64,000 bases of DNA from Chloranthus sessilifolius. Taxonomy: Eukaryota > Streptophyta > Magnoliopsida > Chloranthales > Chloranthaceae. Both the position numbers and the translations under genes were made by a program. Below the pieces are notes generated by a model that was not told the DNA's origin, did not search any database, and saw only the letters and a program-made list of their open reading frames with translations. Within the stretch, counting starts at the first letter, position 1, and the number at the start of each line of letters is the position of its first letter. The DNA lies in NCBI GenBank assembly GCA_021018995.1, contig CM037598.1, positions 43,144,685 to 43,208,684 of the forward strand, written 5' to 3'. This document shows positions 1-64,000 of this stretch, one piece after another.

Positions 1-1947
1 GTACAAAGGTCTTTCAAAAATTTGGTATAGGCTGGGACCTGTCTAATTGCATCAAGCAGGGGTGAATTAATTTTTACCTGCTTAAAGGTCTCCATCATTT
101 CCTCTATCTGTGCATTCCCCTTATCAAAAGGGGCAGGGCCAATCAAAGCTTGAGGAAATGGCAACTGAGGTACTAATGGTTCCTCAGTTGCTAGCCTATG
201 ACTAAACTTTTGTTTTTTTCATTTTTCATCTTTTATTTCCTGCTGAGGCTCAACTACAACCTCTTTATTTTTCCCTTGTTGCAGGGTAGCAGGCAACTCT
301 TGGCTCTGTGATCTAACAAATTCTTTTTCACTTTCATTCAAAAATTCTTTGGAGATGACCTCTCCTTGTTCCTTCCCAACTTAGTTGTCTACCAGCCTGT
401 CAGACCTTAGGGTTGTGATGGCATTAGCTCCCTCAAAACTTGAGAAACCTTCTCCAATCGAATATTGGCCCTTAGGGTTGGCCACTGGCTGGCTTGGCAA
501 CCTGCCCTCTTCTCTTTTGGCCAAGGCATTGAATATTTGGCCTAGTTGCTCTTCCATTTTCTTTATGCTTTGACTGTGAGAAGTTACAGTCTGAGTCAAG
601 ATCCAAGGCTTTACAATGAGGTCAAAATCTGGTCCTTGAAAGAAGCATTTCAAGGTTGAGGTGGGGAACTACCAACTAATTTTGCTGCTGGGGCAGCTGC
701 TGATGCGGGAAATTTGACCTTGGGGTATATCCCTAGTTAAATTGCTGTTGTGGCCTTTGAGGTAAGGCCATCATCTGTTGTGGCTACATGTAATTGTCTT
801 GTGTCCACCTCAAATTTGGGTGGTCTCTCCACTGGTAACCAGCATTTTGGTGCTGGTATCCAAATGGCTATTTGTTGTAGCCAACAGATTATTGCTGGCC
901 AAATGATTGGGCATCAGCAGCTTGTTCCATCACATACTCAGGAAATTGCCCTACAGATGGGCACTCTTCCACTGTGTGTTGTGGAGATTGGCATATCAGA
1001 CATGCCTCCATCACTTGTGCAGCCAATCTGGGTTGCACCACAGTTAATAGTTTATCAAACTTATCAAAAAGATTGGCCATCTGCATTTTTAGGTCATTAT
1101 TCCTAGTTACTTCATACATCTTTCCTTTGGAAGTTTCAGCAAGTCCCAACTTAGGAGAAGGCTCTTGAACAGTCCTTGACAAGGACATCTTTTAGAATGC
1201 ATTTTCACTGATGACCTCGAACAAGTCCCATGCCTCATCAGCTGTTATGTGCATGTAAGTTCCACCACAAGAGGCATCTATCATGTGTCTGCTTTTCTCA
1301 TCAATCCCATTATAGAAGCTCTGGACAAGCTACCAGTCAGGGATCTTGTGGTGGGGACATTGTTTGAGCATCTCCTTGAATCTATCCCATGCTTGATTAA
1401 AATCTTCAGTTGGGGATTGGGTAAAAGCAAGTATTGCTTTCCTCAACTGACTGGCTTTTGTCTCTGGGAAGAATTTGTTCAAAAATATTGTCTGGAGGTC
1501 TTTCCAAGAAGTGATGTTGTTGTTTGGGAGAGTAGCTAACCAGGTGCTAGCGCTGTCCTTTAGGGAGAAAGGAAATAGCCTTAATCTAGTGGCTTCTGGT
1601 CCCAAACCAGCAATGGAGAATGTTGTGCACAGGGCCAATAATTGGTCAATGTGTTTGTAGGGGTCTTCCTTGCTGAGCCCATGGAAAGAGGGAAGCATTT
1701 GGATGATTGAGGTTTTAATCTCATAGTTTCCCTGAACATCTGGGAATTGAACGCTGAATGGGGAATTATAATCATCAGGAGCATTCAATTCCTTCAATGT
1801 TCTGAGTTGCTCTTCACCCATGACTGCTATCTTAGTTTCAATAAGGACCTCAACTGTGGTGTGTCTAGGCCTTCTTGATCTTCTGCCCCTTTCTATCTCA
1901 GGGTTAGGAGGCTCTAATGTTTGACTGAGGGATCTCCTTCCTAACAT
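1..1947 (-). pseudogene. gag: gag of element A, broken, partial
   Basis: Capsid/nucleocapsid protein of an Athila-type element. The start at 1947 gives an N-terminus MLGRRSLS, matching MFGRR/MFGRI starts of B and C. The retrotransposon gag core follows (FHGLSKEDPYKHIDQLLALC, then SQLRKAI and CPHHKIPDW) at about 1330-1690. A TAG at about 1330 replaces the Gln expected after the Trp. Past further stops, a complete CX2CX4HX4C zinc knuckle (CLICQSPQHTVEEC) is seen near 960-1010, which B and C have lost. The reading frame is badly broken below 890. The gene continues off the left edge, so protease and pol are not visible. Confidence 0.85.
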
Positions 1948-2251
1948 GCACACACACCAACAGCAGGGAAGACTACTTGCAGACACATTGCAATTAACAA
2001 AATTATAACTATCCTAATCAACTGTTATGGAATTTTCAAAGGAGAAATAGACTGAGTTTTTGAGGGTTAGAGAAGTGCAAATAGAGGTAGCTAGACTCCC
2101 AGTGCAGTTCAACTTTCCTTCTCTGCTACTGTCCAAATTTGCAAAGAAAAATTCCAACTGTAAATCAGCAGTATCAATTATTCACAAGCACAACTACCAA
2201 ATTTTTTTTTTTAAAAATACACAAATCTAGGGTCTACTAATAGATCAAGAT

Positions 2252-2269
2252 TCCCCGGCAATAGCGCCA
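2252..2269 (-). promoter_or_regulatory. primer binding site of A (tRNA-Asp type)
   Basis: The minus strand reads TGGCGCTATTGCCGGGGA, 6 nt inside the LTR border. It matches the expected complement of the plant tRNA-Asp 3' end except at one CG that became TA. Confidence 0.85.
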
Positions 2270-2814
2270 AAAATTTATTAGGATATTTTAAGTGCTTGCT
2301 GCTAACTTTATTGGAAGCACTGATAAGAATGGGGTTAGTGAAAATAAGTCAAAGGTGGATTGAAAAATACAGAGCAGCAAGCCTAAAAATACATAGACCT
2401 GCAAGATACAAGGCCTGTTGTAGCAAGTTTTAATAAGTAAGAGTTTGTCCCATAGGGAAAATTGATCTAAGGCTCCAAGGGAGCCATCTTAAGTATGCCC
2501 ACCATATCTGACTATAGATCTGGCAATCCTAAATGGAAGGGGATTTAAGGTCACTATTGTCTACATCCTAAGGTAACCTAATTCCTAAACTACAGAAATG
2601 GTTGAGAAGAGTGATGGAGTATGAGAAAATAAACATAAAAAGGGTGAGAAGTAAGCTATCAGGTACAGATCTAATGGGTTTTATAACTCAGACTCAGATC
2701 TGCTGCTATAGAAGTCTTGTCCAATGGCTACATTATCACCAAAGAGGAGAAAGGAACCAACTCGCCCCTGTACCATGATCCAATCCCTTATGGCTATATC
2801 ATGTCCACTTAAAT

Positions 2815-2980
2815 GGTCACAGACTTTCCAATAGGGAAACCACAGTCCAGAGATGGGTCAGAACAAGTTTATCATTGTAGGCACTACTTCATCCGTGCTT
2901 GGTCACAGACTTTCCAATAGGGAAACCACAGTCCAGAGATGGGTCAGAACAAGTTTATCATTGTAGGCACTACTTCATCC
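2815..2980. repeat. 86-bp direct duplication in LTR A
   Basis: Bases 2815-2900 are repeated almost exactly from 2901. Both copies begin GGTCACAGACTTTCC, the 3' arm of the conserved LTR hairpin, so part of the hairpin region is duplicated. Confidence 0.9.
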
Positions 2981-3308
2981 AGGCTACCAGCTCAAGAATC
3001 CATAGGAACCTCAACCTCTAAAGTTCTGTGTGTGGGGCTAGGCCTGCAATGTGCACTAGCCTCGACACACAGGACTAGCAAGAGTTTGAGCACTAGCCTT
3101 AGGTCTAGCTGCTCGCTGCTTTAGAAAGTCAGCAGTGATCCAGTCACAAGCCTACAATCTCTACAGCCAGATCAAATCTGCCATCTGATGGTGCGTCTAT
3201 ACAAATATAGGGGAGCCTGTCTCTGCAAAATCTCTCACAAGGATACAAGCACATGTGCAGAGAAGAAGAATCTGTCTTAGATTTGTGGATTGGCCTCACC
3301 CTAGGGCT

Positions 3309-3340
3309 ATAACCTGTCCACTTAAATGGTCACAGACTAT
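3309..3340 (-). promoter_or_regulatory. conserved LTR leader hairpin (A)
   Basis: In sense RNA the arms AUAGUCUGU and ACAGGUUAU pair over nine positions, two of them G-U. CCA/UGG forms an upper stem around the loop UUUAAG. It lies 484 nt downstream of the TATA box. The same structure is found in the LTRs of B, C, the solo LTR, E and F. Confidence 0.7.
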
Positions 3341-4717
3341 CCACAGAGGCTATCCTCCTCACAGAGGTCTGAGACAGAAAAAGAAGATTACTGCCACCAC
3401 CATGTTCACAAGGCTACCAGCTCAGGCTCCCATGGGGATTCAGATTTACTAGATCCTGCGGTGGGGCATAGGACTGTAATGTGCCTAGCCTGGACACACA
3501 GGTCCCTTGGATCTAAATAAATCCTTAAAAACAATCCTCTATTGCTTACAATGCAACATAGCAATGGAGGATCTCAAGGCAGCACCCTTGTACAGAACCA
3601 TTCTCAAAACACCAATCCCATATAAGTATAACATCCTATTACAAAAGACCATTAAAATTGTTCCCAATAAACATACAAAGGCATAGCCAGCAAGTGCTGG
3701 ACTATGGAGAGAATTAAAGGGAAAAAGGAGCTGCCTAAACCCTAACCTTAGCCTACTGTAATTCTATAGCTGATTCAAGAAGGAGTATAGAAGATCCCTA
3801 AATCTAAACTAGGCTTAGGCTTATATAGTAGTCAGTTGTGGGAGCATTAGGGTTAGGAAAACCCTAATTTTATCAATGCAATCATGGCTCTTTTCTATTC
3901 CTTAGATGCCTCAGGGCGTGTGCACAGAGATTAGAGCATTAGAGTGCGTGCCCTAGTTGTTGGAAGTTCCTTGATTGCCCCTGCAGAAGTGGGAGAAGTT
4001 AAGATCTTAAGCCTCGATTGGTAGCAAGGATTTCCAGGTCTTGTCGCGTGATAGAATGGGTGTCGTGGGATTGATTTGACATGAAGATCTTGCAGTCATG
4101 GGATTTATAATTTGGTCATCGTGGGGTTGCTCTTGTTGTCGCGGGACTGCGCTTTCCATTTGAATGGGGCAGGAATCGCGAGCGCGGTTCGTTCCTTGGT
4201 GATTCGCGCGGGGATCCTCGCGAAGAAGCAAGGTGCATAGACCTCTGAATCGCACGAGCAGTTCCCTAAGGGTCTGTATCCCGCGGCCACTGCACGATAG
4301 CTGCGCGCAGGAATGCCTGGAGCACTCTCTCCTCAGTGAATCGCGCAAAGATTAAAGGCTCCTTTCTTGAGCTGCGCGAGGCTGCGTGAGACCTTCCAAC
4401 TAAGCCTCACGAGAACTGCGCGAAGTATGCTTTTTAATCCCTTCTGTCTTCAATTTGCGTGAGAACAGTGCGACCAGTTGTGACATCTGTGTGAGGCTCA
4501 TTTCTTAGCTTGTTGCTGCTTTGCTGTGCCTATGCTGCAGCCAGTTCTCTGTCTAGGTCTAACTTCCTTTCTCCTGAGGAACTTCTGGGATAAAAGTGAG
4601 CTTCTTGGCATGGTTAGGGCCTTATCTGCAGCTGCTTCTTATTACCTATAAAATGGGCTTAACACACATTTATTAAATGACTAAGGGGTGAAAAGTGGTA
4701 CTTTTCAGGTCTTAATA

Positions 4718-4900
4718 GGTACCTTCCTTGAAAACCCTTACGAGACTTCACTCCTCGACTAGGGATCGCCTAGGGGTTTAAATGGCTTGATGCATAAGCT
4801 AAATGCATATGTGCTCCCTACAAAAGTGGCATCTAAATTGTTAGATTAGTGTTTAGTTTTTGCTTTGCTCAAGGACTAGCAAATATTAGGTTTGGGGGTG
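4718..4900 (+). other. 3' internal end and polypurine tract of element E
   Basis: This strip matches, inverted, the internal side of the left LTRs of B and C (7638-7830 and 41042-41230). It ends in the polypurine tract GGTTTGGGGGTG at 4889-4900, which primes plus-strand synthesis, directly before the E LTR. The rest of E lies left of A, outside the window. Confidence 0.8.
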
Positions 4901-5514
4901 TGTTAATCACTGAAAAATACCATTTTTTACCTCCTAACCTAGCCCTTATTAGACCTTAGAGTTGTTTAATAATTATTTTTTGAGTGTTGTTTTATAGTTA
5001 GCATTAATCTACAGTGAAGTGCAGAAATCCATGTAGCAAAAGCCAAAAGGAGGGAGATTTGAGTCAACAACTGATTGATGAGAAGACTCATGCATGACAG
5101 AGTGCTGCAACAGATTGTCCATTAGCAGCAGGGGTTTAGAAAATGAAGCTCGGGCAGTTCTCGAGCACATCAGACCTGCAGAAAAGGAGTGCTCGAGCAG
5201 CACTAAAAGGCTACACTAATCCACTTGAGTTGTGCAAGGAACTCGGGTGGTTCATGGCTGAAGAATGAAATTGTCGAGCTGCACACTTAAACTACTAGAG
5301 TGGTTCCCTGCACCTATGAAGCATCCTTTCGAATTGGTCTGAGCTGAAACAAAGAACCTGTCGAAGTGCAGTGCTTGAATAAGCTTCAATTCATCTTGTC
5401 GATCAATAACTCGAGAACTTCTCGAGTTTGATAACCTAAAGCTACCATCTTGTCGAGGGGTTTGTGCCTGAAGCAAAAGCACTCTTGAGCACTTCAATGC
5501 TGAAACCCAGCCAC
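4901..5514 (+). repeat. 3' LTR of element E, first part
   Basis: Begins TGTTAATCACTGAAAAATAC right after the polypurine tract and is interrupted at 5514 by element B. It resumes at 19865. This U3 portion is dense in CTCGAG and GTCGAG words (about 5150-5490). The last five bases, GCCAC, are one copy of the B target-site duplication. Confidence 0.85.
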
Positions 5515-7637
5515 TGTTGGGGAAATGGAGTATGTTGATTTAGTGTGTAACAACATCAAATCAAATCAAAACAAAGGATGGATTCAGCACAACTACAATC
5601 TCCCAGACCTGCAAGATACAGGGCTATTATAGCAAATTTATAGGTAAGTAAGGGTATGTCCACATGAAAAATGTGAATAAACTATGATGGATCTCCAGAT
5701 CTACAATAGATCTGGCACTCTATCCTACTTTAAGCTACTCTAAAATAAGAAAGAGGTTTTTGTCACTATAAACTACATATTTTTAATGCAGTTGATCTAG
5801 AGCTTAAGAGGACATAGAGGTAAGAGGAAATGGATTAAAAATCAAAAGGATGAAGATCAACAGCTAGGGATTTCGTATTCCAATGAAAATGAATTGAATC
5901 AAAGGCAATGCTTAGATCCGATCTGCAACAATTCTTCATCTGGCTACAAGCTCCCTAGGTTTGACCCTGACAGATGCATGGTAAAAGAATCCAATCTTAA
6001 CTAGAGAATAGAAGCAATCCTAAGGCTATGATCTATCCACTTTAATGGTCACAGACCATCCTAGAGATTGTCCCAATAAATCAAAGCAATCCTAAGGCTA
6101 TGATCTGTTCACTTTAATGGTCACAGACCATCCCAGAGATTGTCTTGAGCCAATGGTTTTAATTAGAACATGTTAACGATTGAGATGCTGTGAATGCCAG
6201 GTTACAAGCTCCCCATTTCTGGCTAGCTCACATGAGTATCCAAACTAAGGAAATTAAATATGAGTAACTGAAATCTAGCTCATAATTAACTCTAAAACCC
6301 ACAATTCCATTGCAATGCTACTACTTATAATGATGTGCTCAGATCTACAATCTGTGCAGCATCTGATCCCTCACAAAGCCTCTGAAACTCTCAATTACAG
6401 ATCATACCCTCACCCTAGGAACTGAAGAGGTTTTTTGCCAACCACCATTGGCTAATAGCGAGGAAGAAGAAGAAGAAGAAGAAGAGAGGGAGAAATTGGA
6501 GGGAAAAATGAATTCAATCTCGGCCCTGGTTTCTCAATTTCTGGATGCCTTTCAATGTTGTTGCTCCTCTATTTATACTTTTTTTCTCATATCTATTTTA
6601 GCCAATCAGAATTCAGAAGAATAATATAGTTATGCTGATGTGGTTGATCCCTCTTCTAGAAGCTTTTCTCTTATTGGTCCACAACTAACAAGTACATGTG
6701 AGGTAGTTAGAGTTCTCGCTTGTGCTCAATTGAATACCAAAAATACCCCCAGGGGTCGCTGTCGTGACTTGGAGCGTGTGCGCAAAATCTGAAAGTTGTG
6801 ATTGCTGAAGAAGGGTCATTAGAAGTTCCCAAAATGAATGTCGAGAGGTTTTAGAGAGCTTTTCGATGGGTTCTTGGTCTGTATGCTCATTCTTTCGATA
6901 GGTTTGGGAAAAACCTATCGCTGGGTTGAAGTGTACTAGTCGCTAGGATTAGTCTCTCTTGACAAGTTTGAAGTAGCTCTCGATACCCTCTATTTAGTTC
7001 TTCCTCCATCCTGTCACCTTGGTGAGGTGATCGATATATTGGGGATCATCTCAATAGGTTCTGAAGGATCCTATTGAAGGCTTCTCTTGTTCTGCTTGGT
7101 AGGTTTATCCGAACCTCGTGACTTCCACTACACCTTCAGCTAAGGAGTCGACAAGATTCTTTCTTTCTGCAATCACAACCTATCGACATGCAGCTAGAAC
7201 CTTATAATAGCTTACTGGATCCTCTCGACAACTTAGCAATTGAGCTTCAGAACTTCTCGATATCTTCTTCCATGACTTTCCTCAGCTGGCACCTATTTTT
7301 GGTGCACTATCTTCCATCTGTTAGCACTCAGCAACCTTTTGGTGGGTTCAATCTATCTTCTCTATAACTGTGCTTGGTCTCAAGCATGACTTGTTGAACC
7401 CATGACCTTCTCATGAATTTATGAAACTCTGATTGCTTGACTGATAAGCTTTTAGGCTGTTGTGAAACCATGATGAGGAACAAATTGCTTCTTTGGCCTT
7501 TTTAGGTGGATATCTGCACTAAGGCTAGATTTTATTTCTTATCTACAAAACATCCTTAACAGACCTTATTAGTCAATTCAAGGGCCTAACAAAGGTTGGG
7601 TTTGGAGGTGAAAAATGATATTTTTCACTATTCAACA
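5515..7637 (-). repeat. 3' LTR of element B
   Basis: About 2.12 kb. The TATA box is TATAAAT (minus, 6571-6577). Just downstream in transcript sense is a GAA microsatellite (about 6463-6485). The U3 (6840-7300) is rich in TCGACAGG, TATCGA and CTCTCGA words. Two conserved hairpins lie at 6030-6130. The polypurine tract adjoins at 7638-7650 (CACCCCCAAACC on plus). Confidence 0.9.
6030..6130 (-). promoter_or_regulatory. two tandem conserved LTR hairpins (B)
   Basis: Copies at 6030-6059 and 6101-6130. In sense RNA the second pairs UGGUCUGU with ACAGAUCA. The first pairs GGUCUGU with AUAGAUC. They use one and two G-U pairs respectively, and both have the loop UUAAAG. The nearer one lies 441 nt from the TATA box. 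Confidence 0.7.
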
Positions 7638-9726
7638 CACCCCCAAACCTAAGCTTTGCTAGTCCCTGAGCAAAGAAGAAATTCAAAACAACTATTGAAA
7701 ATGAAAAAAAAATGCCACTTTTGTAGGGAACACAGATGCATTTAGCATATGCATCAAGCCTTTTAAACCCCTAGGTAATCCCTAGTGGAGGAGTGAAGTC
7801 TCCTGAGGGTTTTCAGTGAAGTTACCCACAAACTTTCCTAATGGTTTAGTTAATGTTAATGCAGCATGTTGAGAACAAAAATCAACTCAAAATGAAATTC
7901 ATTCCACACCTTGTTCCTTTAAGTTCAGAAAGTTTTTATCAAAAACACAGTCTTTTAAAAGCTGAAATTCTGCTGCATTTCCTTTACAATCAATCAGCTC
8001 ATGTCAAGGCATTTTATCTGAAATTTAATACATAGCTAGCTATCAAATTGAGAATGTTTGTTATGATACAACTCCCAACAAACTTAATTTTAGACCCAAA
8101 GCTCACCAGGGCTTGTCCCTCATAAGGAAACTAGAAGGGTACATCAGTTCACTTAGCTCAAGAGCAGTTATAGCCCTCAAATAGGACTGCAAGCATGAGC
8201 ATAGGCATTGCTCTAATTTCTAAAATTTCCTAACTCTTTTCACCATAGATCAGACATATCCTTGTCTCCACATGACAGCTCAATCAATTTCAGATAAGTA
8301 AGGACTTTTTAATGGGTTGTAATGTGGCTTATGGGCGAAATATATAAAGAATAAAATGGAATGAAAGGATTCAAATGTGAGAAATCAGTAAGGTAAGGAG
8401 GTGATTTGCAACTTCACAACCTTCATTTCAGCATAATTCCATCTTCTTTTTGAATTTTTAGAGCCAAAGTGGCCACCTTCTTCTCTTCTTTTTTCAAAAT
8501 ATCTGATGCAATGACTTCTCTCTCTCTTTTGTTTTGTTTTTGTGTTTTTCTTTTGTTTTTGTATGCCTTTCTTTTGTGTTTTTCTCCATTTTTTTTTTAT
8601 GGGCTGGCATGCCGCAATTACACATCACTCTTGCCTTCACATGTGTTTTCTTCTTCTTGTACCAAATTGTCAAAACTTACTCCTCTAACATCTTCAATTC
8701 CTTCACCTTTCCTTCTGAAATCTCAAAATGAGGGTCAGGCTGCATCAGGTTTGTATCAAAGAAAAGCTTGGATTTCAAGGCTCAAATGGTGTTTATCAAG
8801 GGCAGTTCAAAGGGTAAGGATATTTTCAACTCAAACTGTCCAAGGAATGGCCTTACTTCATGTCCTCAATTTCAAGAATGCTATCAAGCTATTTCAACTT
8901 GGATTTGCCTAACTTCTAGGGATGAAAGCTGGATCCAGTCAGTCCTTGGAGCAGCAAAATTACTAGGACACTCTTTAAAAATATAAGTTCTCAGGCCCAA
9001 ATCTCACTGGGTACGATTTTCCATCAAATTTTCTGGGGAGTATCCTCACAGATCTTCTCTCCTCTCAAGGTCACTAAGTGTTAATTTATGAATAGAAGTT
9101 CCTGACATTTGCTTCGTTATAGTGTTAGAACTGCAGCATTATTCCAATGTTAAAAAGTTTTTCTTTTCCAATTTTCCTAAAAAAAATTCAGGTGGGGATT
9201 TACTTCATTTTCATAGTTTTTTATTGAACCTTGCTGCACTACAATTAACTATGCATTGGTAAGGCATACCTTGCCACACCCCCTAACCTAGAAGAAGTAG
9301 TGTTCTCACTGTGTTAAAGATAGCAGTGGGTGTGCAGCAAGGTGAAAAAAAAACAAAGATACACACAAAAAGAAAAGAAATATAAGACATAAATATCAAA
9401 GAAACTAATTAACACCAAAAAGAAATTGCATTAAAATATATACAGAGAGTATGCAGATCTGAATGAGTACATAAAACAAAAAGTAGAAAAGAAAACCTAG
9501 ACACATTCTAATATAGACACGACTCAGGCGACAATGTCCATAACCTCAAACAAAATATCCCATCCAAAAAGTTGTGCCCCTAGCGTAGGGATATCCTCAA
9601 CCTGTTGTCGCTGGAAGAGGAATTGCAAGCCAAGGGAGGGGATGAGAAGGCCTAGGAGGAAGGAAGTTGAGCGGGTGGTGGATGGGGTGGCGAGGGTGGG
9701 GGAGAGGAGGTAGGGGGTTCTATCTT
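7638..9726 (-). other. 3' untranslated region of element B
   Basis: No supported gene. It starts at the polypurine tract and resembles the same region of C (41042-42660), for example CAGAGCCAAAGTGGCCA at about 8459 and 41841. A T-rich tract at 8510-8600 keeps plus-strand frames open by composition. The stretch 9330-9540 is A-rich. Confidence 0.7.
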
Positions 9727-9900
9727 CTATTTTTTCTTCTTCCTCTTATCCTTTTTCTTCTCTTCCTGGGCCAGAATCTGTTGCACCTCCTCGTATTCAT
9801 CCCACAGGAATTGCAGTGGGTATGGCTCCTTAGGTGGTGGAGGGTCCAACCAGATTGGGTAGAATTTGTTTAGCTTATCAATGGGTTCGTCATCCGCCAT
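9727..9900 (-). CDS. 57-residue acidic/lysine-tailed ORF in accessory position of B
   Basis: I do not recognise this protein. It begins MADDEPIDKLNKF, has a proline run (LDPPPPKEPYP), then an acidic stretch (DEYEEVQQ) and ends in a lysine-rich tail (DKRKKKK) that could be a nuclear signal. It occupies the place of the long accessory ORF of C: downstream of integrase and of a motif array, with a TTTAAATAG box 67-75 bp upstream of the ATG. It could be the decayed start of an accessory gene. I see no clear similarity to the C protein. Confidence 0.4.
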   Translation of the reverse strand: MADDEPIDKLNKFYPIWLDPPPPKEPYPLQFLWDEYEEVQQILAQEEKKKDKRKKKK

Positions 9901-9966
9901 GGTTGGATGTAGGGATGAACTGACAAAGTTGATAGAGAATGAGTACCACGGAGGGGGACTGACCTG

Positions 9967-9975
9967 CTATTTAAA
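9967..9975 (-). promoter_or_regulatory. TATA-like box before B accessory ORF
   Basis: The minus strand reads TTTAAATAG, 67 nt before the ATG at 9900 and about 250 bp downstream of the TCGA array. C has a similar arrangement. Promoter activity is inferred. Confidence 0.35.
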
Positions 9976-10225
9976 TGATGAGGTAGGTGGAATAGGGATT
10001 GTCAGAATAAATTTTAGCATTTTTTCAAAGCTTAACTGTTAAAGTGATGGTGGCAATAAATGGCATGACGATAGCGGTAAGCACAACATGTCGTGTGAAT
10101 TATTATGGGGAATGACACCGTGGAGTGCATGCTTGACTATTTTTAGCCATGGGGTTTAATGCGAGGAGATAAGAGGAATTAATGCTCGGACACGGAGGAG
10201 GGAAATGTTGTTGAGTCCTCTCAAG

Positions 10226-10414
10226 GGGTACATGGAGCCCTTCGACCGGTATTCTGAACTTATCGAGAATTACAAAGGAGGACCCTCAGATCTTATCGAC
10301 AGGTTCAGCGATCGTATCGACAGACAATGATGCACCAGTAAAACTCGTCGATACATTCCTTTAGAGCTTTCGAAACCTGTCAACAAGCATCCCCAAAACT
10401 TCTCGACAGGTTAT
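10226..10414. repeat. TCGACAGG motif array inside element B
   Basis: Dispersed words TTCGACCGG, TATCGAG, TATCGACAGG (several), GTCGATA, TTTCGAAA and CTCGACAGG sit between the integrase end and the small ORF. The same words fill the U3 of the B LTRs (6840-7300, 19030-19500). Confidence 0.7.
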
Positions 10415-10612
10415 AAATCAATGAAAATTGGCTTATATCCTGTCCCACAACCATGCTACGCATCCCTTTGTCAACTCAAGTAGTTCCTAGCCCCAAGTCT
10501 ATCTATGAAGGACACCTGATATGTACATACACATACTAACCCTAATGACATTGCAAAACAATAGTAACACACCAAAATAGCAACTATGATACATATGATA
10601 CATTGTTGAGAA

Positions 10613-11761
10613 TCACTTAAGTAATGGAGGATCTTGAAGGGAAATGGTCACTATGGGCTCCACATTTTCAACAACAGGCTTGAGCCTCTGACCATTTACT
10701 TTCATGATCCTGCCATCGTTGGGATCCTTAATATCAACTGCTCCAGATGGGAATACATGCTCAACTATGTAGGGTCCCTCTCATCTGGATTTCAATTTTC
10801 CTGAGAAAAATTTCAGCTTATAGTTGAAAAGCCATACCTTGCTGCCAACAATAAACTCTTTTCTTAACAATTGCTTGTCAAAGAAGACCTTGGTTTTGTC
10901 CTTGTAAATTCTTGCATTGGAATAAGCGTCCAACCTCAGCTCATCTAACTCAGACAGTTGAAGTTTCCTCTGAATGCCAGCAGAAGTTAAATCAGTATTC
11001 AAAGCTTTAATGGCACAATATACCCTGTGCTCAAGCTCCACTGGTAAATGGCATGCCTTGCCATATACCAGCCGAAAAGGAGACATCCCAATGGGGGTCT
11101 TGTAAGCAGTTCTATAGGCCCATAAAGCATCAAGTAGCTTCAGAAATCAATCCTTCCGATCTACTCTCACTGTTTTCTCTAAAATATGTTTGATCTCTCT
11201 ATTAGAAATCTCCACCTGCCCTTTTGTTTGTGGGTAGTATGGGGTGGCAACTCTGTGTGTCACAGAGTTCTTTCTAAGGAGGTTATCAAACTGTTTGTTG
11301 CAGAAATGGCTCCCCCTATCACTAATGATTGCTCTAGGGGTGCCAAACCTAGAGAAAATATTGTTCTTCAAAAAGTTGAGGACAACCTTGTGATCATTAG
11401 TTCTTGTGACTATGGCCTCGACCCATTTGAACACGTAGTCCACAGCCACAAGAATGTAATTATAACCATGGAAAGGAGGGAATGGGCCCATAAAGTCTAT
11501 CCCCCAAACATCAAAAAGCTCAACCACAAGAATAGGCTGCAATGGCATGGAATTTCATGTGGAAATACTCCCCATTTGTTGGCATCTAGAATAGGCTTTG
11601 CAATGTTGAAAGGCATCCTTGAAAAAAGTGGGCCAATAGAAGCCACTTTGAAGCACCTTTGCAGTAGTTTTGTTGCCACTGAAATGGCCTCCGCAAGCCT
11701 GCTCATGGCACATAGTCGGAATGTTTTTAAATTCGATTTCAGGCACACATTTTCTTACCAC
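10613..11761 (-). pseudogene. int: integrase of element B, broken
   Basis: Inserts element DNA into chromosomes. The HHCC zinc-binding end is visible (CHEQACGGHF at about 11700, then HCKAYSRC). The catalytic core follows with its triad: Asp in WGIDFMG, Asp in IISDRGS, Glu in QVEISNRE. The C-terminus ends NGQRLKP...DPPLLK with a stop at 10613. It is broken by a TGA near 11552 before NSMPLQP, a frame break near 11147-11086, and a stop at about 10783 where a Trp is expected. No chromodomain is present, as usual for Athila. Confidence 0.85.
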
Positions 11762-11919
11762 TTGGTCAGCACAATACTTAAAAAGTTAAGGATCATCCCA
11801 CATGTAATATCGAATCTGTGAGAAAAATAGATTCTTATCATCCTTGTTCCAATGTGGGGGAAATTTACCTGCAACTAGATAGTTTAATACGTTGGCACAC
11901 TCATCTCTATAGCAAAGAG

Positions 11920-13842
11920 TTATTCATCTGAGAAGGAATCATTAATGGGCAAGCTCTCTTGTTCCGCAACTGAGATCCTGGATAGCTGGTCTGCTACAAC
12001 ATTCTCAACCCCCTTCTTGTCGTTGATCTCTAAATCAAATTCCTGCAAAAGCAAAACCCATCTTATCAGTCTGGCTTTGGCATCTTTTTTGGACAAGAGA
12101 TATTTTAGGGCTGAGTGATCAGTAAACACAATGATCTTAGATCCCAGCACATATGATCAAAATTTCTCCAAAGCAAATACAATAGCCAACAACTCCTTTT
12201 CAATTGTTGTATAATTCAACTGGGCATCAGCAATTGATTTGCTTGCATAAGCCATTACACTTGGTGCCTTGCCTTTTCTTTGTCCCAAAACTGCACCAAT
12301 AGCAAAGTCTAATGCATCACACATCAGCTCGAATGGCAAGGAGAAATCAGGAGCTTGTAAAATGGGAGTAGTAGTCAAACATGTCTTTAGCAATTCAAAG
12401 GCAGCCAAGCATTTATCATTGAATTCAAATGGAACCTCCTAGCACAACAGGTGGCAAAGAGGTTTGGAAATTTGACTGAAATCTTTGATGAACGTTCGAT
12501 AGAAACCAGCATGACCCAGAAATGGCCTAACTTGCTTGACAGTTTTGGGTGGGGGTAGATGTGCAATTAAGTCAATTTTAGCTTGATCAACCTCTATCCC
12601 TTTGTGGGAGACAACATGCTCTAAGACAGTTCCTTGAGTCACCATGAAGTGACTCTTCTCCCAACTTAAGACTAGGTTGGTTTCTTCACATCTTTACAAT
12701 ACCAGGCTAAGGTGTTGTAAGCATTGACTGAAATCATCCCCATAAATGAAAAAATCATCCATAAAAATCTCCAGGAACTGATCAATCATGTCAGAGAAAA
12801 TAGCATACATACATCTTTGAAAGGAGGCAGGTGCATTGCATAGTCCAAATGGCATCCTTTTGTATGCAAAGGTTCCAAAGGGGCATGTAAAGGTTATTTT
12901 CTCTTGATCTTATGGGTATAGAGGGATCTGATTGTATCCTGAATAACCATCAAGAAAATAATAAAATGCCTTGCCTGCCAACTTATCTAAGATTTGATCA
13001 ATGAATGGCAATGGGAAATGGTCTTTACTGGTTTTCTCATTGAGCTTCTTGTAATCTATACACACCCTCCAACTAGTGGTCTGTCTGGTTGGGATCAGCT
13101 CCCCTGAGTTTGCTTGAACTACAGTTATCTCGAATTTCTTAGGCACCACCTAGGTAGGTGCCACCCATTGAAAATCTGAGATGGGGTAAATGACCCCAAC
13201 ATCTAACAGCTTGACAACTTCTTTCATGACAACCTCCTGCATATGTGGGTTCAATTTCCTTTGCATCTCTCTAGAAGGTTTGGAGCCCACTTCAAGATGA
13301 ATCTTGTGCATGCACACAGTAGGATTTATACCTCCAAGATCTACAATAGTCCACCCTATTACTCTCTTATACTTTCTCAGCACACAAAGTAGTTCTTCCT
13401 CTTGCTCAAGAGTGAGGGAGGAAGAAATTATGACTGACAATTTCTTATTAGCTGCTAGGAAAGTATACTTAAAAGATTTTGGGAGCTGCTTCAGCTCCAC
13501 ATCTAGGGGACTAATGAGTGAAGGCAGTAGGGGTGCCTTAGAAGGTGGTGGAAGAGATAACAAGGCTGGTTTCCCTGGGTGATGCTTTGCTGGATCCACT
13601 TTAGAATTTACAGTTTGCACTTGCTCAAGCTCAGAGGTGAAGGCTTTCTCTTCCATAGTTTCCTTCCAAACTTCATCAAAAACATCAAACAAATCATTAT
13701 TGAACAGAAGTTCGGGTAGAGTTTCTTCCACTAACTCATTCAGCAACTCAATGGAAAAATAGTCCTCATTATCTAAATCGTGCTGATGAGCTGCATTATA
13801 CACATTCAATTTGACTTTCATATTACCAAAGGTTACTTCCAT
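11920..13842 (-). pseudogene. pol: reverse transcriptase-RNase H of element B, broken
   Basis: Copies genomic RNA to DNA. The RT begins around 13842 with linker sequence. It shows [32 protein letters not shown] and the FMDDF active site near 12760. RNase H follows ([38 protein letters not shown]). Stops interrupt it at about 13150, 12907, 12690, 12436 and 12154. Compared with element C, four of these fall on Gln or Arg codons and fit C-to-T change. The enzyme cannot be made from this copy. Confidence 0.88.
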
Positions 13843-13857
13843 GACTCTTGATCTACA

Positions 13858-14232
13858 TTAAATGTAAGCATTGGCAGTAGCCAAGAAGGGCCAACCCAAA
13901 ATCATAGGGATGGAAGTAGCACACTTGCTCCGCTCCATATCTAGCACCAGAAAATCTGTAGGATAAAAGAATTTGTCAACCCCAACCAAGACGACTTCTA
14001 TGATGCCCACAAGCTTCCTTTCAGATATGTCAGCTACTTGTAAGACTACATATGTGGGCTTCAACTCACCTAAGCCCAACTTCTCATATACTGAATATGG
14101 AAGTAAATTTACACTAGCTCCCAGATCTAATAAGGCTTTTTCAATGGTATGATCCCCAATGATGCAGGGGATAGTGGGAACTCTGGGGTCTTGGAGCTTG
14201 GTTGGAGTTGCTATAGTCAAGACTTGGTTCAC
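13858..14232 (-). pseudogene. pr: aspartic protease of element B
   Basis: Processes the Gag-Pol polyprotein. The catalytic region reads LLDLGASVNLLPYSVYEKLG, the Athila form of the D-T/S-G motif. A flap-like VVLQVADIS follows, then MILGWPFLATANAYI. The segment is open but ends in a TAA just before a stretch (CRSRVMEVTFGNMKVKLN) that continues into pol. Confidence 0.82.
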
Positions 14233-14301
14233 TTCTTCTGCTGAAAAGACTTTTTTGGATAGGTGAATCCTCGATTGTCTTTTGTTGGTGTAATGATCTT
14301 T

Positions 14302-16205
14302 TTAAAACTTGGCATAGGTTGGCACTTGCTTAATTGCATCAAGTAATGGTAAGTTGATCTTTACTTGCTTAAAGGTTTCCATCATTTCCTCTACTTTGGC
14401 ATTCCCCTTATCAAAAAGAGAAGCTGCTTTTAAAGCATTTGGAAATGGCAAATGGGGAACTGGCCTCCCATTTGTAGCCTTAGCCAACTCATCAAAATAT
14501 TTTTATATTTATTTTCAATTTTTTCTTCTTTTTTTTCTTTTTTCTGTTGGGTAGCATTAACATCTCCCTTATTCAAACTAGGCTGCTCCTGTTGGACATT
14601 CTTTGGGACTGCATCATCATCTTCCTCAAAATTTGTTAAAGGCCCACAACCTACCTGATTTTTTACCAGCCTTCCACTTCTTAATGTGGTGACAGATTTA
14701 GCTTCCTCATGGGAAGAAGAGACTTCACCTACCACATATTATTTCTTTGGATTGTCCATGGGCTAACTAGGCAACCTACCTTCCTCTCTCTTTGTCAATG
14801 TGGTAGACAGTTGACCAAGATGGTCTTCTATCTTTTTGATACTCTGACTATGAGAGTGGACTATTTGAGACAAAGAGCGTAAGTTCTGCAATGAGGCTAG
14901 AACTTGCTCTTCAAAAGAGGATGTTCTAGAAGCTAAAGTTTGGGCATTTGGTTGCAAAGGCTGAACCATGGCCTGAGCCATAGGTTGCTGGTATTGGATC
15001 CTTGGAACAAAATTCTATTGATAAGTTTGGGGAGCAGTTTTAAAAGGCATTTGGTATGGTTGCTGGTAGAACTAATGCTGGAACTGCTACTGGATTTGAT
15101 TTTGTACATTGTCTTGCTTCCACCTCAAGTTAGGGTGGTTTTTTCAGGAATAACTAGCAGTTGGTTGCTGACCAAAAAATTGAGCAGCAGCCACATGTTC
15201 CATTACCAATTCTGTTAATTGCCCAGCAGAGGGGCAATCCTGAATGGGATGAGTGTGAGATTGATAAATGGGACATGCCTCTCCAACACTAGCAACCAAT
15301 GGAGACTGCCTCTCCTCCATCATATTCTCCAGCTTTTGAGTTAAGTTGGCTACCCTTCTTTCCCAATTATTATACCCACCAATCTCATACAATTTTCCTC
15401 TTGATGTATTCTCCTTCACCATTCCTCTTGGGGTGTCCACATCCCTAGCAAGAGACTCTTGCTGTAATGAATTTTTACTAATAACATCAAATAATTCCCA
15501 TGCTTCCTCAGCTATTTTATGAAAGTATGTGCCTCCACAAGAAGCATCCACTATATTTATGCTCTTTGAGTCAATTCCTTGATAGAAACTTTGGATAAAT
15601 TATCATTCAAGAATTTAGTGGTGGGGGCACTGCCTCAACAACTGCTTAAATCTCTCCCATGCCTCATGGAAACCTTCAGTTGGGAGTTGAGAAAATGAGA
15701 GGATATTTTTCCTCAATTGACTGGTTCTAGACATGGGGAAGAATTTAGCTAGGAATTGGCTTTCAATGTCATCCCACGAGTTGATACTATTAGGGAGAAG
15801 CAAAGATAACCAGGCCCTAGATTTGTCCTTTAATGAAAAAGGTAATAGCCTAAGCTTGGTGGCTTCTGACTCTAGACCTGTAATGTTAAAGGTGGTACAC
15901 AAGGCAAGGAATTTATCCTCATGCTTGTATGGGTCCTCTTTACTCAAACCATGGAAAGAAGACAACATCTGAATGGTTGAGGACTTAATCTTATGATTAG
16001 TTTCCAGAGTAGAAAACTGGATACAAAAAGGGGAGTTATATGCACCAGGTGCATAATAATCCTTCAACAACAACCTCGGTTGCTCACCCATTGTATTAGA
16101 TTTAGTTTCAGCAGATGTAGATGGGGTTTGTTTGGGTCTAAGAATCCTTTCAACCTCTGGATTTAATGGAAAAATTTGGGTGTTGAGAGTTATTCTTCCA
16201 AACAT
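14302..16205 (-). pseudogene. gag: gag of element B, broken
   Basis: The start at 16205 (MFGRITLN) aligns with the gag starts of A and C. The core (FHGLSKEDPYKHEDKFLALC, SQLRKNILSF, LLRQCPHH) spans 15615-15960. After a break, 15551-15144 encodes the C-terminal half; its zinc knuckle reads CPIYQSHTHPIQDC, so the second Cys is Tyr. Further fragments continue to 14302 (SQIVHSHSQSIKKIEDHLGQ, then TLRSGRLV). Several stops and frameshifts are present. Confidence 0.85.
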
Positions 16206-16499
16206 ACACCACTCACACAATGCCCAAAATATAGTTCACAACTAATATAATAAGGAACAAGCACAAACAGCTAATAAATCTACAAATGCACAGATATGAA
16301 AAATAATAGAGGAGTAAAGAGATGCAAACTTCAGCACAACCTCTAGCGCAATGTTTAGAGCACCACAGATTCAGATCTGAAAAGAAAATCAAGCTACAAA
16401 ATACTACAAGTGCAATTAGTCAAACACTTAACAGGTAATCACAATTACAAATCTAAAAAAAAATAGAAACAAAACTTAGATCTAACAAGTTTAGATCAT

Positions 16500-17143
16500 T
16501 GTAGATGCTGTGAATGCCAGGCTACAAGCTCCCCATTTCTGGCTGGCTCAAAGGAGTATCCAAACTAAGGAAATCAAATATGAATAAATGAAATCTAGCT
16601 CAGAATTAACTCTAAAACCCACAATTCCATTGCAATGCTACTACTTACAATGATGTGCTTAGATCTACAATCTGTGTAGCATCCAATCTCTCACAAAGCC
16701 TCTGAAACTCTCAATTACAGATCATACCCTCACCCTAGCTACTGAAGAGGTTTTTAGCCAACCATCATTGGCTAATAGCAAGGAAGAAGAAGAAGAAGAA
16801 GAAGAAGGAAAGGAGAGGGAGAAATTGGAGGGAAAAATGAATTCGATTTCGGCCCTGCTCTCTTAATTTCGGGATGCCTTTTAATGTCGTTGCTCCTCTA
16901 TTTATACTTTTTTTCTTAGATTTGTTTCAGCCAATCAGAATTTAGAAGAATAATGCAGTTATGCTGATGTGGCTGATCCCTCTTCTAGAAGCTTTTCTCT
17001 TATTGGTCCACAACTGACAAGTATATGTGAGGTAGTTAGAGTTCCCGCTCATGCTCAGTTGAATACCAAAAATACCCCCCAGGGGTCACTGTCGTGTCTT
17101 AGAGTGTGTGCGTGAAATCTGGAAGTTGTGACTACTGAAGAAG
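16500..17143 (-). repeat. 5' LTR of element B, first remaining piece
   Basis: It aligns with 6180-6828 of the 3' LTR (for example GATGCTGTGAATGCCAGG). About 660 bp of its U5 side and the primer site are missing, deleted near 16450-16500. A TATA box lies at 16900-16906 and a GAA microsatellite near 16784. It ends in AGAAG, one target-site copy of the inserted solo LTR. Confidence 0.85.
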
Positions 17144-19013
17144 TGTTGCTTATTCTAAGTGTGCATGATTTATTTGTTTTTTGAAAACAGATTTGCAACT
17201 GCTAAGTTATACTGAATCTGGAACATTAAAAAGAGTAAAGAAATATCAGCACAGAGAGAAGTGAATTAGCCTGCAAGATCAAGGCCAATTGTAGCAAGTT
17301 TTAAATGTGATTGAGTAAAAGATCGTCCACAGAGAATTTGTTTAAAATGCAAGATGAACCTCCAAATCTGAGCTACCAGATCTGGCCTCTTATCCTATTT
17401 ACAAAGCACATAAGATGGGAGGTTGAATTTGTCACATTAACTAAATGATAAAAGTAAAAGTTAAACTAAATGATCCAGATCTGAGTTGGGAGAATTTTGA
17501 TGTAAACTTATAAAAAATGGAGAAATAATATCTAACTTTGATTTGGTCCTTGAAACAAAATGAGAATGACTGTAGATCAAATGAGAGATGATCTAATCTT
17601 CATCTGGCTACAAGCACAGATGTAAGAGAAATAAATCTAACTCAAGGATTAGATTTAGGCTTATGGCTATGGTCTGTTCACTTCAATGGCCACAGACCAT
17701 CCAATAGTCTTTAATCTAAACGCTTAATTTAGAACAAGAAATATCACTACAAATGCTGTGAGAGATTAGGTTACAAACACTAATTCCCACAGGGTTAATG
17801 AATCAAGGGAAATTGCATGAAAAACAGTAAATCTAAAGGAGTCTAGTGCAATCAGGAGATCAGAGGGAACCCTTAACATGAATCCAATTGAGAATGTACG
17901 ATTTACAGCAACCTTTTCAAATTCACCATTACAATTACAGAGCACAGCTTAAACAGCTCTCAGATTTGTAGTCTTGAATACAATTCTCTTTTAAATTACA
18001 GAGGTATCTCACAGCTCTTAATTGCAAGTAAAAGTTAGGCTATTACAGGGGTTTCAGACAAACTAGCTGATTTGGAAATGGGGGAATAGGAATGAAACTC
18101 AAAATCTGGATGCCCAAATTGGGCAAATGGTTCATCTATTTATAGTTTTCCCCAGGTCTAGCTCAGATGCGTATCGACCAATCTGAAGTGCTCAGATCTG
18201 TATCAACCAATGGTAGTCGAGCACAAGGATCCAGATCTGTTCTGGCCAATCAGAATTGCTCGATCTGGTTCAGCCAATCAGGCGACATAAGCATCAATTC
18301 TGTTATGCAATTTGAAATTCTGTTAAAGCTTCTAGAAGTTCCCGCCAAGTGATTTCATCTTCGGATGCTCACATGGGGTGGAATATGCCTTCACTTCATG
18401 CTTAGAATCTTCTGGATTGTCCCTAGGTTTTTAAATGCATTGGGACGCATGAAAAAGATTACTGAATTACCCTTGCAAAAGCTAGGAATCTCCAGAATAC
18501 CATTTCGCATAGTTTAGGGAACTTTTTGTAAGGTACTGTGACTCCTGAAGCTCTTTTCGCAAAGTTCGGGTTCTATTCGCAAGGAGTTCTCTTCTTTTCA
18601 AATAGGTCAATCATCCTTTCGAAGAGTTCAGGTGCTCTTCGAAAACTAAGCCTGGAGCTTTTAGTTCTTTTCGCAGAGTTCAGGTTCTTTTCGAAATGTT
18701 CAGATTCTCTTCGAAAAGCACTCTGTAGTGCATTTTTCTGTTTGAATTGCTCCACATTTCTTTTATGGGTTGAGACCAGGTCTTTGCCTCTTAAGCTCAG
18801 GCATTTTGACAGCTAGTGAGGTTGTCCCTTCTCTTTCTTCCTTTGGATTGACATGGATTATCATCTTTTTGGCACTTTTAGGTTGCTTTCATGGTTAAGC
18901 CTGTCTTTATTGTTAGCTGTAACATAAGCACTTAAAACACTTATTTAGTTCTCTCAAGGGTCTATCAAGGCCTAGGTTAAAGGGTGGAGAATGGTATTTT
19001 CTGGTTCTCAACA
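17144..19013 (-). repeat. solo LTR of the C family, inserted in B
   Basis: 1870 bp, ends TGTTG...CAACA, flanked by the 5-bp duplication AGAAG at 17139-17143 and 19014-19018. It resembles both C LTRs along its whole length. TATA box at 18136-18144. U3 words TTCGCA, TTCGAAAA and CTTCGAA lie at 18540-18720. A perfect 8-bp-arm hairpin lies at 17670-17699. With no internal region and intact duplications, it is best explained by recombination between the two LTRs of a former full element. Confidence 0.93.
17670..17699 (-). promoter_or_regulatory. conserved LTR leader hairpin (solo LTR)
   Basis: Arms TGGTCTGT and ACAGACCA match perfectly. The loop in sense RNA is UUGAAG. It lies 437 nt from the TATA box. 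Confidence 0.7.
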
Positions 19014-19018
19014 AGAAG

Positions 19019-19864
19019 GGCCATTGGAAGTTCCCAGAATGAATGTCGAGAGGTTTGAGGGAGCTTTTCGATGGGTTCTTGGTTTGTTTGCTCAATCTTT
19101 TGATAGGTTTGGGATAAACCTCTCCCTGGGTTGAAGTGTACTAGTCGCTAGGATTAGTCTCTCTCGATCGGTTTAAAGTAGCTCTCGATACCCTCTATTT
19201 AGTTCTTCTTCCATCCTGTCGGTGGGTTACAACCATCCTGTCAACTTGGTGAGGTGATCGATATGTTTGGGATCATCTTGATAGGTTTTGAAGGATCCTA
19301 TCGAAGGCTTCTCCTATTCTGCTTGATAGGTTTATCTGAACCTCGTGACTTCCACTGCACCTTCAACTAAGGTGTCGACAGGATTCTTTCTTTTTGCAAT
19401 CACAACCTATCGACAGGCAGCTAGAACCTTCCTATAGCTTACTGGATCTTCTCGACAGCTTGGCAATTGAGCTTCAGAACTTCTTGACAGCTTCTTCCTT
19501 GACTTTCCTCAGCTGGCACCTATTTCTGGCGCACTATTTTCCATCTGTTGGCACTCAGTAACCTCTTGGTGGGTTCAATCTATCTTCTCTATAATTGTGC
19601 TTGGTCTCAAGCATGACTTGTTGAGCCCATGACCTTCTCATGAATTTATACAACTCTGATTGTTTGACTGACAGGCTTTTGGGCTATTGTGAAATCGTGA
19701 TGAGGAACAGATTGCTTCTTTGGCCTTTTTAGGGGGATGTCTGCCCTAAGGCTGGATTATATTACTTATCTATAAAACATCCTTAACACACCTTCTTAGT
19801 CAATTCAAGGGCCTAACAAAGGTCGAGTTAGGAGGTGAAAAATGGTATTTTTCACTACTCAACA
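19019..19864 (-). repeat. 5' LTR of element B, second piece
   Basis: Resumes the B LTR after the solo insertion, aligning with about 6829-7637, and ends CTCAACA. It carries many TATCGA, TCGACAGG and CTCGATA words. Confidence 0.88.
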
Positions 19865-21150
19865 GCCACTCGAGAACAGCCACTCGAGCAGTCTCAAGTG
19901 AACCTATCGAGATGTAAAAGAACCTGTCGAGCGGCTGTCTAAACCTATTGAGGTTGATATTCTGAGGCTCGAAGCATGTATTTGTCAACTTTGAAGGATA
20001 TTTTCAGAAATCCATCAGCACAGAGGACACCTGACCTAACTGCCCCCTGTGTGCACAACTGTTTTAACAAATTTGGGGCAATACTTGGATGAAATTTAGC
20101 CACGTCATCAGGTCTTATAACTGATTTAATTCTCCACTTCTTTGATTGGCCAAGGTAGATCAAGTTCACTTAGGAATTGTATAAATAGGGAGGAATAAAA
20201 CAGATCTTAAAATCCAGAGATTTAGGAATTTTTTTGAACTCTTCCCGCCTTTTCTTCTTGTTCTTCTTATTCTTCTTGTTCTTCTTCTTCTCTCCTTAGC
20301 ACATCCATGGCTGGCTAAATCTCTATAACAGCTAATGTTAGCTCGATCCGTAATTTGAATTGTAAAAGCTTGGTAATAAGTATGGATATTGCAGAGATTG
20401 CAGATCCGAGGGTGATTTGTTATTAGTTTTTTTGGATCAATGAATTATTGGTTTTAATGTTTATTTTATATATAGATCTAGTGATTTTCATCGGATTTCT
20501 ATAGATTTTATGCGCCTATGGATGCATGAGCTTCTAGCCTTGCATCCATAGCATTTATAGTGGTTTTCTTGTTTCATTTCTTTCCCCCATGACTGGATTA
20601 TATCCATGGGATCCTCTGTGACCATTTGAGTGGACAAAGTATAGCCCTATGACTAGTCCATATCTCAGGTTGATTTGGATCTTTTTACCTTACATTTGTG
20701 TTTGTAGCCAAATGAAGGTTTTCTATAGATCTATCTTCTACTTTGCTTTACAAATCAATTTTACAGTGAAAAACTATTCCCTAGCTGTTTACTTCTCCAT
20801 ATTTTAGATTTATTTTACCAAACATCTGCTATCTTCTTCAATGCTCTCTTCCTTCATCTTTGAGTTGGCTTTTGGTTCTATTTTTAATTAGATCTATTTC
20901 ATTTCTTTTTTTAGTATAGTGACAACCAAAAAACTCCAACTTTTTCTCCTATTTTTCTTCGTATAAGTTAGAGTAGGATTAGATTTGCAAGATCTGTAGC
21001 AGATCTGGGGATTTGCTACCTTAGATCACAATTCTCTGTGGGACGATCTCTCATTCATTAAAACTTGCTACAATAGCCTTGATCTTGCAGGACTGTGTCT
21101 AATTGCCATTGTTTTTTTTGTATTGTTACATTCCATTTTTGTGCACAACA
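19865..21150 (+). repeat. 3' LTR of element E, second part
   Basis: Starts with the second GCCAC copy and carries on the E U3 (CACTCGAGAAC, TATCGAG). TATA box TATAAATA at 20181-20188, CTT-rich tract at 20250-20297, hairpin at 20614-20639. It ends CACAACA at 21150. ATTAT at 21151-21155 is the likely target duplication in the F LTR. Confidence 0.8.
20614..20639 (+). promoter_or_regulatory. conserved LTR leader hairpin (E)
   Basis: CTCTGT and ACAAAG pair with one mismatch, followed inward by ACCA/TGG and the loop UUUGAG. It lies 426 nt downstream of the TATA box, on the opposite strand to the other copies because E is plus-strand. Confidence 0.6.
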
Positions 21151-24100
21151 ATTATACATCATCAAATTTTTGCTATGCTATTATATTTATTAATAAATGT
21201 GTGGGTAAAAATATGGCAGCAAAAACAAATCAAAAAGGGGGGTGAATTGAAATAATATAAAAACAACAACAATTTATACATAGTCCTCCAAGATCCAGAG
21301 TTGTTGTAGCAAGTTATGATAAGTAAGAGTTTGTCCCATGGAGAGTGATGATCTAAAAACCTAAAGGCGTATAGTATACTCTAGATCTGGCTACAGATCT
21401 AGCAACTCTAAACCTACACTAGAAAGCAAGGTAAAGAGAGGTTGTTTAGGTGTCACAAAACTAAACTAACCTAAAAAATAGGAATAAACTATAGCTAAAG
21501 AAAGGGGGTAAAGAAGGATGATAATGGTGTGGTAAAATAAAATAAAAATGTAGAGGAGCAGGCAGCTATGGGCTAATCTTCACTGCAACTCAGATCAAGA
21601 ACTAGATCTACAACATTCCTTCACTAGGCTACAAGCACAAGTGTAAGGTAGAAGAATCCAACTCAACCCTGAGATATGAACTATTCTTAGGGCTATACTC
21701 TGTCCACTCCAATGTTCACAGAGTATCCCATGGATAAAACTATTGCAGACACTATGATTGCAAGGCTACAAGTACATGTAACCATAGGATCAAACATTCC
21801 ATGAAGATCTAGTGAGAACCACTAGAAATCACAGATTGAATGGGGAATTAGAATAAGCTGGTCATTGCTATAAAAAGCCATGCAATGAACAAGCTCTTAA
21901 GTTTGCAATCTCTACAAGATCCCAAATCTTTTCACTGAAACTTGTTTTATAAAACAAAGGAGAAGTTGGATATGCATCAGTCCCTCCTTTAGCTATAAGC
22001 ACAAAGGCAGGGAAAAAGAATCTAGCCTCATCCCTGTGATCTGGACTCATCCTAAGGCTATGATCTATCCACTTGAATGGTCATAGATCATCCCAGAGAT
22101 GTGGTCAAGCCATGGGGTCAAAACTAGAATAATAAACCTACTGCTACCACCATGTGTCCATGGTTACATGCACATGCACCCATAGGAGCATTAAACCCAT
22201 ACAGATCCCTGTGAAAACACAGGGAAAATATAGATTTAATGAGCTTTAAAAATGACATTTCATTGAATATAAAGGACTTACAATGATCTGCCCTCAAGGC
22301 AACAGTCTGTGCAAACTCCCAAAACTGCTCACTAAGTTATTACAGAACCCGATTACAGATCTGAAATAAAACCTAGCTGCTACAAAGATTTAGCTAGCAT
22401 TGCTGCTGAGCTAAGAAGGGAAGAAGAGAAATAAAACCCTAATCTAAAAATGGAAAAAACTAAAATTGATATTAGGTTAATCCTAAATGCTTTCCTAAGA
22501 CAGATTATTTTCTATTTATACAATCCATAATGCCATGAAAAGCTTTGGCCATTCAAAAGAAAGAAAGAATAAAGTTAGTTATGCCCTATTGACATGGCCT
22601 ATTTTTAACCAAGTGATGCCTCGAGATGTGTGGGACAACTAAGCACATTGGGATGTGTGCTCTAGAAGTTGTGGAATCCCCAAAATATCCTGAAGTATGA
22701 AATGGATGGCTGGAACCTGTGCCTCGAGTAGTTGAAGCTTCAGAACATCAATCTCAAGTGGTTCTCGAGCAATTGGAGGCTTCAGGCATGAATCTCGAGT
22801 GGTTTAGATAGCAGCTCGAAAGGTTGCTTCAACAGTATTTAAACAACTTGACAGGTTCATTGCTTCAGGCATTTCAGCTCGACGGGATCTCAAGTGGTTA
22901 AAATAGTAGCTCAATAGGTTGATTTACAACATATTTTAGCACTGCAACTGCTCAACATAATGCTTCAGCAACATTTAAACAACTCGACAGCTTGCTTTCA
23001 GCACAGACCAGCTCGTGGGGTTCAAAAAACCATTCGAGAGGTTAGATTTTAAGCTTCTAAACTGCTCGAGTATGTGATTTTACAACTGCTGGTCTACTCG
23101 AGGGCCTAGCTTCATTAATGAACTACTCAAATTCTTCAAGTATATAGCTTGAGTGGTTGCAGCTGCAGTAATAGCAGCTCCACAGGCTCAAGTTTCAGCC
23201 ATCTACACTACTCAAGTTCTTTAAATTTGTAGTTGTGCTGCTCATGGGCTTCAATCATCAGCTCGAGGGGATGATATGTGTAGCTCTTTAAACTGCTCGA
23301 GTGTACAATAACCAGCACCTTAAAGTGCTCGACAAGTTAAAGATCTCAGGGAACCACTCAAGTAGTTAAAATGTGCAGCTTGAAAGGATCTTCTCTTCAG
23401 CCATGAACCACTCGACTTCATTAAATGAGGTTTCAGCTCTCCAGGTCCCCAGCTCGAGGGGATTACAATGCATAAAAATAGCTCGAGTGGACTAGTAAAT
23501 GCAGCTCGAGTGGACAACACCTTAAACTGCTCAAGGTCCCTAAAAGACAACACTTTATTGTGCTTAAGTGCTTAGCATTCAGCTGCGATTTGAGCTCTAC
23601 AGCTTGGTGCATCAGCACTAAAATGCTCACATCCTTAATGGTTTCAACCACTGTTCGAGTGTGTTGAGGCAGCAGCAACAGTAGCTTGACCCTAAGCTTT
23701 GACAAGTTAGTGCAGCTACTCTTATACTTCAAGGGTGCTTTAGCAACAGCTATATGTGTGCCACTTGAGCTCCTGCACTGCTGCATATATAAAGTGCTCA
23801 AGATGTTGTGTGCAGCTGTAATTTCCTCCACAACTGTCCTATATAGTTTATTGCAGCATCAATCCACTAAGCTCGAGCGTCAACTCCCTCTCTCACTAGG
23901 ACTTCCAAGGCCACGAGACATGCTCGACAGCCCCAATGGTGTGATCCACCATGGTGCATTCAATGTAACTCCATCAACTCCACAACTTGACTCAAAATTC
24001 CTTCATCTTGGCACTAAAAGGATGGATTGCTGCACTAAGCTATACTTTATTGTCATTTGCAAAAACACACTTAAAACTTCATTATTAACTAGCTCAAAGG

Positions 24101-24151
24101 TTCATGAAAGGCCAGGTTAGAAGGTGAAAAGTGGTATATTTCAGTGCCTAA
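21151..24151 (-). repeat. LTR of Athila-type element F
   Basis: A long minus-oriented LTR recognisable from the primed-leader sequence at 21285-21345 (CCAAGATCCAGAG, GTTTGTCCCATGG), TATA box at 22512-22520, two hairpins, and a U3 of about 1.5 kb packed with CTCGAG words. It ends GCCTAACA at 24151. The left end is cut by element E, so the rest of F must lie beyond the left window edge. The right flank AGGTA lies in a chromovirus integrase remnant, so F inserted there. Confidence 0.75.
21695..22090 (-). promoter_or_regulatory. two conserved LTR hairpins (F)
   Basis: At 22061-22090 the arms TGATCTAT/ATAGATCA are perfect. At 21695-21726 the arms ATACTCTGT/ACAGAGTAT are perfect. Both differ from the TGGTCTGT/ACAGACCA arms of the solo LTR by compensating changes. 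The first lies 422 nt from the TATA box. Confidence 0.72.
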
Positions 24152-24155
24152 CAAG

Positions 24156-24275
24156 GTACTACACACGAAAATGATTCCATTAGTGCTTGTTAGATGGCGG
24201 AACCATTCGCCGGAGGAGGCTACATGGGAACACGAGTCAGACGTGTGTGACGTTTGTCTGCTGTTGTTTGAGTAA
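24156..24275 (+). pseudogene. chromovirus integrase C-terminus (element G)
   Basis: The plus frame reads through MIPLVLVRWRNHSPEEATWE and stops at 24273-24275. This is the signature end of the chromodomain in chromovirus integrases, a Ty3/gypsy branch distinct from Athila and Tat. Everything upstream is displaced by F. The motif is short but distinctive. Confidence 0.65.
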
Positions 24276-24514
24276 ACCATGTAAAATTTCAAGTCTTGTA
24301 ATAGAAATTTAAATCTGAATTTTTTTGTGAAATGGAGTAAGTTTAGTGCGAAATCATTGTGAATAAGTGTGGTGAATTATTTTGAATATGAGCATTTTCA
24401 GGTACGGATCTTGATGTCAGAAGGTGTCTCAAACATCGTACAAAAGATGTGGAAAGTAGGAAAGATAAAAGGCAAAATAGGAATAGCCGAAAAAAATAAG
24501 GTACATGTGTTCTC

Positions 24515-24735
24515 GTGAGCCTGAGTCCTAACTACTCGCTCGCGCGAGGCACTCAGGAAGGGAAGAATGAGAAGGGAATTTGATTCCCTAAGAGTTACTG
24601 AGACTCGCACCCGAGGTTCCAAGCTCGCTCGTGCGAGTCACTCAAAAAGAAAAAAAAATAAAAGGGACTCAATTTCTAGTGAGGGACTAAGAGCTCGCGA
24701 GCCCGAGCCTTAGAAGTCGCGCGCGCGAGAATCGA
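24515..24735. repeat. CTCGCGCGAG-type motif array (G)
   Basis: Repeated CpG-rich palindromic words (CTCGCTCGCGCGAGG, CTCGCTCGTGCGAG, CTCGCGAGCCCGAG, GTCGCGCGCGCGAG) just upstream of a TTTAAACCC box (24749-24757) and the accessory ORF at 24952. Related words recur at 29470-29705. Confidence 0.65.
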
Positions 24736-24951
24736 GATAAATAAGTTTAAACCCTTTTCTTAGCCATTTTGCGTGAAACGGAAGAGGGCTTTTAGGGTTT
24801 CTTCCACTTTCTTCACATAATTGGTCAAGTTTTCTTCCAAATTGTTCGTGCAATCCGTTGCCAATGACATTCCTCAAACATTATTCACGAAGAAGGTGAA
24901 CTTTGCAATTTTTAGAAGTTAAATTCTTTCATTTTCATAGAAAACCCTAGA

Positions 24952-25706
24952 ATGGCATCAAAGTCACCAAAGCCTAGGAAAAAATTGGCCGTTAGACCTT
25001 TGAGTTCAAAGCGAGCCAAGGTGGATCCTCCACCCAACACTTGTGTTCAACCTGCCGAATGATGGGAGGCCAAGGTGTTTTAAACGGAATGGTCTATTCA
25101 CAAGTAAATTTTTGAGTACCAACCGGCCACGGAGTGAACCCACTGTTATCTTTCCTCTACCAAGATGCAACAAATTTTACGACCATTTTATGATAGCTAT
25201 TACCCACATTTGGTTAAGTTATTTTACCAAACCTTACGAACCGACCCCACCAACAGTAAGCTAATTGTCACCATTGATGAGAAAACCCTTATTTTTGACC
25301 AAAAAGATATTAGTAGAGCAATGAATTGCTCTTGGGAATTTTTAGAGGATGGGGGTGCGAGGTTCCCGATCTGTGAGAAAGTAAATTTTCACCACATTGG
25401 TGCTCAAATGACCAACGGAGAGGTCGAAATCGGGAAATCTGTTACGAGGGCCTAGTTGCCAAAACGCATGTGTCCCTTGGACATAATTATCAGGAAGAAC
25501 CTATATCCCTTGGGCCATGAGCAAGAACGGCGAGACCTATTCCTTCAAGCTCTATTTTCGGCTCACCAAAATAAGTAGTTTAATGCACCTGCCTTGGTGA
25601 CAGAAGGAATGAAATACAATCGTGAATGTATGATCAGTCACAGAATATACCATTTTATCACCCTTAACTTAGTGATGCCAAACCCCAATTTGCTACTAAC
25701 AAGTTA
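24952..25706 (+). pseudogene. broken accessory ORF related to that of element C
   Basis: Starts MASKSPKPRKKLAVRPLSSK, a lysine/arginine-rich N-terminus like MFPKSSAKKVSKPTPKGK of C. After several stops the frame resumes at about 25165 with YYPHLVKLFYQTLR (C: YPRMVKLWYQNLV). Then LYPLGHEQERRDLFLQALF follows near 25505 (C: FYVTGHNQERRTPILEALF), then FNAPALV. The resemblance suggests the plant transposon accessory family often labelled putative plant transposon protein (PF20167-like); that label is from memory. At least five stops make it dead. It ends where element D begins. Confidence 0.65.
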
Positions 25707-25707
25707 A

Positions 25708-26967
25708 TGATGTACAAATATTAAGGATAATCAGTAAAAGAGAACCAAAGTGTTAATCTTCATCGAAATGAACTCAAAAAGTAGTAAGAAAGACGATTGA
25801 AAGAAAAAGACGACCAGATGCAAGTGTAAAATCTAAAATCGCAAAAGACAATGGAACGCTATACAGAGAAATCTATAAAATCATAATTTACGATTCTTCA
25901 GAAGATGTTCCAGCGGAAGGCGATATAAAGGAAAAAATGATTGTTCGTGATTCAGAATCGTCAAGAGAGAAAGCTATGTAAGAAAGAGAAATCATAATTT
26001 ATGATTGTATAGATTGAAGCTTCTCAACATTGCTGATCAAGTGAAGATTCACACCGCCATAGAAGAACTCTTAAATTAGAAGCGCATTAACCAGTGAAAG
26101 CAAGGAAGATAAAATTAGGAATTAGAGTTATATTAGGAATCTTTGGTTTTTAGTAGTTTCTTTTAATAGGATTAGATCACTGTAAATTGACTCCTTATGA
26201 TCTATAAATAAGAGGGCTCGGCATAGGAATAATATCATCGAAGAATTCTCAGCATTAATTGACAACTGAGATTGGGCTTTCTTCTGATCACTCTAGTTTA
26301 GAGTAGTTTAGATATCCAAGGTTCCTCAATCACAATGGATGACTGGGATTGAGAGCTAGAAGATTAGTGTAGATATCTGTAGTTTCCCGGAAGCAATTGA
26401 CGCCTGCGGCTAAGGGGTGAAAGATATATTTTTACTTTGCTTTCTAGTTTAGATTTATTTTATTGTAATTTACTGCTTTATAAATATCTCCAAGTTTTGA
26501 TTTGAATTGATGACTCAGGTTGAGATTTACAGATTAGTGTAACAGTTTTACTTTTCCATCTTCAATTTTCTTGAATTTGATTGACGCCCAAGTTTTAGGA
26601 GATTGCTGATTAGATTAAATATGAATTGATAGGATTCTAGTTTTGATTGACAACCAGAGCTAGGAGACTTGATATATAGTGTAACGGTATTTTAATTTCA
26701 TAAATATCTGAGAACAAAAGAAAACTAATTGACTACCAGGATCTAAAAGTTTGAAGATTACGATTTATTTTCTGCACTTTAGTTTAAAAATCATTCTTTC
26801 ATTCATATTTCTCAAGTAGTTTAGGATCTTAAAGATAAATATAAGTTTTCAGAAAAGCGAAATATGAAATGAATCACTTCCTCGTGGGAACGATCCTATA
26901 CTAGCATTGCAATTTCCATTGTGCGCTTGCAATAGGTTAAGACTTAATTAGAACAACATAAAGATCA
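25708..26967 (+). repeat. 5' LTR of element D (approximate)
   Basis: Ends TGAT...ATCA are proposed from position relative to the primer site. TATA box TATAAATA at 26203-26210. The segment 26255-26780 carries six or seven diverged repeats of ATTGACNNC followed by GATTAGTGTA-like text. The leader contains CGTGGGAACGATCC at about 26883, typical of Athila-like LTR ends. The left border is uncertain. Confidence 0.55.
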
Positions 26968-26978
26968 AGTTAAGTTTT

Positions 26979-26996
26979 TGGCGCCGCTGCCAGGGA
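26979..26996 (+). promoter_or_regulatory. primer binding site of D (tRNA-Asp type)
   Basis: TGGCGCCGCTGCCAGGGA, two changes from the tRNA-Asp complement seen in A and C elements. It sits 11 nt after the proposed LTR end. Confidence 0.8.
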
Positions 26997-27354
26997 AGCA
27001 AATTTTACTTTCTATTAGTTTAGAAAATGAATATTTATCTTTATCTTTTTATTCTTTCTTTATATTTTTATTTTCTTGATCACTTATTAAGCTTTTGTAG
27101 GTTTATTCGAAGCAACGAATCAAGGTTTCAACTTACCCTAATAAAAAAACCTAGAGGCTCAGATTTATTTCTCTCCCTGCCTTCTAAAATAAAAATCAAA
27201 TAAAGCTAAAAATACAAAAATATTGAGTTTTTTTTAGGGTATGCATTACACTCGATCTCAAAGTTTAGATTTCTTCGAGTGTGACCCAGAAATCGAATAG
27301 ACTCTCTTGCGTAATCTCGCGTTAAATCGATCATCTAGGAGAGAGTCCTTAACC

Positions 27355-28730
27355 ATGGCTTACGACCGCTCGATTCAAGCACACTTCAGCCCAATTGCTC
27401 TGACTGCACCCTCCTATATAGTTATACCAGAAGTTACAGCCAGACGAAATTATGAAATAAAGCTCAATACACTTCAAGTTGTACCTGATTTTCATGGGCT
27501 TGATAGAGAAGATCCCTATCAACATTTAAGGGATTTTATTGAACTCTGCATGATGCTACAACTTTCGGCAGCTAATGAGGAGTCAGTTAAGATATGATTG
27601 TTCTCTTTTTCTCTCAATGATAGAGCGAAAGCATGGTTGACCTCACTGCCTGCTAGGAGTATAACCACTTAGGATGAACTTCAATTCAAATTTTTAAATG
27701 AGTACTTCCCGATTGGTAGAACTAACTAGATTCATCGAGCAATTTAAGATTTCAGGCAATAGCCTGGAGAGTTATTCTATGAAAGTTGGCAGTGCATGAA
27801 AGACCTACTAAGAAAGTGCCCTCATCATGATGTGTCGAACTAGTTAATAGCATAGAGTTTCTAGCAAGGGTTGACTGAGACTAACCAGTCGACAGTCAAT
27901 GCCGTGAACAGAGGAGCCTTTATGGCTCAAAACAGTTAAAAATCCTGGAACCTATTCGAGAAACTAACCAATAACTCAAAGCAAAGATACACCTTGCTTA
28001 GATCTGATCCAGATATCACTCGTTACACCATGCTCGCTACGGGTTGACTTACAGTATCAGTAAAGATAAAGTAAAGAAGGAGAATGATATGAGTCTGAAG
28101 GTTTTTGCTCTTGAACAATAGATTGCAACATTAATGGTTGTCAAACCTAGTACCCTGGATAGATCCTTGGCAAACTATTCTAACTGCCAGTCTCAAACTT
28201 ATACTAAAAACTCAACTGCGCCATCATAGCAGGAGGTGGTGGAAAATGAATAAGTAATGGCCTTTCAAAGGAGAGACTATGGGAACACATATAATCCAGC
28301 ATGGAGGAACCACCCTGGATGTAACTATTGTTCCACAGGAGGAGCACATCTAGCACCATCGGTTGCACAACCCTAATTTCTCCAGACCCAGGTTTTCCAC
28401 CAGAGACCTCAATTTCCTACTATGTAACTCTAAATTTTACTATAGAGCAATGCACCTGACGCCACAGTTATTCAAGTTCTCCAAGATTTGCAGCAACTGT
28501 CGCATCAGCATTCAAAGGATTTATATCAGCTTGCTCAATTCTCTCAAGTATTTCATTCACCCACACAATCCATTACGAAACTAGAATGCCAAATTGGCCA
28601 GCTAGCTTCACATGTGGCAAAGAGAGAGAATGGCTAGTTGCCGATGCAACCAGTTAATAATCCTAGAGGACAAGTACTCTTGGGGAGGAGCACCTGCTCC
28701 CCATAATCTTAACTGAAAACCTAATGGATT
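27355..28730 (+). pseudogene. gag: gag of element D, broken
   Basis: An ATG at 27355 (MAYDRSIQAHFSPIAL) opens a frame with the Athila gag core: FHGLDREDPYQHLRDFIELC, then, after a TGA, SFSLNDRAKAWLTSLPAR and LLRKCPHH. Farther on come YGNTYNPAWRNHPG (about 28280) and the closing SITKLECQIGQLASHVAKRE. Many stops, all inactivating. Protease and pol are absent, so D is truncated near 28730. Confidence 0.82.
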
Positions 28731-30315
28731 GTCGAGTAACTAACTCATCCATAGCATCCTTTGTAAACTATGTAAAATTATTTCTTTTCTTTTAAGTTTA
28801 GGCATTACATTATAGTAATATCCCCAAATTTTTTCAATTGTATAAGTCAAACATTTGTGGGTGTGTGGATGTGGTATGTGTGGTTCACAAGAGAACCCAT
28901 GAATTATGAACACACTTTGATGTGTATGTGACTCACACCATGGAATATGTGGATACGTGTAATACACACTTATGTGTACATATATTTCATACCAAAGGAG
29001 ATAAGTGGCTATGTGTAACACATAACTTTTGTGTTTATGCTTTGCAAGGAGGTAAAGTCATTTGCTTGGATAAGAAGTGAAACCCACGTGTGAAACTCAT
29101 TTGGTCGATTTGCTAACTTAGAGTTTTGAGAGAAAGGAGAAAGGGTTTGAAGAGAAGGGATTGCTTAAATCCTTCTGTTTGGATCCTTTTGGATCATTGT
29201 AAGATCTGTGCAAAGTGTGTGAAAGATCGCTATACGATTATGTGGGCTTTATTGTGATCGAGGAGTTTGGAGCAGTTGAAATGGGTTTTGTAAACCCCTT
29301 TATTGTAACAAGGGAGACGATCTGATCTACGAGTGAATCGTAGAGTTAATGGTGAGAAATCAACACTCTCATGTGTGAATTTTGTAAATAAAGTGTTTAA
29401 TATGATGTGTAAGAAGTGTGAAAGAAATACGAGGAGGATCGAGTTGAGAAAAACTCAAATCTGGAATAAACTCTAGTTCTCGCGCGCCCGAGCTTCAGAG
29501 CTCTCTTGCGCGAGAAGCCTTTAGTAAAGTATAAGTGCCTAAGAGGCTCTAAGACTCACTCACACGAGGGTCTTATGTGAACAAAGGCTTGCTCACTCGA
29601 GGCCTCGCATGACTGGCTTCAGCAAGCCAAAATTCAATCAGTCACGCGAGTTTTGATGTGTCTGTGAGCTCACTCGCGCGAGGTTCAGAGCTCGCTCACG
29701 CAAGAAACAAAGCCAGATTTGTTTAGACTCTTTTGATGTAAATTCTTTAAAAATGTGTATCTTAGGTTCCTCTTAAGCATTCTTAAGGGGTTTTTGGGCA
29801 TTTTGAATGTAGGATTATCGTATTAAGTATGCGTGTGGACTCTCAAGAGAGCTATGTGTGATGTGTGCTAAGCGTGACTCGAGGTAGGGGAAACTTATGA
29901 TCATTTAATTGGAATATGCTATGTGTAAGTAAAGTAATGTGATGTGATAAGCCATAAATAAATTTTGTGAAATAAGCATGTGATCTTCTACGTTTTCAAA
30001 CAACTTTTGAATACAATTATGTGATGTGATATGTGTGAAACAAGCATATGAAATTCTTTAAATTCAAACAAGTTTTGAATAGAATATGTGATGTGCATTG
30101 TGTACATGAGAATTCTGAAAATGTGGAAGAATACTAGTTTTCAAAAAATAGTATAATGTTTCACTTTACACGGTGTGGAACTATAAGTTAGAAAATGCAC
30201 AATCATTTAAGGTTTAGTAAAATGAATCCATTGTGCTCCAGTACGGCAGGATATCCGTTCATTGTGCTCCGGTATGACGGCATATATGTTCAATTTTGTT
30301 ATCGGCCAACGGTAA
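28731..30315. other. non-coding stretch, possible chromovirus LTR remnant
   Basis: No supported gene. GTAAACTATGTAAAATT near 28765 resembles GTAAACCATGTAAAATT at 24272, just after the chromodomain remnant. The stretch 28850-29040 is rich in short TGTGT/ACACA inverted words. 29470-29705 holds CGCGCGAG-type words like those at 24515. 30230-30290 has a small repeat (ATTGTGCTCCAGTACGG / ATTGTGCTCCGGTATGA). It ends in GGTAA, the T target-site copy. Confidence 0.35.
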
Positions 30316-31844
30316 TGTAGACACCCAAATTCGGCGCAAGGCCCGATCAATCTGTACTTTGGGAGATGTACCCCTGTGCTTCCGAGGGCACCCCTGAACC
30401 CTTAGGGATCCACCCAGACCTTTAGGAATCATCCTAAGACCTGTAGAGCCATTCCCCCAATCCTTAGAAGTCACCCCTACACCCTAGAATCCCTTCCCAG
30501 ACCTAACTTAAACCCTTCTGGCAGTTGATGGGAGGAGAGCTATAGAATTCCACATAGACTAGTACCATGGATGATCCATATACCATTGGAAAGAGGACTT
30601 CTTCATCTTTCCAACGAGCCAAAGATCACCCAATTTGGAGCTACAATTCAAAAGTTATGGCCGATTGAAGTTTCACATAAAATCATAAAAAATTTACTCA
30701 GGCGTAGATATTACATACGTCCAGCCATTTTTACCCCAGATTACTCAGGCGTATATATTATATACGTCTGCCTATTTTGGGGAAAATTTGGCCGGGCGTA
30801 TATAATATATCGATAGATGGGACCCACCACGGGCTTCACATCTTTCAAAACTCCCCGATTTGGTGAAAATTATCGTTTTAAAGGGCGATATAATATATAC
30901 ACGCCAAATTAGCTACAGAATCGCCATCAAGAGCTCAATTTCCTCCATCTAGTTTGACCCTTTGACCATCCCTTGGTTGAGGTGGGTGTCTTGAGATTGG
31001 TTGCACCCCTTTGAGCTTATTGGCAACCCTTAAGTCACCCATGGTCTCACCCCATCATCCGCCATTGAAACCAGCTTCCCAAAACCCTAGGACCTTGAAA
31101 ACCCAAAAACCTTAGATGGGGATTACCTAATTGCTAAACCAATTAGCTCTTAAGTAAGCCCTAACCCATCCCTTCTATAAATAGAGAGGCCTCTTCCTTA
31201 AGGGTTGGAAAAATTGGAGGTTAAGGATTTGGAGCTTAAGAGAGAACCCTAGTGAGAGAAAATGCACTTTTTCTAGAATTCCAGCATGCTTAGTTCATCT
31301 TTTCAACCCATTTCCACCATTAGATCACTCCTTTGCTAAAGTCTAGCCTCTAGCTTCACTACACCCCTACTTTATTGAATCCTAGCATTAGAACCCATTT
31401 TCACACCATATCGGAAGCACGCCAAAGTTTAAGATCTTCCACGGTGCAACAAGGGCCCGTGAGCTCTGCTCACCCTCTCTTCCTCTACCTTCTTGGTGTC
31501 TCCTCCGTTCAAGGATTCAAGTCATGCTAATAAATTTCGGTTTGGCTCAAAGCTTGATAGGACCGATTGCCTTCGGGCAAGGGGAAACTCCGCCTTTTTA
31601 TTTTTATTTTGGCCATAGATAGAGACCGCTAAATGCGGTTGATCGGGTGCCTAAACCCTTCCCGATCGATAACCGAAGCCCTACCCTAGAGCCTTTGGCA
31701 AAGACCGTAAATCAGAGTCATATTTAGCACTTCGTGCTCAAAATATCGATTTGAAGGTTTCGGTCACCAAAAAGCTCCGGTGGCGACTCTACATTTTCAT
31801 TTAATGAGCGCGACGCGACGGGTTCGAGAGGATCCACGGTCACA
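30316..31844 (+). repeat. 5' LTR of element T
   Basis: 1529 bp, from TGTAGACACCCAAATT (typical Tat-type start) to GGTCACA. Preceded by GGTAA. TATA box TATAAATAG at 31176-31184. Four palindromic GCGTATA...TATACGC copies lie in U3. It ends with the CTCCGGTGGCGACTCT region typical of Ogre-like LTRs. Confidence 0.82.
30701..30905. repeat. four palindromic TATA-rich motifs in the T LTR
   Basis: Copies at 30701-30722, 30748-30768, 30794-30813 and 30883-30905, near-palindromes of consensus GCGTATATAATATATACGC, some degraded. They sit 270 bp or more upstream of the LTR TATA box. Confidence 0.85.
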
Positions 31845-31846
31845 GA

Positions 31847-31864
31847 TGGCGACTTCTTGGGATA
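31847..31864 (+). promoter_or_regulatory. primer binding site of T
   Basis: TGGCGACTTCTTGGGATA, 2 nt after the LTR end. It resembles the TGGCGACT primer sites of Tat/Ogre elements, reported as tRNA-Arg; the last bases look decayed. Confidence 0.6.
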
Positions 31865-32928
31865 TCACCCTAGCGCTTCCCTCTTGTTGGCCTTTCCTTT
31901 GTTTTGTTATTTTACTAACCATGGCTGTTTTTGTTCTAATTTGCTGCTTTTTTTGCTATTTTTGTTGTTTTACTAACGTACTCACCCTCACGATTCAGTC
32001 CTTTATGCCTTAGCCGTTGGCGGGCCTACTTATGCCTTTAAATTTTAGCTTTTACGATTCTAGTCATTTAAGCTTTAGCCTTTTATGGCCCGCCGCATTT
32101 ATTTTCACGCCATTTAAATTTCGGTCATTTACAAGCCTTTTAGCATTACGGGCCTACTTGCGCACTTTATTTCGGTCATCATATTTCACCTTTGAACGCC
32201 GGCCCGTTGAGGCGGCACGGGTTTGTCATCCCCGACCCGATTTTGGACTTAATTTAACTCCCCTATAAAATTTGTAATTAAAAGTGAACCAACAGTATGG
32301 GGACATAATTGAATTTATTTTTGCATTTTTGGGTAGTTTTTGGGGGGTTTAGGCACAGATACAATTTACCCGGTTCCCAGTAAGGCGGCAGCCCTAGTGG
32401 TGATGATCCTGAAAAGAACCACCCCTTCCAGTACCTGAGAAGGCGCTTGCGCCGGAGGTATATCGGTTGGGTTGCCAATTCCGATCAAGCCGTAAAACCC
32501 ACATTGGTGAGAGCGTAGAAAACCCAAAATTCAGCCGTGTATCCCTAGGAAACGGAAAGGAGGGACCCGATAACAAACACAGCAGTCCCCGGGAGCATTT
32601 CTCCCAAGAAACCAGTTCAAAGACCCACATTCGGGCTTGCTGTCCACTGTCAAACAGAACCTTTTGCCCGGCGTATATAATATATACGCCCAGCAAAAAA
32701 GCCCCAGATTTACACAGGCGTATATAATATATACGCCCAGCCAAAATCCCCAGATTTAAGCCAGGCGTATATAATATATACGCACCAAATCAGTACTTTT
32801 TTTGGTTGAGGTGCATAATATATATATACCGGGCACAGAACCCGACCTGAGGCCCAATCCACCACCCCAATTCCCCGATTAGTGGATATTAGTGTCCGCG
32901 TAGCCTCCCACATTCTCTAACACCCAAT
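31865..32928 (+). other. leader of element T with palindromes
   Basis: No supported coding region. It holds further palindromes of the GCGTATATAATATATACGC type at 32669-32690, 32717-32737 and 32763-32783, spaced 46-48 bp apart, and a worn one near 32811. Frames open on the minus strand here only translate the repeats. Confidence 0.7.
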
Positions 32929-33387
32929 ATGCCCTGCCTACCAAAAAGAAGGCTTCTTATTGATTTGCTTCGGGATCGGGTCATTTATGTGATTCCTCGC
33001 TTCAATAGAATGAAAGGGTTTCCTTTCGCTTCTTACGAAGTGTGTCGGATCCCGCCGTGGGACCTACTAAAGGTACATATATCGCCTGAAATGGGAGTTG
33101 ACCCTGGGCACCAGGTCATCAGTCATCTAAGTAGGGGGGGAGTTAATTGCAATTTGAAAAAAAAAAAAGAGAAAGAAAATCCTCATCTTCAAAAAAGAAA
33201 AATCCACCTTCAAAAAAAGGGGAAAAATCAATCAAAATCAAAAATCAAAAATCACAAAAATCACTTTTCAAAACCAAAAAAAATCATTTTTCCAAAACCC
33301 AAAAAAAAAAAAAAAACACAAAGAAAAACAATAAAAAATATACCTTGGTGTGACCAGCACTACGGCGACCTCAAACCCGGCCCGTAG
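32929..33387 (+). CDS. unrecognised leader ORF of T (doubtful)
   Basis: 152 codons from ATG. The first 75 residues (MPCLPKRRLLIDLLRDRVIY, then PRFNRMKGFPFASYEVC and PPWDLL) look protein-like. The second half is an artefact-like lysine/asparagine tract over an A-rich run (33155-33345). Ogre elements can carry an ORF before gag, so a remnant of one is possible, but I cannot name a family. Confidence 0.35.
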   Translation: MPCLPKRRLLIDLLRDRVIYVIPRFNRMKGFPFASYEVCRIPPWDLLKVHISPEMGVDPGHQVISHLSRGGVNCNLKKKKEKENPHLQKRKIHLQKKGKNQSKSKIKNHKNHFSKPKKIIFPKPKKKKKTQRKTIKNIPWCDQHYGDLKPGP

Positions 33388-34883
33388 GAGAAGAACCAGG
33401 AAGGTATTCGGCCCTTATCTGCGACATCAATACAACACTCGTCGGCGGATCATGTCAAGAGCCGATACATCCCCACCGTCATCCCATTCTCATTCCCGTA
33501 TAGGAGAAGACCCGGTCTCCGACACCTTCACCCAAGCTAGGTTCGATATCACGGGCCCATTTGGGGCGCCCGTGTTCACCTCCACCTCATCCCCTTCCCT
33601 TACATTCCCCCAAAATACCCCCTTTTCATCCCCTACTGAAACCCCTCATTTCCCAACCGATCCTTACATCCCCATCTCCCATCCAAACACTGTTACCGCA
33701 TCCCCATACTTCCAAAGACCCCCTAGGTAGTCCCATCCCCCGCCTACTTCCCACATTCCATCCCTCTCATCACCCATGCCCCCAACATCCTACATCCCAT
33801 CCACCCCATCTCACATACCATTCCCACCACATGGCCCATCCACATCCCAACATACTCCCCCATTTACCAAGGTCATGCCCAATTTCTCCCAACCACCTCC
33901 ATCCTTAAGTGATCCATCACCCCCCAATCTCACACCTGAGTCCATGCCCTCGATGGAGGACATGAGAACGATGTATGCCCTGTGGGCTGCTTCTCGCAAC
34001 CCTACCTCTCAAACCCCGCATCCAAATTTCCAAAACCTCCATACCCCATTCCCTCCTAACCATGCCCAACCACCCATCGTCCATACCTCCCAAAATCCCC
34101 CACCTCAATTCCAGACCCAAACCCACACAAATCCATGGGCCCCAGCCCAAACACCTCTAGAGACATGGGCCCAGGCCCAAAACCCTCAAAACCCATGGGC
34201 CCAAGCCCATCTTAAGCCCAGGCCAGGCCCCGGCCCAAACACCTCCAAACCCATGGGCTCAAGCCCAAACCCACCAACCCAGGCCCAGACCCAAGACCCT
34301 CAAACCCATGGGCCCAAGCCCAAGCCCAAGACCCTGGCCAAGCCCCCCAAACCTATCAAACCCAAGCCCAGGGCCCATGGACACAAACTCAACCCCCTCA
34401 TGGCCCAGTAACCCAAACTCAACAAGGCCCATTGGCCCAAAGTCATATTAAGCCCCACCCCCAGGCCCAAGGCCCATCAGTCCAAGCCTTCAAAAACCAT
34501 CAAATCCAAATCCCTCAAACCCAAGGCCCATCCGCCCACGCTCATCAAAGCCCATTCACTAACCCCATACCCCCTCACCAATACCCTTCATTCACCTATA
34601 CCCCTTACGCCCCCATCCCACCTCCAACGGAAAATCCAATCGATCCCATTCCTCAAAACCACAACATCCCACCATCTCAATCACACCCCCATCACCCCCA
34701 GAACGTGCACCCAACTCAGCACATCACTTACCCACAAACGCTCACCCATTTATCCTTCTCATCCCCTACAAACCATGTGGCCCCACCAAGTCATCCAACC
34801 CATCACCCCCCAAGTCCAAATAGCAGAGCTCGCCCCTCACCAATAGCACGACCAATAATACGAGGAGGACGAGATTCACAATA
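33350..34883 (+). pseudogene. proline/glutamine-rich N-terminal gag extension of T
   Basis: Opens with a basic stretch (ARRRRTRKVFGPYLRHQYNT) and turns into very proline-, serine- and histidine-rich text. Around 34130-34400 it repeats NPWAQAQ-like units encoded by CCCATGGGCCCAAGCCC. A TAG at 33728 and a frame change near 34410-34430 break it. Such low-complexity leaders precede gag in Tat elements. The DNA is so C-rich on plus that several frames are open, so openness alone proves little. Confidence 0.5.
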
Positions 34884-36090
34884 GTGGAGGAACTGCCGTT
34901 TAACCCTCCGGGCCCACCATCATCACACCTAGGGTCGAACCAAATCAGAGCGGTCCCGCCACAGCCTCAAGGAAATTTGAAAGAACAGATGAGCGAATCT
35001 GAAGCGGTGATGAAGATGGGAGGAATGGAACTACACTCGACGGACTTTTCAGGACTTATATACATTCTCGATCCCCCCCAAAATTCAAGATGCCATCATT
35101 TGATAAGTATAATGGCACTAGCAACCCCATCGCCCACTTGAAATCTTACTGTGGGGATATGTGCCAGTATGGCGAAGATGAATGACTCCTCATCAAAGTG
35201 TTCCAGAAGAGTTTGATGGGCCCAACACTGAGATGGTTCACATCCCTGGAACCATCCATGATAAAAAATTGGAAAGATCTGACACGCTTATTTCAAGAAC
35301 AATATGTCTATAACATGGACATAGAACCAAGGAAGTCGGACTTGGCCTGATTAAAGCAAAGACATGATGAAACATTCAGTGCTTACTTGGGGAGGTGGAG
35401 GGCCTTAGCAGCTCAGGTAACTCATCGGATTCCGATGATGAGATCGAATTGATAACCAAGGAGCCCTCCTCATGATTTTTAGTATATCGGCGTGATCAAG
35501 TTTTCTTGATCTAGTCCAAATGCCAATCGTCGTTGTGAAGATGCCATTAGAAAGGGCAGGTTAGGAAGGAATGTGGCCAACGGGGCCACCGAGTTCAAAA
35601 GTCGAACCAAGAATTGAACGAAGACCAGGGACAGAGGTACAAACCTTTGTTTACCCCCAGGCCAATACCAAGGCCCCCCCAATACAGCCTCAGGTTACAC
35701 AACCACCCCCGGCCCGGTTCGAGCAAGTACCACGGCGAAACAACGGACCAAGAGCCCCGTTTACCCCCGCACAGATGAAAGCGCGCTTTGAATGAGTATT
35801 CACCTCATTGGGGGAATCCTTGAGTGTCTTCTGCGGTGTTACTACGAAGGCACAGTCAATTTACTCCAACCTCGCCACCCCACCCAATACCAAGGAATTA
35901 TGATCCGAATGCATTGCAATTTCCACGAGGACCGGGTCACCCCTACGGACCGGTGCTTCCGTTAAAGCACGCGTCCAAGATCGATAGAGGCGGAAAGATC
36001 ATACCCCGCCACTTCCCCAAGGGCGAACAGAATATCCATCAAGCCCCTCTACCACGCACTGTGAGGCCCTGCCTAACATACATTGGATAG
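34884..36090 (+). pseudogene. gag: gag core and zinc knuckle region of T, broken
   Basis: The frame starting near 35078 carries a Tat gag core: KFKMPSFDKYNGTSNPIAHL, then, past a TGA at 35183, LLIKVFQKSLMGPTLRWF, NWKDLTRLFQEQYV and, past a TGA at 35348, HDETFSAYLGRWRALA. It shifts frame from the upstream part at about 35070. At 35880-35990 a worn nucleocapsid region (NYDPNA, then GHP and PLKHA) seems to hold a knuckle split by a frameshift. Non-functional. Confidence 0.8.
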
Positions 36091-36179
36091 AGGAAGAAGA
36101 AGAAGAGTTTGACCCTTGATTATATTAGCAATCAGGAGAATTTTCACTCCCAGTCAGCGAAGATGAACTATTTGTTGGG

Positions 36180-37211
36180 GTGATCGAGCCACTATATCTT
36201 GCCTTAGATTATTTTCCCACCACTTGCCAAGAGGCCCTTAGATTTAGGGCGGTATTTTTCCACCCCGCTCCGCCTATCAAATCCAAAGCAGCAGCCCATC
36301 ACAATCATCATATCCACCCCATGCCCAATTTACCCCATACACCCCTCATCACACCCAAATCATCCCTGTTCCTTCATAATTCCATCCCCATATTATCCTA
36401 CCCCATACACACCCTCAAGTCCCTCCACCCAATACATTACTCCCATCCCCAAGTTACCCCATTCCATACGCACCTTCAAATCCCACCACCCAATTTACCC
36501 CATACACACCTCCATCACCCCGAATTACCTCGCCCATGCACAACTCCATCATCCTCAATCTATCCCATTTCATCTACCAACCCATCATCATCCCACCATG
36601 TCCACAAACCCTTTATATCCCCCCATTCCCCCCACTACCCCGCCATGTCCCAGTCATCCCACTCCCTGCACGGCTCCATCGCCCCCAATATACCCCCCTT
36701 CATCCTCAAACCCCTCACCCTCCCCTCCTACCTCCCCACACACACATCCTTCATATCCCTATCACCCCGCTACCACCACACCTCAAACAGTCTCCCCATC
36801 CCTCCAAACCCACACACTCCGCCATCCCCTCGCTATTTCGGCCCTAACCCAACTCCACCACCACCCGGACAAGCCACCCCTCACCCAATCCCCTCATCAC
36901 CTAATCACCACTGGTCCTACCATGCCCAGGTAACACCAGTACAAGCCCCCTCCATGCCCATAACTCCAATTCTGTCAATTCCCCCCACTACCATTCCACC
37001 CCCCATTGGAGTTAACCTGGTCGGACCCGAGAAACCAGTATATCCGGCCCAATCCTCCCTGGAATCCTCACGCACTCCATTTCTCATCCCAAAACCTGCT
37101 TATGACCCGCATCAGGTACCATTGAGCTATGAACAGACGGACATGAATGTCGGGTGCAACCAAGAAGAGGCTGTTGAATTCGTTACCCGATCGGGTCGGA
37201 TTTCTGCCTAA
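36180..37211 (+). other. proline/histidine-rich linker between gag and protease of T
   Basis: A 343-codon open frame of strongly C-rich, G-poor sequence, dominated by Pro, His, Ser and Thr (HPHTH, PPPP words). Other plus frames are also open, so composition explains much of it. The last part is protein-like: ATG-rich NVGCNQEEAVEFVTRSGR near 37150, and VTRSGR is a usual element just before protease in Tat polyproteins. Confidence 0.5.
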
Positions 37212-37283
37212 CCAGAAGCATCAGGGGCAGTCAGAGGAGAGGAAAAGAAGAAAGAATAGGCCACAAGAAATCCCTTTGAAAAA

Positions 37284-38603
37284 ATGGCCAGGGAGCATAT
37301 ACTGAAGACACAGCTCAAGAGAACACCCGCGCATAGTACTGTGTGGGATTTGTTAATCACGTCTCCACTCCACTTTCAAGCCCTAATGGGAGCACTCAAG
37401 GACGCACATGTCTCCACCCATGTAACTCTGGATGAAGTAGGGGAAATAATAGGGCAAGTGTTTGCCCCAAACACCATCTCTTTCACCGATGCAGACCTAC
37501 CGATCGAGGGGAATGACCATTCTAAACCCCTGAATATAACAGTGGAAGTAGGGAACTTGGTGGTACCGTTGGTCCTGATCGACAACGGGTCGGCGCTGAA
37601 CGTATGCTCTCTAAGGACGGCAATCAAAATTGGGGCGAACCCCGACACCTTCTGACCGTCCATATCAAGCGCAAGGGGATTCAACAACACTAGGAGGGAA
37701 ATCATAGGAGAAGTAGACCTTGATCTGATCCTCGGACCGCAAACCTTCACCACCCCCTTCCAAGTAATGGACATCAAGTCTACCTTCAATCTGCTGTTGG
37801 GCCGGCCGTGGATACATAAGCTCGAAGTAATACCATCTACCCTACATCAAAAGCTCTGATTCATCTCAGAAGGAAAAATTGTCACCATCATAGGTGAAAG
37901 CAGAGAGGACATAGGGAAGAGCGCTCTGCACATTGAGAATTCGAAAGTGCTGAACATACCGCACACAGCTGAGGACGCCGATCTCCATCGGTTTGAGTAT
38001 GACTTCTCAAATGTTACCCTCGAACCAACTGAAAATACCCCGGATAAAACTAGAGGAGGCATGGACGCAGCTGTGTTCATGCTCCACAGATGGGGCCATC
38101 AAAAAGGGAAAGGATTGGGCCCATGCCTTCAAGGAAGAAGAGACCCCGTCAAGGCCAAGGGGCAACAAACTAAATTCGGCTTAGGCTACAGGCCCAGAGA
38201 AGAGGAAGTCAGAGAAGCCAAGGAAAAGATGAGAGCCGCAGCAGCCGCCAAGGCCAGAGGAATCATCTTGGAAGAGGAACCTCACGCTCGCCCCCACATC
38301 CGTGAAACCTTTGTGAGCGCCGGGGTAGTAAAAATTGATCTGAATGGGGAGACGAGTGTAACCCCACATAAGCCTACTTCAATCCACCCCACAAATCCCT
38401 ACATCATCCCCCCAGACTTCGAAATGAACTTAGCCGCCCTTTCCTTGTTTGAGGAAGAAGTTCCCCGATCCACCCCACTCCAACACCAACCACTCTGGGC
38501 CCCTCCTAACCGTAGAGGACAAGGTCCCGGAGGATCCCTCTGTAAATATGTTGAGGGAAGAAATGCAAGAGCCTACCGATGCCGCTCCCGATCGAAGAGG
38601 TAA
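37284..38603 (+). pseudogene. pr: aspartic protease and G-patch region of T
   Basis: Protease active region LVLIDNGSALNVC (D-N-G-S, the form I know from Tat elements), with LLLGRPWIHKL at about 37790. TGA codons at 37653 and 37857 break the frame. Downstream, the frame at 37947 holds GHQKGKGLGPCLQGRRDPV...GLGY (about 38090-38190), a G-patch-like RNA-binding motif, followed by an alanine/glutamate-rich helix. Another frameshift occurs near 38500. Confidence 0.8.
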
Positions 38604-38812
38604 AGGCCAAGCCTCGCAGGGAGTAACTGGGCATCCTTGCCCCAACTCTTGAGAGCTGCCAAATGCCATGAAAATGGCACCGACTCTCCAAAAAAACACA
38701 ACCTGTAAAAAGTGAGGTTAGGCTCTAGACCACTCTACCTTGTATACATAGAGATCCACCTTGCCAGGGGCTGACCTCCGAAAAAATACAAAAGATCATA
38801 AAAATAGAAAAA

Positions 38813-39199
38813 ATGACAATTCCAAAAATATTACCCTTTAAAATTCCCAATAAAATTAATGTCGTGATACCCGTCCCATGTGAAGCCAACCCCTTCCTTG
38901 TAGAAATACAAGAAGAGGTAGGAGTCACGAGTCTGGACGAGGAAGGCCAAACCGACAAGCTCCCCAATGAGCTCCTCAAACAATTTGCCGATTTTGAGCA
39001 TGGCCCCACCCCGATCGTCGAAGAGACAGAGGACGTCAATTTGGGCACCACAGAGGTTCCCAGAATCACCAAAATCGGAACGTCGCTGTCCCCTGTGGAG
39101 AGGAAAGGTATGATAGACTTCCTTCGGTCATACCAAGACGTCTTCGCATGGTCGTATGAGGACATGCCTGGTTTGGATACCGATCTGGTTGAGCATGAG
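38813..39199 (+). pseudogene. pol: N-terminal RT segment of T, interrupted by C
   Basis: Reads up to RSYQDVFAWSYEDMPGLD and LVEHE, the approach to reverse transcriptase in Tat elements. At 39199 element C begins. The next codon of this frame is found at 53620 on the other side of C, so the insertion split an open frame. Confidence 0.88.
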
Positions 39200-41041
39200 T
39201 GTTGTTGCTTCTTTGTGTTCTTGATTTATTTGTGTTTTGAAAACAGGTTTTCAACTGCTAAGTTATAATGAATTTAAAATATTAAAAAGAGTAAAGAAAT
39301 ATCAGCACAAATAGAAGTGAATTAGCCTGCAAGATCAGGGCCAATTGTAGTATGTTTTAAATGTAAGTGAGTAAAAGATCGTCCATAGAGAATTTGTCTA
39401 AAATGCAAGATAAACCTCCAGATCTGAGCTACCAGATCTGGCCTCTTATCCTATCTAGAAAGCACATAAGATGGGAGGTTGAATTTGTCACATTAACTAA
39501 ATGATAAAAGTAAAAGTTAAACTAAATGATCCAGATCCGAGTTGGGAGAACGTTTGAGGTAAACTTATAAAAATGGGGAAGTAATATTTAACTTTGATTT
39601 GGTCCTTGAAATCTAATGAGAATGACTACAGCTCAACTGAGAGATGATCCAATCTTCATCTGGCTACAAGCGCAGATGTAAGAGAAATAAATCTAATTCA
39701 AGGATTAGGTTTAAGCTTATGGCTATGGTCTGTCCACTTTAATGGCCACAAACCATCCAATAGTCTTTAATCCAAATCCTTAATTTAGAACAAGAAACAT
39801 CACTGCAAATGCCTTGAGAGACTAGGTTACAAACACTAACTCTCACAGGATTAGTGAATCAAGGGAAATTACATGAAAAATAGTAAATCTAAAGGAGTCT
39901 AATGCAATATGGAGATCAGAGGAACCCTTAACATGAGTCCAATGGAGAATGACATAAAGAACCTTTTCAAATTCACCATTACAATTACAGAGAGCACAAA
40001 CTTAACCTCAGATTTGTAGTCTTGAATACAACTCTCCTTTGAATTACAGAAGTATCTCACAGCTCTCAATTGCAAGTAAAAGTGAGGCTATTACAAGGAT
40101 TTCAGACAAATTATCTGATTTGGAAATGGGGGAAAAGGAATGAAACTCAAAATCTGGATGCCCAAATTGGGCAAATGGTTCATCTATTTATAGTTTTCCC
40201 TAAGTCCAGCTCAGATGTGTATCAACCAATCAGAAGTGCTCAGATCTGTATCGACCAATGGTAGTCGAGCACGAGGATCTAGATCTGTTCTGGCCAATCA
40301 GAATTTCTCGATCTGGTTCAGCCAATCAGGTGAAAAAAAGCATCAATTCTGTTATGCATTTTGAAAGTTTGTTAGAGTTTCTAGAAGTTCCCGCCAAGTT
40401 ATTTCATCTCTGGGTGCTCACGTGGGGTGGAATATGCCTTCGCTTCTTGCTTAGAATCCTCTGGAATGTCCCTATGTTTTTAAATGCATTGGGACGCGTG
40501 AAACAGATTACTGAATTGCCCTTGCAAAAGTTGGGAATCTCCAGAATACCTTTTCGCATAGCCTAGGGAACTTTTCGCAAGGTGTTGTAACTCCTGAAGT
40601 TCTTTTCGCAATGTTCTGGTTCTATTCGAATTGAGTTTTCTTCTTTTCGAAAAGGTCAATCATCTCTTCGAAGAGTTCAGGTGCTCTTCGAAAGCTAAGC
40701 CTGGAATTTTAGTTCTTTTCGCAGAGTTCAGGTTCTTTGCGAAAAGTACTCTGTAGTGCATTTTTCTGTTCGAATTGCTCCATACTTCTTTTCTGGTTTG
40801 AGACCAGGTCTTTGCCTCTTCAATTCAGACCTTTTAACAGCTAGTGAGGTTGTCTCTTCTCTTTCTTCCTTTGGATTGACATGGATTGTCATCTTTTTGG
40901 CACTTTTAAGTTGCTTTTATGGTTAAGCCTGTCTTTATTGTTAGCTGTAACACAATCACTTAAAACACTTATTTAGTTCTCTCAAAGGTCTATCAAGACT
41001 CAAGTTAAGGGGTGAAAAATGGTATTTTTCAGTTCTCAACA
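39200..41041 (-). repeat. 3' LTR of element C
   Basis: 1842 bp. TATA box complement CTATTTATA at 40184-40192. Hairpin at 39726-39755 (sense arms UGGUUUGU/ACAGACCA with one G-U). U3 words TTTTCGCA, TTCGAA and CTTCGAAAG at 40560-40780. The polypurine tract adjoins at 41042-41052. Confidence 0.94.
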
Positions 41042-42873
41042 CACCCCCAAACCTAAGCTTTGCTAGTCTCTGAGCAAAGACAAAATTAAAAACAAAGTAA
41101 ATAGCCACTTTTGTAGGGAGCACAGTTACATTTAGCATATGCAACAAGCCTTTTAAATCCCTAGGTGATCCCTAGTGGAGGAGTGAAGTCTCTTGAGGGT
41201 TTTCAGTGAAGGTACCCACAAACTTCTTCAATAAATCAGTTAAGATCACTGCAGTTTTGTTACAGCAAACTTTCCTCCAATCTGATTATTCACACCTGCA
41301 TTAGTCATGTTGTAAGAAGATTTTCAAGAAAAACATCAGTTCAAAACTAAAATTCTGCTGTAATTCTTGTTACTACTCAGTCAATTTATGTCAAAGGTTA
41401 TTTACAAGAAAAATTAATGAACAACTTGCCTTCTATTTAGGAATCCAGCTTCGATGTTACCCCAATGAGTTGATTTCAAACCCAACTCTCACCAGGATTT
41501 TCACTCAACATGCAAGTAAGAGGGTTGTACTATTTCACACGGCTCAAGAGCAGTTACAGCCCTCAAATAGGACTGTAAGCATGAGCATAGGCATTGCTTT
41601 TAGTTCGGAATTCACTGCTCTTTTCACCATAGATTACACAAATTCTTATCTCCATGTGATAGCTCAATCCATCATTGATCAGTAAGGACTTTACTGGGGT
41701 TGTAATGTGGCTTATGGGTGAAATTTCTCAAGAATAAAGGGGTGGAATGGTGTTCAAATTTGAGAAGTCAGTCAAGGTAAGGAGGTGATATACAAACCTT
41801 CTTTACTTCAGCATATTTTCATTTTCTTCTTTGAATTTCCAGAGCCAAAGTGGCCATCTTTTTCTCTTTCTTTTTCAAACTTCCAATGAAATGCCTTCTC
41901 TCTTTTTGTTTTGCTCAAATTTTTTTTTTTTTTTTTTTTCAAATTAGCATTGACTGGAATGCCACATTTCCTCTGCTGTTACATCATTGCCTTCAACTTG
42001 TACCCTTCTTTTGTTATCAAATTGTTACTCAATTCTCCTTTCTTCAGCTTCCTTCCCTTTATCTTCTGACTTCTCGGAGTGAGGGTTAGGCTAAATGAAG
42101 TTGATGAGGTTTATTGGATGAGGTTTCAAAGGAATCTTGGATTTGAAATACTCAAATGGTGTGTATCAAGGCGTTTCAAAAGGTGGGGCTTTGTAAGGTT
42201 CAAAGCTCCAAAAGGAGGCCTTACATCATGTCTTTAATATCACGAGTGCTATCAAATTATTTCAATTTGGATATGTGTAACTTCTAGTGCAAGAAAGCAG
42301 ATTCAAACAGTCCCAAAAGCAGAAAAAATTGCCAATTCATACCTCCAAAGAATACATTTCAGGCCCAAACCTCACTAAGTGTGGTTTTTTTATCAAATTC
42401 CTGAGGTGTATCCTCACTGTTTTCCTTCTTTTTAGGTTTACTAAAACATCAATTTTCTTTTGAAAATTTCCTGACATTCACTTCATGAAAGTATTAGAAT
42501 TACACTAGAAATTAATTTCAAAAGGTTTTTAACTTCTTCATATTTTTTTCTTTTTTTCAAAACAGTAGGTGTGAAATTACTTTATTTTCAAAAATTCCAC
42601 TGATCGTAAGCTGTACTGATGTTAACTCAATTATTGATTTCTGTCACCCCCCCAAACCAAAGGGGAGCAGGATCCACACTGGTCCAAAGCAGAGAAAAGA
42701 TATAAGCAAGAAAAAAAATCATGATGACAAAAGGATGTATGTAAATGCAATGAATTACACAAGAAAAAAGCAGAATTTTATATTACAAACAACACGATAA
42801 GTACAATGTGATCTAATAACTGGGGTCAAAATCTGTATCATAAGTTGGTTCAATTGGCTCGAATCGGAGTCAC
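41042..42873 (-). other. 3' untranslated region of element C
   Basis: No supported gene. Related along most of its length to the B 3' UTR (7638-9300). It contains a T-rich tract (41918-41942). Its role is unknown. Confidence 0.7.
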
Positions 42874-43134
42874 TTAATCGTAACTAGAATCGTGATTGGA
42901 GTCTGAACTTGATTGAGCTTTCTCCTGGATTGTGTTTTGCAGCTCAGTGTATTCCTCTGATTTGATCTTTTTGGTGAGACCAATGTACTTGCCAAGTCTA
43001 GTGGTCTTCAGTTTTTCCTGGTCAAGCTGTGCTTGCAACATGGTCACCTTGTGCTGCTCACTTCGAACCATCTGAAAGGTTTGACCCAGCAAGTCTTTCA
43101 TTTTCTCTCTCTCAAATGTCATAAATAACTCCAA
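42874..43134 (-). pseudogene. coiled-coil ORF, probable C-terminus of C accessory protein
   Basis: 86 residues: MELFMTFEREKMKDLLGQTF, heptad-like LQAQLDQEKLKTTRLGKYI, and a serine/aspartate-rich end (SSSDSNHDSSYD). Charged and coiled-coil in character. It follows the accessory ORF by about 390 bp of proline-rich broken frame (43194-43466), so it is likely the detached C-terminal part of that protein. Confidence 0.5.
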
Positions 43135-43527
43135 CTTCCGAATCTTGTTTTCATAAGGAGTGCAAATCTAGGCTTGTAAATCAGCTAACCCCTTTAGAAC
43201 ATCTCTACAGATATAAGGATTTTCTTCCATGGCTCTTCTGAGGGTGGCAAATCTGGGAAGGGGAATGGAATGGTAGGGGACCAAAGGGGAGGGGAGAAGA
43301 AGTGTCCAAGGAGGACTTGTGGTTGGTCTGAGTGGCTTGCTCGTAGAAAGTGAGGAGTGGTGAAGGGATGCAACCAGAGGGACTTGTGTTCTTTGGGTTG
43401 CATGGGCGAGTGGTGGGGTGGGCGATCAACCAATACTACTTCTGGTTTGGGTAGCATGGGAATCATGAGGTGGGGGTAATGGTGGTTGTGTGGGATGTGG
43501 AGGCTAAGGTTTGGAGCAGGTCATTGG

Positions 43528-45270
43528 TCACAGACTATTTTTTTGTGTTGATTTGGAGTTGGGCTTGGATGGATTGAAGTAGGCAAGTATTTGGTTAATA
43601 GATTTAGGTGGGGGAGAGGTGGGCATAGCAGGGACTGGTACAACTGAAGTGGAGGGTGGAGGTGCAATGGTTGTAAAGGGAGAAATAGGTAAGTGAGTGA
43701 AATGATGAGGGTCAGGTATAGGGATAGGTTCAAGCCCCATGGTTTCAAAAATAGATCCCATTAAGGAGGAATAAGCCTCTGTAGTAAAAGGCTCAGGTTT
43801 AGGTGTATGGGATACTTCAGGTGTGTGGGCTGAATGAGCAGGTGAATTTGAGGGGCTTTGGAGCAGAGGAGTGCAAGGAGATTGGGCAATAAAGTCTGCA
43901 GCCAAAACATGGGCATTGGTGGGAGAAATTGGTGGTGTGAGTATGGTTGGAGTGGTTGGTGTAGAGGGGGAATCTATAATTGGAATAATGGAGGGTATGG
44001 GAGATGGGACAGCTGGGATAGGTGAAGTGGCAGGGGCTGGACTAGGGGAGGAGGGTGAAAGGCCAACTTCCTCAAGAATTGGTGCAGCTGAAGAGCTGGT
44101 CACCATGGGAAGGATAGTTTCTTCAAAAATGGGTGCAGCTAAAGAGCTGGTCACCACAGGGTCTGGCAGAGCTGCTTCAAGAAGTGGTGCAGCTAAAGAG
44201 CTGGTCACCACAGGTTCTGGCAAAACCGGTTCTAAGGGAACTGCAGGGGCAGGTTCATTAACAGCTGTAGGTGCAGGTTCACCTTCCTCTCTCATTCTTC
44301 TCAGCATGGCTTGGCTTGTAGTCCAAGCCTTTTTCCCAAAATTGTGAGGAGCAATGACTTCAAATGGCTCCTCGTTATCAATGTCAAACTTGGCTCTGAG
44401 GAGGGCTGTGATCAATCTACCAAATGGGAGGCCAGCTAATTTCTGCTCCTTTTTCAACTTGGCACTAATATCAGCCATGGCTTCAAAAATTAACATAGGG
44501 GCATTGAAAAACTGCCCCTTAGAAAAATGAAAGAGAGCCTCCAGAATTGGTGTTCTCCTCTCTTGGTTGTGCCCGGTGACATAAAAACTTCCCCTCAAAA
44601 TGGAGTCCATTAATAGAAATTGGGGGGCTAGGTCTCTCCTCATGATGGACTCCCAAAGGCCCACAATTCCTTGGGTTAAATGTGCAGCCATTTCTCTAAA
44701 GGAGGCTATTTCTGGAGCAGCCAATGGACCAGAAGGATCAAATTGGAAGGGTATCCCCAAAGCATTCCCTATGTCTTCAAATGTGACAGTAAGATCGCAA
44801 TCATCAATAAAGATAACCAGGGTAGGGACATCAGCATCTCTTTCAGTGACCTTGACTAGGTTTTGGTACCATAACTTCACCATTCGTGGGTAAATTTTCT
44901 CTGGCAAGGGGGTAAGGATATTGCTTAGTGAGGCATCTATTATGTATCTTAAAGATAACAGGCAATCCGGTTTGTTGACGAAAAAAGTTTCGTCCACCAT
45001 CAGCTCAGGAATTAGCTTCTGAGCTTCAATGAATGGATTTGGCAGTACCAAATGTATAGGCAGAGGGGGAAGCTCAGGCTCAGGACTAGCAACAGCAGGG
45101 ATGGGTTCCTCATGTCTTATTTTCTTCCCTTCCTCCACCCTATCCGCTTTATCCATAGATAGTTTTCTTTTGGCTGAAGTTTTGATTTTTCCTTTTGGGG
45201 TAGGTTTGCTAACTTTCTTAGCAGAGGATTTTGGGAACATGGCAGCCAACGATTTCTCCACTTTTCCCAT
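43528..45270 (-). CDS. accessory protein of element C (plant-transposon family)
   Basis: Open frame of 580 codons from MGKVEKSLAA (another ATG, MFPKSSAKK, at 45240; the frame is open up to 45390). Residues 10-60 are lysine-rich and nuclear-signal-like (PKGKIKTSAKRKLS). About 70-330 form a conserved domain with MVKLWYQNLV, IDDCDLTVTFEDIGNALGIP, GHNQERRTPILEALF, FNAPMLIFEAM and LPFGRLITALL. The rest is Pro/Ser/Thr/Ala-rich with three repeats of PVVTSSLAAP. It lies where Athila elements carry an env-like ORF, but I see no clear signal peptide or membrane span, and the basic N-terminus suggests a nuclear protein. Domain resembles PF20167 from memory. Function unknown. Confidence 0.75.
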   Translation of the reverse strand: MGKVEKSLAAMFPKSSAKKVSKPTPKGKIKTSAKRKLSMDKADRVEEGKKIRHEEPIPAVASPEPELPPLPIHLVLPNPFIEAQKLIPELMVDETFFVNKPDCLLSLRYIIDASLSNILTPLPEKIYPRMVKLWYQNLVKVTERDADVPTLVIFIDDCDLTVTFEDIGNALGIPFQFDPSGPLAAPEIASFREMAAHLTQGIVGLWESIMRRDLAPQFLLMDSILRGSFYVTGHNQERRTPILEALFHFSKGQFFNAPMLIFEAMADISAKLKKEQKLAGLPFGRLITALLRAKFDIDNEEPFEVIAPHNFGKKAWTTSQAMLRRMREEGEPAPTAVNEPAPAVPLEPVLPEPVVTSSLAAPLLEAALPDPVVTSSLAAPIFEETILPMVTSSSAAPILEEVGLSPSSPSPAPATSPIPAVPSPIPSIIPIIDSPSTPTTPTILTPPISPTNAHVLAADFIAQSPCTPLLQSPSNSPAHSAHTPEVSHTPKPEPFTTEAYSSLMGSIFETMGLEPIPIPDPHHFTHLPISPFTTIAPPPSTSVVPVPAMPTSPPPKSINQILAYFNPSKPNSKSTQKNSL

Positions 45271-45557
45271 TCTAAATTGATGTATGAAAATGCCCACAAC
45301 AGATGCTGACACAAAATCAAATTTTCCAAATGATAAACAGAGAGAATGTGTAGAGAAATACTGAGATCTAGGTTTTTTTTTATGGAACATGTTGTTTGCT
45401 TGCAGAAATCCCCCAGACTAGAAGCTAAAATCTTTCTCTGAAAACTCAAATGATCGAACAAAGGTGAAGAAAAGTGTAGCAAGAATCCCAAATCGCGCAA
45501 GGGAAGAAAGAAATAGGGTCTCTTGACTTTGAATATGAAACCCCTATTTCGAAAGGG

Positions 45558-45570
45558 TTTAAATATACTC
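45558..45570 (-). promoter_or_regulatory. TATA-like box before accessory ORF of C
   Basis: Minus strand GAGTATATTTAAACCC. It lies about 290-330 bp before the probable ATG and about 100 bp after the 31-bp array. The remnant at 24749-24757 has a similar TTTAAACCC before its ORF. Promoter role inferred. Confidence 0.4.
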
Positions 45571-45669
45571 AGAGTTAATTTCACATAGTTCTTTTTAAGT
45601 TTTTGAAAAGTTCCAAAATAGACCTTTTGACAACTGCGAATGGCATTAGCACCATTCAAAAAGTTAATA

Positions 45670-45990
45670 GCTTCAGAAACATCTTTTCGAAAAGAAACTA
45701 GCTTCAGAAATATCTTTTCGAAAAGAAACTAGCTTCAGAAATATCTTTTCGAAAAGAAACTAGCTTCAGAAATATCTTTTCGAAAAGAAACTAGCTTCAG
45801 AAATATCTTCTCGAAAAGAAACTAGCTTCAGAAAAATCTTTTCGAAAAGAAACTAACTTCAGAAATAGCTTTTCGAAAAGAAAATAGCTTCAGAACCAAC
45901 TATTCGAAAAGCAAATCCTTGCTTTCGAACAGTTTGTTACAAATCTAGAGTCTTTTCGAAAAGTAAATTGAACTTTGCGAAACGAGAATT
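45670..45990. repeat. 31-bp tandem repeat array, TTTTCGAAAAG motif
   Basis: Eight head-to-tail 31-bp units (45670-45917), each with CTTCAGAAA and TTTTCGAAAAG, then a looser tail to about 45990 with TTTCGAA, TTTTCGAAAAG and TTTGCGAAA. The same TTCGAA/TTCGCA words fill the U3 of the C LTRs. Confidence 0.95.
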
Positions 45991-46118
45991 ATTACTTTGT
46001 GACTTAACTTGGAGCATATTTAAACCATGCGAAAAGAGACAAATCATGAATAAAAAATAGAAACAAAGAAACTAAGCAAAAACTATGAAATAAAAACATA
46101 ATGTACAGTTATCTACCA

Positions 46119-47270
46119 TCAGATTTTTGGAGGTTCATGATGACAGATGGGCAGCACAGGCTCCTTGGTATTTTCAATGCATGGTTTGAGCCTCTGACCA
46201 TTTACTGTCAAGATTCTTCCATTACTTGGATCAAGGATGTCAACAGCTCCCGAAGGAGCTGCCTGAATGACAGTGTATGGCCCTTCCATACGGATCTCGA
46301 CTTCCTGGGAAAAACTTGAGTTTTGAGTTAAATAACCATACCTTAGAGCCAGCTGTGAACTCTTTTCTCAATAAATTTTTATCATGGAAAGTTTTGACTT
46401 TCTCTTTGTAAAATCTTGAATTTGTGTATGCATCCATTCTTAGCTCCTCCAACTCAGCAAGTTGCAATTTCCTGTGATTACCAGCAGTAGTTAGATCCAT
46501 GTTCAATGTTTTAATGGCCTAAAAGGCTTTATATTCTAACTCTACTGGTAAATGGCATGCTTTGCCACAAACCAACCTGAATGGGGACATGCCAATTGGG
46601 GTTTTATAGGCTGTCCTGTATGCCCACAATGCATCATTTAGCTTAAAGGACCAATCCTTTTTGTCCTTCTTCACAGTTTTTTCCAAAATATGTTTGATTT
46701 CTCTATTGGAAATCTCCACTTGTCCACTGGTTTGTGGATGATATGGAGTGGCTACTCTATGAGTCACAGAGTATTTTTTCAATAAAGTTTCAAAATGTTT
46801 ATTACAAAATTGGCTTCCCCCATCACTAATAATGGCTCTGGGAAAACCAAACCTAGAAAAAATGTGATCCTTAAGAAATTTAAGAACCACTTTGTGATCG
46901 TTTGTTTTAGTGGCTGCGGCTTTAATCCATTTGGATACATAATCCACAGCTACTAAAATGAAATTATACCCATTGGAAGGAGGAAAGGGACCCATGAAGT
47001 CTATCCCCCAAACATCAAACAACTCAACTACCAAAATAGGCTGTAAAGGCATTGAGTTTCTCTTGAAATCTTGCCTAATTTCAGATTGGCAAGACTTTAC
47101 AATGTCTTAGCATCTTTGAAAAGTGTAGGCCAATAAAATCCACCTGCAAAACCTTTGTTGCAGTTTTAGTTTCCACTAAAATGACCTCCACAGGCCTGTT
47201 CATGACACATAGAAAGTATTCTATAAAATTCTTGGTCAGGGACACATTTTCTTATTATTTGGTCTGCACA
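46119..47270 (-). pseudogene. int: integrase of element C
   Basis: The zinc-binding segment (CHEQACGGHFSGN near 47190) lies in a broken stretch. The core from 47052 is open with all three catalytic residues: Asp in WGIDFMGPF, Asp in IISDGGSQF, Glu in [12 protein letters not shown] at about 46518 stands where Trp or Cys is read in relatives. After it come AIKTLNMDLT, a frameshift near 46310, and the C-terminal NGQRLKPC ending at 46119. Close to intact but not functional as it stands. Confidence 0.85.
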
Positions 47271-47477
47271 CCTCTTAAACAGATAAGGATCTCCCCAGAT
47301 GAATTGTTTAACCTTTGAGAAGAAAGATCTTTATCCATTTATTCCAATGTTGAGGAATTCTTCGGTAGCCAAAAGTTGACTATGTTTGCAAACCAAGGGT
47401 GTGTACACTAATGGCAAAAGTTGCTCATCGGGGAAAGATTCATTGATAGGCACCTATCAATCTCGGCGATTAAAATT

Positions 47478-48806
47478 CTAGGCAATTGATCGTACCACAT
47501 TCTCCACCTTTTTATCTTTGATCTGTAAATCAAATTCCTGTAATAGGAGAATCCACCTGATTAATCTTGGTTTGGTGTCCTTCTTAGACAGAAGGTATTT
47601 CAAAGCAGAGTGGTCAGTGAACACCACTATTTGTGAACCCAAGACATATGACCTAAATTTCTCTAAAGCAAAAACAATTGCTAGGAGCTCCTTCTCAGTT
47701 GTTGTGTAATTGAGCTTTGCATCAATCATTGATCTACTGGCATAAGCTATGACATGAGGCAGCTTTTCCTTTCTCTGTCCAAGGACAGCTCCCAAAGCAT
47801 AATCTGATGCATCACACATCAGTTCAAAAGGTAGTGAATAATCTGGAGACTGCAATATTGGAGCTGAAATCAAACAGTTTTTTAAGAATTCAAAAGCCTT
47901 CAAGCATTCATTATTGAAAACAAAAGGGACATCTTGGCACAGTAAATGACAAAGAGGTTTGGTTATTTTGCTGCAGTCCTTAATGAACCTTCTGTAAAAT
48001 CTAGCATGTCCCAGAAAACTTCTGATTTGTTTAACAGTTTTGGGAGGTGGTAAATGTGTAATTAAATCAATTTTTGCTCTGTCCACCTCAATGCCCTTGT
48101 GGGAAACTACATGGCCAAGGACAATACCTTGGGTGACCATGAAATGGCTCTTTTCCCAGCTCAAAACTAGATTGGTTTCTTCACATCTCTGTAATACCAA
48201 TTTGAGATGATGCAAACACTGGGAAAAGCTGTCTCCGTAGATTAAAAAATCATCCATAAAAATCTCCATAAATTGGTCAATCATATAAGAGAAAATGGGA
48301 TACATGCATCTTTGAAAAGTAGCAGGAGCATTACAAAGACCAAAGGGCATTCTTCTATAGGCGAAAGTGCCAAAAGGGCAAGTGAATGTGGTCTTTTCCT
48401 GATCTTGTGGGTACACAGGAATCTGGTTGTAACCAGAGTAACCATCAAGAAAACAGTAATAAGCTTTTCCTTCTAGCTTATCTAAAATCTGATCAATGAA
48501 TAGGAGTGGGAAATGATCCTTTCTGGTCATTGCATTTAATTTTCTGTAATCAATACAGACTCTCCACCCAGTTGCTTGTCTGGTTGACATAAGCTCACCA
48601 GAATCTGAGGTTACCACAGTGATCCTAGATTTCTTAGGTACCACTTGTGTAGGTGCCACCCAAGCTGAATCTGAAATGGGGTAAATGACCCCAGCATCCA
48701 ACAACTTAACAACCTCTTTCATGACCACTTCTTGCATATGAGGGTTCAGCCTCCTTTGCATTTCCCTAGAAGGCTTTGCATCTTCTTCCAAATGGATTTT
48801 GTGCAT
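47478..48806 (-). CDS. pol: reverse transcriptase-RNase H of element C (open core)
   Basis: 442 codons open. [67 protein letters not shown] and the active site [11 protein letters not shown]. RNase [51 protein letters not shown]. The end is out of frame after KDKKVENVV, apparently from a small deletion, so it no longer runs into integrase. The upstream linker to protease is also broken. Confidence 0.88.
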
Positions 48807-50002
48807 GCAATTTGGGTGATTCCTCCTAAATCAGCAATAGTCCCAATTGCCCTTCTATGTTCTTTCAAACAATCAGCAGTTCTTCCTCTTGCTCCTTTGT
48901 GAGGAGGAAGAAATAATTACAATGATTTATGATTTCCTAAAACACATATTTCAAATTTTAGGCATGCTTTAGTTCTAAATCGTGGGTGGTGAGAAAAGAA
49001 GGTAACAAAGGTACCTTAGGTGTTTGTGGAAGGGGGAGAGGAGCAGGTTTCCAAGAGGAGAAACGTGCTGATTGATTATGAGTGCCTTGCACAACATTTA
49101 TTTCCTCGAAGTTGAGATACAAATGCTTTCTTCCTCGAATTTCCCCAAGCATCTTTAACATCTGTGGTGAAATCTTCACACTGCGAAAACTGTAAAGTCC
49201 CATCTACCGGTTCATCCAATAGATCAACATGAAAACATTCTTGAGCTGAATTGAGTGTGTGCATTATAAACATTTAATTTTACCTTCATGTTTCCAAAGA
49301 GACTTTCATAATACAGACGCATTGAATGCAAGCATTTCTTTGTGAGAATGCTCTTCCCAAAATAGAGGATGGAAGTTTTGTTTTGGTTGGTTCCATGTCC
49401 AAAACTAGAAAATCGAGGATAGAAAAATTTATCTACTCCCACCAATACATCTTCAATCATCCCAAGCGGCTTCCTTTCGGATCACACGCTAGTTGTAACA
49501 CCACATGAGTGGGTTTTAATTCTCCCAAACCTAGTTTCTCATATACAGAATATGGAAGTAGGTTGACACGAGCACCCAGATCTAATAAAGCCTTTTCAAT
49601 GGTATGTTCCCCAAAAATGCAAGGGATTGTGGGGATTCCAAGATCTTGAAGTTTAGGAGGTGTGGCAATGGATAACACCTGATTAACTCTTTCCACAGCA
49701 AAGACCTTCTTGGATAACTGTATCCTAGACTGTCTTTTGTGAGTGCGAACATCTTTCAAAAATTTTGCATATGCTGGAATTTGTTTGATTGCCTCAAGCA
49801 AAGGTAGATTTATCTTGACTTGCTTGAAAGTCTCCATCATTTCATCTATTTTTTTGTTCCCTTTATCAAAAGGGGGTACAGATTTCATTGCATGAGGAAA
49901 TGGTAAATGAGGAACTAGTCCTTCATCTACAGATTTGGATGCATTTTCAAAAACTTTTTGGATTTTTTGTTTTTCATTTTTTTGATTTTTTACGAGGTCC
50001 AT
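48807..50002 (-). pseudogene. pr: protease and protease-RT linker of element C, frameshifted
   Basis: Open from 50002 to 49457: AYAKFLKDVRTHKRQSRIQL, then the active region LLDLGARVNLLPYSVYEKLG (Arg replaces the Ser of B). A frameshift near 49470 leads to DVLVGVDKFFYP, then GNMKVKLNVYNA. From 49300 to 48807 at least three more frame changes split the linker (PLPQTPKVPLLPSFL is still readable). Confidence 0.8.
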
Positions 50003-51562
50003 ATTTTACTTTGCTATCATTATATTGCTCTTGCAGCATCTCTTTATCATTTTCCTCATTTTTTTCTTCTTCAGTACCCACTTTGTTATTTATGATTCTT
50101 CCACTTCTCAAAGTGGTGACAGTTTTTACTTCTTCATGTGAATTAGAAGCTTCTCCAACCATGAACTGTCCTTTGGGATTGTTCAAAGGTTGGTTGGGTA
50201 ACTTTCCTTCCTCTCTTTTTGCCAAAGTATTTGAAAGCTGTCCCAATGTTTCTTCAATCTTCTTTATGCTTTGGCTGTGAAAATTCACAGTCTGAGTTAA
50301 AGGTCCTAAATTCTGGAGTGAATTTAGGACTTGATCTTCAAAAGAAAGGGACCTGAAAGGGGTTTGAAATGGGGCAGATTGCTGCACAGGTTGTTGTGGA
50401 ATGGGCTGCTGAAAATTTGGTTTTGCATAAAAATTCTGCTGATAAGGCTGTGCAGTTTTGAAAGGCATTTGGTTCTTTGGTTGTTGCTGTTGTTGGGATT
50501 GATAATTCCCTTGGTTCCACCTTAAATTGGAGTGCCCTCTCCATGGATATTCATTTGACTGCATCTGTCCAAATGATTGAGCAGCATGAGCTTGTTCCAC
50601 CATTAAATCTGGGAACTGTGGTGCAGCAGGACATTGGTCAATTGAATGAGTAGGGGCGGCATATGGACATGCCTCCTCTACTCTTGCAATATTTGGATTT
50701 TTAAGTGAGTCCATCAATCTATCAAACTTTGTGGTTAAATTGTCCATCTTCCTTTCCAACTCATTCACCTCATAAATCTTCCCTTTGGTGGGTTGCTGAT
50801 TGTTCAACCTAGCAGGATTTTCAATATCTCTTGACAGTGATTCCTGTTGAGTTGAGTTTTCACCAATTATTTCAAATAAGTCCCAAACCTCCTCAACTAT
50901 TTTTTTTAGTAAGTGCCTCACGGAGGCATCCACCATATTTTGCCTTTTGATCAATTCCTTGATAGAAGCTTTGAACCTACCATCCGAATTTGATGATGAG
51001 GACATTGCCTTAAAAGTTCCTTAAATCGTTCCCATGCTTCATGGAAAGTTTCAGTTGAGTTTTGTGAGAAAGAAATGATACTTTGTCTCAATTGGCTTGT
51101 TTTAGACATTGGGAAATATTTGGCTAAAAATTGACACTGCAAATCATTCCAAGAAGTGATACTATTTGGTGCTAACATAGATAACCATGCTCTAGCTTTA
51201 TCCTTTAATGAAAAAGGAAAGAGCCTAAGCTTGGTTGCTTCTGGACCAAGTCCGGCTATGTTGAATGTGGTGCAAAGAGCCAAGAATTCATCCACATGTT
51301 TGTATGGATCTTCCTTATTCAACCCATGGAAGGAAGGAAGCATTTGGATAGTCGATGATTTGATCTCATAATTTCCTTCAACAGTAGGAAATTGAATTCA
51401 AAAGGGAGAATTATAAGCACCAGGCGCAAAGTAATCCCTTAAAAGTCGAGGTTCTTCACCCATGGTAGCAGAATTCTATATTGTTTGTTTGGTTCGTAGT
51501 AGCCTTTCAACTTCTAAATTCAGTGGGACAATCTCAGGGCTGAGAGTCCTCCTACCAAACAT
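49974..51562 (-). pseudogene. gag: gag of element C, frameshifted
   Basis: Start at 51562 (MFGRRTLSPEI), with stops at about 51480 (TAG) and 51400 (TGA after AYNSPF). The core 51343-50951 is open: FHGLNKEDPYKHVDEFLALC, ARAWLSMLAPN, LLRQCPHH. A frameshift near 51000 leads to a 343-residue frame: EEVWDLFEIIGEN, a knuckle-like CPYAAPTHSIDQC lacking the second Cys, a Gln-rich stretch (QSQQQQQPKN), SQSIKKIEETLGQLSN and TLRSGRI. A frameshift in an A-run near 49980 separates it from protease. Confidence 0.86.
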
Positions 51563-51736
51563 ACAACTCAGAACAAAAAATCAGATTATTCACAGCAAAC
51601 CTTCAGAATTCCTTTTTAAGTAGTTTCCCTTCTTCAAAAATTGGACATGAATAACTGCACAGGTATAAACAATAGAATAGTTTAGTACTGATAAAAATTA
51701 AAGTGAAAACTTAGGTCTACCTACTTTAGAACAAAT

Positions 51737-51754
51737 TCCCCGGCAACGGCACCA
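51737..51754 (-). promoter_or_regulatory. primer binding site of C (tRNA-Asp type)
   Basis: Minus strand TGGTGCCGTTGCCGGGGA, one change (C to T in a CG) from the tRNA-Asp complement, 6 nt inside the LTR. Confidence 0.9.
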
Positions 51755-51760
51755 AAAACT

Positions 51761-53614
51761 TGTTGTTGCTTCTTTGTGTACTTGATTTATTTGTGTTTTG
51801 AAAACAGGTTTTCAACTGCTAAGTTATAAAGAATTTAAAATATTAAAAAGAGTAAAGAAATATCAGCACAGATAGAAGTGAATTAGCCTGCAAGATCAGG
51901 GCCAATTCTAGCAAGTTTTAAATGTGAGTAAAAGATCGTCCACAGAGAATTTGTCTAAAATGCAAGATAAACCTCCAGATCTGAGCTACCAGATCTGGCC
52001 TCTTATCCTATCTAGAAAGCACATAAGATGGGAGGTTGAATTTGTCACATTAACTAAATGATAAAAGTAAAAGTTAAACTAAATGATCCAGATCCGAGTT
52101 GGGGGAACGTTTGAGGTAAACTTATAAAAATGGGGAAGTAATATCTAACTTTGATTTGGTCCTTGAAATCTAATGAGAATGATGATCAAGCGAGAGATGA
52201 TCCAATCTTCATCGGCTACAAGCAAATGTAAGAGAAATAAATCTAATTCAAGGATTAGGTTTAAGCTTATGGCTATGGTGCATCCACTTTAATGGCCACC
52301 ATCCAATAGTCTTTAATCCAAATCCTTAATTTAGAACAAGAAACATCACTACAAATGCCGTGAGAGACTAGGTTACAAACACTAACTCTCACAGGATTAG
52401 TGAATCAAGGGAAATTGCATGAAAAACAGTAAATCTAAAGGAGTCTAATGCAATAAGGAGATCAGAGGAACCCTTAACATGAGTCCAATGGAGAATGCAC
52501 GGTTTATAGCAACCTTTTCAAATTCACCATTACAATTACAGAGCATAGCGTAAATAGCTCTCAGATTTGTAGTCTTGAATACAACTCTCCTTCGAATTAC
52601 AGAAGTATCTCACAACTCTCAATTGCAAGTAAAAGTGAGGCTATTACAATGATTTCAGACAAATTATCTGATTTGGAAATGGGGGAATAGGAATGAAACT
52701 CAAAATCTGGATGCCCAAATTGGGCAAATGGTTCATCTATTTATAGTTTTCCCTAAGTCCAGCTCAGATGTGTATCAACCAATCAGAAGTGCTCAGATCT
52801 GTATCGACCAATGGTAGTCGAGCACGAGGATCCAGATCTGTTCTGGTCAATCAGAATTTCTCGATCTGGTTCAGCCAATTAGGTGAAAAAAAGCATCAAT
52901 TCTGTTATGCATTTTGAAAGTCTGTTAGAGTTTCTAGAAGTTCCCGCCAAGTTATTTCATCTCTGGGTGCTCACGTGGGGTGGAATATGCCTTCGCTTCA
53001 TGCTTAGAATCCTCTGGAATGTCCCTATGTTTTTAAATGCATTGGGACGCATGAAACAGATTACTGAATTGCCCTTGCAAAAGCTGAGAATCTCCAAAAT
53101 ACCTTTTCGCATAGCTTGGAGAACTTTTCGCAAGGTGTTGTAACTCCTGAAGCTCTTTTCGCAATGTTCTGGTTCTGTTCGAATTGAGTTTTCTTCTTTT
53201 TGAAAAGGTCAATCATCTCTTCGAAGAGTTCAGGTGCTCTTCGAAAGCTAAGCCTGGAGTTTTAGTTCTTTTCGCAGAGTTCAGGTTCTTTGTGAACAGT
53301 TCAGGTTCTTTGCGAAAAGTACTCTGTAGTGCATTTTTCTGTTCGAATTGCTCCATACTTCTTTTCTGGGTTGAGACCAGGTCTTTGCCTCTTCAATTCA
53401 GACCTTTTAACAGCTAGTGAGGTTGTCTCTTCTCTTTCTTCCTTTGGATTGACATGGATTGTCATCTTTTTGGCACTTTTAAGCTGCTTTTATGGTTAAG
53501 CTTGTCTTTATTGTTAGCTGCAACACAAACACTTAAAACACTTATTTAGTTCTCTCAAAGGTCTATCAAGACTCAATTTAAGGGGTGAAAAATGGTATTT
53601 TTCAGTTCTCAACA
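51761..53614 (-). repeat. 5' LTR of element C
   Basis: 1854 bp, nearly the same as 39200-41041 with scattered substitutions and small indels. TATA complement at 52737-52745. The hairpin site (about 52275-52305) is partly deleted here. U3 TTCGCA/TTCGAA words lie at 53105-53345. Confidence 0.95.
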
Positions 53615-53619
53615 ATGAG

Positions 53620-54990
53620 TTGCCACTCTACCCCGATGTTAAGCCGGTGAAACAGAAGCTGAGACGACTCCGACCCGAATGGATGTTAAAGGTGAAGGAT
53701 GAGGTCATTAAACAGTATGATGCAGGTTTCCTCATGGTATCCAAGTACCCACAGTGGCTGGCCAATATCGTCCCCATGCCAAAGAAGGATGGAAAGGTTC
53801 GAATGTGTATCGACTTCCGAAATCTCAACAAGGCGAGCCCTAAGGACGATTTTCTATTACCCCACATCGACATCTTGGTCGATAACACCGCAAAGCACGG
53901 GATGCTCTCATTTATGGATGGATTCTCAAGATACAATCAGATAAAGATGGCAGAGGTTGATCGCGAGAAGACAATGTTCATTACCCCCTGGGGAACCTTC
54001 TGCTACAAAGTAATGCCATTCGGGCAGAAGAATGCTGGGGCAACCTATCAAAGAGCAATGACGGCCCTGTTCCACGACATGATGCACCGAGAGATCGAAG
54101 TATACGTCGACGACATGATTGCCAAATCACCAGAAAGGGAGGACCACTTGGTAAACCTTCAGAAGCTATTCGAGAGGTTGAGAAAATACAGATTGCAGTT
54201 GAATCCCCAGAAATGCGTGTTTGGCGCTATGTCCGGAAAGCTATTGGGCTTTATTGTCAGTAGGAGAGGGATCGAGGTTGATCCGACCAAGATCAAGGCT
54301 ATCACTGAGATGCCGCCACCATCTACAGAGAAGGAGGTCAGAGGATTTTTAGGCAGGATCCAGTACATCAGCCGATTCATCGCACAGTTAACTCCGATAT
54401 GCGCACCAATCTTCAAGCTGCTGAAAAAGGACTCACCGATTGAGTGGAATGATGACTGCCAGGCTGCATTCGACAAGATTAAAGGTTATCTCCTAAAACC
54501 TCTGGTATTGGTACCGCCCGTACCTGATAGACCCCTGATAATGTACTTGTCCACGACTAAGTTTTCTATGGGCTGTGGGTTAAGACAGCATGATGAGACG
54601 GGAAGAAGAGAGCAGGCCATCTATTACCTAAGCAAGAAATTCACTGATTACGAGACGCGCTATTCTCATCTGGAGAAAGCATGCCTGGAACTCGTTTGGG
54701 CTACTCAGAGACTTTGACAGTACCTGTTATCCCAGGCCGTCCTACTTCTAGCACGGATGGATCCGTTGAAGTACCTATTCGAGAAACCTGCTCTCACTGG
54801 CCAAACCGCACGTTGGCAACTACTCCTATCCGAGTTTGACATTACTTATGTCACCCAGAAGTCGATTAAGGGGCAAGCACTTGCCGATCATCTTGCTGAG
54901 AACTATCTACCGGACTATGAGCCTCTAAGGACCGAATTCCCCGATGAAGGCATTTTGTTCATGACCGACGAGGATACAGAGGAAAAGGAG
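53620..54990 (+). pseudogene. pol: reverse transcriptase-RNase H of T
   Basis: Continues the RT frame beyond C. It shows RMCIDFRNLNKASPKDDF, MPFGQKNAGATYQRAM, the active site IEVYVDDMIAKS and thumb text RGFLGRIQYISRFI. RNase H follows with YLSTTKFSMGCGLRQ and ETRYSHLEKACLELVWA. A TGA at 54715 (Arg codon expected) breaks it, and the frame resumes to LAENYLPDYEP. Confidence 0.9.
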
Positions 54991-55390
54991 GAGCCCTGGG
55001 TAACGCACTTCGATGGGGCATCGCATGTTGAGGGCCAAGGAGTTGGCGCCATTCTTATCTAACCAAAAGGATCCCATATACCCATCTTAATCAAATTGAA
55101 CTTCCCTTGCACCAACAATATGGCCGAGTATGAGGCCTGTACAGCTGGTTTACAGGCGGCTCTTGATCTAAATATAACTCACCTTAAGGTGTTTGGAGAT
55201 TCACAGTTAATTATATGCCAAACTAACGGGGATTGGAAGGCCAAGGATGAGAAACTGATCCCATACCATGAACATCTGGAGGATCTGATAACCTGCTTTG
55301 AGGAAGTCACCTTCTCTTATGTGCCACGAGCAAGAAATCGGTTTGCTGACGCCCTGGCTACCCTGGCCTCTATGGTTGAGATTCCATATG
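54991..55390 (+). pseudogene. archaeal-type second RNase H of T
   Basis: The four acidic residues are readable: Asp in HFDGASHVEG, Glu in NNMAEYEACTAGL, Asp in VFGDSQLIICQ and Asp in RFADALATLASM. A TAA at 55060 splits it. This extra RNase H after the ordinary one is the clearest mark of the Tat branch. Confidence 0.88.
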
Positions 55391-56736
55391 GAGTGGTGAT
55401 GAAGCCGATCATGATAGAGCAGAGGAACGAACCGGCTTTCTATCACCTGATCGAAGGACCTACGGAGATAGAGGATGAACCCCCTTGGTTCTCAGACATC
55501 AAGAATTTCCTCGAGACCCGAACTATCCTAGAAGGAACATCAAAGGTAGACAAACGCACCATCCAGCGAATGGCAACAAACTACGTCATCTGCGGCGATC
55601 TCCTATATAGACGGTCTCACGACAATATTCTGCTCCGATGCCTAACCCAGAAAGAAGTGGTTGAGATCATGAAGGAGATTCATGAAGGGTTCTGCGGAGC
55701 CCACGTCAGTAGTCACATGCTTGCTAAGAAAATTCTAAGGCAAGGATACTTTTGGACCACTCTGGAGACTGATTGCTGCAAGCACGTACAGAAGTGCTAT
55801 AAATGCCAAGAGCACTCCAGCCTAATACACGCTCCGGCCATTGACTTACACAGCATGACCACTCCCTGGCCGTTCGCCACCTGGGGTCTCGACGTCATCG
55901 GCAAGATCAATCCTATGGCTTCCAATGGACATCAATTCATCCTTGTCGCTGTGGAATACTTTACAAAATGGGTAGAGGCGGCCTCCTATACGAGCATTAA
56001 GGCTAGTCATGTTGAGAAGTTCATCAGGAACAACATCATTTGCAGATTCGGCGTACCCAAAGATATCATTACTAATAATGGCACTAATTTCTCTAATAGG
56101 CGCATCCGAGCCTTGTGCGAGCGGTTCAAGATCAAGCATCATTGTTCATCCCCGTACAGGCCTCAGAGGAATCGAGCAGTGGAGGCAGCCAACAAAACTT
56201 TGATCCGCATCCTGGAGAAGATGGTAGTTACTTACAGAGATTGGAGTGAGCAGTTACCCTTCACACTTTGGGCCTATAGAACGTCTATTCGCACCGCAAC
56301 AGGGGCAACACCATTCTCCCTTGTGTATGGGACCGAGGTCGTGCTACTCGTTGAGGTCGAGGTACCGTCACTCCGTATCCTTTTAGAATCCCATCTACCT
56401 GAAGCCGAGAGGGAAAGAGCCCGTTTTGAACAGCTAGACCTAATTGACGAGAGGACACTCCTGGCCTTGTGCCACACTCAGGTCTATTAGAAGAGAATTG
56501 AACGTGCTTACAATAAGCGCGTCCGCGGCCGAGATCTGAAGATAGGAGACACTGTACTGAAGAAAATTTTTTCGTCTCTCCACGCCGATCCGAGAGGGAA
56601 GTTTAGGCCAAATTGGGAAGGACCCTACGTCGTCCGAGTGGTTCTGCCAGGATACGCCGTTCGCCTCGCCACCATGGACGGAGACCACTTTCCGGAGCCC
56701 ATCAACGCTGGATACCTCCATAAGTTCTACTCATAG
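55391..56736 (+). pseudogene. int: integrase of T, catalytic Asp changed
   Basis: Zinc domain HEGFCGAHVSSHML...CYKCQ (55680-55810), core WGLDVIGKI, IITNNGTNF and RAVEAANKTL, then KRIERAYNKRVRGRDLKIGD and GPYVV...GYLHKFYS to the stop at 56734. The second catalytic Asp is Asn (AAT at 56074-56076), fitting a G-to-A change; the usual motif is IITDNG. A TAG at 56488 replaces a Gln codon. No chromodomain. Inactive on both counts. Confidence 0.9.
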
Positions 56737-57354
56737 GTCTTGGGACAAGGTAAGTTTTGATAAAAGTAGATGCGTGACCGCTTAAGGGCTCTATAAAAGA
56801 GGCCATCATTTCAAAGTCAAGTGGCCTAAAAGAATATTCCCTGAAAACCTTCACCCCTTTTTGCTACAGACTTCGGGCCAACAACCATTTCTTTCATATA
56901 CCCCACCCAAAATTCCAAAAAAAAAAAAGAAGAAAAAAGGAGGGAGGAAAAACCCAAACCAAAAGAAGAAGGCGCCCCCCAAAAAAAAACAACAAAGAAA
57001 AAGAGGGGTACCCCAAACAAAAAAAAACACCCCAAAAAAAAAAAAAATGAATGATGACTGGGGCATAAAAAGCCTTTGGGAAGAAAAAGGAGTCCTCGAA
57101 TCTAGAAATCACCCAAAACTTAGATCTAAATCCCCAGAAAAACCCAACCAGTTTGAACCCCAACCACATTACAACTCGGAAGAAAGCCCTCTTTAAGGTC
57201 CACAAGCGGTTATAACATCTACTGCATCAGAACAAGCCGAGTTAACAAACCACACAGAACTTCATTCAGCCGGCTATGACGGAGTCGACGCCCATGTCGT
57301 GGCTTTTTGGTTCTTGAAAAAAAATAGAAAAAGAAAATTTTTTTGGAGTTCAAA
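56737..57354 (+). other. low-complexity post-pol region of T
   Basis: No gene. 56890-57050 is a run of A and CCCAAA, and frames open on the minus strand (Phe-rich) merely translate it. The rest is unremarkable. Confidence 0.6.
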
Positions 57355-57540
57355 GCAAGACGGACGTGGTGAAGGGCGCCACGGGTAAAAACAACGAACT
57401 CACGCGGACCAGGTGAAAACCTGAAAGGGCACCTGGGGTAAGAGAACGAACCCATGGACGTGGTGAAAACCCGAAAGGGCACTACGGGTAAGAACAGGGA
57501 TGACAGGCATGGCGAAAACTCGTCTTGGGTGCTATGAGCA
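57355..57540 (+). repeat. about four diverged 50-60 bp repeats (GTGAAAACCCGAAAGGGCAC)
   Basis: Units built on GGACGTGGTGAAAACC, CGAAAGGGCAC and GGGTAAGAA recur at about 57368, 57412, 57460 and 57515. I associate similar text with the 3' region of Tat/Ogre elements from many plants. Confidence 0.7.
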
Positions 57541-57852
57541 AAAAATGTCAAGAAAAGAGAGATTAGGAGAAGATCTGTCCTAGCCTGCCTGCTTTTGTTT
57601 GGATCCCTTGAGCCTCTCCTCCTCTTTGCTGGGCCACTCATGTTGGAAATTGGATCGGATCCCAATCAAGTATGTCGTCTCTACCGCAGCGTCTGACGCA
57701 TGACCAAAGGGGAAGACAGAGGACTGAACCAATCCCTGGGCAGCTGACCTTCCCATGTTTAAAGGAAAAAACCTGTGCCTCACCAACAGGGTTCGACCAT
57801 GCTCAAAAAGGGACCCGCTGGTTTGGCCTTGAGGTTACCTGCATCACAAAAG

Positions 57853-58335
57853 AAAAGAAAATTCCAAAAAAGATAATAGATTTCCCTTTCCGATAAAAAG
57901 CCCCACACTGTGGAGGAGAAAATTCCAAAAAAGAAAATAGATTTCCCTTTCCCATAAAAAACGTCACACTGTGGAAAAGACAATTCCAAAAAAGATAAAA
58001 AACCTCACACTGTGGAGAAGACAATTCCAAAAAAGATAATAGATTTCCCTTTCCCATGAAAAGCCTCACACTGTGGAGGAGAAAATTCCAAAAAAGATAA
58101 TAGATTTCCCTTTCCCATAAAAAACCTCACACTGTGGAGGAGAAAATTCTAAAAAAGATAATAGATTTCCCTTTCCCATAAGAAGCCTCACACTTGGGAG
58201 GAGAAAATTCCAAAAAAAGACAATAGATTTCCCTTTCCCACAAAAAGCCTCACCCTGTGGAGGAGAAAATTCCTAAAAATAAAAAAGAAGAAAATAGACT
58301 TCCCCTTTCCGAAAAAAAACCCACTAGGTGAAAGA
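57853..58335 (+). repeat. 61-bp tandem repeat, about eight units
   Basis: Units of AAAATTCCAAAAAAGATAAT, then AGATTTCCCTTTCCCATAA and CCTCACACTGTGGAGGAG. One unit carries an internal deletion (about 57970-58010), and the last units are diverged. Each unit contains the short palindrome CACACTGTGG. It lies between pol and the (unseen) 3' LTR, where Tat elements are known to hold variable tandem repeats. Confidence 0.95.
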
Positions 58336-58639
58336 GAAAATCCCCATAAAAAGTCTTACATTACAGAATTACAAAAAGAAAAAACAAGAGCGCATGTATA
58401 GATTTCATTCCCTTTCTTTACAAGTTTTGCCTGTTGAGTGTCACGTCCCAAAAAGATAACGACATGACACACTTTCTACTTTGCTGCTTTCTTTACAACA
58501 AAAAAACAAAACCCAAAATGTATATAGCTGTGTATACATGAAAAAAAAGAAAAGAACAGAAAAAGATAACCCAAAAAGAGATCTCTGTTAGGGGTGCTTT
58601 CCCCTTGTGTATATGATCTATGATATGTGCAGGAACAGG

Positions 58640-60151
58640 TCAAGGGCGGGGAGCACGCTTCAAAGCGCTAATCTTTGTAAGCAGGGAGTCCTCACGGGCA
58701 TTTTGATCAGACATCCACCTACTGTGAAGACTCTTTTGCCGTCTCCGTGAAGCTTCAGCTGCGCTGCGGGACTCAGTAAAAAAACCAGTCAACCGAAGGA
58801 CCTCGCTCTCGGCTGTAGCAGCTCTCACCTCCACAATATCAGCTCTGACCCTTTCTTTCTCCAAAGCCTCGATCAAAGCCAGCCTCTCTAAGGAAAGGGA
58901 CTCGATTTGGGTCCGAAGCATCGCTTCCTTACATGCCCAGGGCCCTGTCTCTACCACATCTACCGAAGATAGGCTAGGGGTAGGTAATTCCTCAGATACC
59001 AGCCAACCCTCGTAACCTGGAGAGACGACGCCCCCCTGAACCAAGCTACACATATGCGCCGATTGGCGGGTTTCCCAGAGGGCAGCTATGCGATCAAGAT
59101 CACTAAGAGAACCACGAGAGAATATCAGAGAGCACAAGGGTGGCCTCGCGGTACACGACACATGCTGAGTATACCTGAATTGACGGAGCACCTAAGATGG
59201 GAAGTAGTATGTGTTGCCAGTCAACCCCAAAAGTGTGATGCCCTCACAATCCCGAGAGCGGACAATCGGATAGGTGCCTTCGATCTAGGGAAGTTGCCAG
59301 GTCAACTCTGCATCAGATAGCCATAGGCTCAGTTCCTCGACGCTCCCACTAGGCATTCTCGAACTCCGGATCAGAAAACCCTGAGCCACATCCCCTCTAA
59401 TCACACAGAATCTCGGCGCAGGCCCCATGATAGCCAAATGCTCTCCTAACCAGATCTGAACAAGAAGTGGGCTCCCGCTGAGAATCCCAACCAGGCCCGA
59501 GGCCGCAGCATCCAAGCCTCGATACATCTCCACCAGGACCAGGTGTACCAATGAGCGACCTCCCTCCAATTCGGTCAAAACATCACATAGCCCGAGGGAA
59601 AAGCTCTCACCCCCAGTGAAGAAGAGAACTTCCGACAGCAAATAAAGGGCAAAGGCCTTCACATTGAAGGGATCTCGAATAGGCAACTTTCAAAGGCTCG
59701 AGTCACCGAAAAGTTCTCTCAGGAATTTCACCGAACACCTGGTGGGCCCTCCGGCGAAATATTTCTCATATCCACCCTTCTTCAAGCCAAGGACCACGTC
59801 GACCGCCTTTGCATACCCCGGTTTGGGCACTACTTTGGCAAGGCCTCGATGCATCTTCAAGCCAATGAGGGAGGCTAACTTTTCCAAAGTTGGGGTTAGC
59901 TCCCTAGACCCAAATTTAAAAACATGGGCCCTATGGTCCCATGATGCCAAAGCCGCCTGTAGTAGGTTGGGCAATGGAGGAACTGCGAGGAGAGAGGAAA
60001 GGCGGGACAACCCGAGGCCATTCAGAATAGCAAGCTCACTCTCGGCCAAACTATCATGCCATTTTTGCAAAAAGCTGGGCCCCGGGTCCAAACAGGGAAG
60101 TATACCAGCCCCCGTATAAAAGCTTGGGCCCCCTTTTGAAGGCAGGTCCAT
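58640..60151 (-). pseudogene. antisense gene of T, DUF7745-like with coiled-coil tail
   Basis: Begins MDLPSKGGPSFYTGAGILP at 60151. At about residues 60-100 it reads LLQAALASWDHRAHVFKFGS and RELTPTLEKLASLIGL, the pattern of plant DUF7745 proteins as I recall them. GGYEKYFAGGPTRCSVKFLR follows, then a single in-frame TGA (59690-59692), after which the same frame continues (NVKAFALYLLSEVLFFTGGE, LVHLVLVEMYRGLD, LLVQIWLGEHLAIMG) to 59285. After a gap that could be an intron (59285-59070), a charged coiled coil ends the gene (LSLERLALIEALEKERVRAD, EVLRLTGF, stop at 58640). Function unknown. Confidence 0.65.
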
Positions 60152-60331
60152 CGGCGTATAAAGATGTTCTTTGTGAAATCGGTCAATATATGACGATGGG
60201 CCCGCTAGAAAAAGAGGGGAAAGAAAGAAAATAAAAGGAGGGGCAAAACAGCCAAACCAAAGTAGAAGAGGAGAGACAAGGGGGGAACCAGGCGCGGGTT
60301 ATAAGGAGCTCGCTGAGCACAATCTATAGCA

Positions 60332-60400
60332 AGCGTATATATTATATACGCCAAGGCAAATTTTGAACAATTTTTGCCTGGTGTATATAATATATACGCC
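60332..60400. repeat. two palindromic TATA-rich motifs upstream of the antisense gene
   Basis: Copies at 60332-60352 (AGCGTATATATTATATACGCC) and 60380-60400 (the second with GTGTATA in the left arm). Same motif as in the T LTR and leader. They lie 180-250 bp upstream of the ATG at 60151 and between the two antisense genes. Confidence 0.85.
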
Positions 60401-60807
60401 CAGTTTAAGCAAGGGCCCAGCAAGCCCCCCCTCACATTGACCCATTGTTGTGCCCAAGGAGGAACATGTTTCTGCTTGGCCCACTTCGTCATCTCAGGGC
60501 AGCTCACAGGCGCACATAATCACATACCCATGGTAAGCCCCCAGATGACGCATTGCCAGTAGGTTATATACGGGGAACCACCTGCATGGTCAACCCCATC
60601 ATTGGAGGGGCGCCGACTCATTTCAAGCCAAGGAAGAGGAAACCGTAAAGGCAAAAGCGAAGGAATACCCAAATAAAACATTCATATAAACCATAAAAAT
60701 TATAAACCATCCAAACAAAAAACTAAACAAAAAATTGTTGTTATTACATATCCCCAAATAAAGCCAAGTCTAAACTGTTTCATTATGTCAAATTTGCAGA
60801 AAATAAA

Positions 60808-63219
60808 CTAGTCCTGGGCAGCCCCCTTCGACTTCTTCCGGCGCCGGCTCGCACTTTAAAAGGTACGGGTTTCCCCCACCCGAGTCCATGCCTGAGAGAT
60901 ACGGCTAAGCAAGGAGCGCGACTCCTTTTCACGAGCATGCTGCAGAGGCACACCAAAAGCCATCAGATAGAGAAACAGGCGGAAAGTAAATGAGGAAAAT
61001 GACTAGGTTGGGCCAGCATTCACTCACCACTTCGGTCTCCCTAAGCCCAACGAGGTTACGGTAGTATTCGGCCTGACTCACTGTCGACTCATAATCCTGG
61101 CCAGTAAGAAAAAGGAGGTGTTAGTCACACAGGCCATCAGCATAATTCAAAGGGAAAGAGAACAGAGCAACAAGATAGAGATTACCCCAGGAATCAGCTC
61201 AGGAGGTGGGACCTGGATGGCTTCAGCAGAAATTCGTGCCTTTTCGGCCACGTCGGCACACACGCGTGACAAAAAGGCATCATCCAGGCGTTTGAAGGTC
61301 CCCTAGACCTCGGCGACAGCTACGAAGCACCGCACCGGAGGGGTCAAAGGTCCAAGATCGAAGCCACGCCAGAAGCACCAGCCCCGAAAGGATCGGAGGA
61401 TCCAGCACCTATTGCATTATAGGGAACGGCCTCCTCTTCCCCCTCATCTGAGTCGCCGCCTTGCTCAAACTGTAGAGAGAAATATTTTATCATTAAGGGC
61501 GACTGGTCAATCAAAGTAACCACATGAAAGCTATTGAATGAAAGGAGAAAAGGGGCATTACCTGAGATCGCGGCCCACCAAAAGCTAAAAAGTTAGCACC
61601 GGGCACGAAGCGAAGCAGCAAGAAATGATAGGGCAGGGAGTCGTACCAAGACTGATACCCCTGGGTAGGAGAAGGTCATCGATAGGAACCCCATGGTGAA
61701 GAAAGTGAGCAGTGAGCTCATCAATGGATCCCTCTGGGGCCAACACATTGGCAGGAGGAGCTTGGGGCATGGCAAAGAGAGGGCGATACTGATGGACCGC
61801 TATCTCCCCTAAATAGTAGGCCCTAGTCCAGGACCCGTAGAGAAAGATGATACCACAGTCCAGCAAAAGACGAGAGGGACCCACTGAGGCCAAATTCCAA
61901 AAGGGGGATCCTATGTAAGGGTCGAGGATGACCTGCAAAAGAAGAGAAAATCGGAAGGGGATGCACACATTTGATCAGAACCCCTAGCACCCGGTGGTAT
62001 CAAATCTACAACAGAATCGCTTTACTGCCTGGGATCAGAGAGTCGTCGAGAGCGTAGTCCTAACTCCAAATGCTTCATACCTACGTCGCGACGGTGACCC
62101 ACGTGCCAGTTACTCATGAGGGGGAACGTAGCAATGTCAGACTGAAGCAGAGGGCGACCCGGCTGAAAGTGAAGGTACCCTAGACTTGAGAAAGCAGGCA
62201 GATGAGGACAAGTATGCTATAAAAGAAAATTGAATAAACTAAAAATAAAAGATAAAATACCTCGATGGCAGGCCAGAAACCCACAATGGAGCTAGACTCC
62301 CCAAGAACGACCCGCTTTGGGCTGGACATGAGTACGGCATAGCCAGCGCCGCCCCAATCGAATCGATGCACGGTCTCCCAGTTCACCATCAGGCTGAGCA
62401 GGGACAAAGAGACTCGCCCTCCACTGGTGTTGGAGAGGAGAGTCTTGCCCAGGAGGAAAAGTAAGGAGATGCGGGCCAGCATAAGTGCACGCGCAGGCTC
62501 GATGTAAATGTCCATGTCAGGCTGCCCCTGGTCCACCAACTCATTAAGCCCGAACTGATCAACGAACCAGGATAGCTTGACTTCCCAGCCCCGAACGTTC
62601 CCTGAGGACGGGTAGGCCCCTAGCAGTTGAATCACCTCCTCCCTACCCGGTGTGCGGGTAGGTACCACGAGCACCCCTCCGATACGGACCCCAGTGATCA
62701 TAGACCAGTCCGCCGGTGTGAAGGCCATCTCTTCCACGGCCATGTGGAATGTCATCGTCTCGGGGCGAAAACGCTCTATCAGTGCCTTTAAATAGGTCGA
62801 CGTTTCTTACTGGGGACGCAAATGAAGTCCCCAAAACCGGCAGCAGTGAGTAGGTCCTTCCCCACTGGGGGAAGGTAAAGCACGAGATGCTGGAGGTCAA
62901 ACCAAACGCCTCGGAACATAATGTGCAGCAGGGGTTGCAAACAGAGGGCATCAATCAGATAGGGGCAGGGAGATATAATAAGGGCATCAAAGGAAAACAA
63001 AAGCGGAAAGGAGGAGGGGGCCCATCTGTTTACCTGGCCAACGATCCCGAAGTTGGACATATGGGTGTACTGGCAGTAGAGGAGGCCGGTGTGGGTGGCC
63101 TCGCCTTGCACCTCATACCAAGGTTGGGAGGAGCGCTGAGACACAATGAACTGTTCCCTACAGGGGCAGTAGGCCATCTCCGGCCCTTCTTGCCGATCAT
63201 GCCCTTCGTCACCAGACAT
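60808..63219 (-). pseudogene. antisense spliced gene of T with plant mobile domain
   Basis: Start at 63219 (MSGDEGHDRQEGPEMAYCPC). Readable blocks: 63034-63219 (ends at a consensus donor CAG/GTAAAC); about 62806-62938; 62261-62806 (ALIERFRPETMTFHMAVEE, FTPADWSMITGVRIGG, GGRVSLSLLSLM, then donor GAG/GTATTT); about 62070-62170 (YLHFQPGRPLLQSDIATF); about 61650-61932 (acceptor TTTTGCAG, then VILDPYIGSPFWN); 61196-61469 (acceptor CTACAG, acidic linker); and 60808-60960 (basic end RRRKKSKGAAQD, stop). FRPETMTFH with the following FTPADWSMITGV is the plant mobile domain hallmark (PF10536). A frameshift near 62810 and at least two stops suggest decay. Not all splice phases could be resolved. Confidence 0.65.
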
Positions 63220-63284
63220 CCTAAAAATATGAGACGCATTGGCATATGAGAAGGTTGCCAACAAAAAAGGGAAGAAAGAAGAAA

Positions 63285-63900
63285 TGCATGTATACACTAA
63301 TCCTAAAAGAAATAACAAAAAAAAACAACCATGTGTATATACCAATCCGAACCAAAAAAAAAGAGGTGTGTGTGTACTAAAAACAAAAAAAAACAACCAT
63401 GTGTATATACCGATCCAGACCAAAAAAAAATGTGTGTGTGTACTAAAAACAAAAAAACCCATGTGTATATACCAATCTGAACCAAAAAAAAGGAGGTGTG
63501 TGTGTACTAAAAACAAAAAAAAACAACCATGTGTATATACCGATCCGGACCAAAAAAAAATGTGTGTGTGTACTAAAAACAAAAAAACCCATGTGTATAT
63601 ACCAATCCGAACCGAAAAAAAAGAGGTGTGTGTGTACTAAAAAACAAAGAAAACAACCATGTGTATATACCGATCCAAACCAAAAAAGGTGTGTGTGTGT
63701 ACTAAAAAAAAAAAAAAAAAACAAAAAAAAACATGTGTATATACCAATCCGAACCAAAAAAGGTGTGTGTGCATACTAAAAAAAAAAACCAAACAAAAAA
63801 ACCCCATGTATATCTATCAATCCAAAACAAAAAAAAAGAGATGCGTGTGTGTACTAAAAACAAGAACAAAAAAAAAAACAAACCATGTGTGTGTAGGCAC
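63285..63900. repeat. 66-bp tandem repeat in two alternating forms
   Basis: About nine units of CATGTGTATATACC, then ATCCGAACC, an A-run, GTGTGTGTGTACTAAAAAC and another A-run. Two forms alternate in the middle: one with CCGATCC and no GAGG, the other with CCAATCC and GAGG, giving a roughly 130-bp higher-order period. Units past 63700 are diverged. Long open frames on both strands here are translations of the repeat. Confidence 0.92.
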
Positions 63901-64000
63901 CAATCCATCAAATAAGATGCACTAATCCATCAAAAACAAAAAAGAAAGAGAAAATAGGATGAGATGGATAAATGATAGATTGAAAAAAAAATATATAGGC

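Follow-up and report, generated by a model that had tools for sequence, protein, structure and literature searches.

The window, a 64,000-nt stretch of the Chloranthus sessilifolius genome, carries LTRs of five retrotransposon families, A, B, C, E, and F. Two LTRs of about 1.85 kb each, 94.8% alike, delimit element C:

51761..53614, minus strand: 5' LTR of element C, with a PBS-like sequence after it
39200..41041, minus strand: 3' LTR of element C, with a PPT-like sequence before it

Read by eye, the PBS-like sequence after the 5' LTR is TTGGTGCCGTTGCCGGGGA and the sequence before the 3' LTR is GGTTTGGGGGTG. Element C has the long LTRs, and the PBS and PPT at the expected sides, that mark the Athila lineage, and its PBS presumably fits Athila. 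The ORF at 47478-48806 has RVT_1, RT_RNaseH, and RT_RNaseH_2 domains; among the 120 relatives listed, the species named are plants, and most entries carry no species. A 620-aa ORF (43528-45390) stands after pol, where an Athila element would have an extra, env-like ORF; it matches PF20167 below the cut-off only. The Pfam family ATHILA was matched by no ORF among the eight scanned. The Athila label, a lineage of Ty3/Gypsy, is carried over from the first-pass annotation and is putative. A solo LTR of family C (about 17143-19013) is nested in an LTR of element B (16498-19864), whose match to its partner ends before the hairpin region.

A stem-loop shared by five LTR families

The first-pass annotation described a stem-loop in the LTRs of families A, B, C (with the solo LTR), E, and F, and copies were found at the places it named. 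In the sense strand this hairpin, HP1, consists of GG, a 9-nt left arm, G(A/G), CCA, UUNRAG, UGG, a 9-nt right arm, and AGCC. The 2-nt bulge, the inner CCA/UGG stem, the UUNRAG loop, and the GG and AGCC at the base are conserved; the 9-bp outer stem drifts in sequence and retains its pairing. There are ten copies in the window, one worn and one altered, with that of E on the plus strand and all others on the minus strand:

17665..17704, minus strand: HP1 in the solo LTR of family C, perfect 9-bp outer stem
39721..39760, minus strand: HP1 in the 3' LTR of element C, one U-G
52271..52304, minus strand: altered HP1 in the 5' LTR of element C, shortened left arm, clustered right change, 6-bp stem
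6096..6135, minus strand: HP1 copy 1 of family B (B1), one G-U
6024..6063, minus strand: HP1 copy 2 of family B (B2), two G-U
3305..3344, minus strand: HP1 copy 1 of family A (A1), two G-U
2792..2831, minus strand: HP1 copy 2 of family A (A2), worn, three non-pairs
2901..2915, minus strand: duplicated HP1 left arm of family A
22056..22095, minus strand: HP1 copy 1 of family F (F1), perfect outer stem
21691..21730, minus strand: HP1 copy 2 of family F (F2), perfect outer stem, inner stem worn
20607..20646, plus strand: HP1 of family E, two outer-arm non-pairs (C.U and C.A)

The multiple copies reported for A, B, and F were all located, including the worn copy and duplicated left arm of A. The inner stem and loop are kept as described, with wear in F2, and the perfect outer stems of the solo and F copies, the two G-U pairs of A1, and the single U-G of the C 3' LTR likewise agree with the earlier description. 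The single G-U pair given for family B holds for copy 1; copy 2 has two. The statement that only E has a true mismatch did not stand, as E has two and A2 has three non-pairs. The altered copy of the C 5' LTR falls beyond the coordinates given in that annotation.

The perfect stem pattern of the solo copy occurs once in the window and in none of 100 shuffles. Folded alone, the solo, C 3' LTR, B1, B2, F1, and F2 copies have z-scores below -2 against shuffles, and weaker folds are found for the C 5' LTR (-1.34), A1 (-0.76), A2 (-0.57), and E (+0.99). The sense fold beats the antisense fold in eight of the ten copies, the exceptions being the solo and E copies. When the ten copies are aligned over 12 pairs, 90.7% of cells hold standard pairs versus 86.0% after shuffling, a value reached by none of 500 shuffles; seven cells have both sides changed, above all shuffles. 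Of the 500 shuffles, 100 reach the number of pairs with both sides changed (three), and 310 reach that of pair types. Comparison of HP1 between the LTRs of element C (52271-52304 versus 39721-39760) shows a loss in the left arm and the clustered right-arm change, which could reflect a local template switch.

Within the LTR, HP1 is located between a TATA motif and the LTR end. Counted from the start of the TATA box to the first left-arm base, the distance is 487 nt in A and 429-446 nt in B, C, E, F, and the solo LTR; the values given earlier, 422-441 and 484 nt, were probably counted from another reference point. Among the sampled genome copies (see below), a TATA motif, looked for only at 380-560 nt from HP1, was found 400-534 nt upstream in 44 of 62 groups (median, 448.5), and "fixed," the word used for this distance in the first-pass annotation, is therefore too strong. 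These 62 groups, which include one non-LTR match and the altered C copy, have one HP1 copy in 26 cases, two in 30, and three in 6, counts that are lower bounds because the sampled stretches are cut. Tandem copies are spaced by 72-111, 365-398, 427-437, or 512-518 nt.

Pairing and covariation across the genome

We searched the 2.17-Gb assembly of the window (32 contigs) with the fixed inner stem, loop, and flanks, leaving the outer arms free. This pattern has 60,182 exact matches (30,117 + 30,065), whereas its reversed control has 3 (2 + 1) in the same assembly. At the first 100 listed sites, which are all on a single contig, 860 of 900 outer-arm cells are paired, with 765 Watson-Crick, 95 G-U, 23 A-C, and 17 other cells, and there are 49 distinct arm pairs. 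Pair 3 at these sites is A-U (53) or G-C (45), with 2 others; pair 4 is G-U, G-C, A-U, C-G, or U-A, again with 2 others; and pair 5 is U-A, U-G, C-G, or G-C, with C.A in 9. A search with one stem held fixed, as a test of loop conservation, gave 1,832 sites; the 100 listed look like a few young families, and the test therefore says little. One pattern scan of viral contigs gave no hairpin match, and an RT-based scan for relatives in other plants matched 13 stretches, none of which was confirmed.

Three sets of genomic stretches were sampled for alignment. Four 3-kb loci came from the perfect-stem pattern, of which three were used and one was dropped as a chance inverted repeat outside an LTR of this kind. 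The second set was twenty stretches of 10 kb taken by position, and the third was forty short ones picked by eye from the free-arm match list for unlike arms. Such picking is non-random and may favor worn copies, a bias against the finding; the three perfect-stem loci bias the sample toward it. The sample was scanned by scoring the fixed residues alone, with 15 of 19 required. Of the 106 candidates, two hardly paired at all and were removed as chance matches, leaving 104, and the alignment excludes the non-LTR match and the shifted C 5' LTR copy, leaving 102 copies (97 distinct).

In this alignment 94.5% of stem cells are paired. Hairpin columns have a mean identity of 87.5% and flank columns one of 62% (98 modules). 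For the 97 distinct rows, the covariation score is 0.263 versus 0.168 after shuffling, with none of 500 shuffles reaching it, and slid versions of the alignment score at most 0.076. There are 57 cells across six pairs with both sides changed; 60 of the 500 shuffles have at least as many such pairs. Because shuffles ignore kinship, a tree was built from the flanks alone (101 modules). Under a null of independent evolution on this tree (99 tips), 788 +/- 19 of 891 cells are expected to be paired; 841 are observed, and the maximum across 300 simulations is 834. In a G-test with the tree null (98 tips), pairs 3 and 4 rank first and second among the column pairs tested (E of 0 and 0.0025), and significance is reached at none of the remaining pairs, seven in the outer stem and three in the inner. 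Arm covariation, as claimed in the first-pass annotation, is thus upheld on the larger set, and among the nine outer pairs compensation is clear at pairs 3 and 4.

The annotation had also named arms that fail to compensate in a large alignment as evidence against its reading, and the arms do compensate. A left pyrimidine at pair 4 occurs at 4,941 places in the genome, and among the 100 listed the pair is C-G in 57, U-A in 24, U-G in 8, and unpaired in 11, so that 89 are compensated. For a left pyrimidine at pair 3 the genome has 461 places; compensation is seen in 0 of the 100 listed, and these sites look like worn single copies.

Strand asymmetry in the outer arms

Of the two transitions that can strike a Watson-Crick pair, one yields G-U in the sense RNA and the other A-C. 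The first-pass annotation took the G-U exceptions in the transcribed strand as a sign of selection on RNA, and the changes mapped on the tree support this: ~47.7 events run from Watson-Crick to G-U and ~13.7 from Watson-Crick to A-C (means of 100 parsimony reconstructions). The G-U excess is present in both arms and for both transition types. In the left arm the rates are 7.2% for C>T and 2.4% for A>G versus 1.7% for G>A and 0.5% for T>C, and in the right arm 3.6% and 1.95% versus 1.7% and 0.5%. The flanks are without such strand bias (C>T, 4.82%; G>A, 4.75%; A>G, 3.4%; T>C, 2.7%), and against the flank expectation the G-U versus A-C bias has a p of 1.7e-4. Without pairs 4 and 5 there are ~32.5 G-U versus 9.9 A-C events (p = 0.003); on internal branches alone the ratio is 11.7 to 4.8, which is not significant (p = 0.22). 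At the 100 listed pair-4 pyrimidine sites, A.C cells (69) outnumber G.U cells (50), because one large lineage carries an inherited C.A at pair 5 (13 of 99 tips; 48 of the 100 listed pair-4 sites).

Folding points the same way. It had been put forward as evidence against selection on RNA if the sense strand paired no better than the antisense strand, and the sense strand pairs better: its MFE is lower in 77 of 97 distinct copies, with the antisense folding better in 20, and 93.8% of outer-arm cells are paired in sense versus 86.9% in antisense. The hairpin itself is weak, with a mean MFE of -9.9 kcal/mol. Judged from these comparative data, HP1 is very probably a sense-RNA hairpin under selection. 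As such it points to a working RNA signal in a large family of plant mobile elements. Little is known about structured RNA signals in plant LTR retrotransposons, yet these elements fill large parts of plant genomes, and the HP1 copies of a single genome, over 60,000 and many of them distinct, are a natural record of the RNA features that propagation needs. The strand-specific G-U test is applicable to other repeat families.

Putative leader elements and candidate functions

These LTRs have further conserved features. A second, nearly invariant hairpin, HP2 (GCCAGATCT/AGATCTGGA), stands ~90 nt before block2, a conserved block by the 3' end of the LTR:

39417..39442, minus strand: HP2 in the 3' LTR of element C
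5694..5716, minus strand: HP2 of family B
21380..21403, minus strand: HP2 of family F, third pair U-A replacing C-G
20987..21009, plus strand: HP2 of family E
39326..39356, minus strand: block2

HP2 was detected in 51 of 58 segments by arm similarity, with pairing not used, and the similarity cut limits the change that is visible. Its second pair is C-G in 32, U-G in 15, U-A in 2, and C-A in 2, and its third pair is C-G in 43, U-A in 2, U-G in 1, and otherwise in 5; over the eight inner pairs, the G-U to A-C ratio is 21:11, a weak bias. Block2 (TTGCTACAA...TCTTGCAG), looked for at 330-480 nt after the last HP1, was found 371-454 nt past it in 46 of 62 groups (median, 402 nt) and could be a 3' splice site. 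Many HP1 copies have motif X (GCTTGTAGCC) on either side. In most relatives block2 contains GCUACAA, whose complement is found in motif X (UUGUAGC) and, in part, in the common HP2 loop (GUAGC).

We propose that HP1 acts in cis as an RNA hairpin, in the leader of the genomic RNA made by Athila-type LTR retrotransposons, and that this transcript begins immediately past the TATA box. That the unpaired residues are fixed and the stem sequence is free suggests a bound protein, which would read the bulge, loop, and base. The likeliest reader would be the element's own Gag nucleocapsid, picking full-length RNA for packaging, and tandem HP1 copies would add binding sites for it. In family A the gag domain is followed by a CCHC motif (961-1002 of the window, minus strand), which makes an RNA-binding Gag plausible; the motif is incomplete in B and C, where the second cysteine is replaced. 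HP1 also has the conserved RNA structure expected of a psi-like packaging signal. We put this whole explanation at roughly 45%. For the role of HP1 taken by itself, Gag packaging is, by analogy, our tentative first choice, followed by nuclear export, translation, or 3'-end formation. A wider reading, which we consider rather unlikely, is that the HP1 repeats, HP2, and block2 form a composite leader device, kept in tens of thousands of copies with one to three HP1 per leader, as a covariation-supported packaging signal of a plant Ty3/Gypsy lineage; we know of no earlier signal of that kind in such a lineage.

Retroviral psi and dimerization leaders resemble HP1 in having conserved stem-loops in the leader of the genomic RNA. 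In contrast to psi, HP1 lies inside the LTR, ~400 nt into the expected transcript, and most of its loops are non-palindromic. A kissing-loop dimer site, which calls for a self-complementary loop, was accordingly rejected: any nucleotide occurs at the third loop position (U 40, A 24, C 19, and G 14 of 97), and A predominates at the fourth (73 of 97). Conserved dimerization and packaging signals are stated for barley BARE1/BARE2 in the portion of PMC3735527 consulted; BARE elements are, like those with HP1, plant LTR retrotransposons, but belong to Ty1/Copia, and we liken the two by description only. In titles and abstract openings, our literature search found no hairpin of this kind in Athila LTRs, and the main text of a study of conserved LTR structure by HMMs (PMC3601003), as available to us, does not contain the word Athila.

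Among the other roles, a nuclear export or RNA transport element has a modest chance; here tandem hairpins would recruit host export factors to the long RNA. Position, tandem copies, and fixed unpaired residues fit, and a 2025 review (PMC12786077), in the sections consulted, describes RNA transport elements of two mouse LTR elements, IAP and MusD, as well as a structured leader of plant pararetroviruses that recruits TREX components; these are structured cis elements in LTR-element or leader RNA, comparable to HP1 by description. Against export, Rfam at the gathering score gave no match on the hairpin anywhere in the window, and a known Rfam family for HP1 was rejected on this result; a relaxed scan of 17140-18200 gave one sub-threshold SNORD19B match, off the hairpin. 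Somewhat less probable is translation control, in which HP1 would aid ribosomes past upstream AUGs or split translated from packaged RNA. The predicted leaders of seven window LTRs (~30 nt past TATA to the LTR end, ends partly set by eye) are 941-1391 nt long with 9-26 ATGs each, and separate RNA pools for translation and packaging are described for barley BARE in the consulted part of PMC3735527. However, HP1 is a weak hairpin, its arm contains an AUG only in copies with G-C at pair 3, and in an unsystematic look no conserved short ORF ending before the stem was noticed. A slightly smaller chance goes to 3'-end formation, with HP1 lying in R and positioning polyadenylation signals in the 3' LTR; it stands ~400 nt past the expected start, a possible position for the R/U5 border. 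Many copies have UUGUA-containing motifs (X) beside them, and UUGUA presumably resembles a plant far-upstream element.

Readings other than a leader signal fare worse. A perfect stem is also a DNA inverted repeat, and HP1 could on that account be a palindromic protein site or the product of template-switch repair of imperfect palindromes; the clustered change in the C 5' LTR copy fits this, and the inherited C.A of the large lineage would be U-G in antisense. We set this reading aside as improbable, since 49 distinct arm pairs with pairing kept are unlike a fixed DNA site, G-U exceeds A-C in both arms and not in the flanks, and the uncompensated pair-3 pyrimidines are unlike repair acting on every copy, which suggests that compensation is not a general repair effect. 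Least credible of all is a small-RNA precursor. Dicing needs a longer stem than the 9+3 bp of HP1. The precedent is Athila6 of Arabidopsis, which makes siRNA854, for which a microRNA stem-loop was once proposed (PMC3276544). That region is a different part of the element from HP1: in the sections of PMC3276544 consulted, the flanking probe lies 3' of the gag/pol coding region rather than in the LTR leader, no dependence on the microRNA machinery is found in wild-type inflorescences, and the paper argues against the microRNA reading.

The Rfam search also returned snoR71 (RF00097) above the gathering score at 50988-51093 (plus strand), 15613-15718 (plus strand), and 27728-27833 (minus strand). 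These matches overlap gag-like stretches, by position or reading, on the opposite strand, and the snoR71 family may partly match retrotransposon gag.
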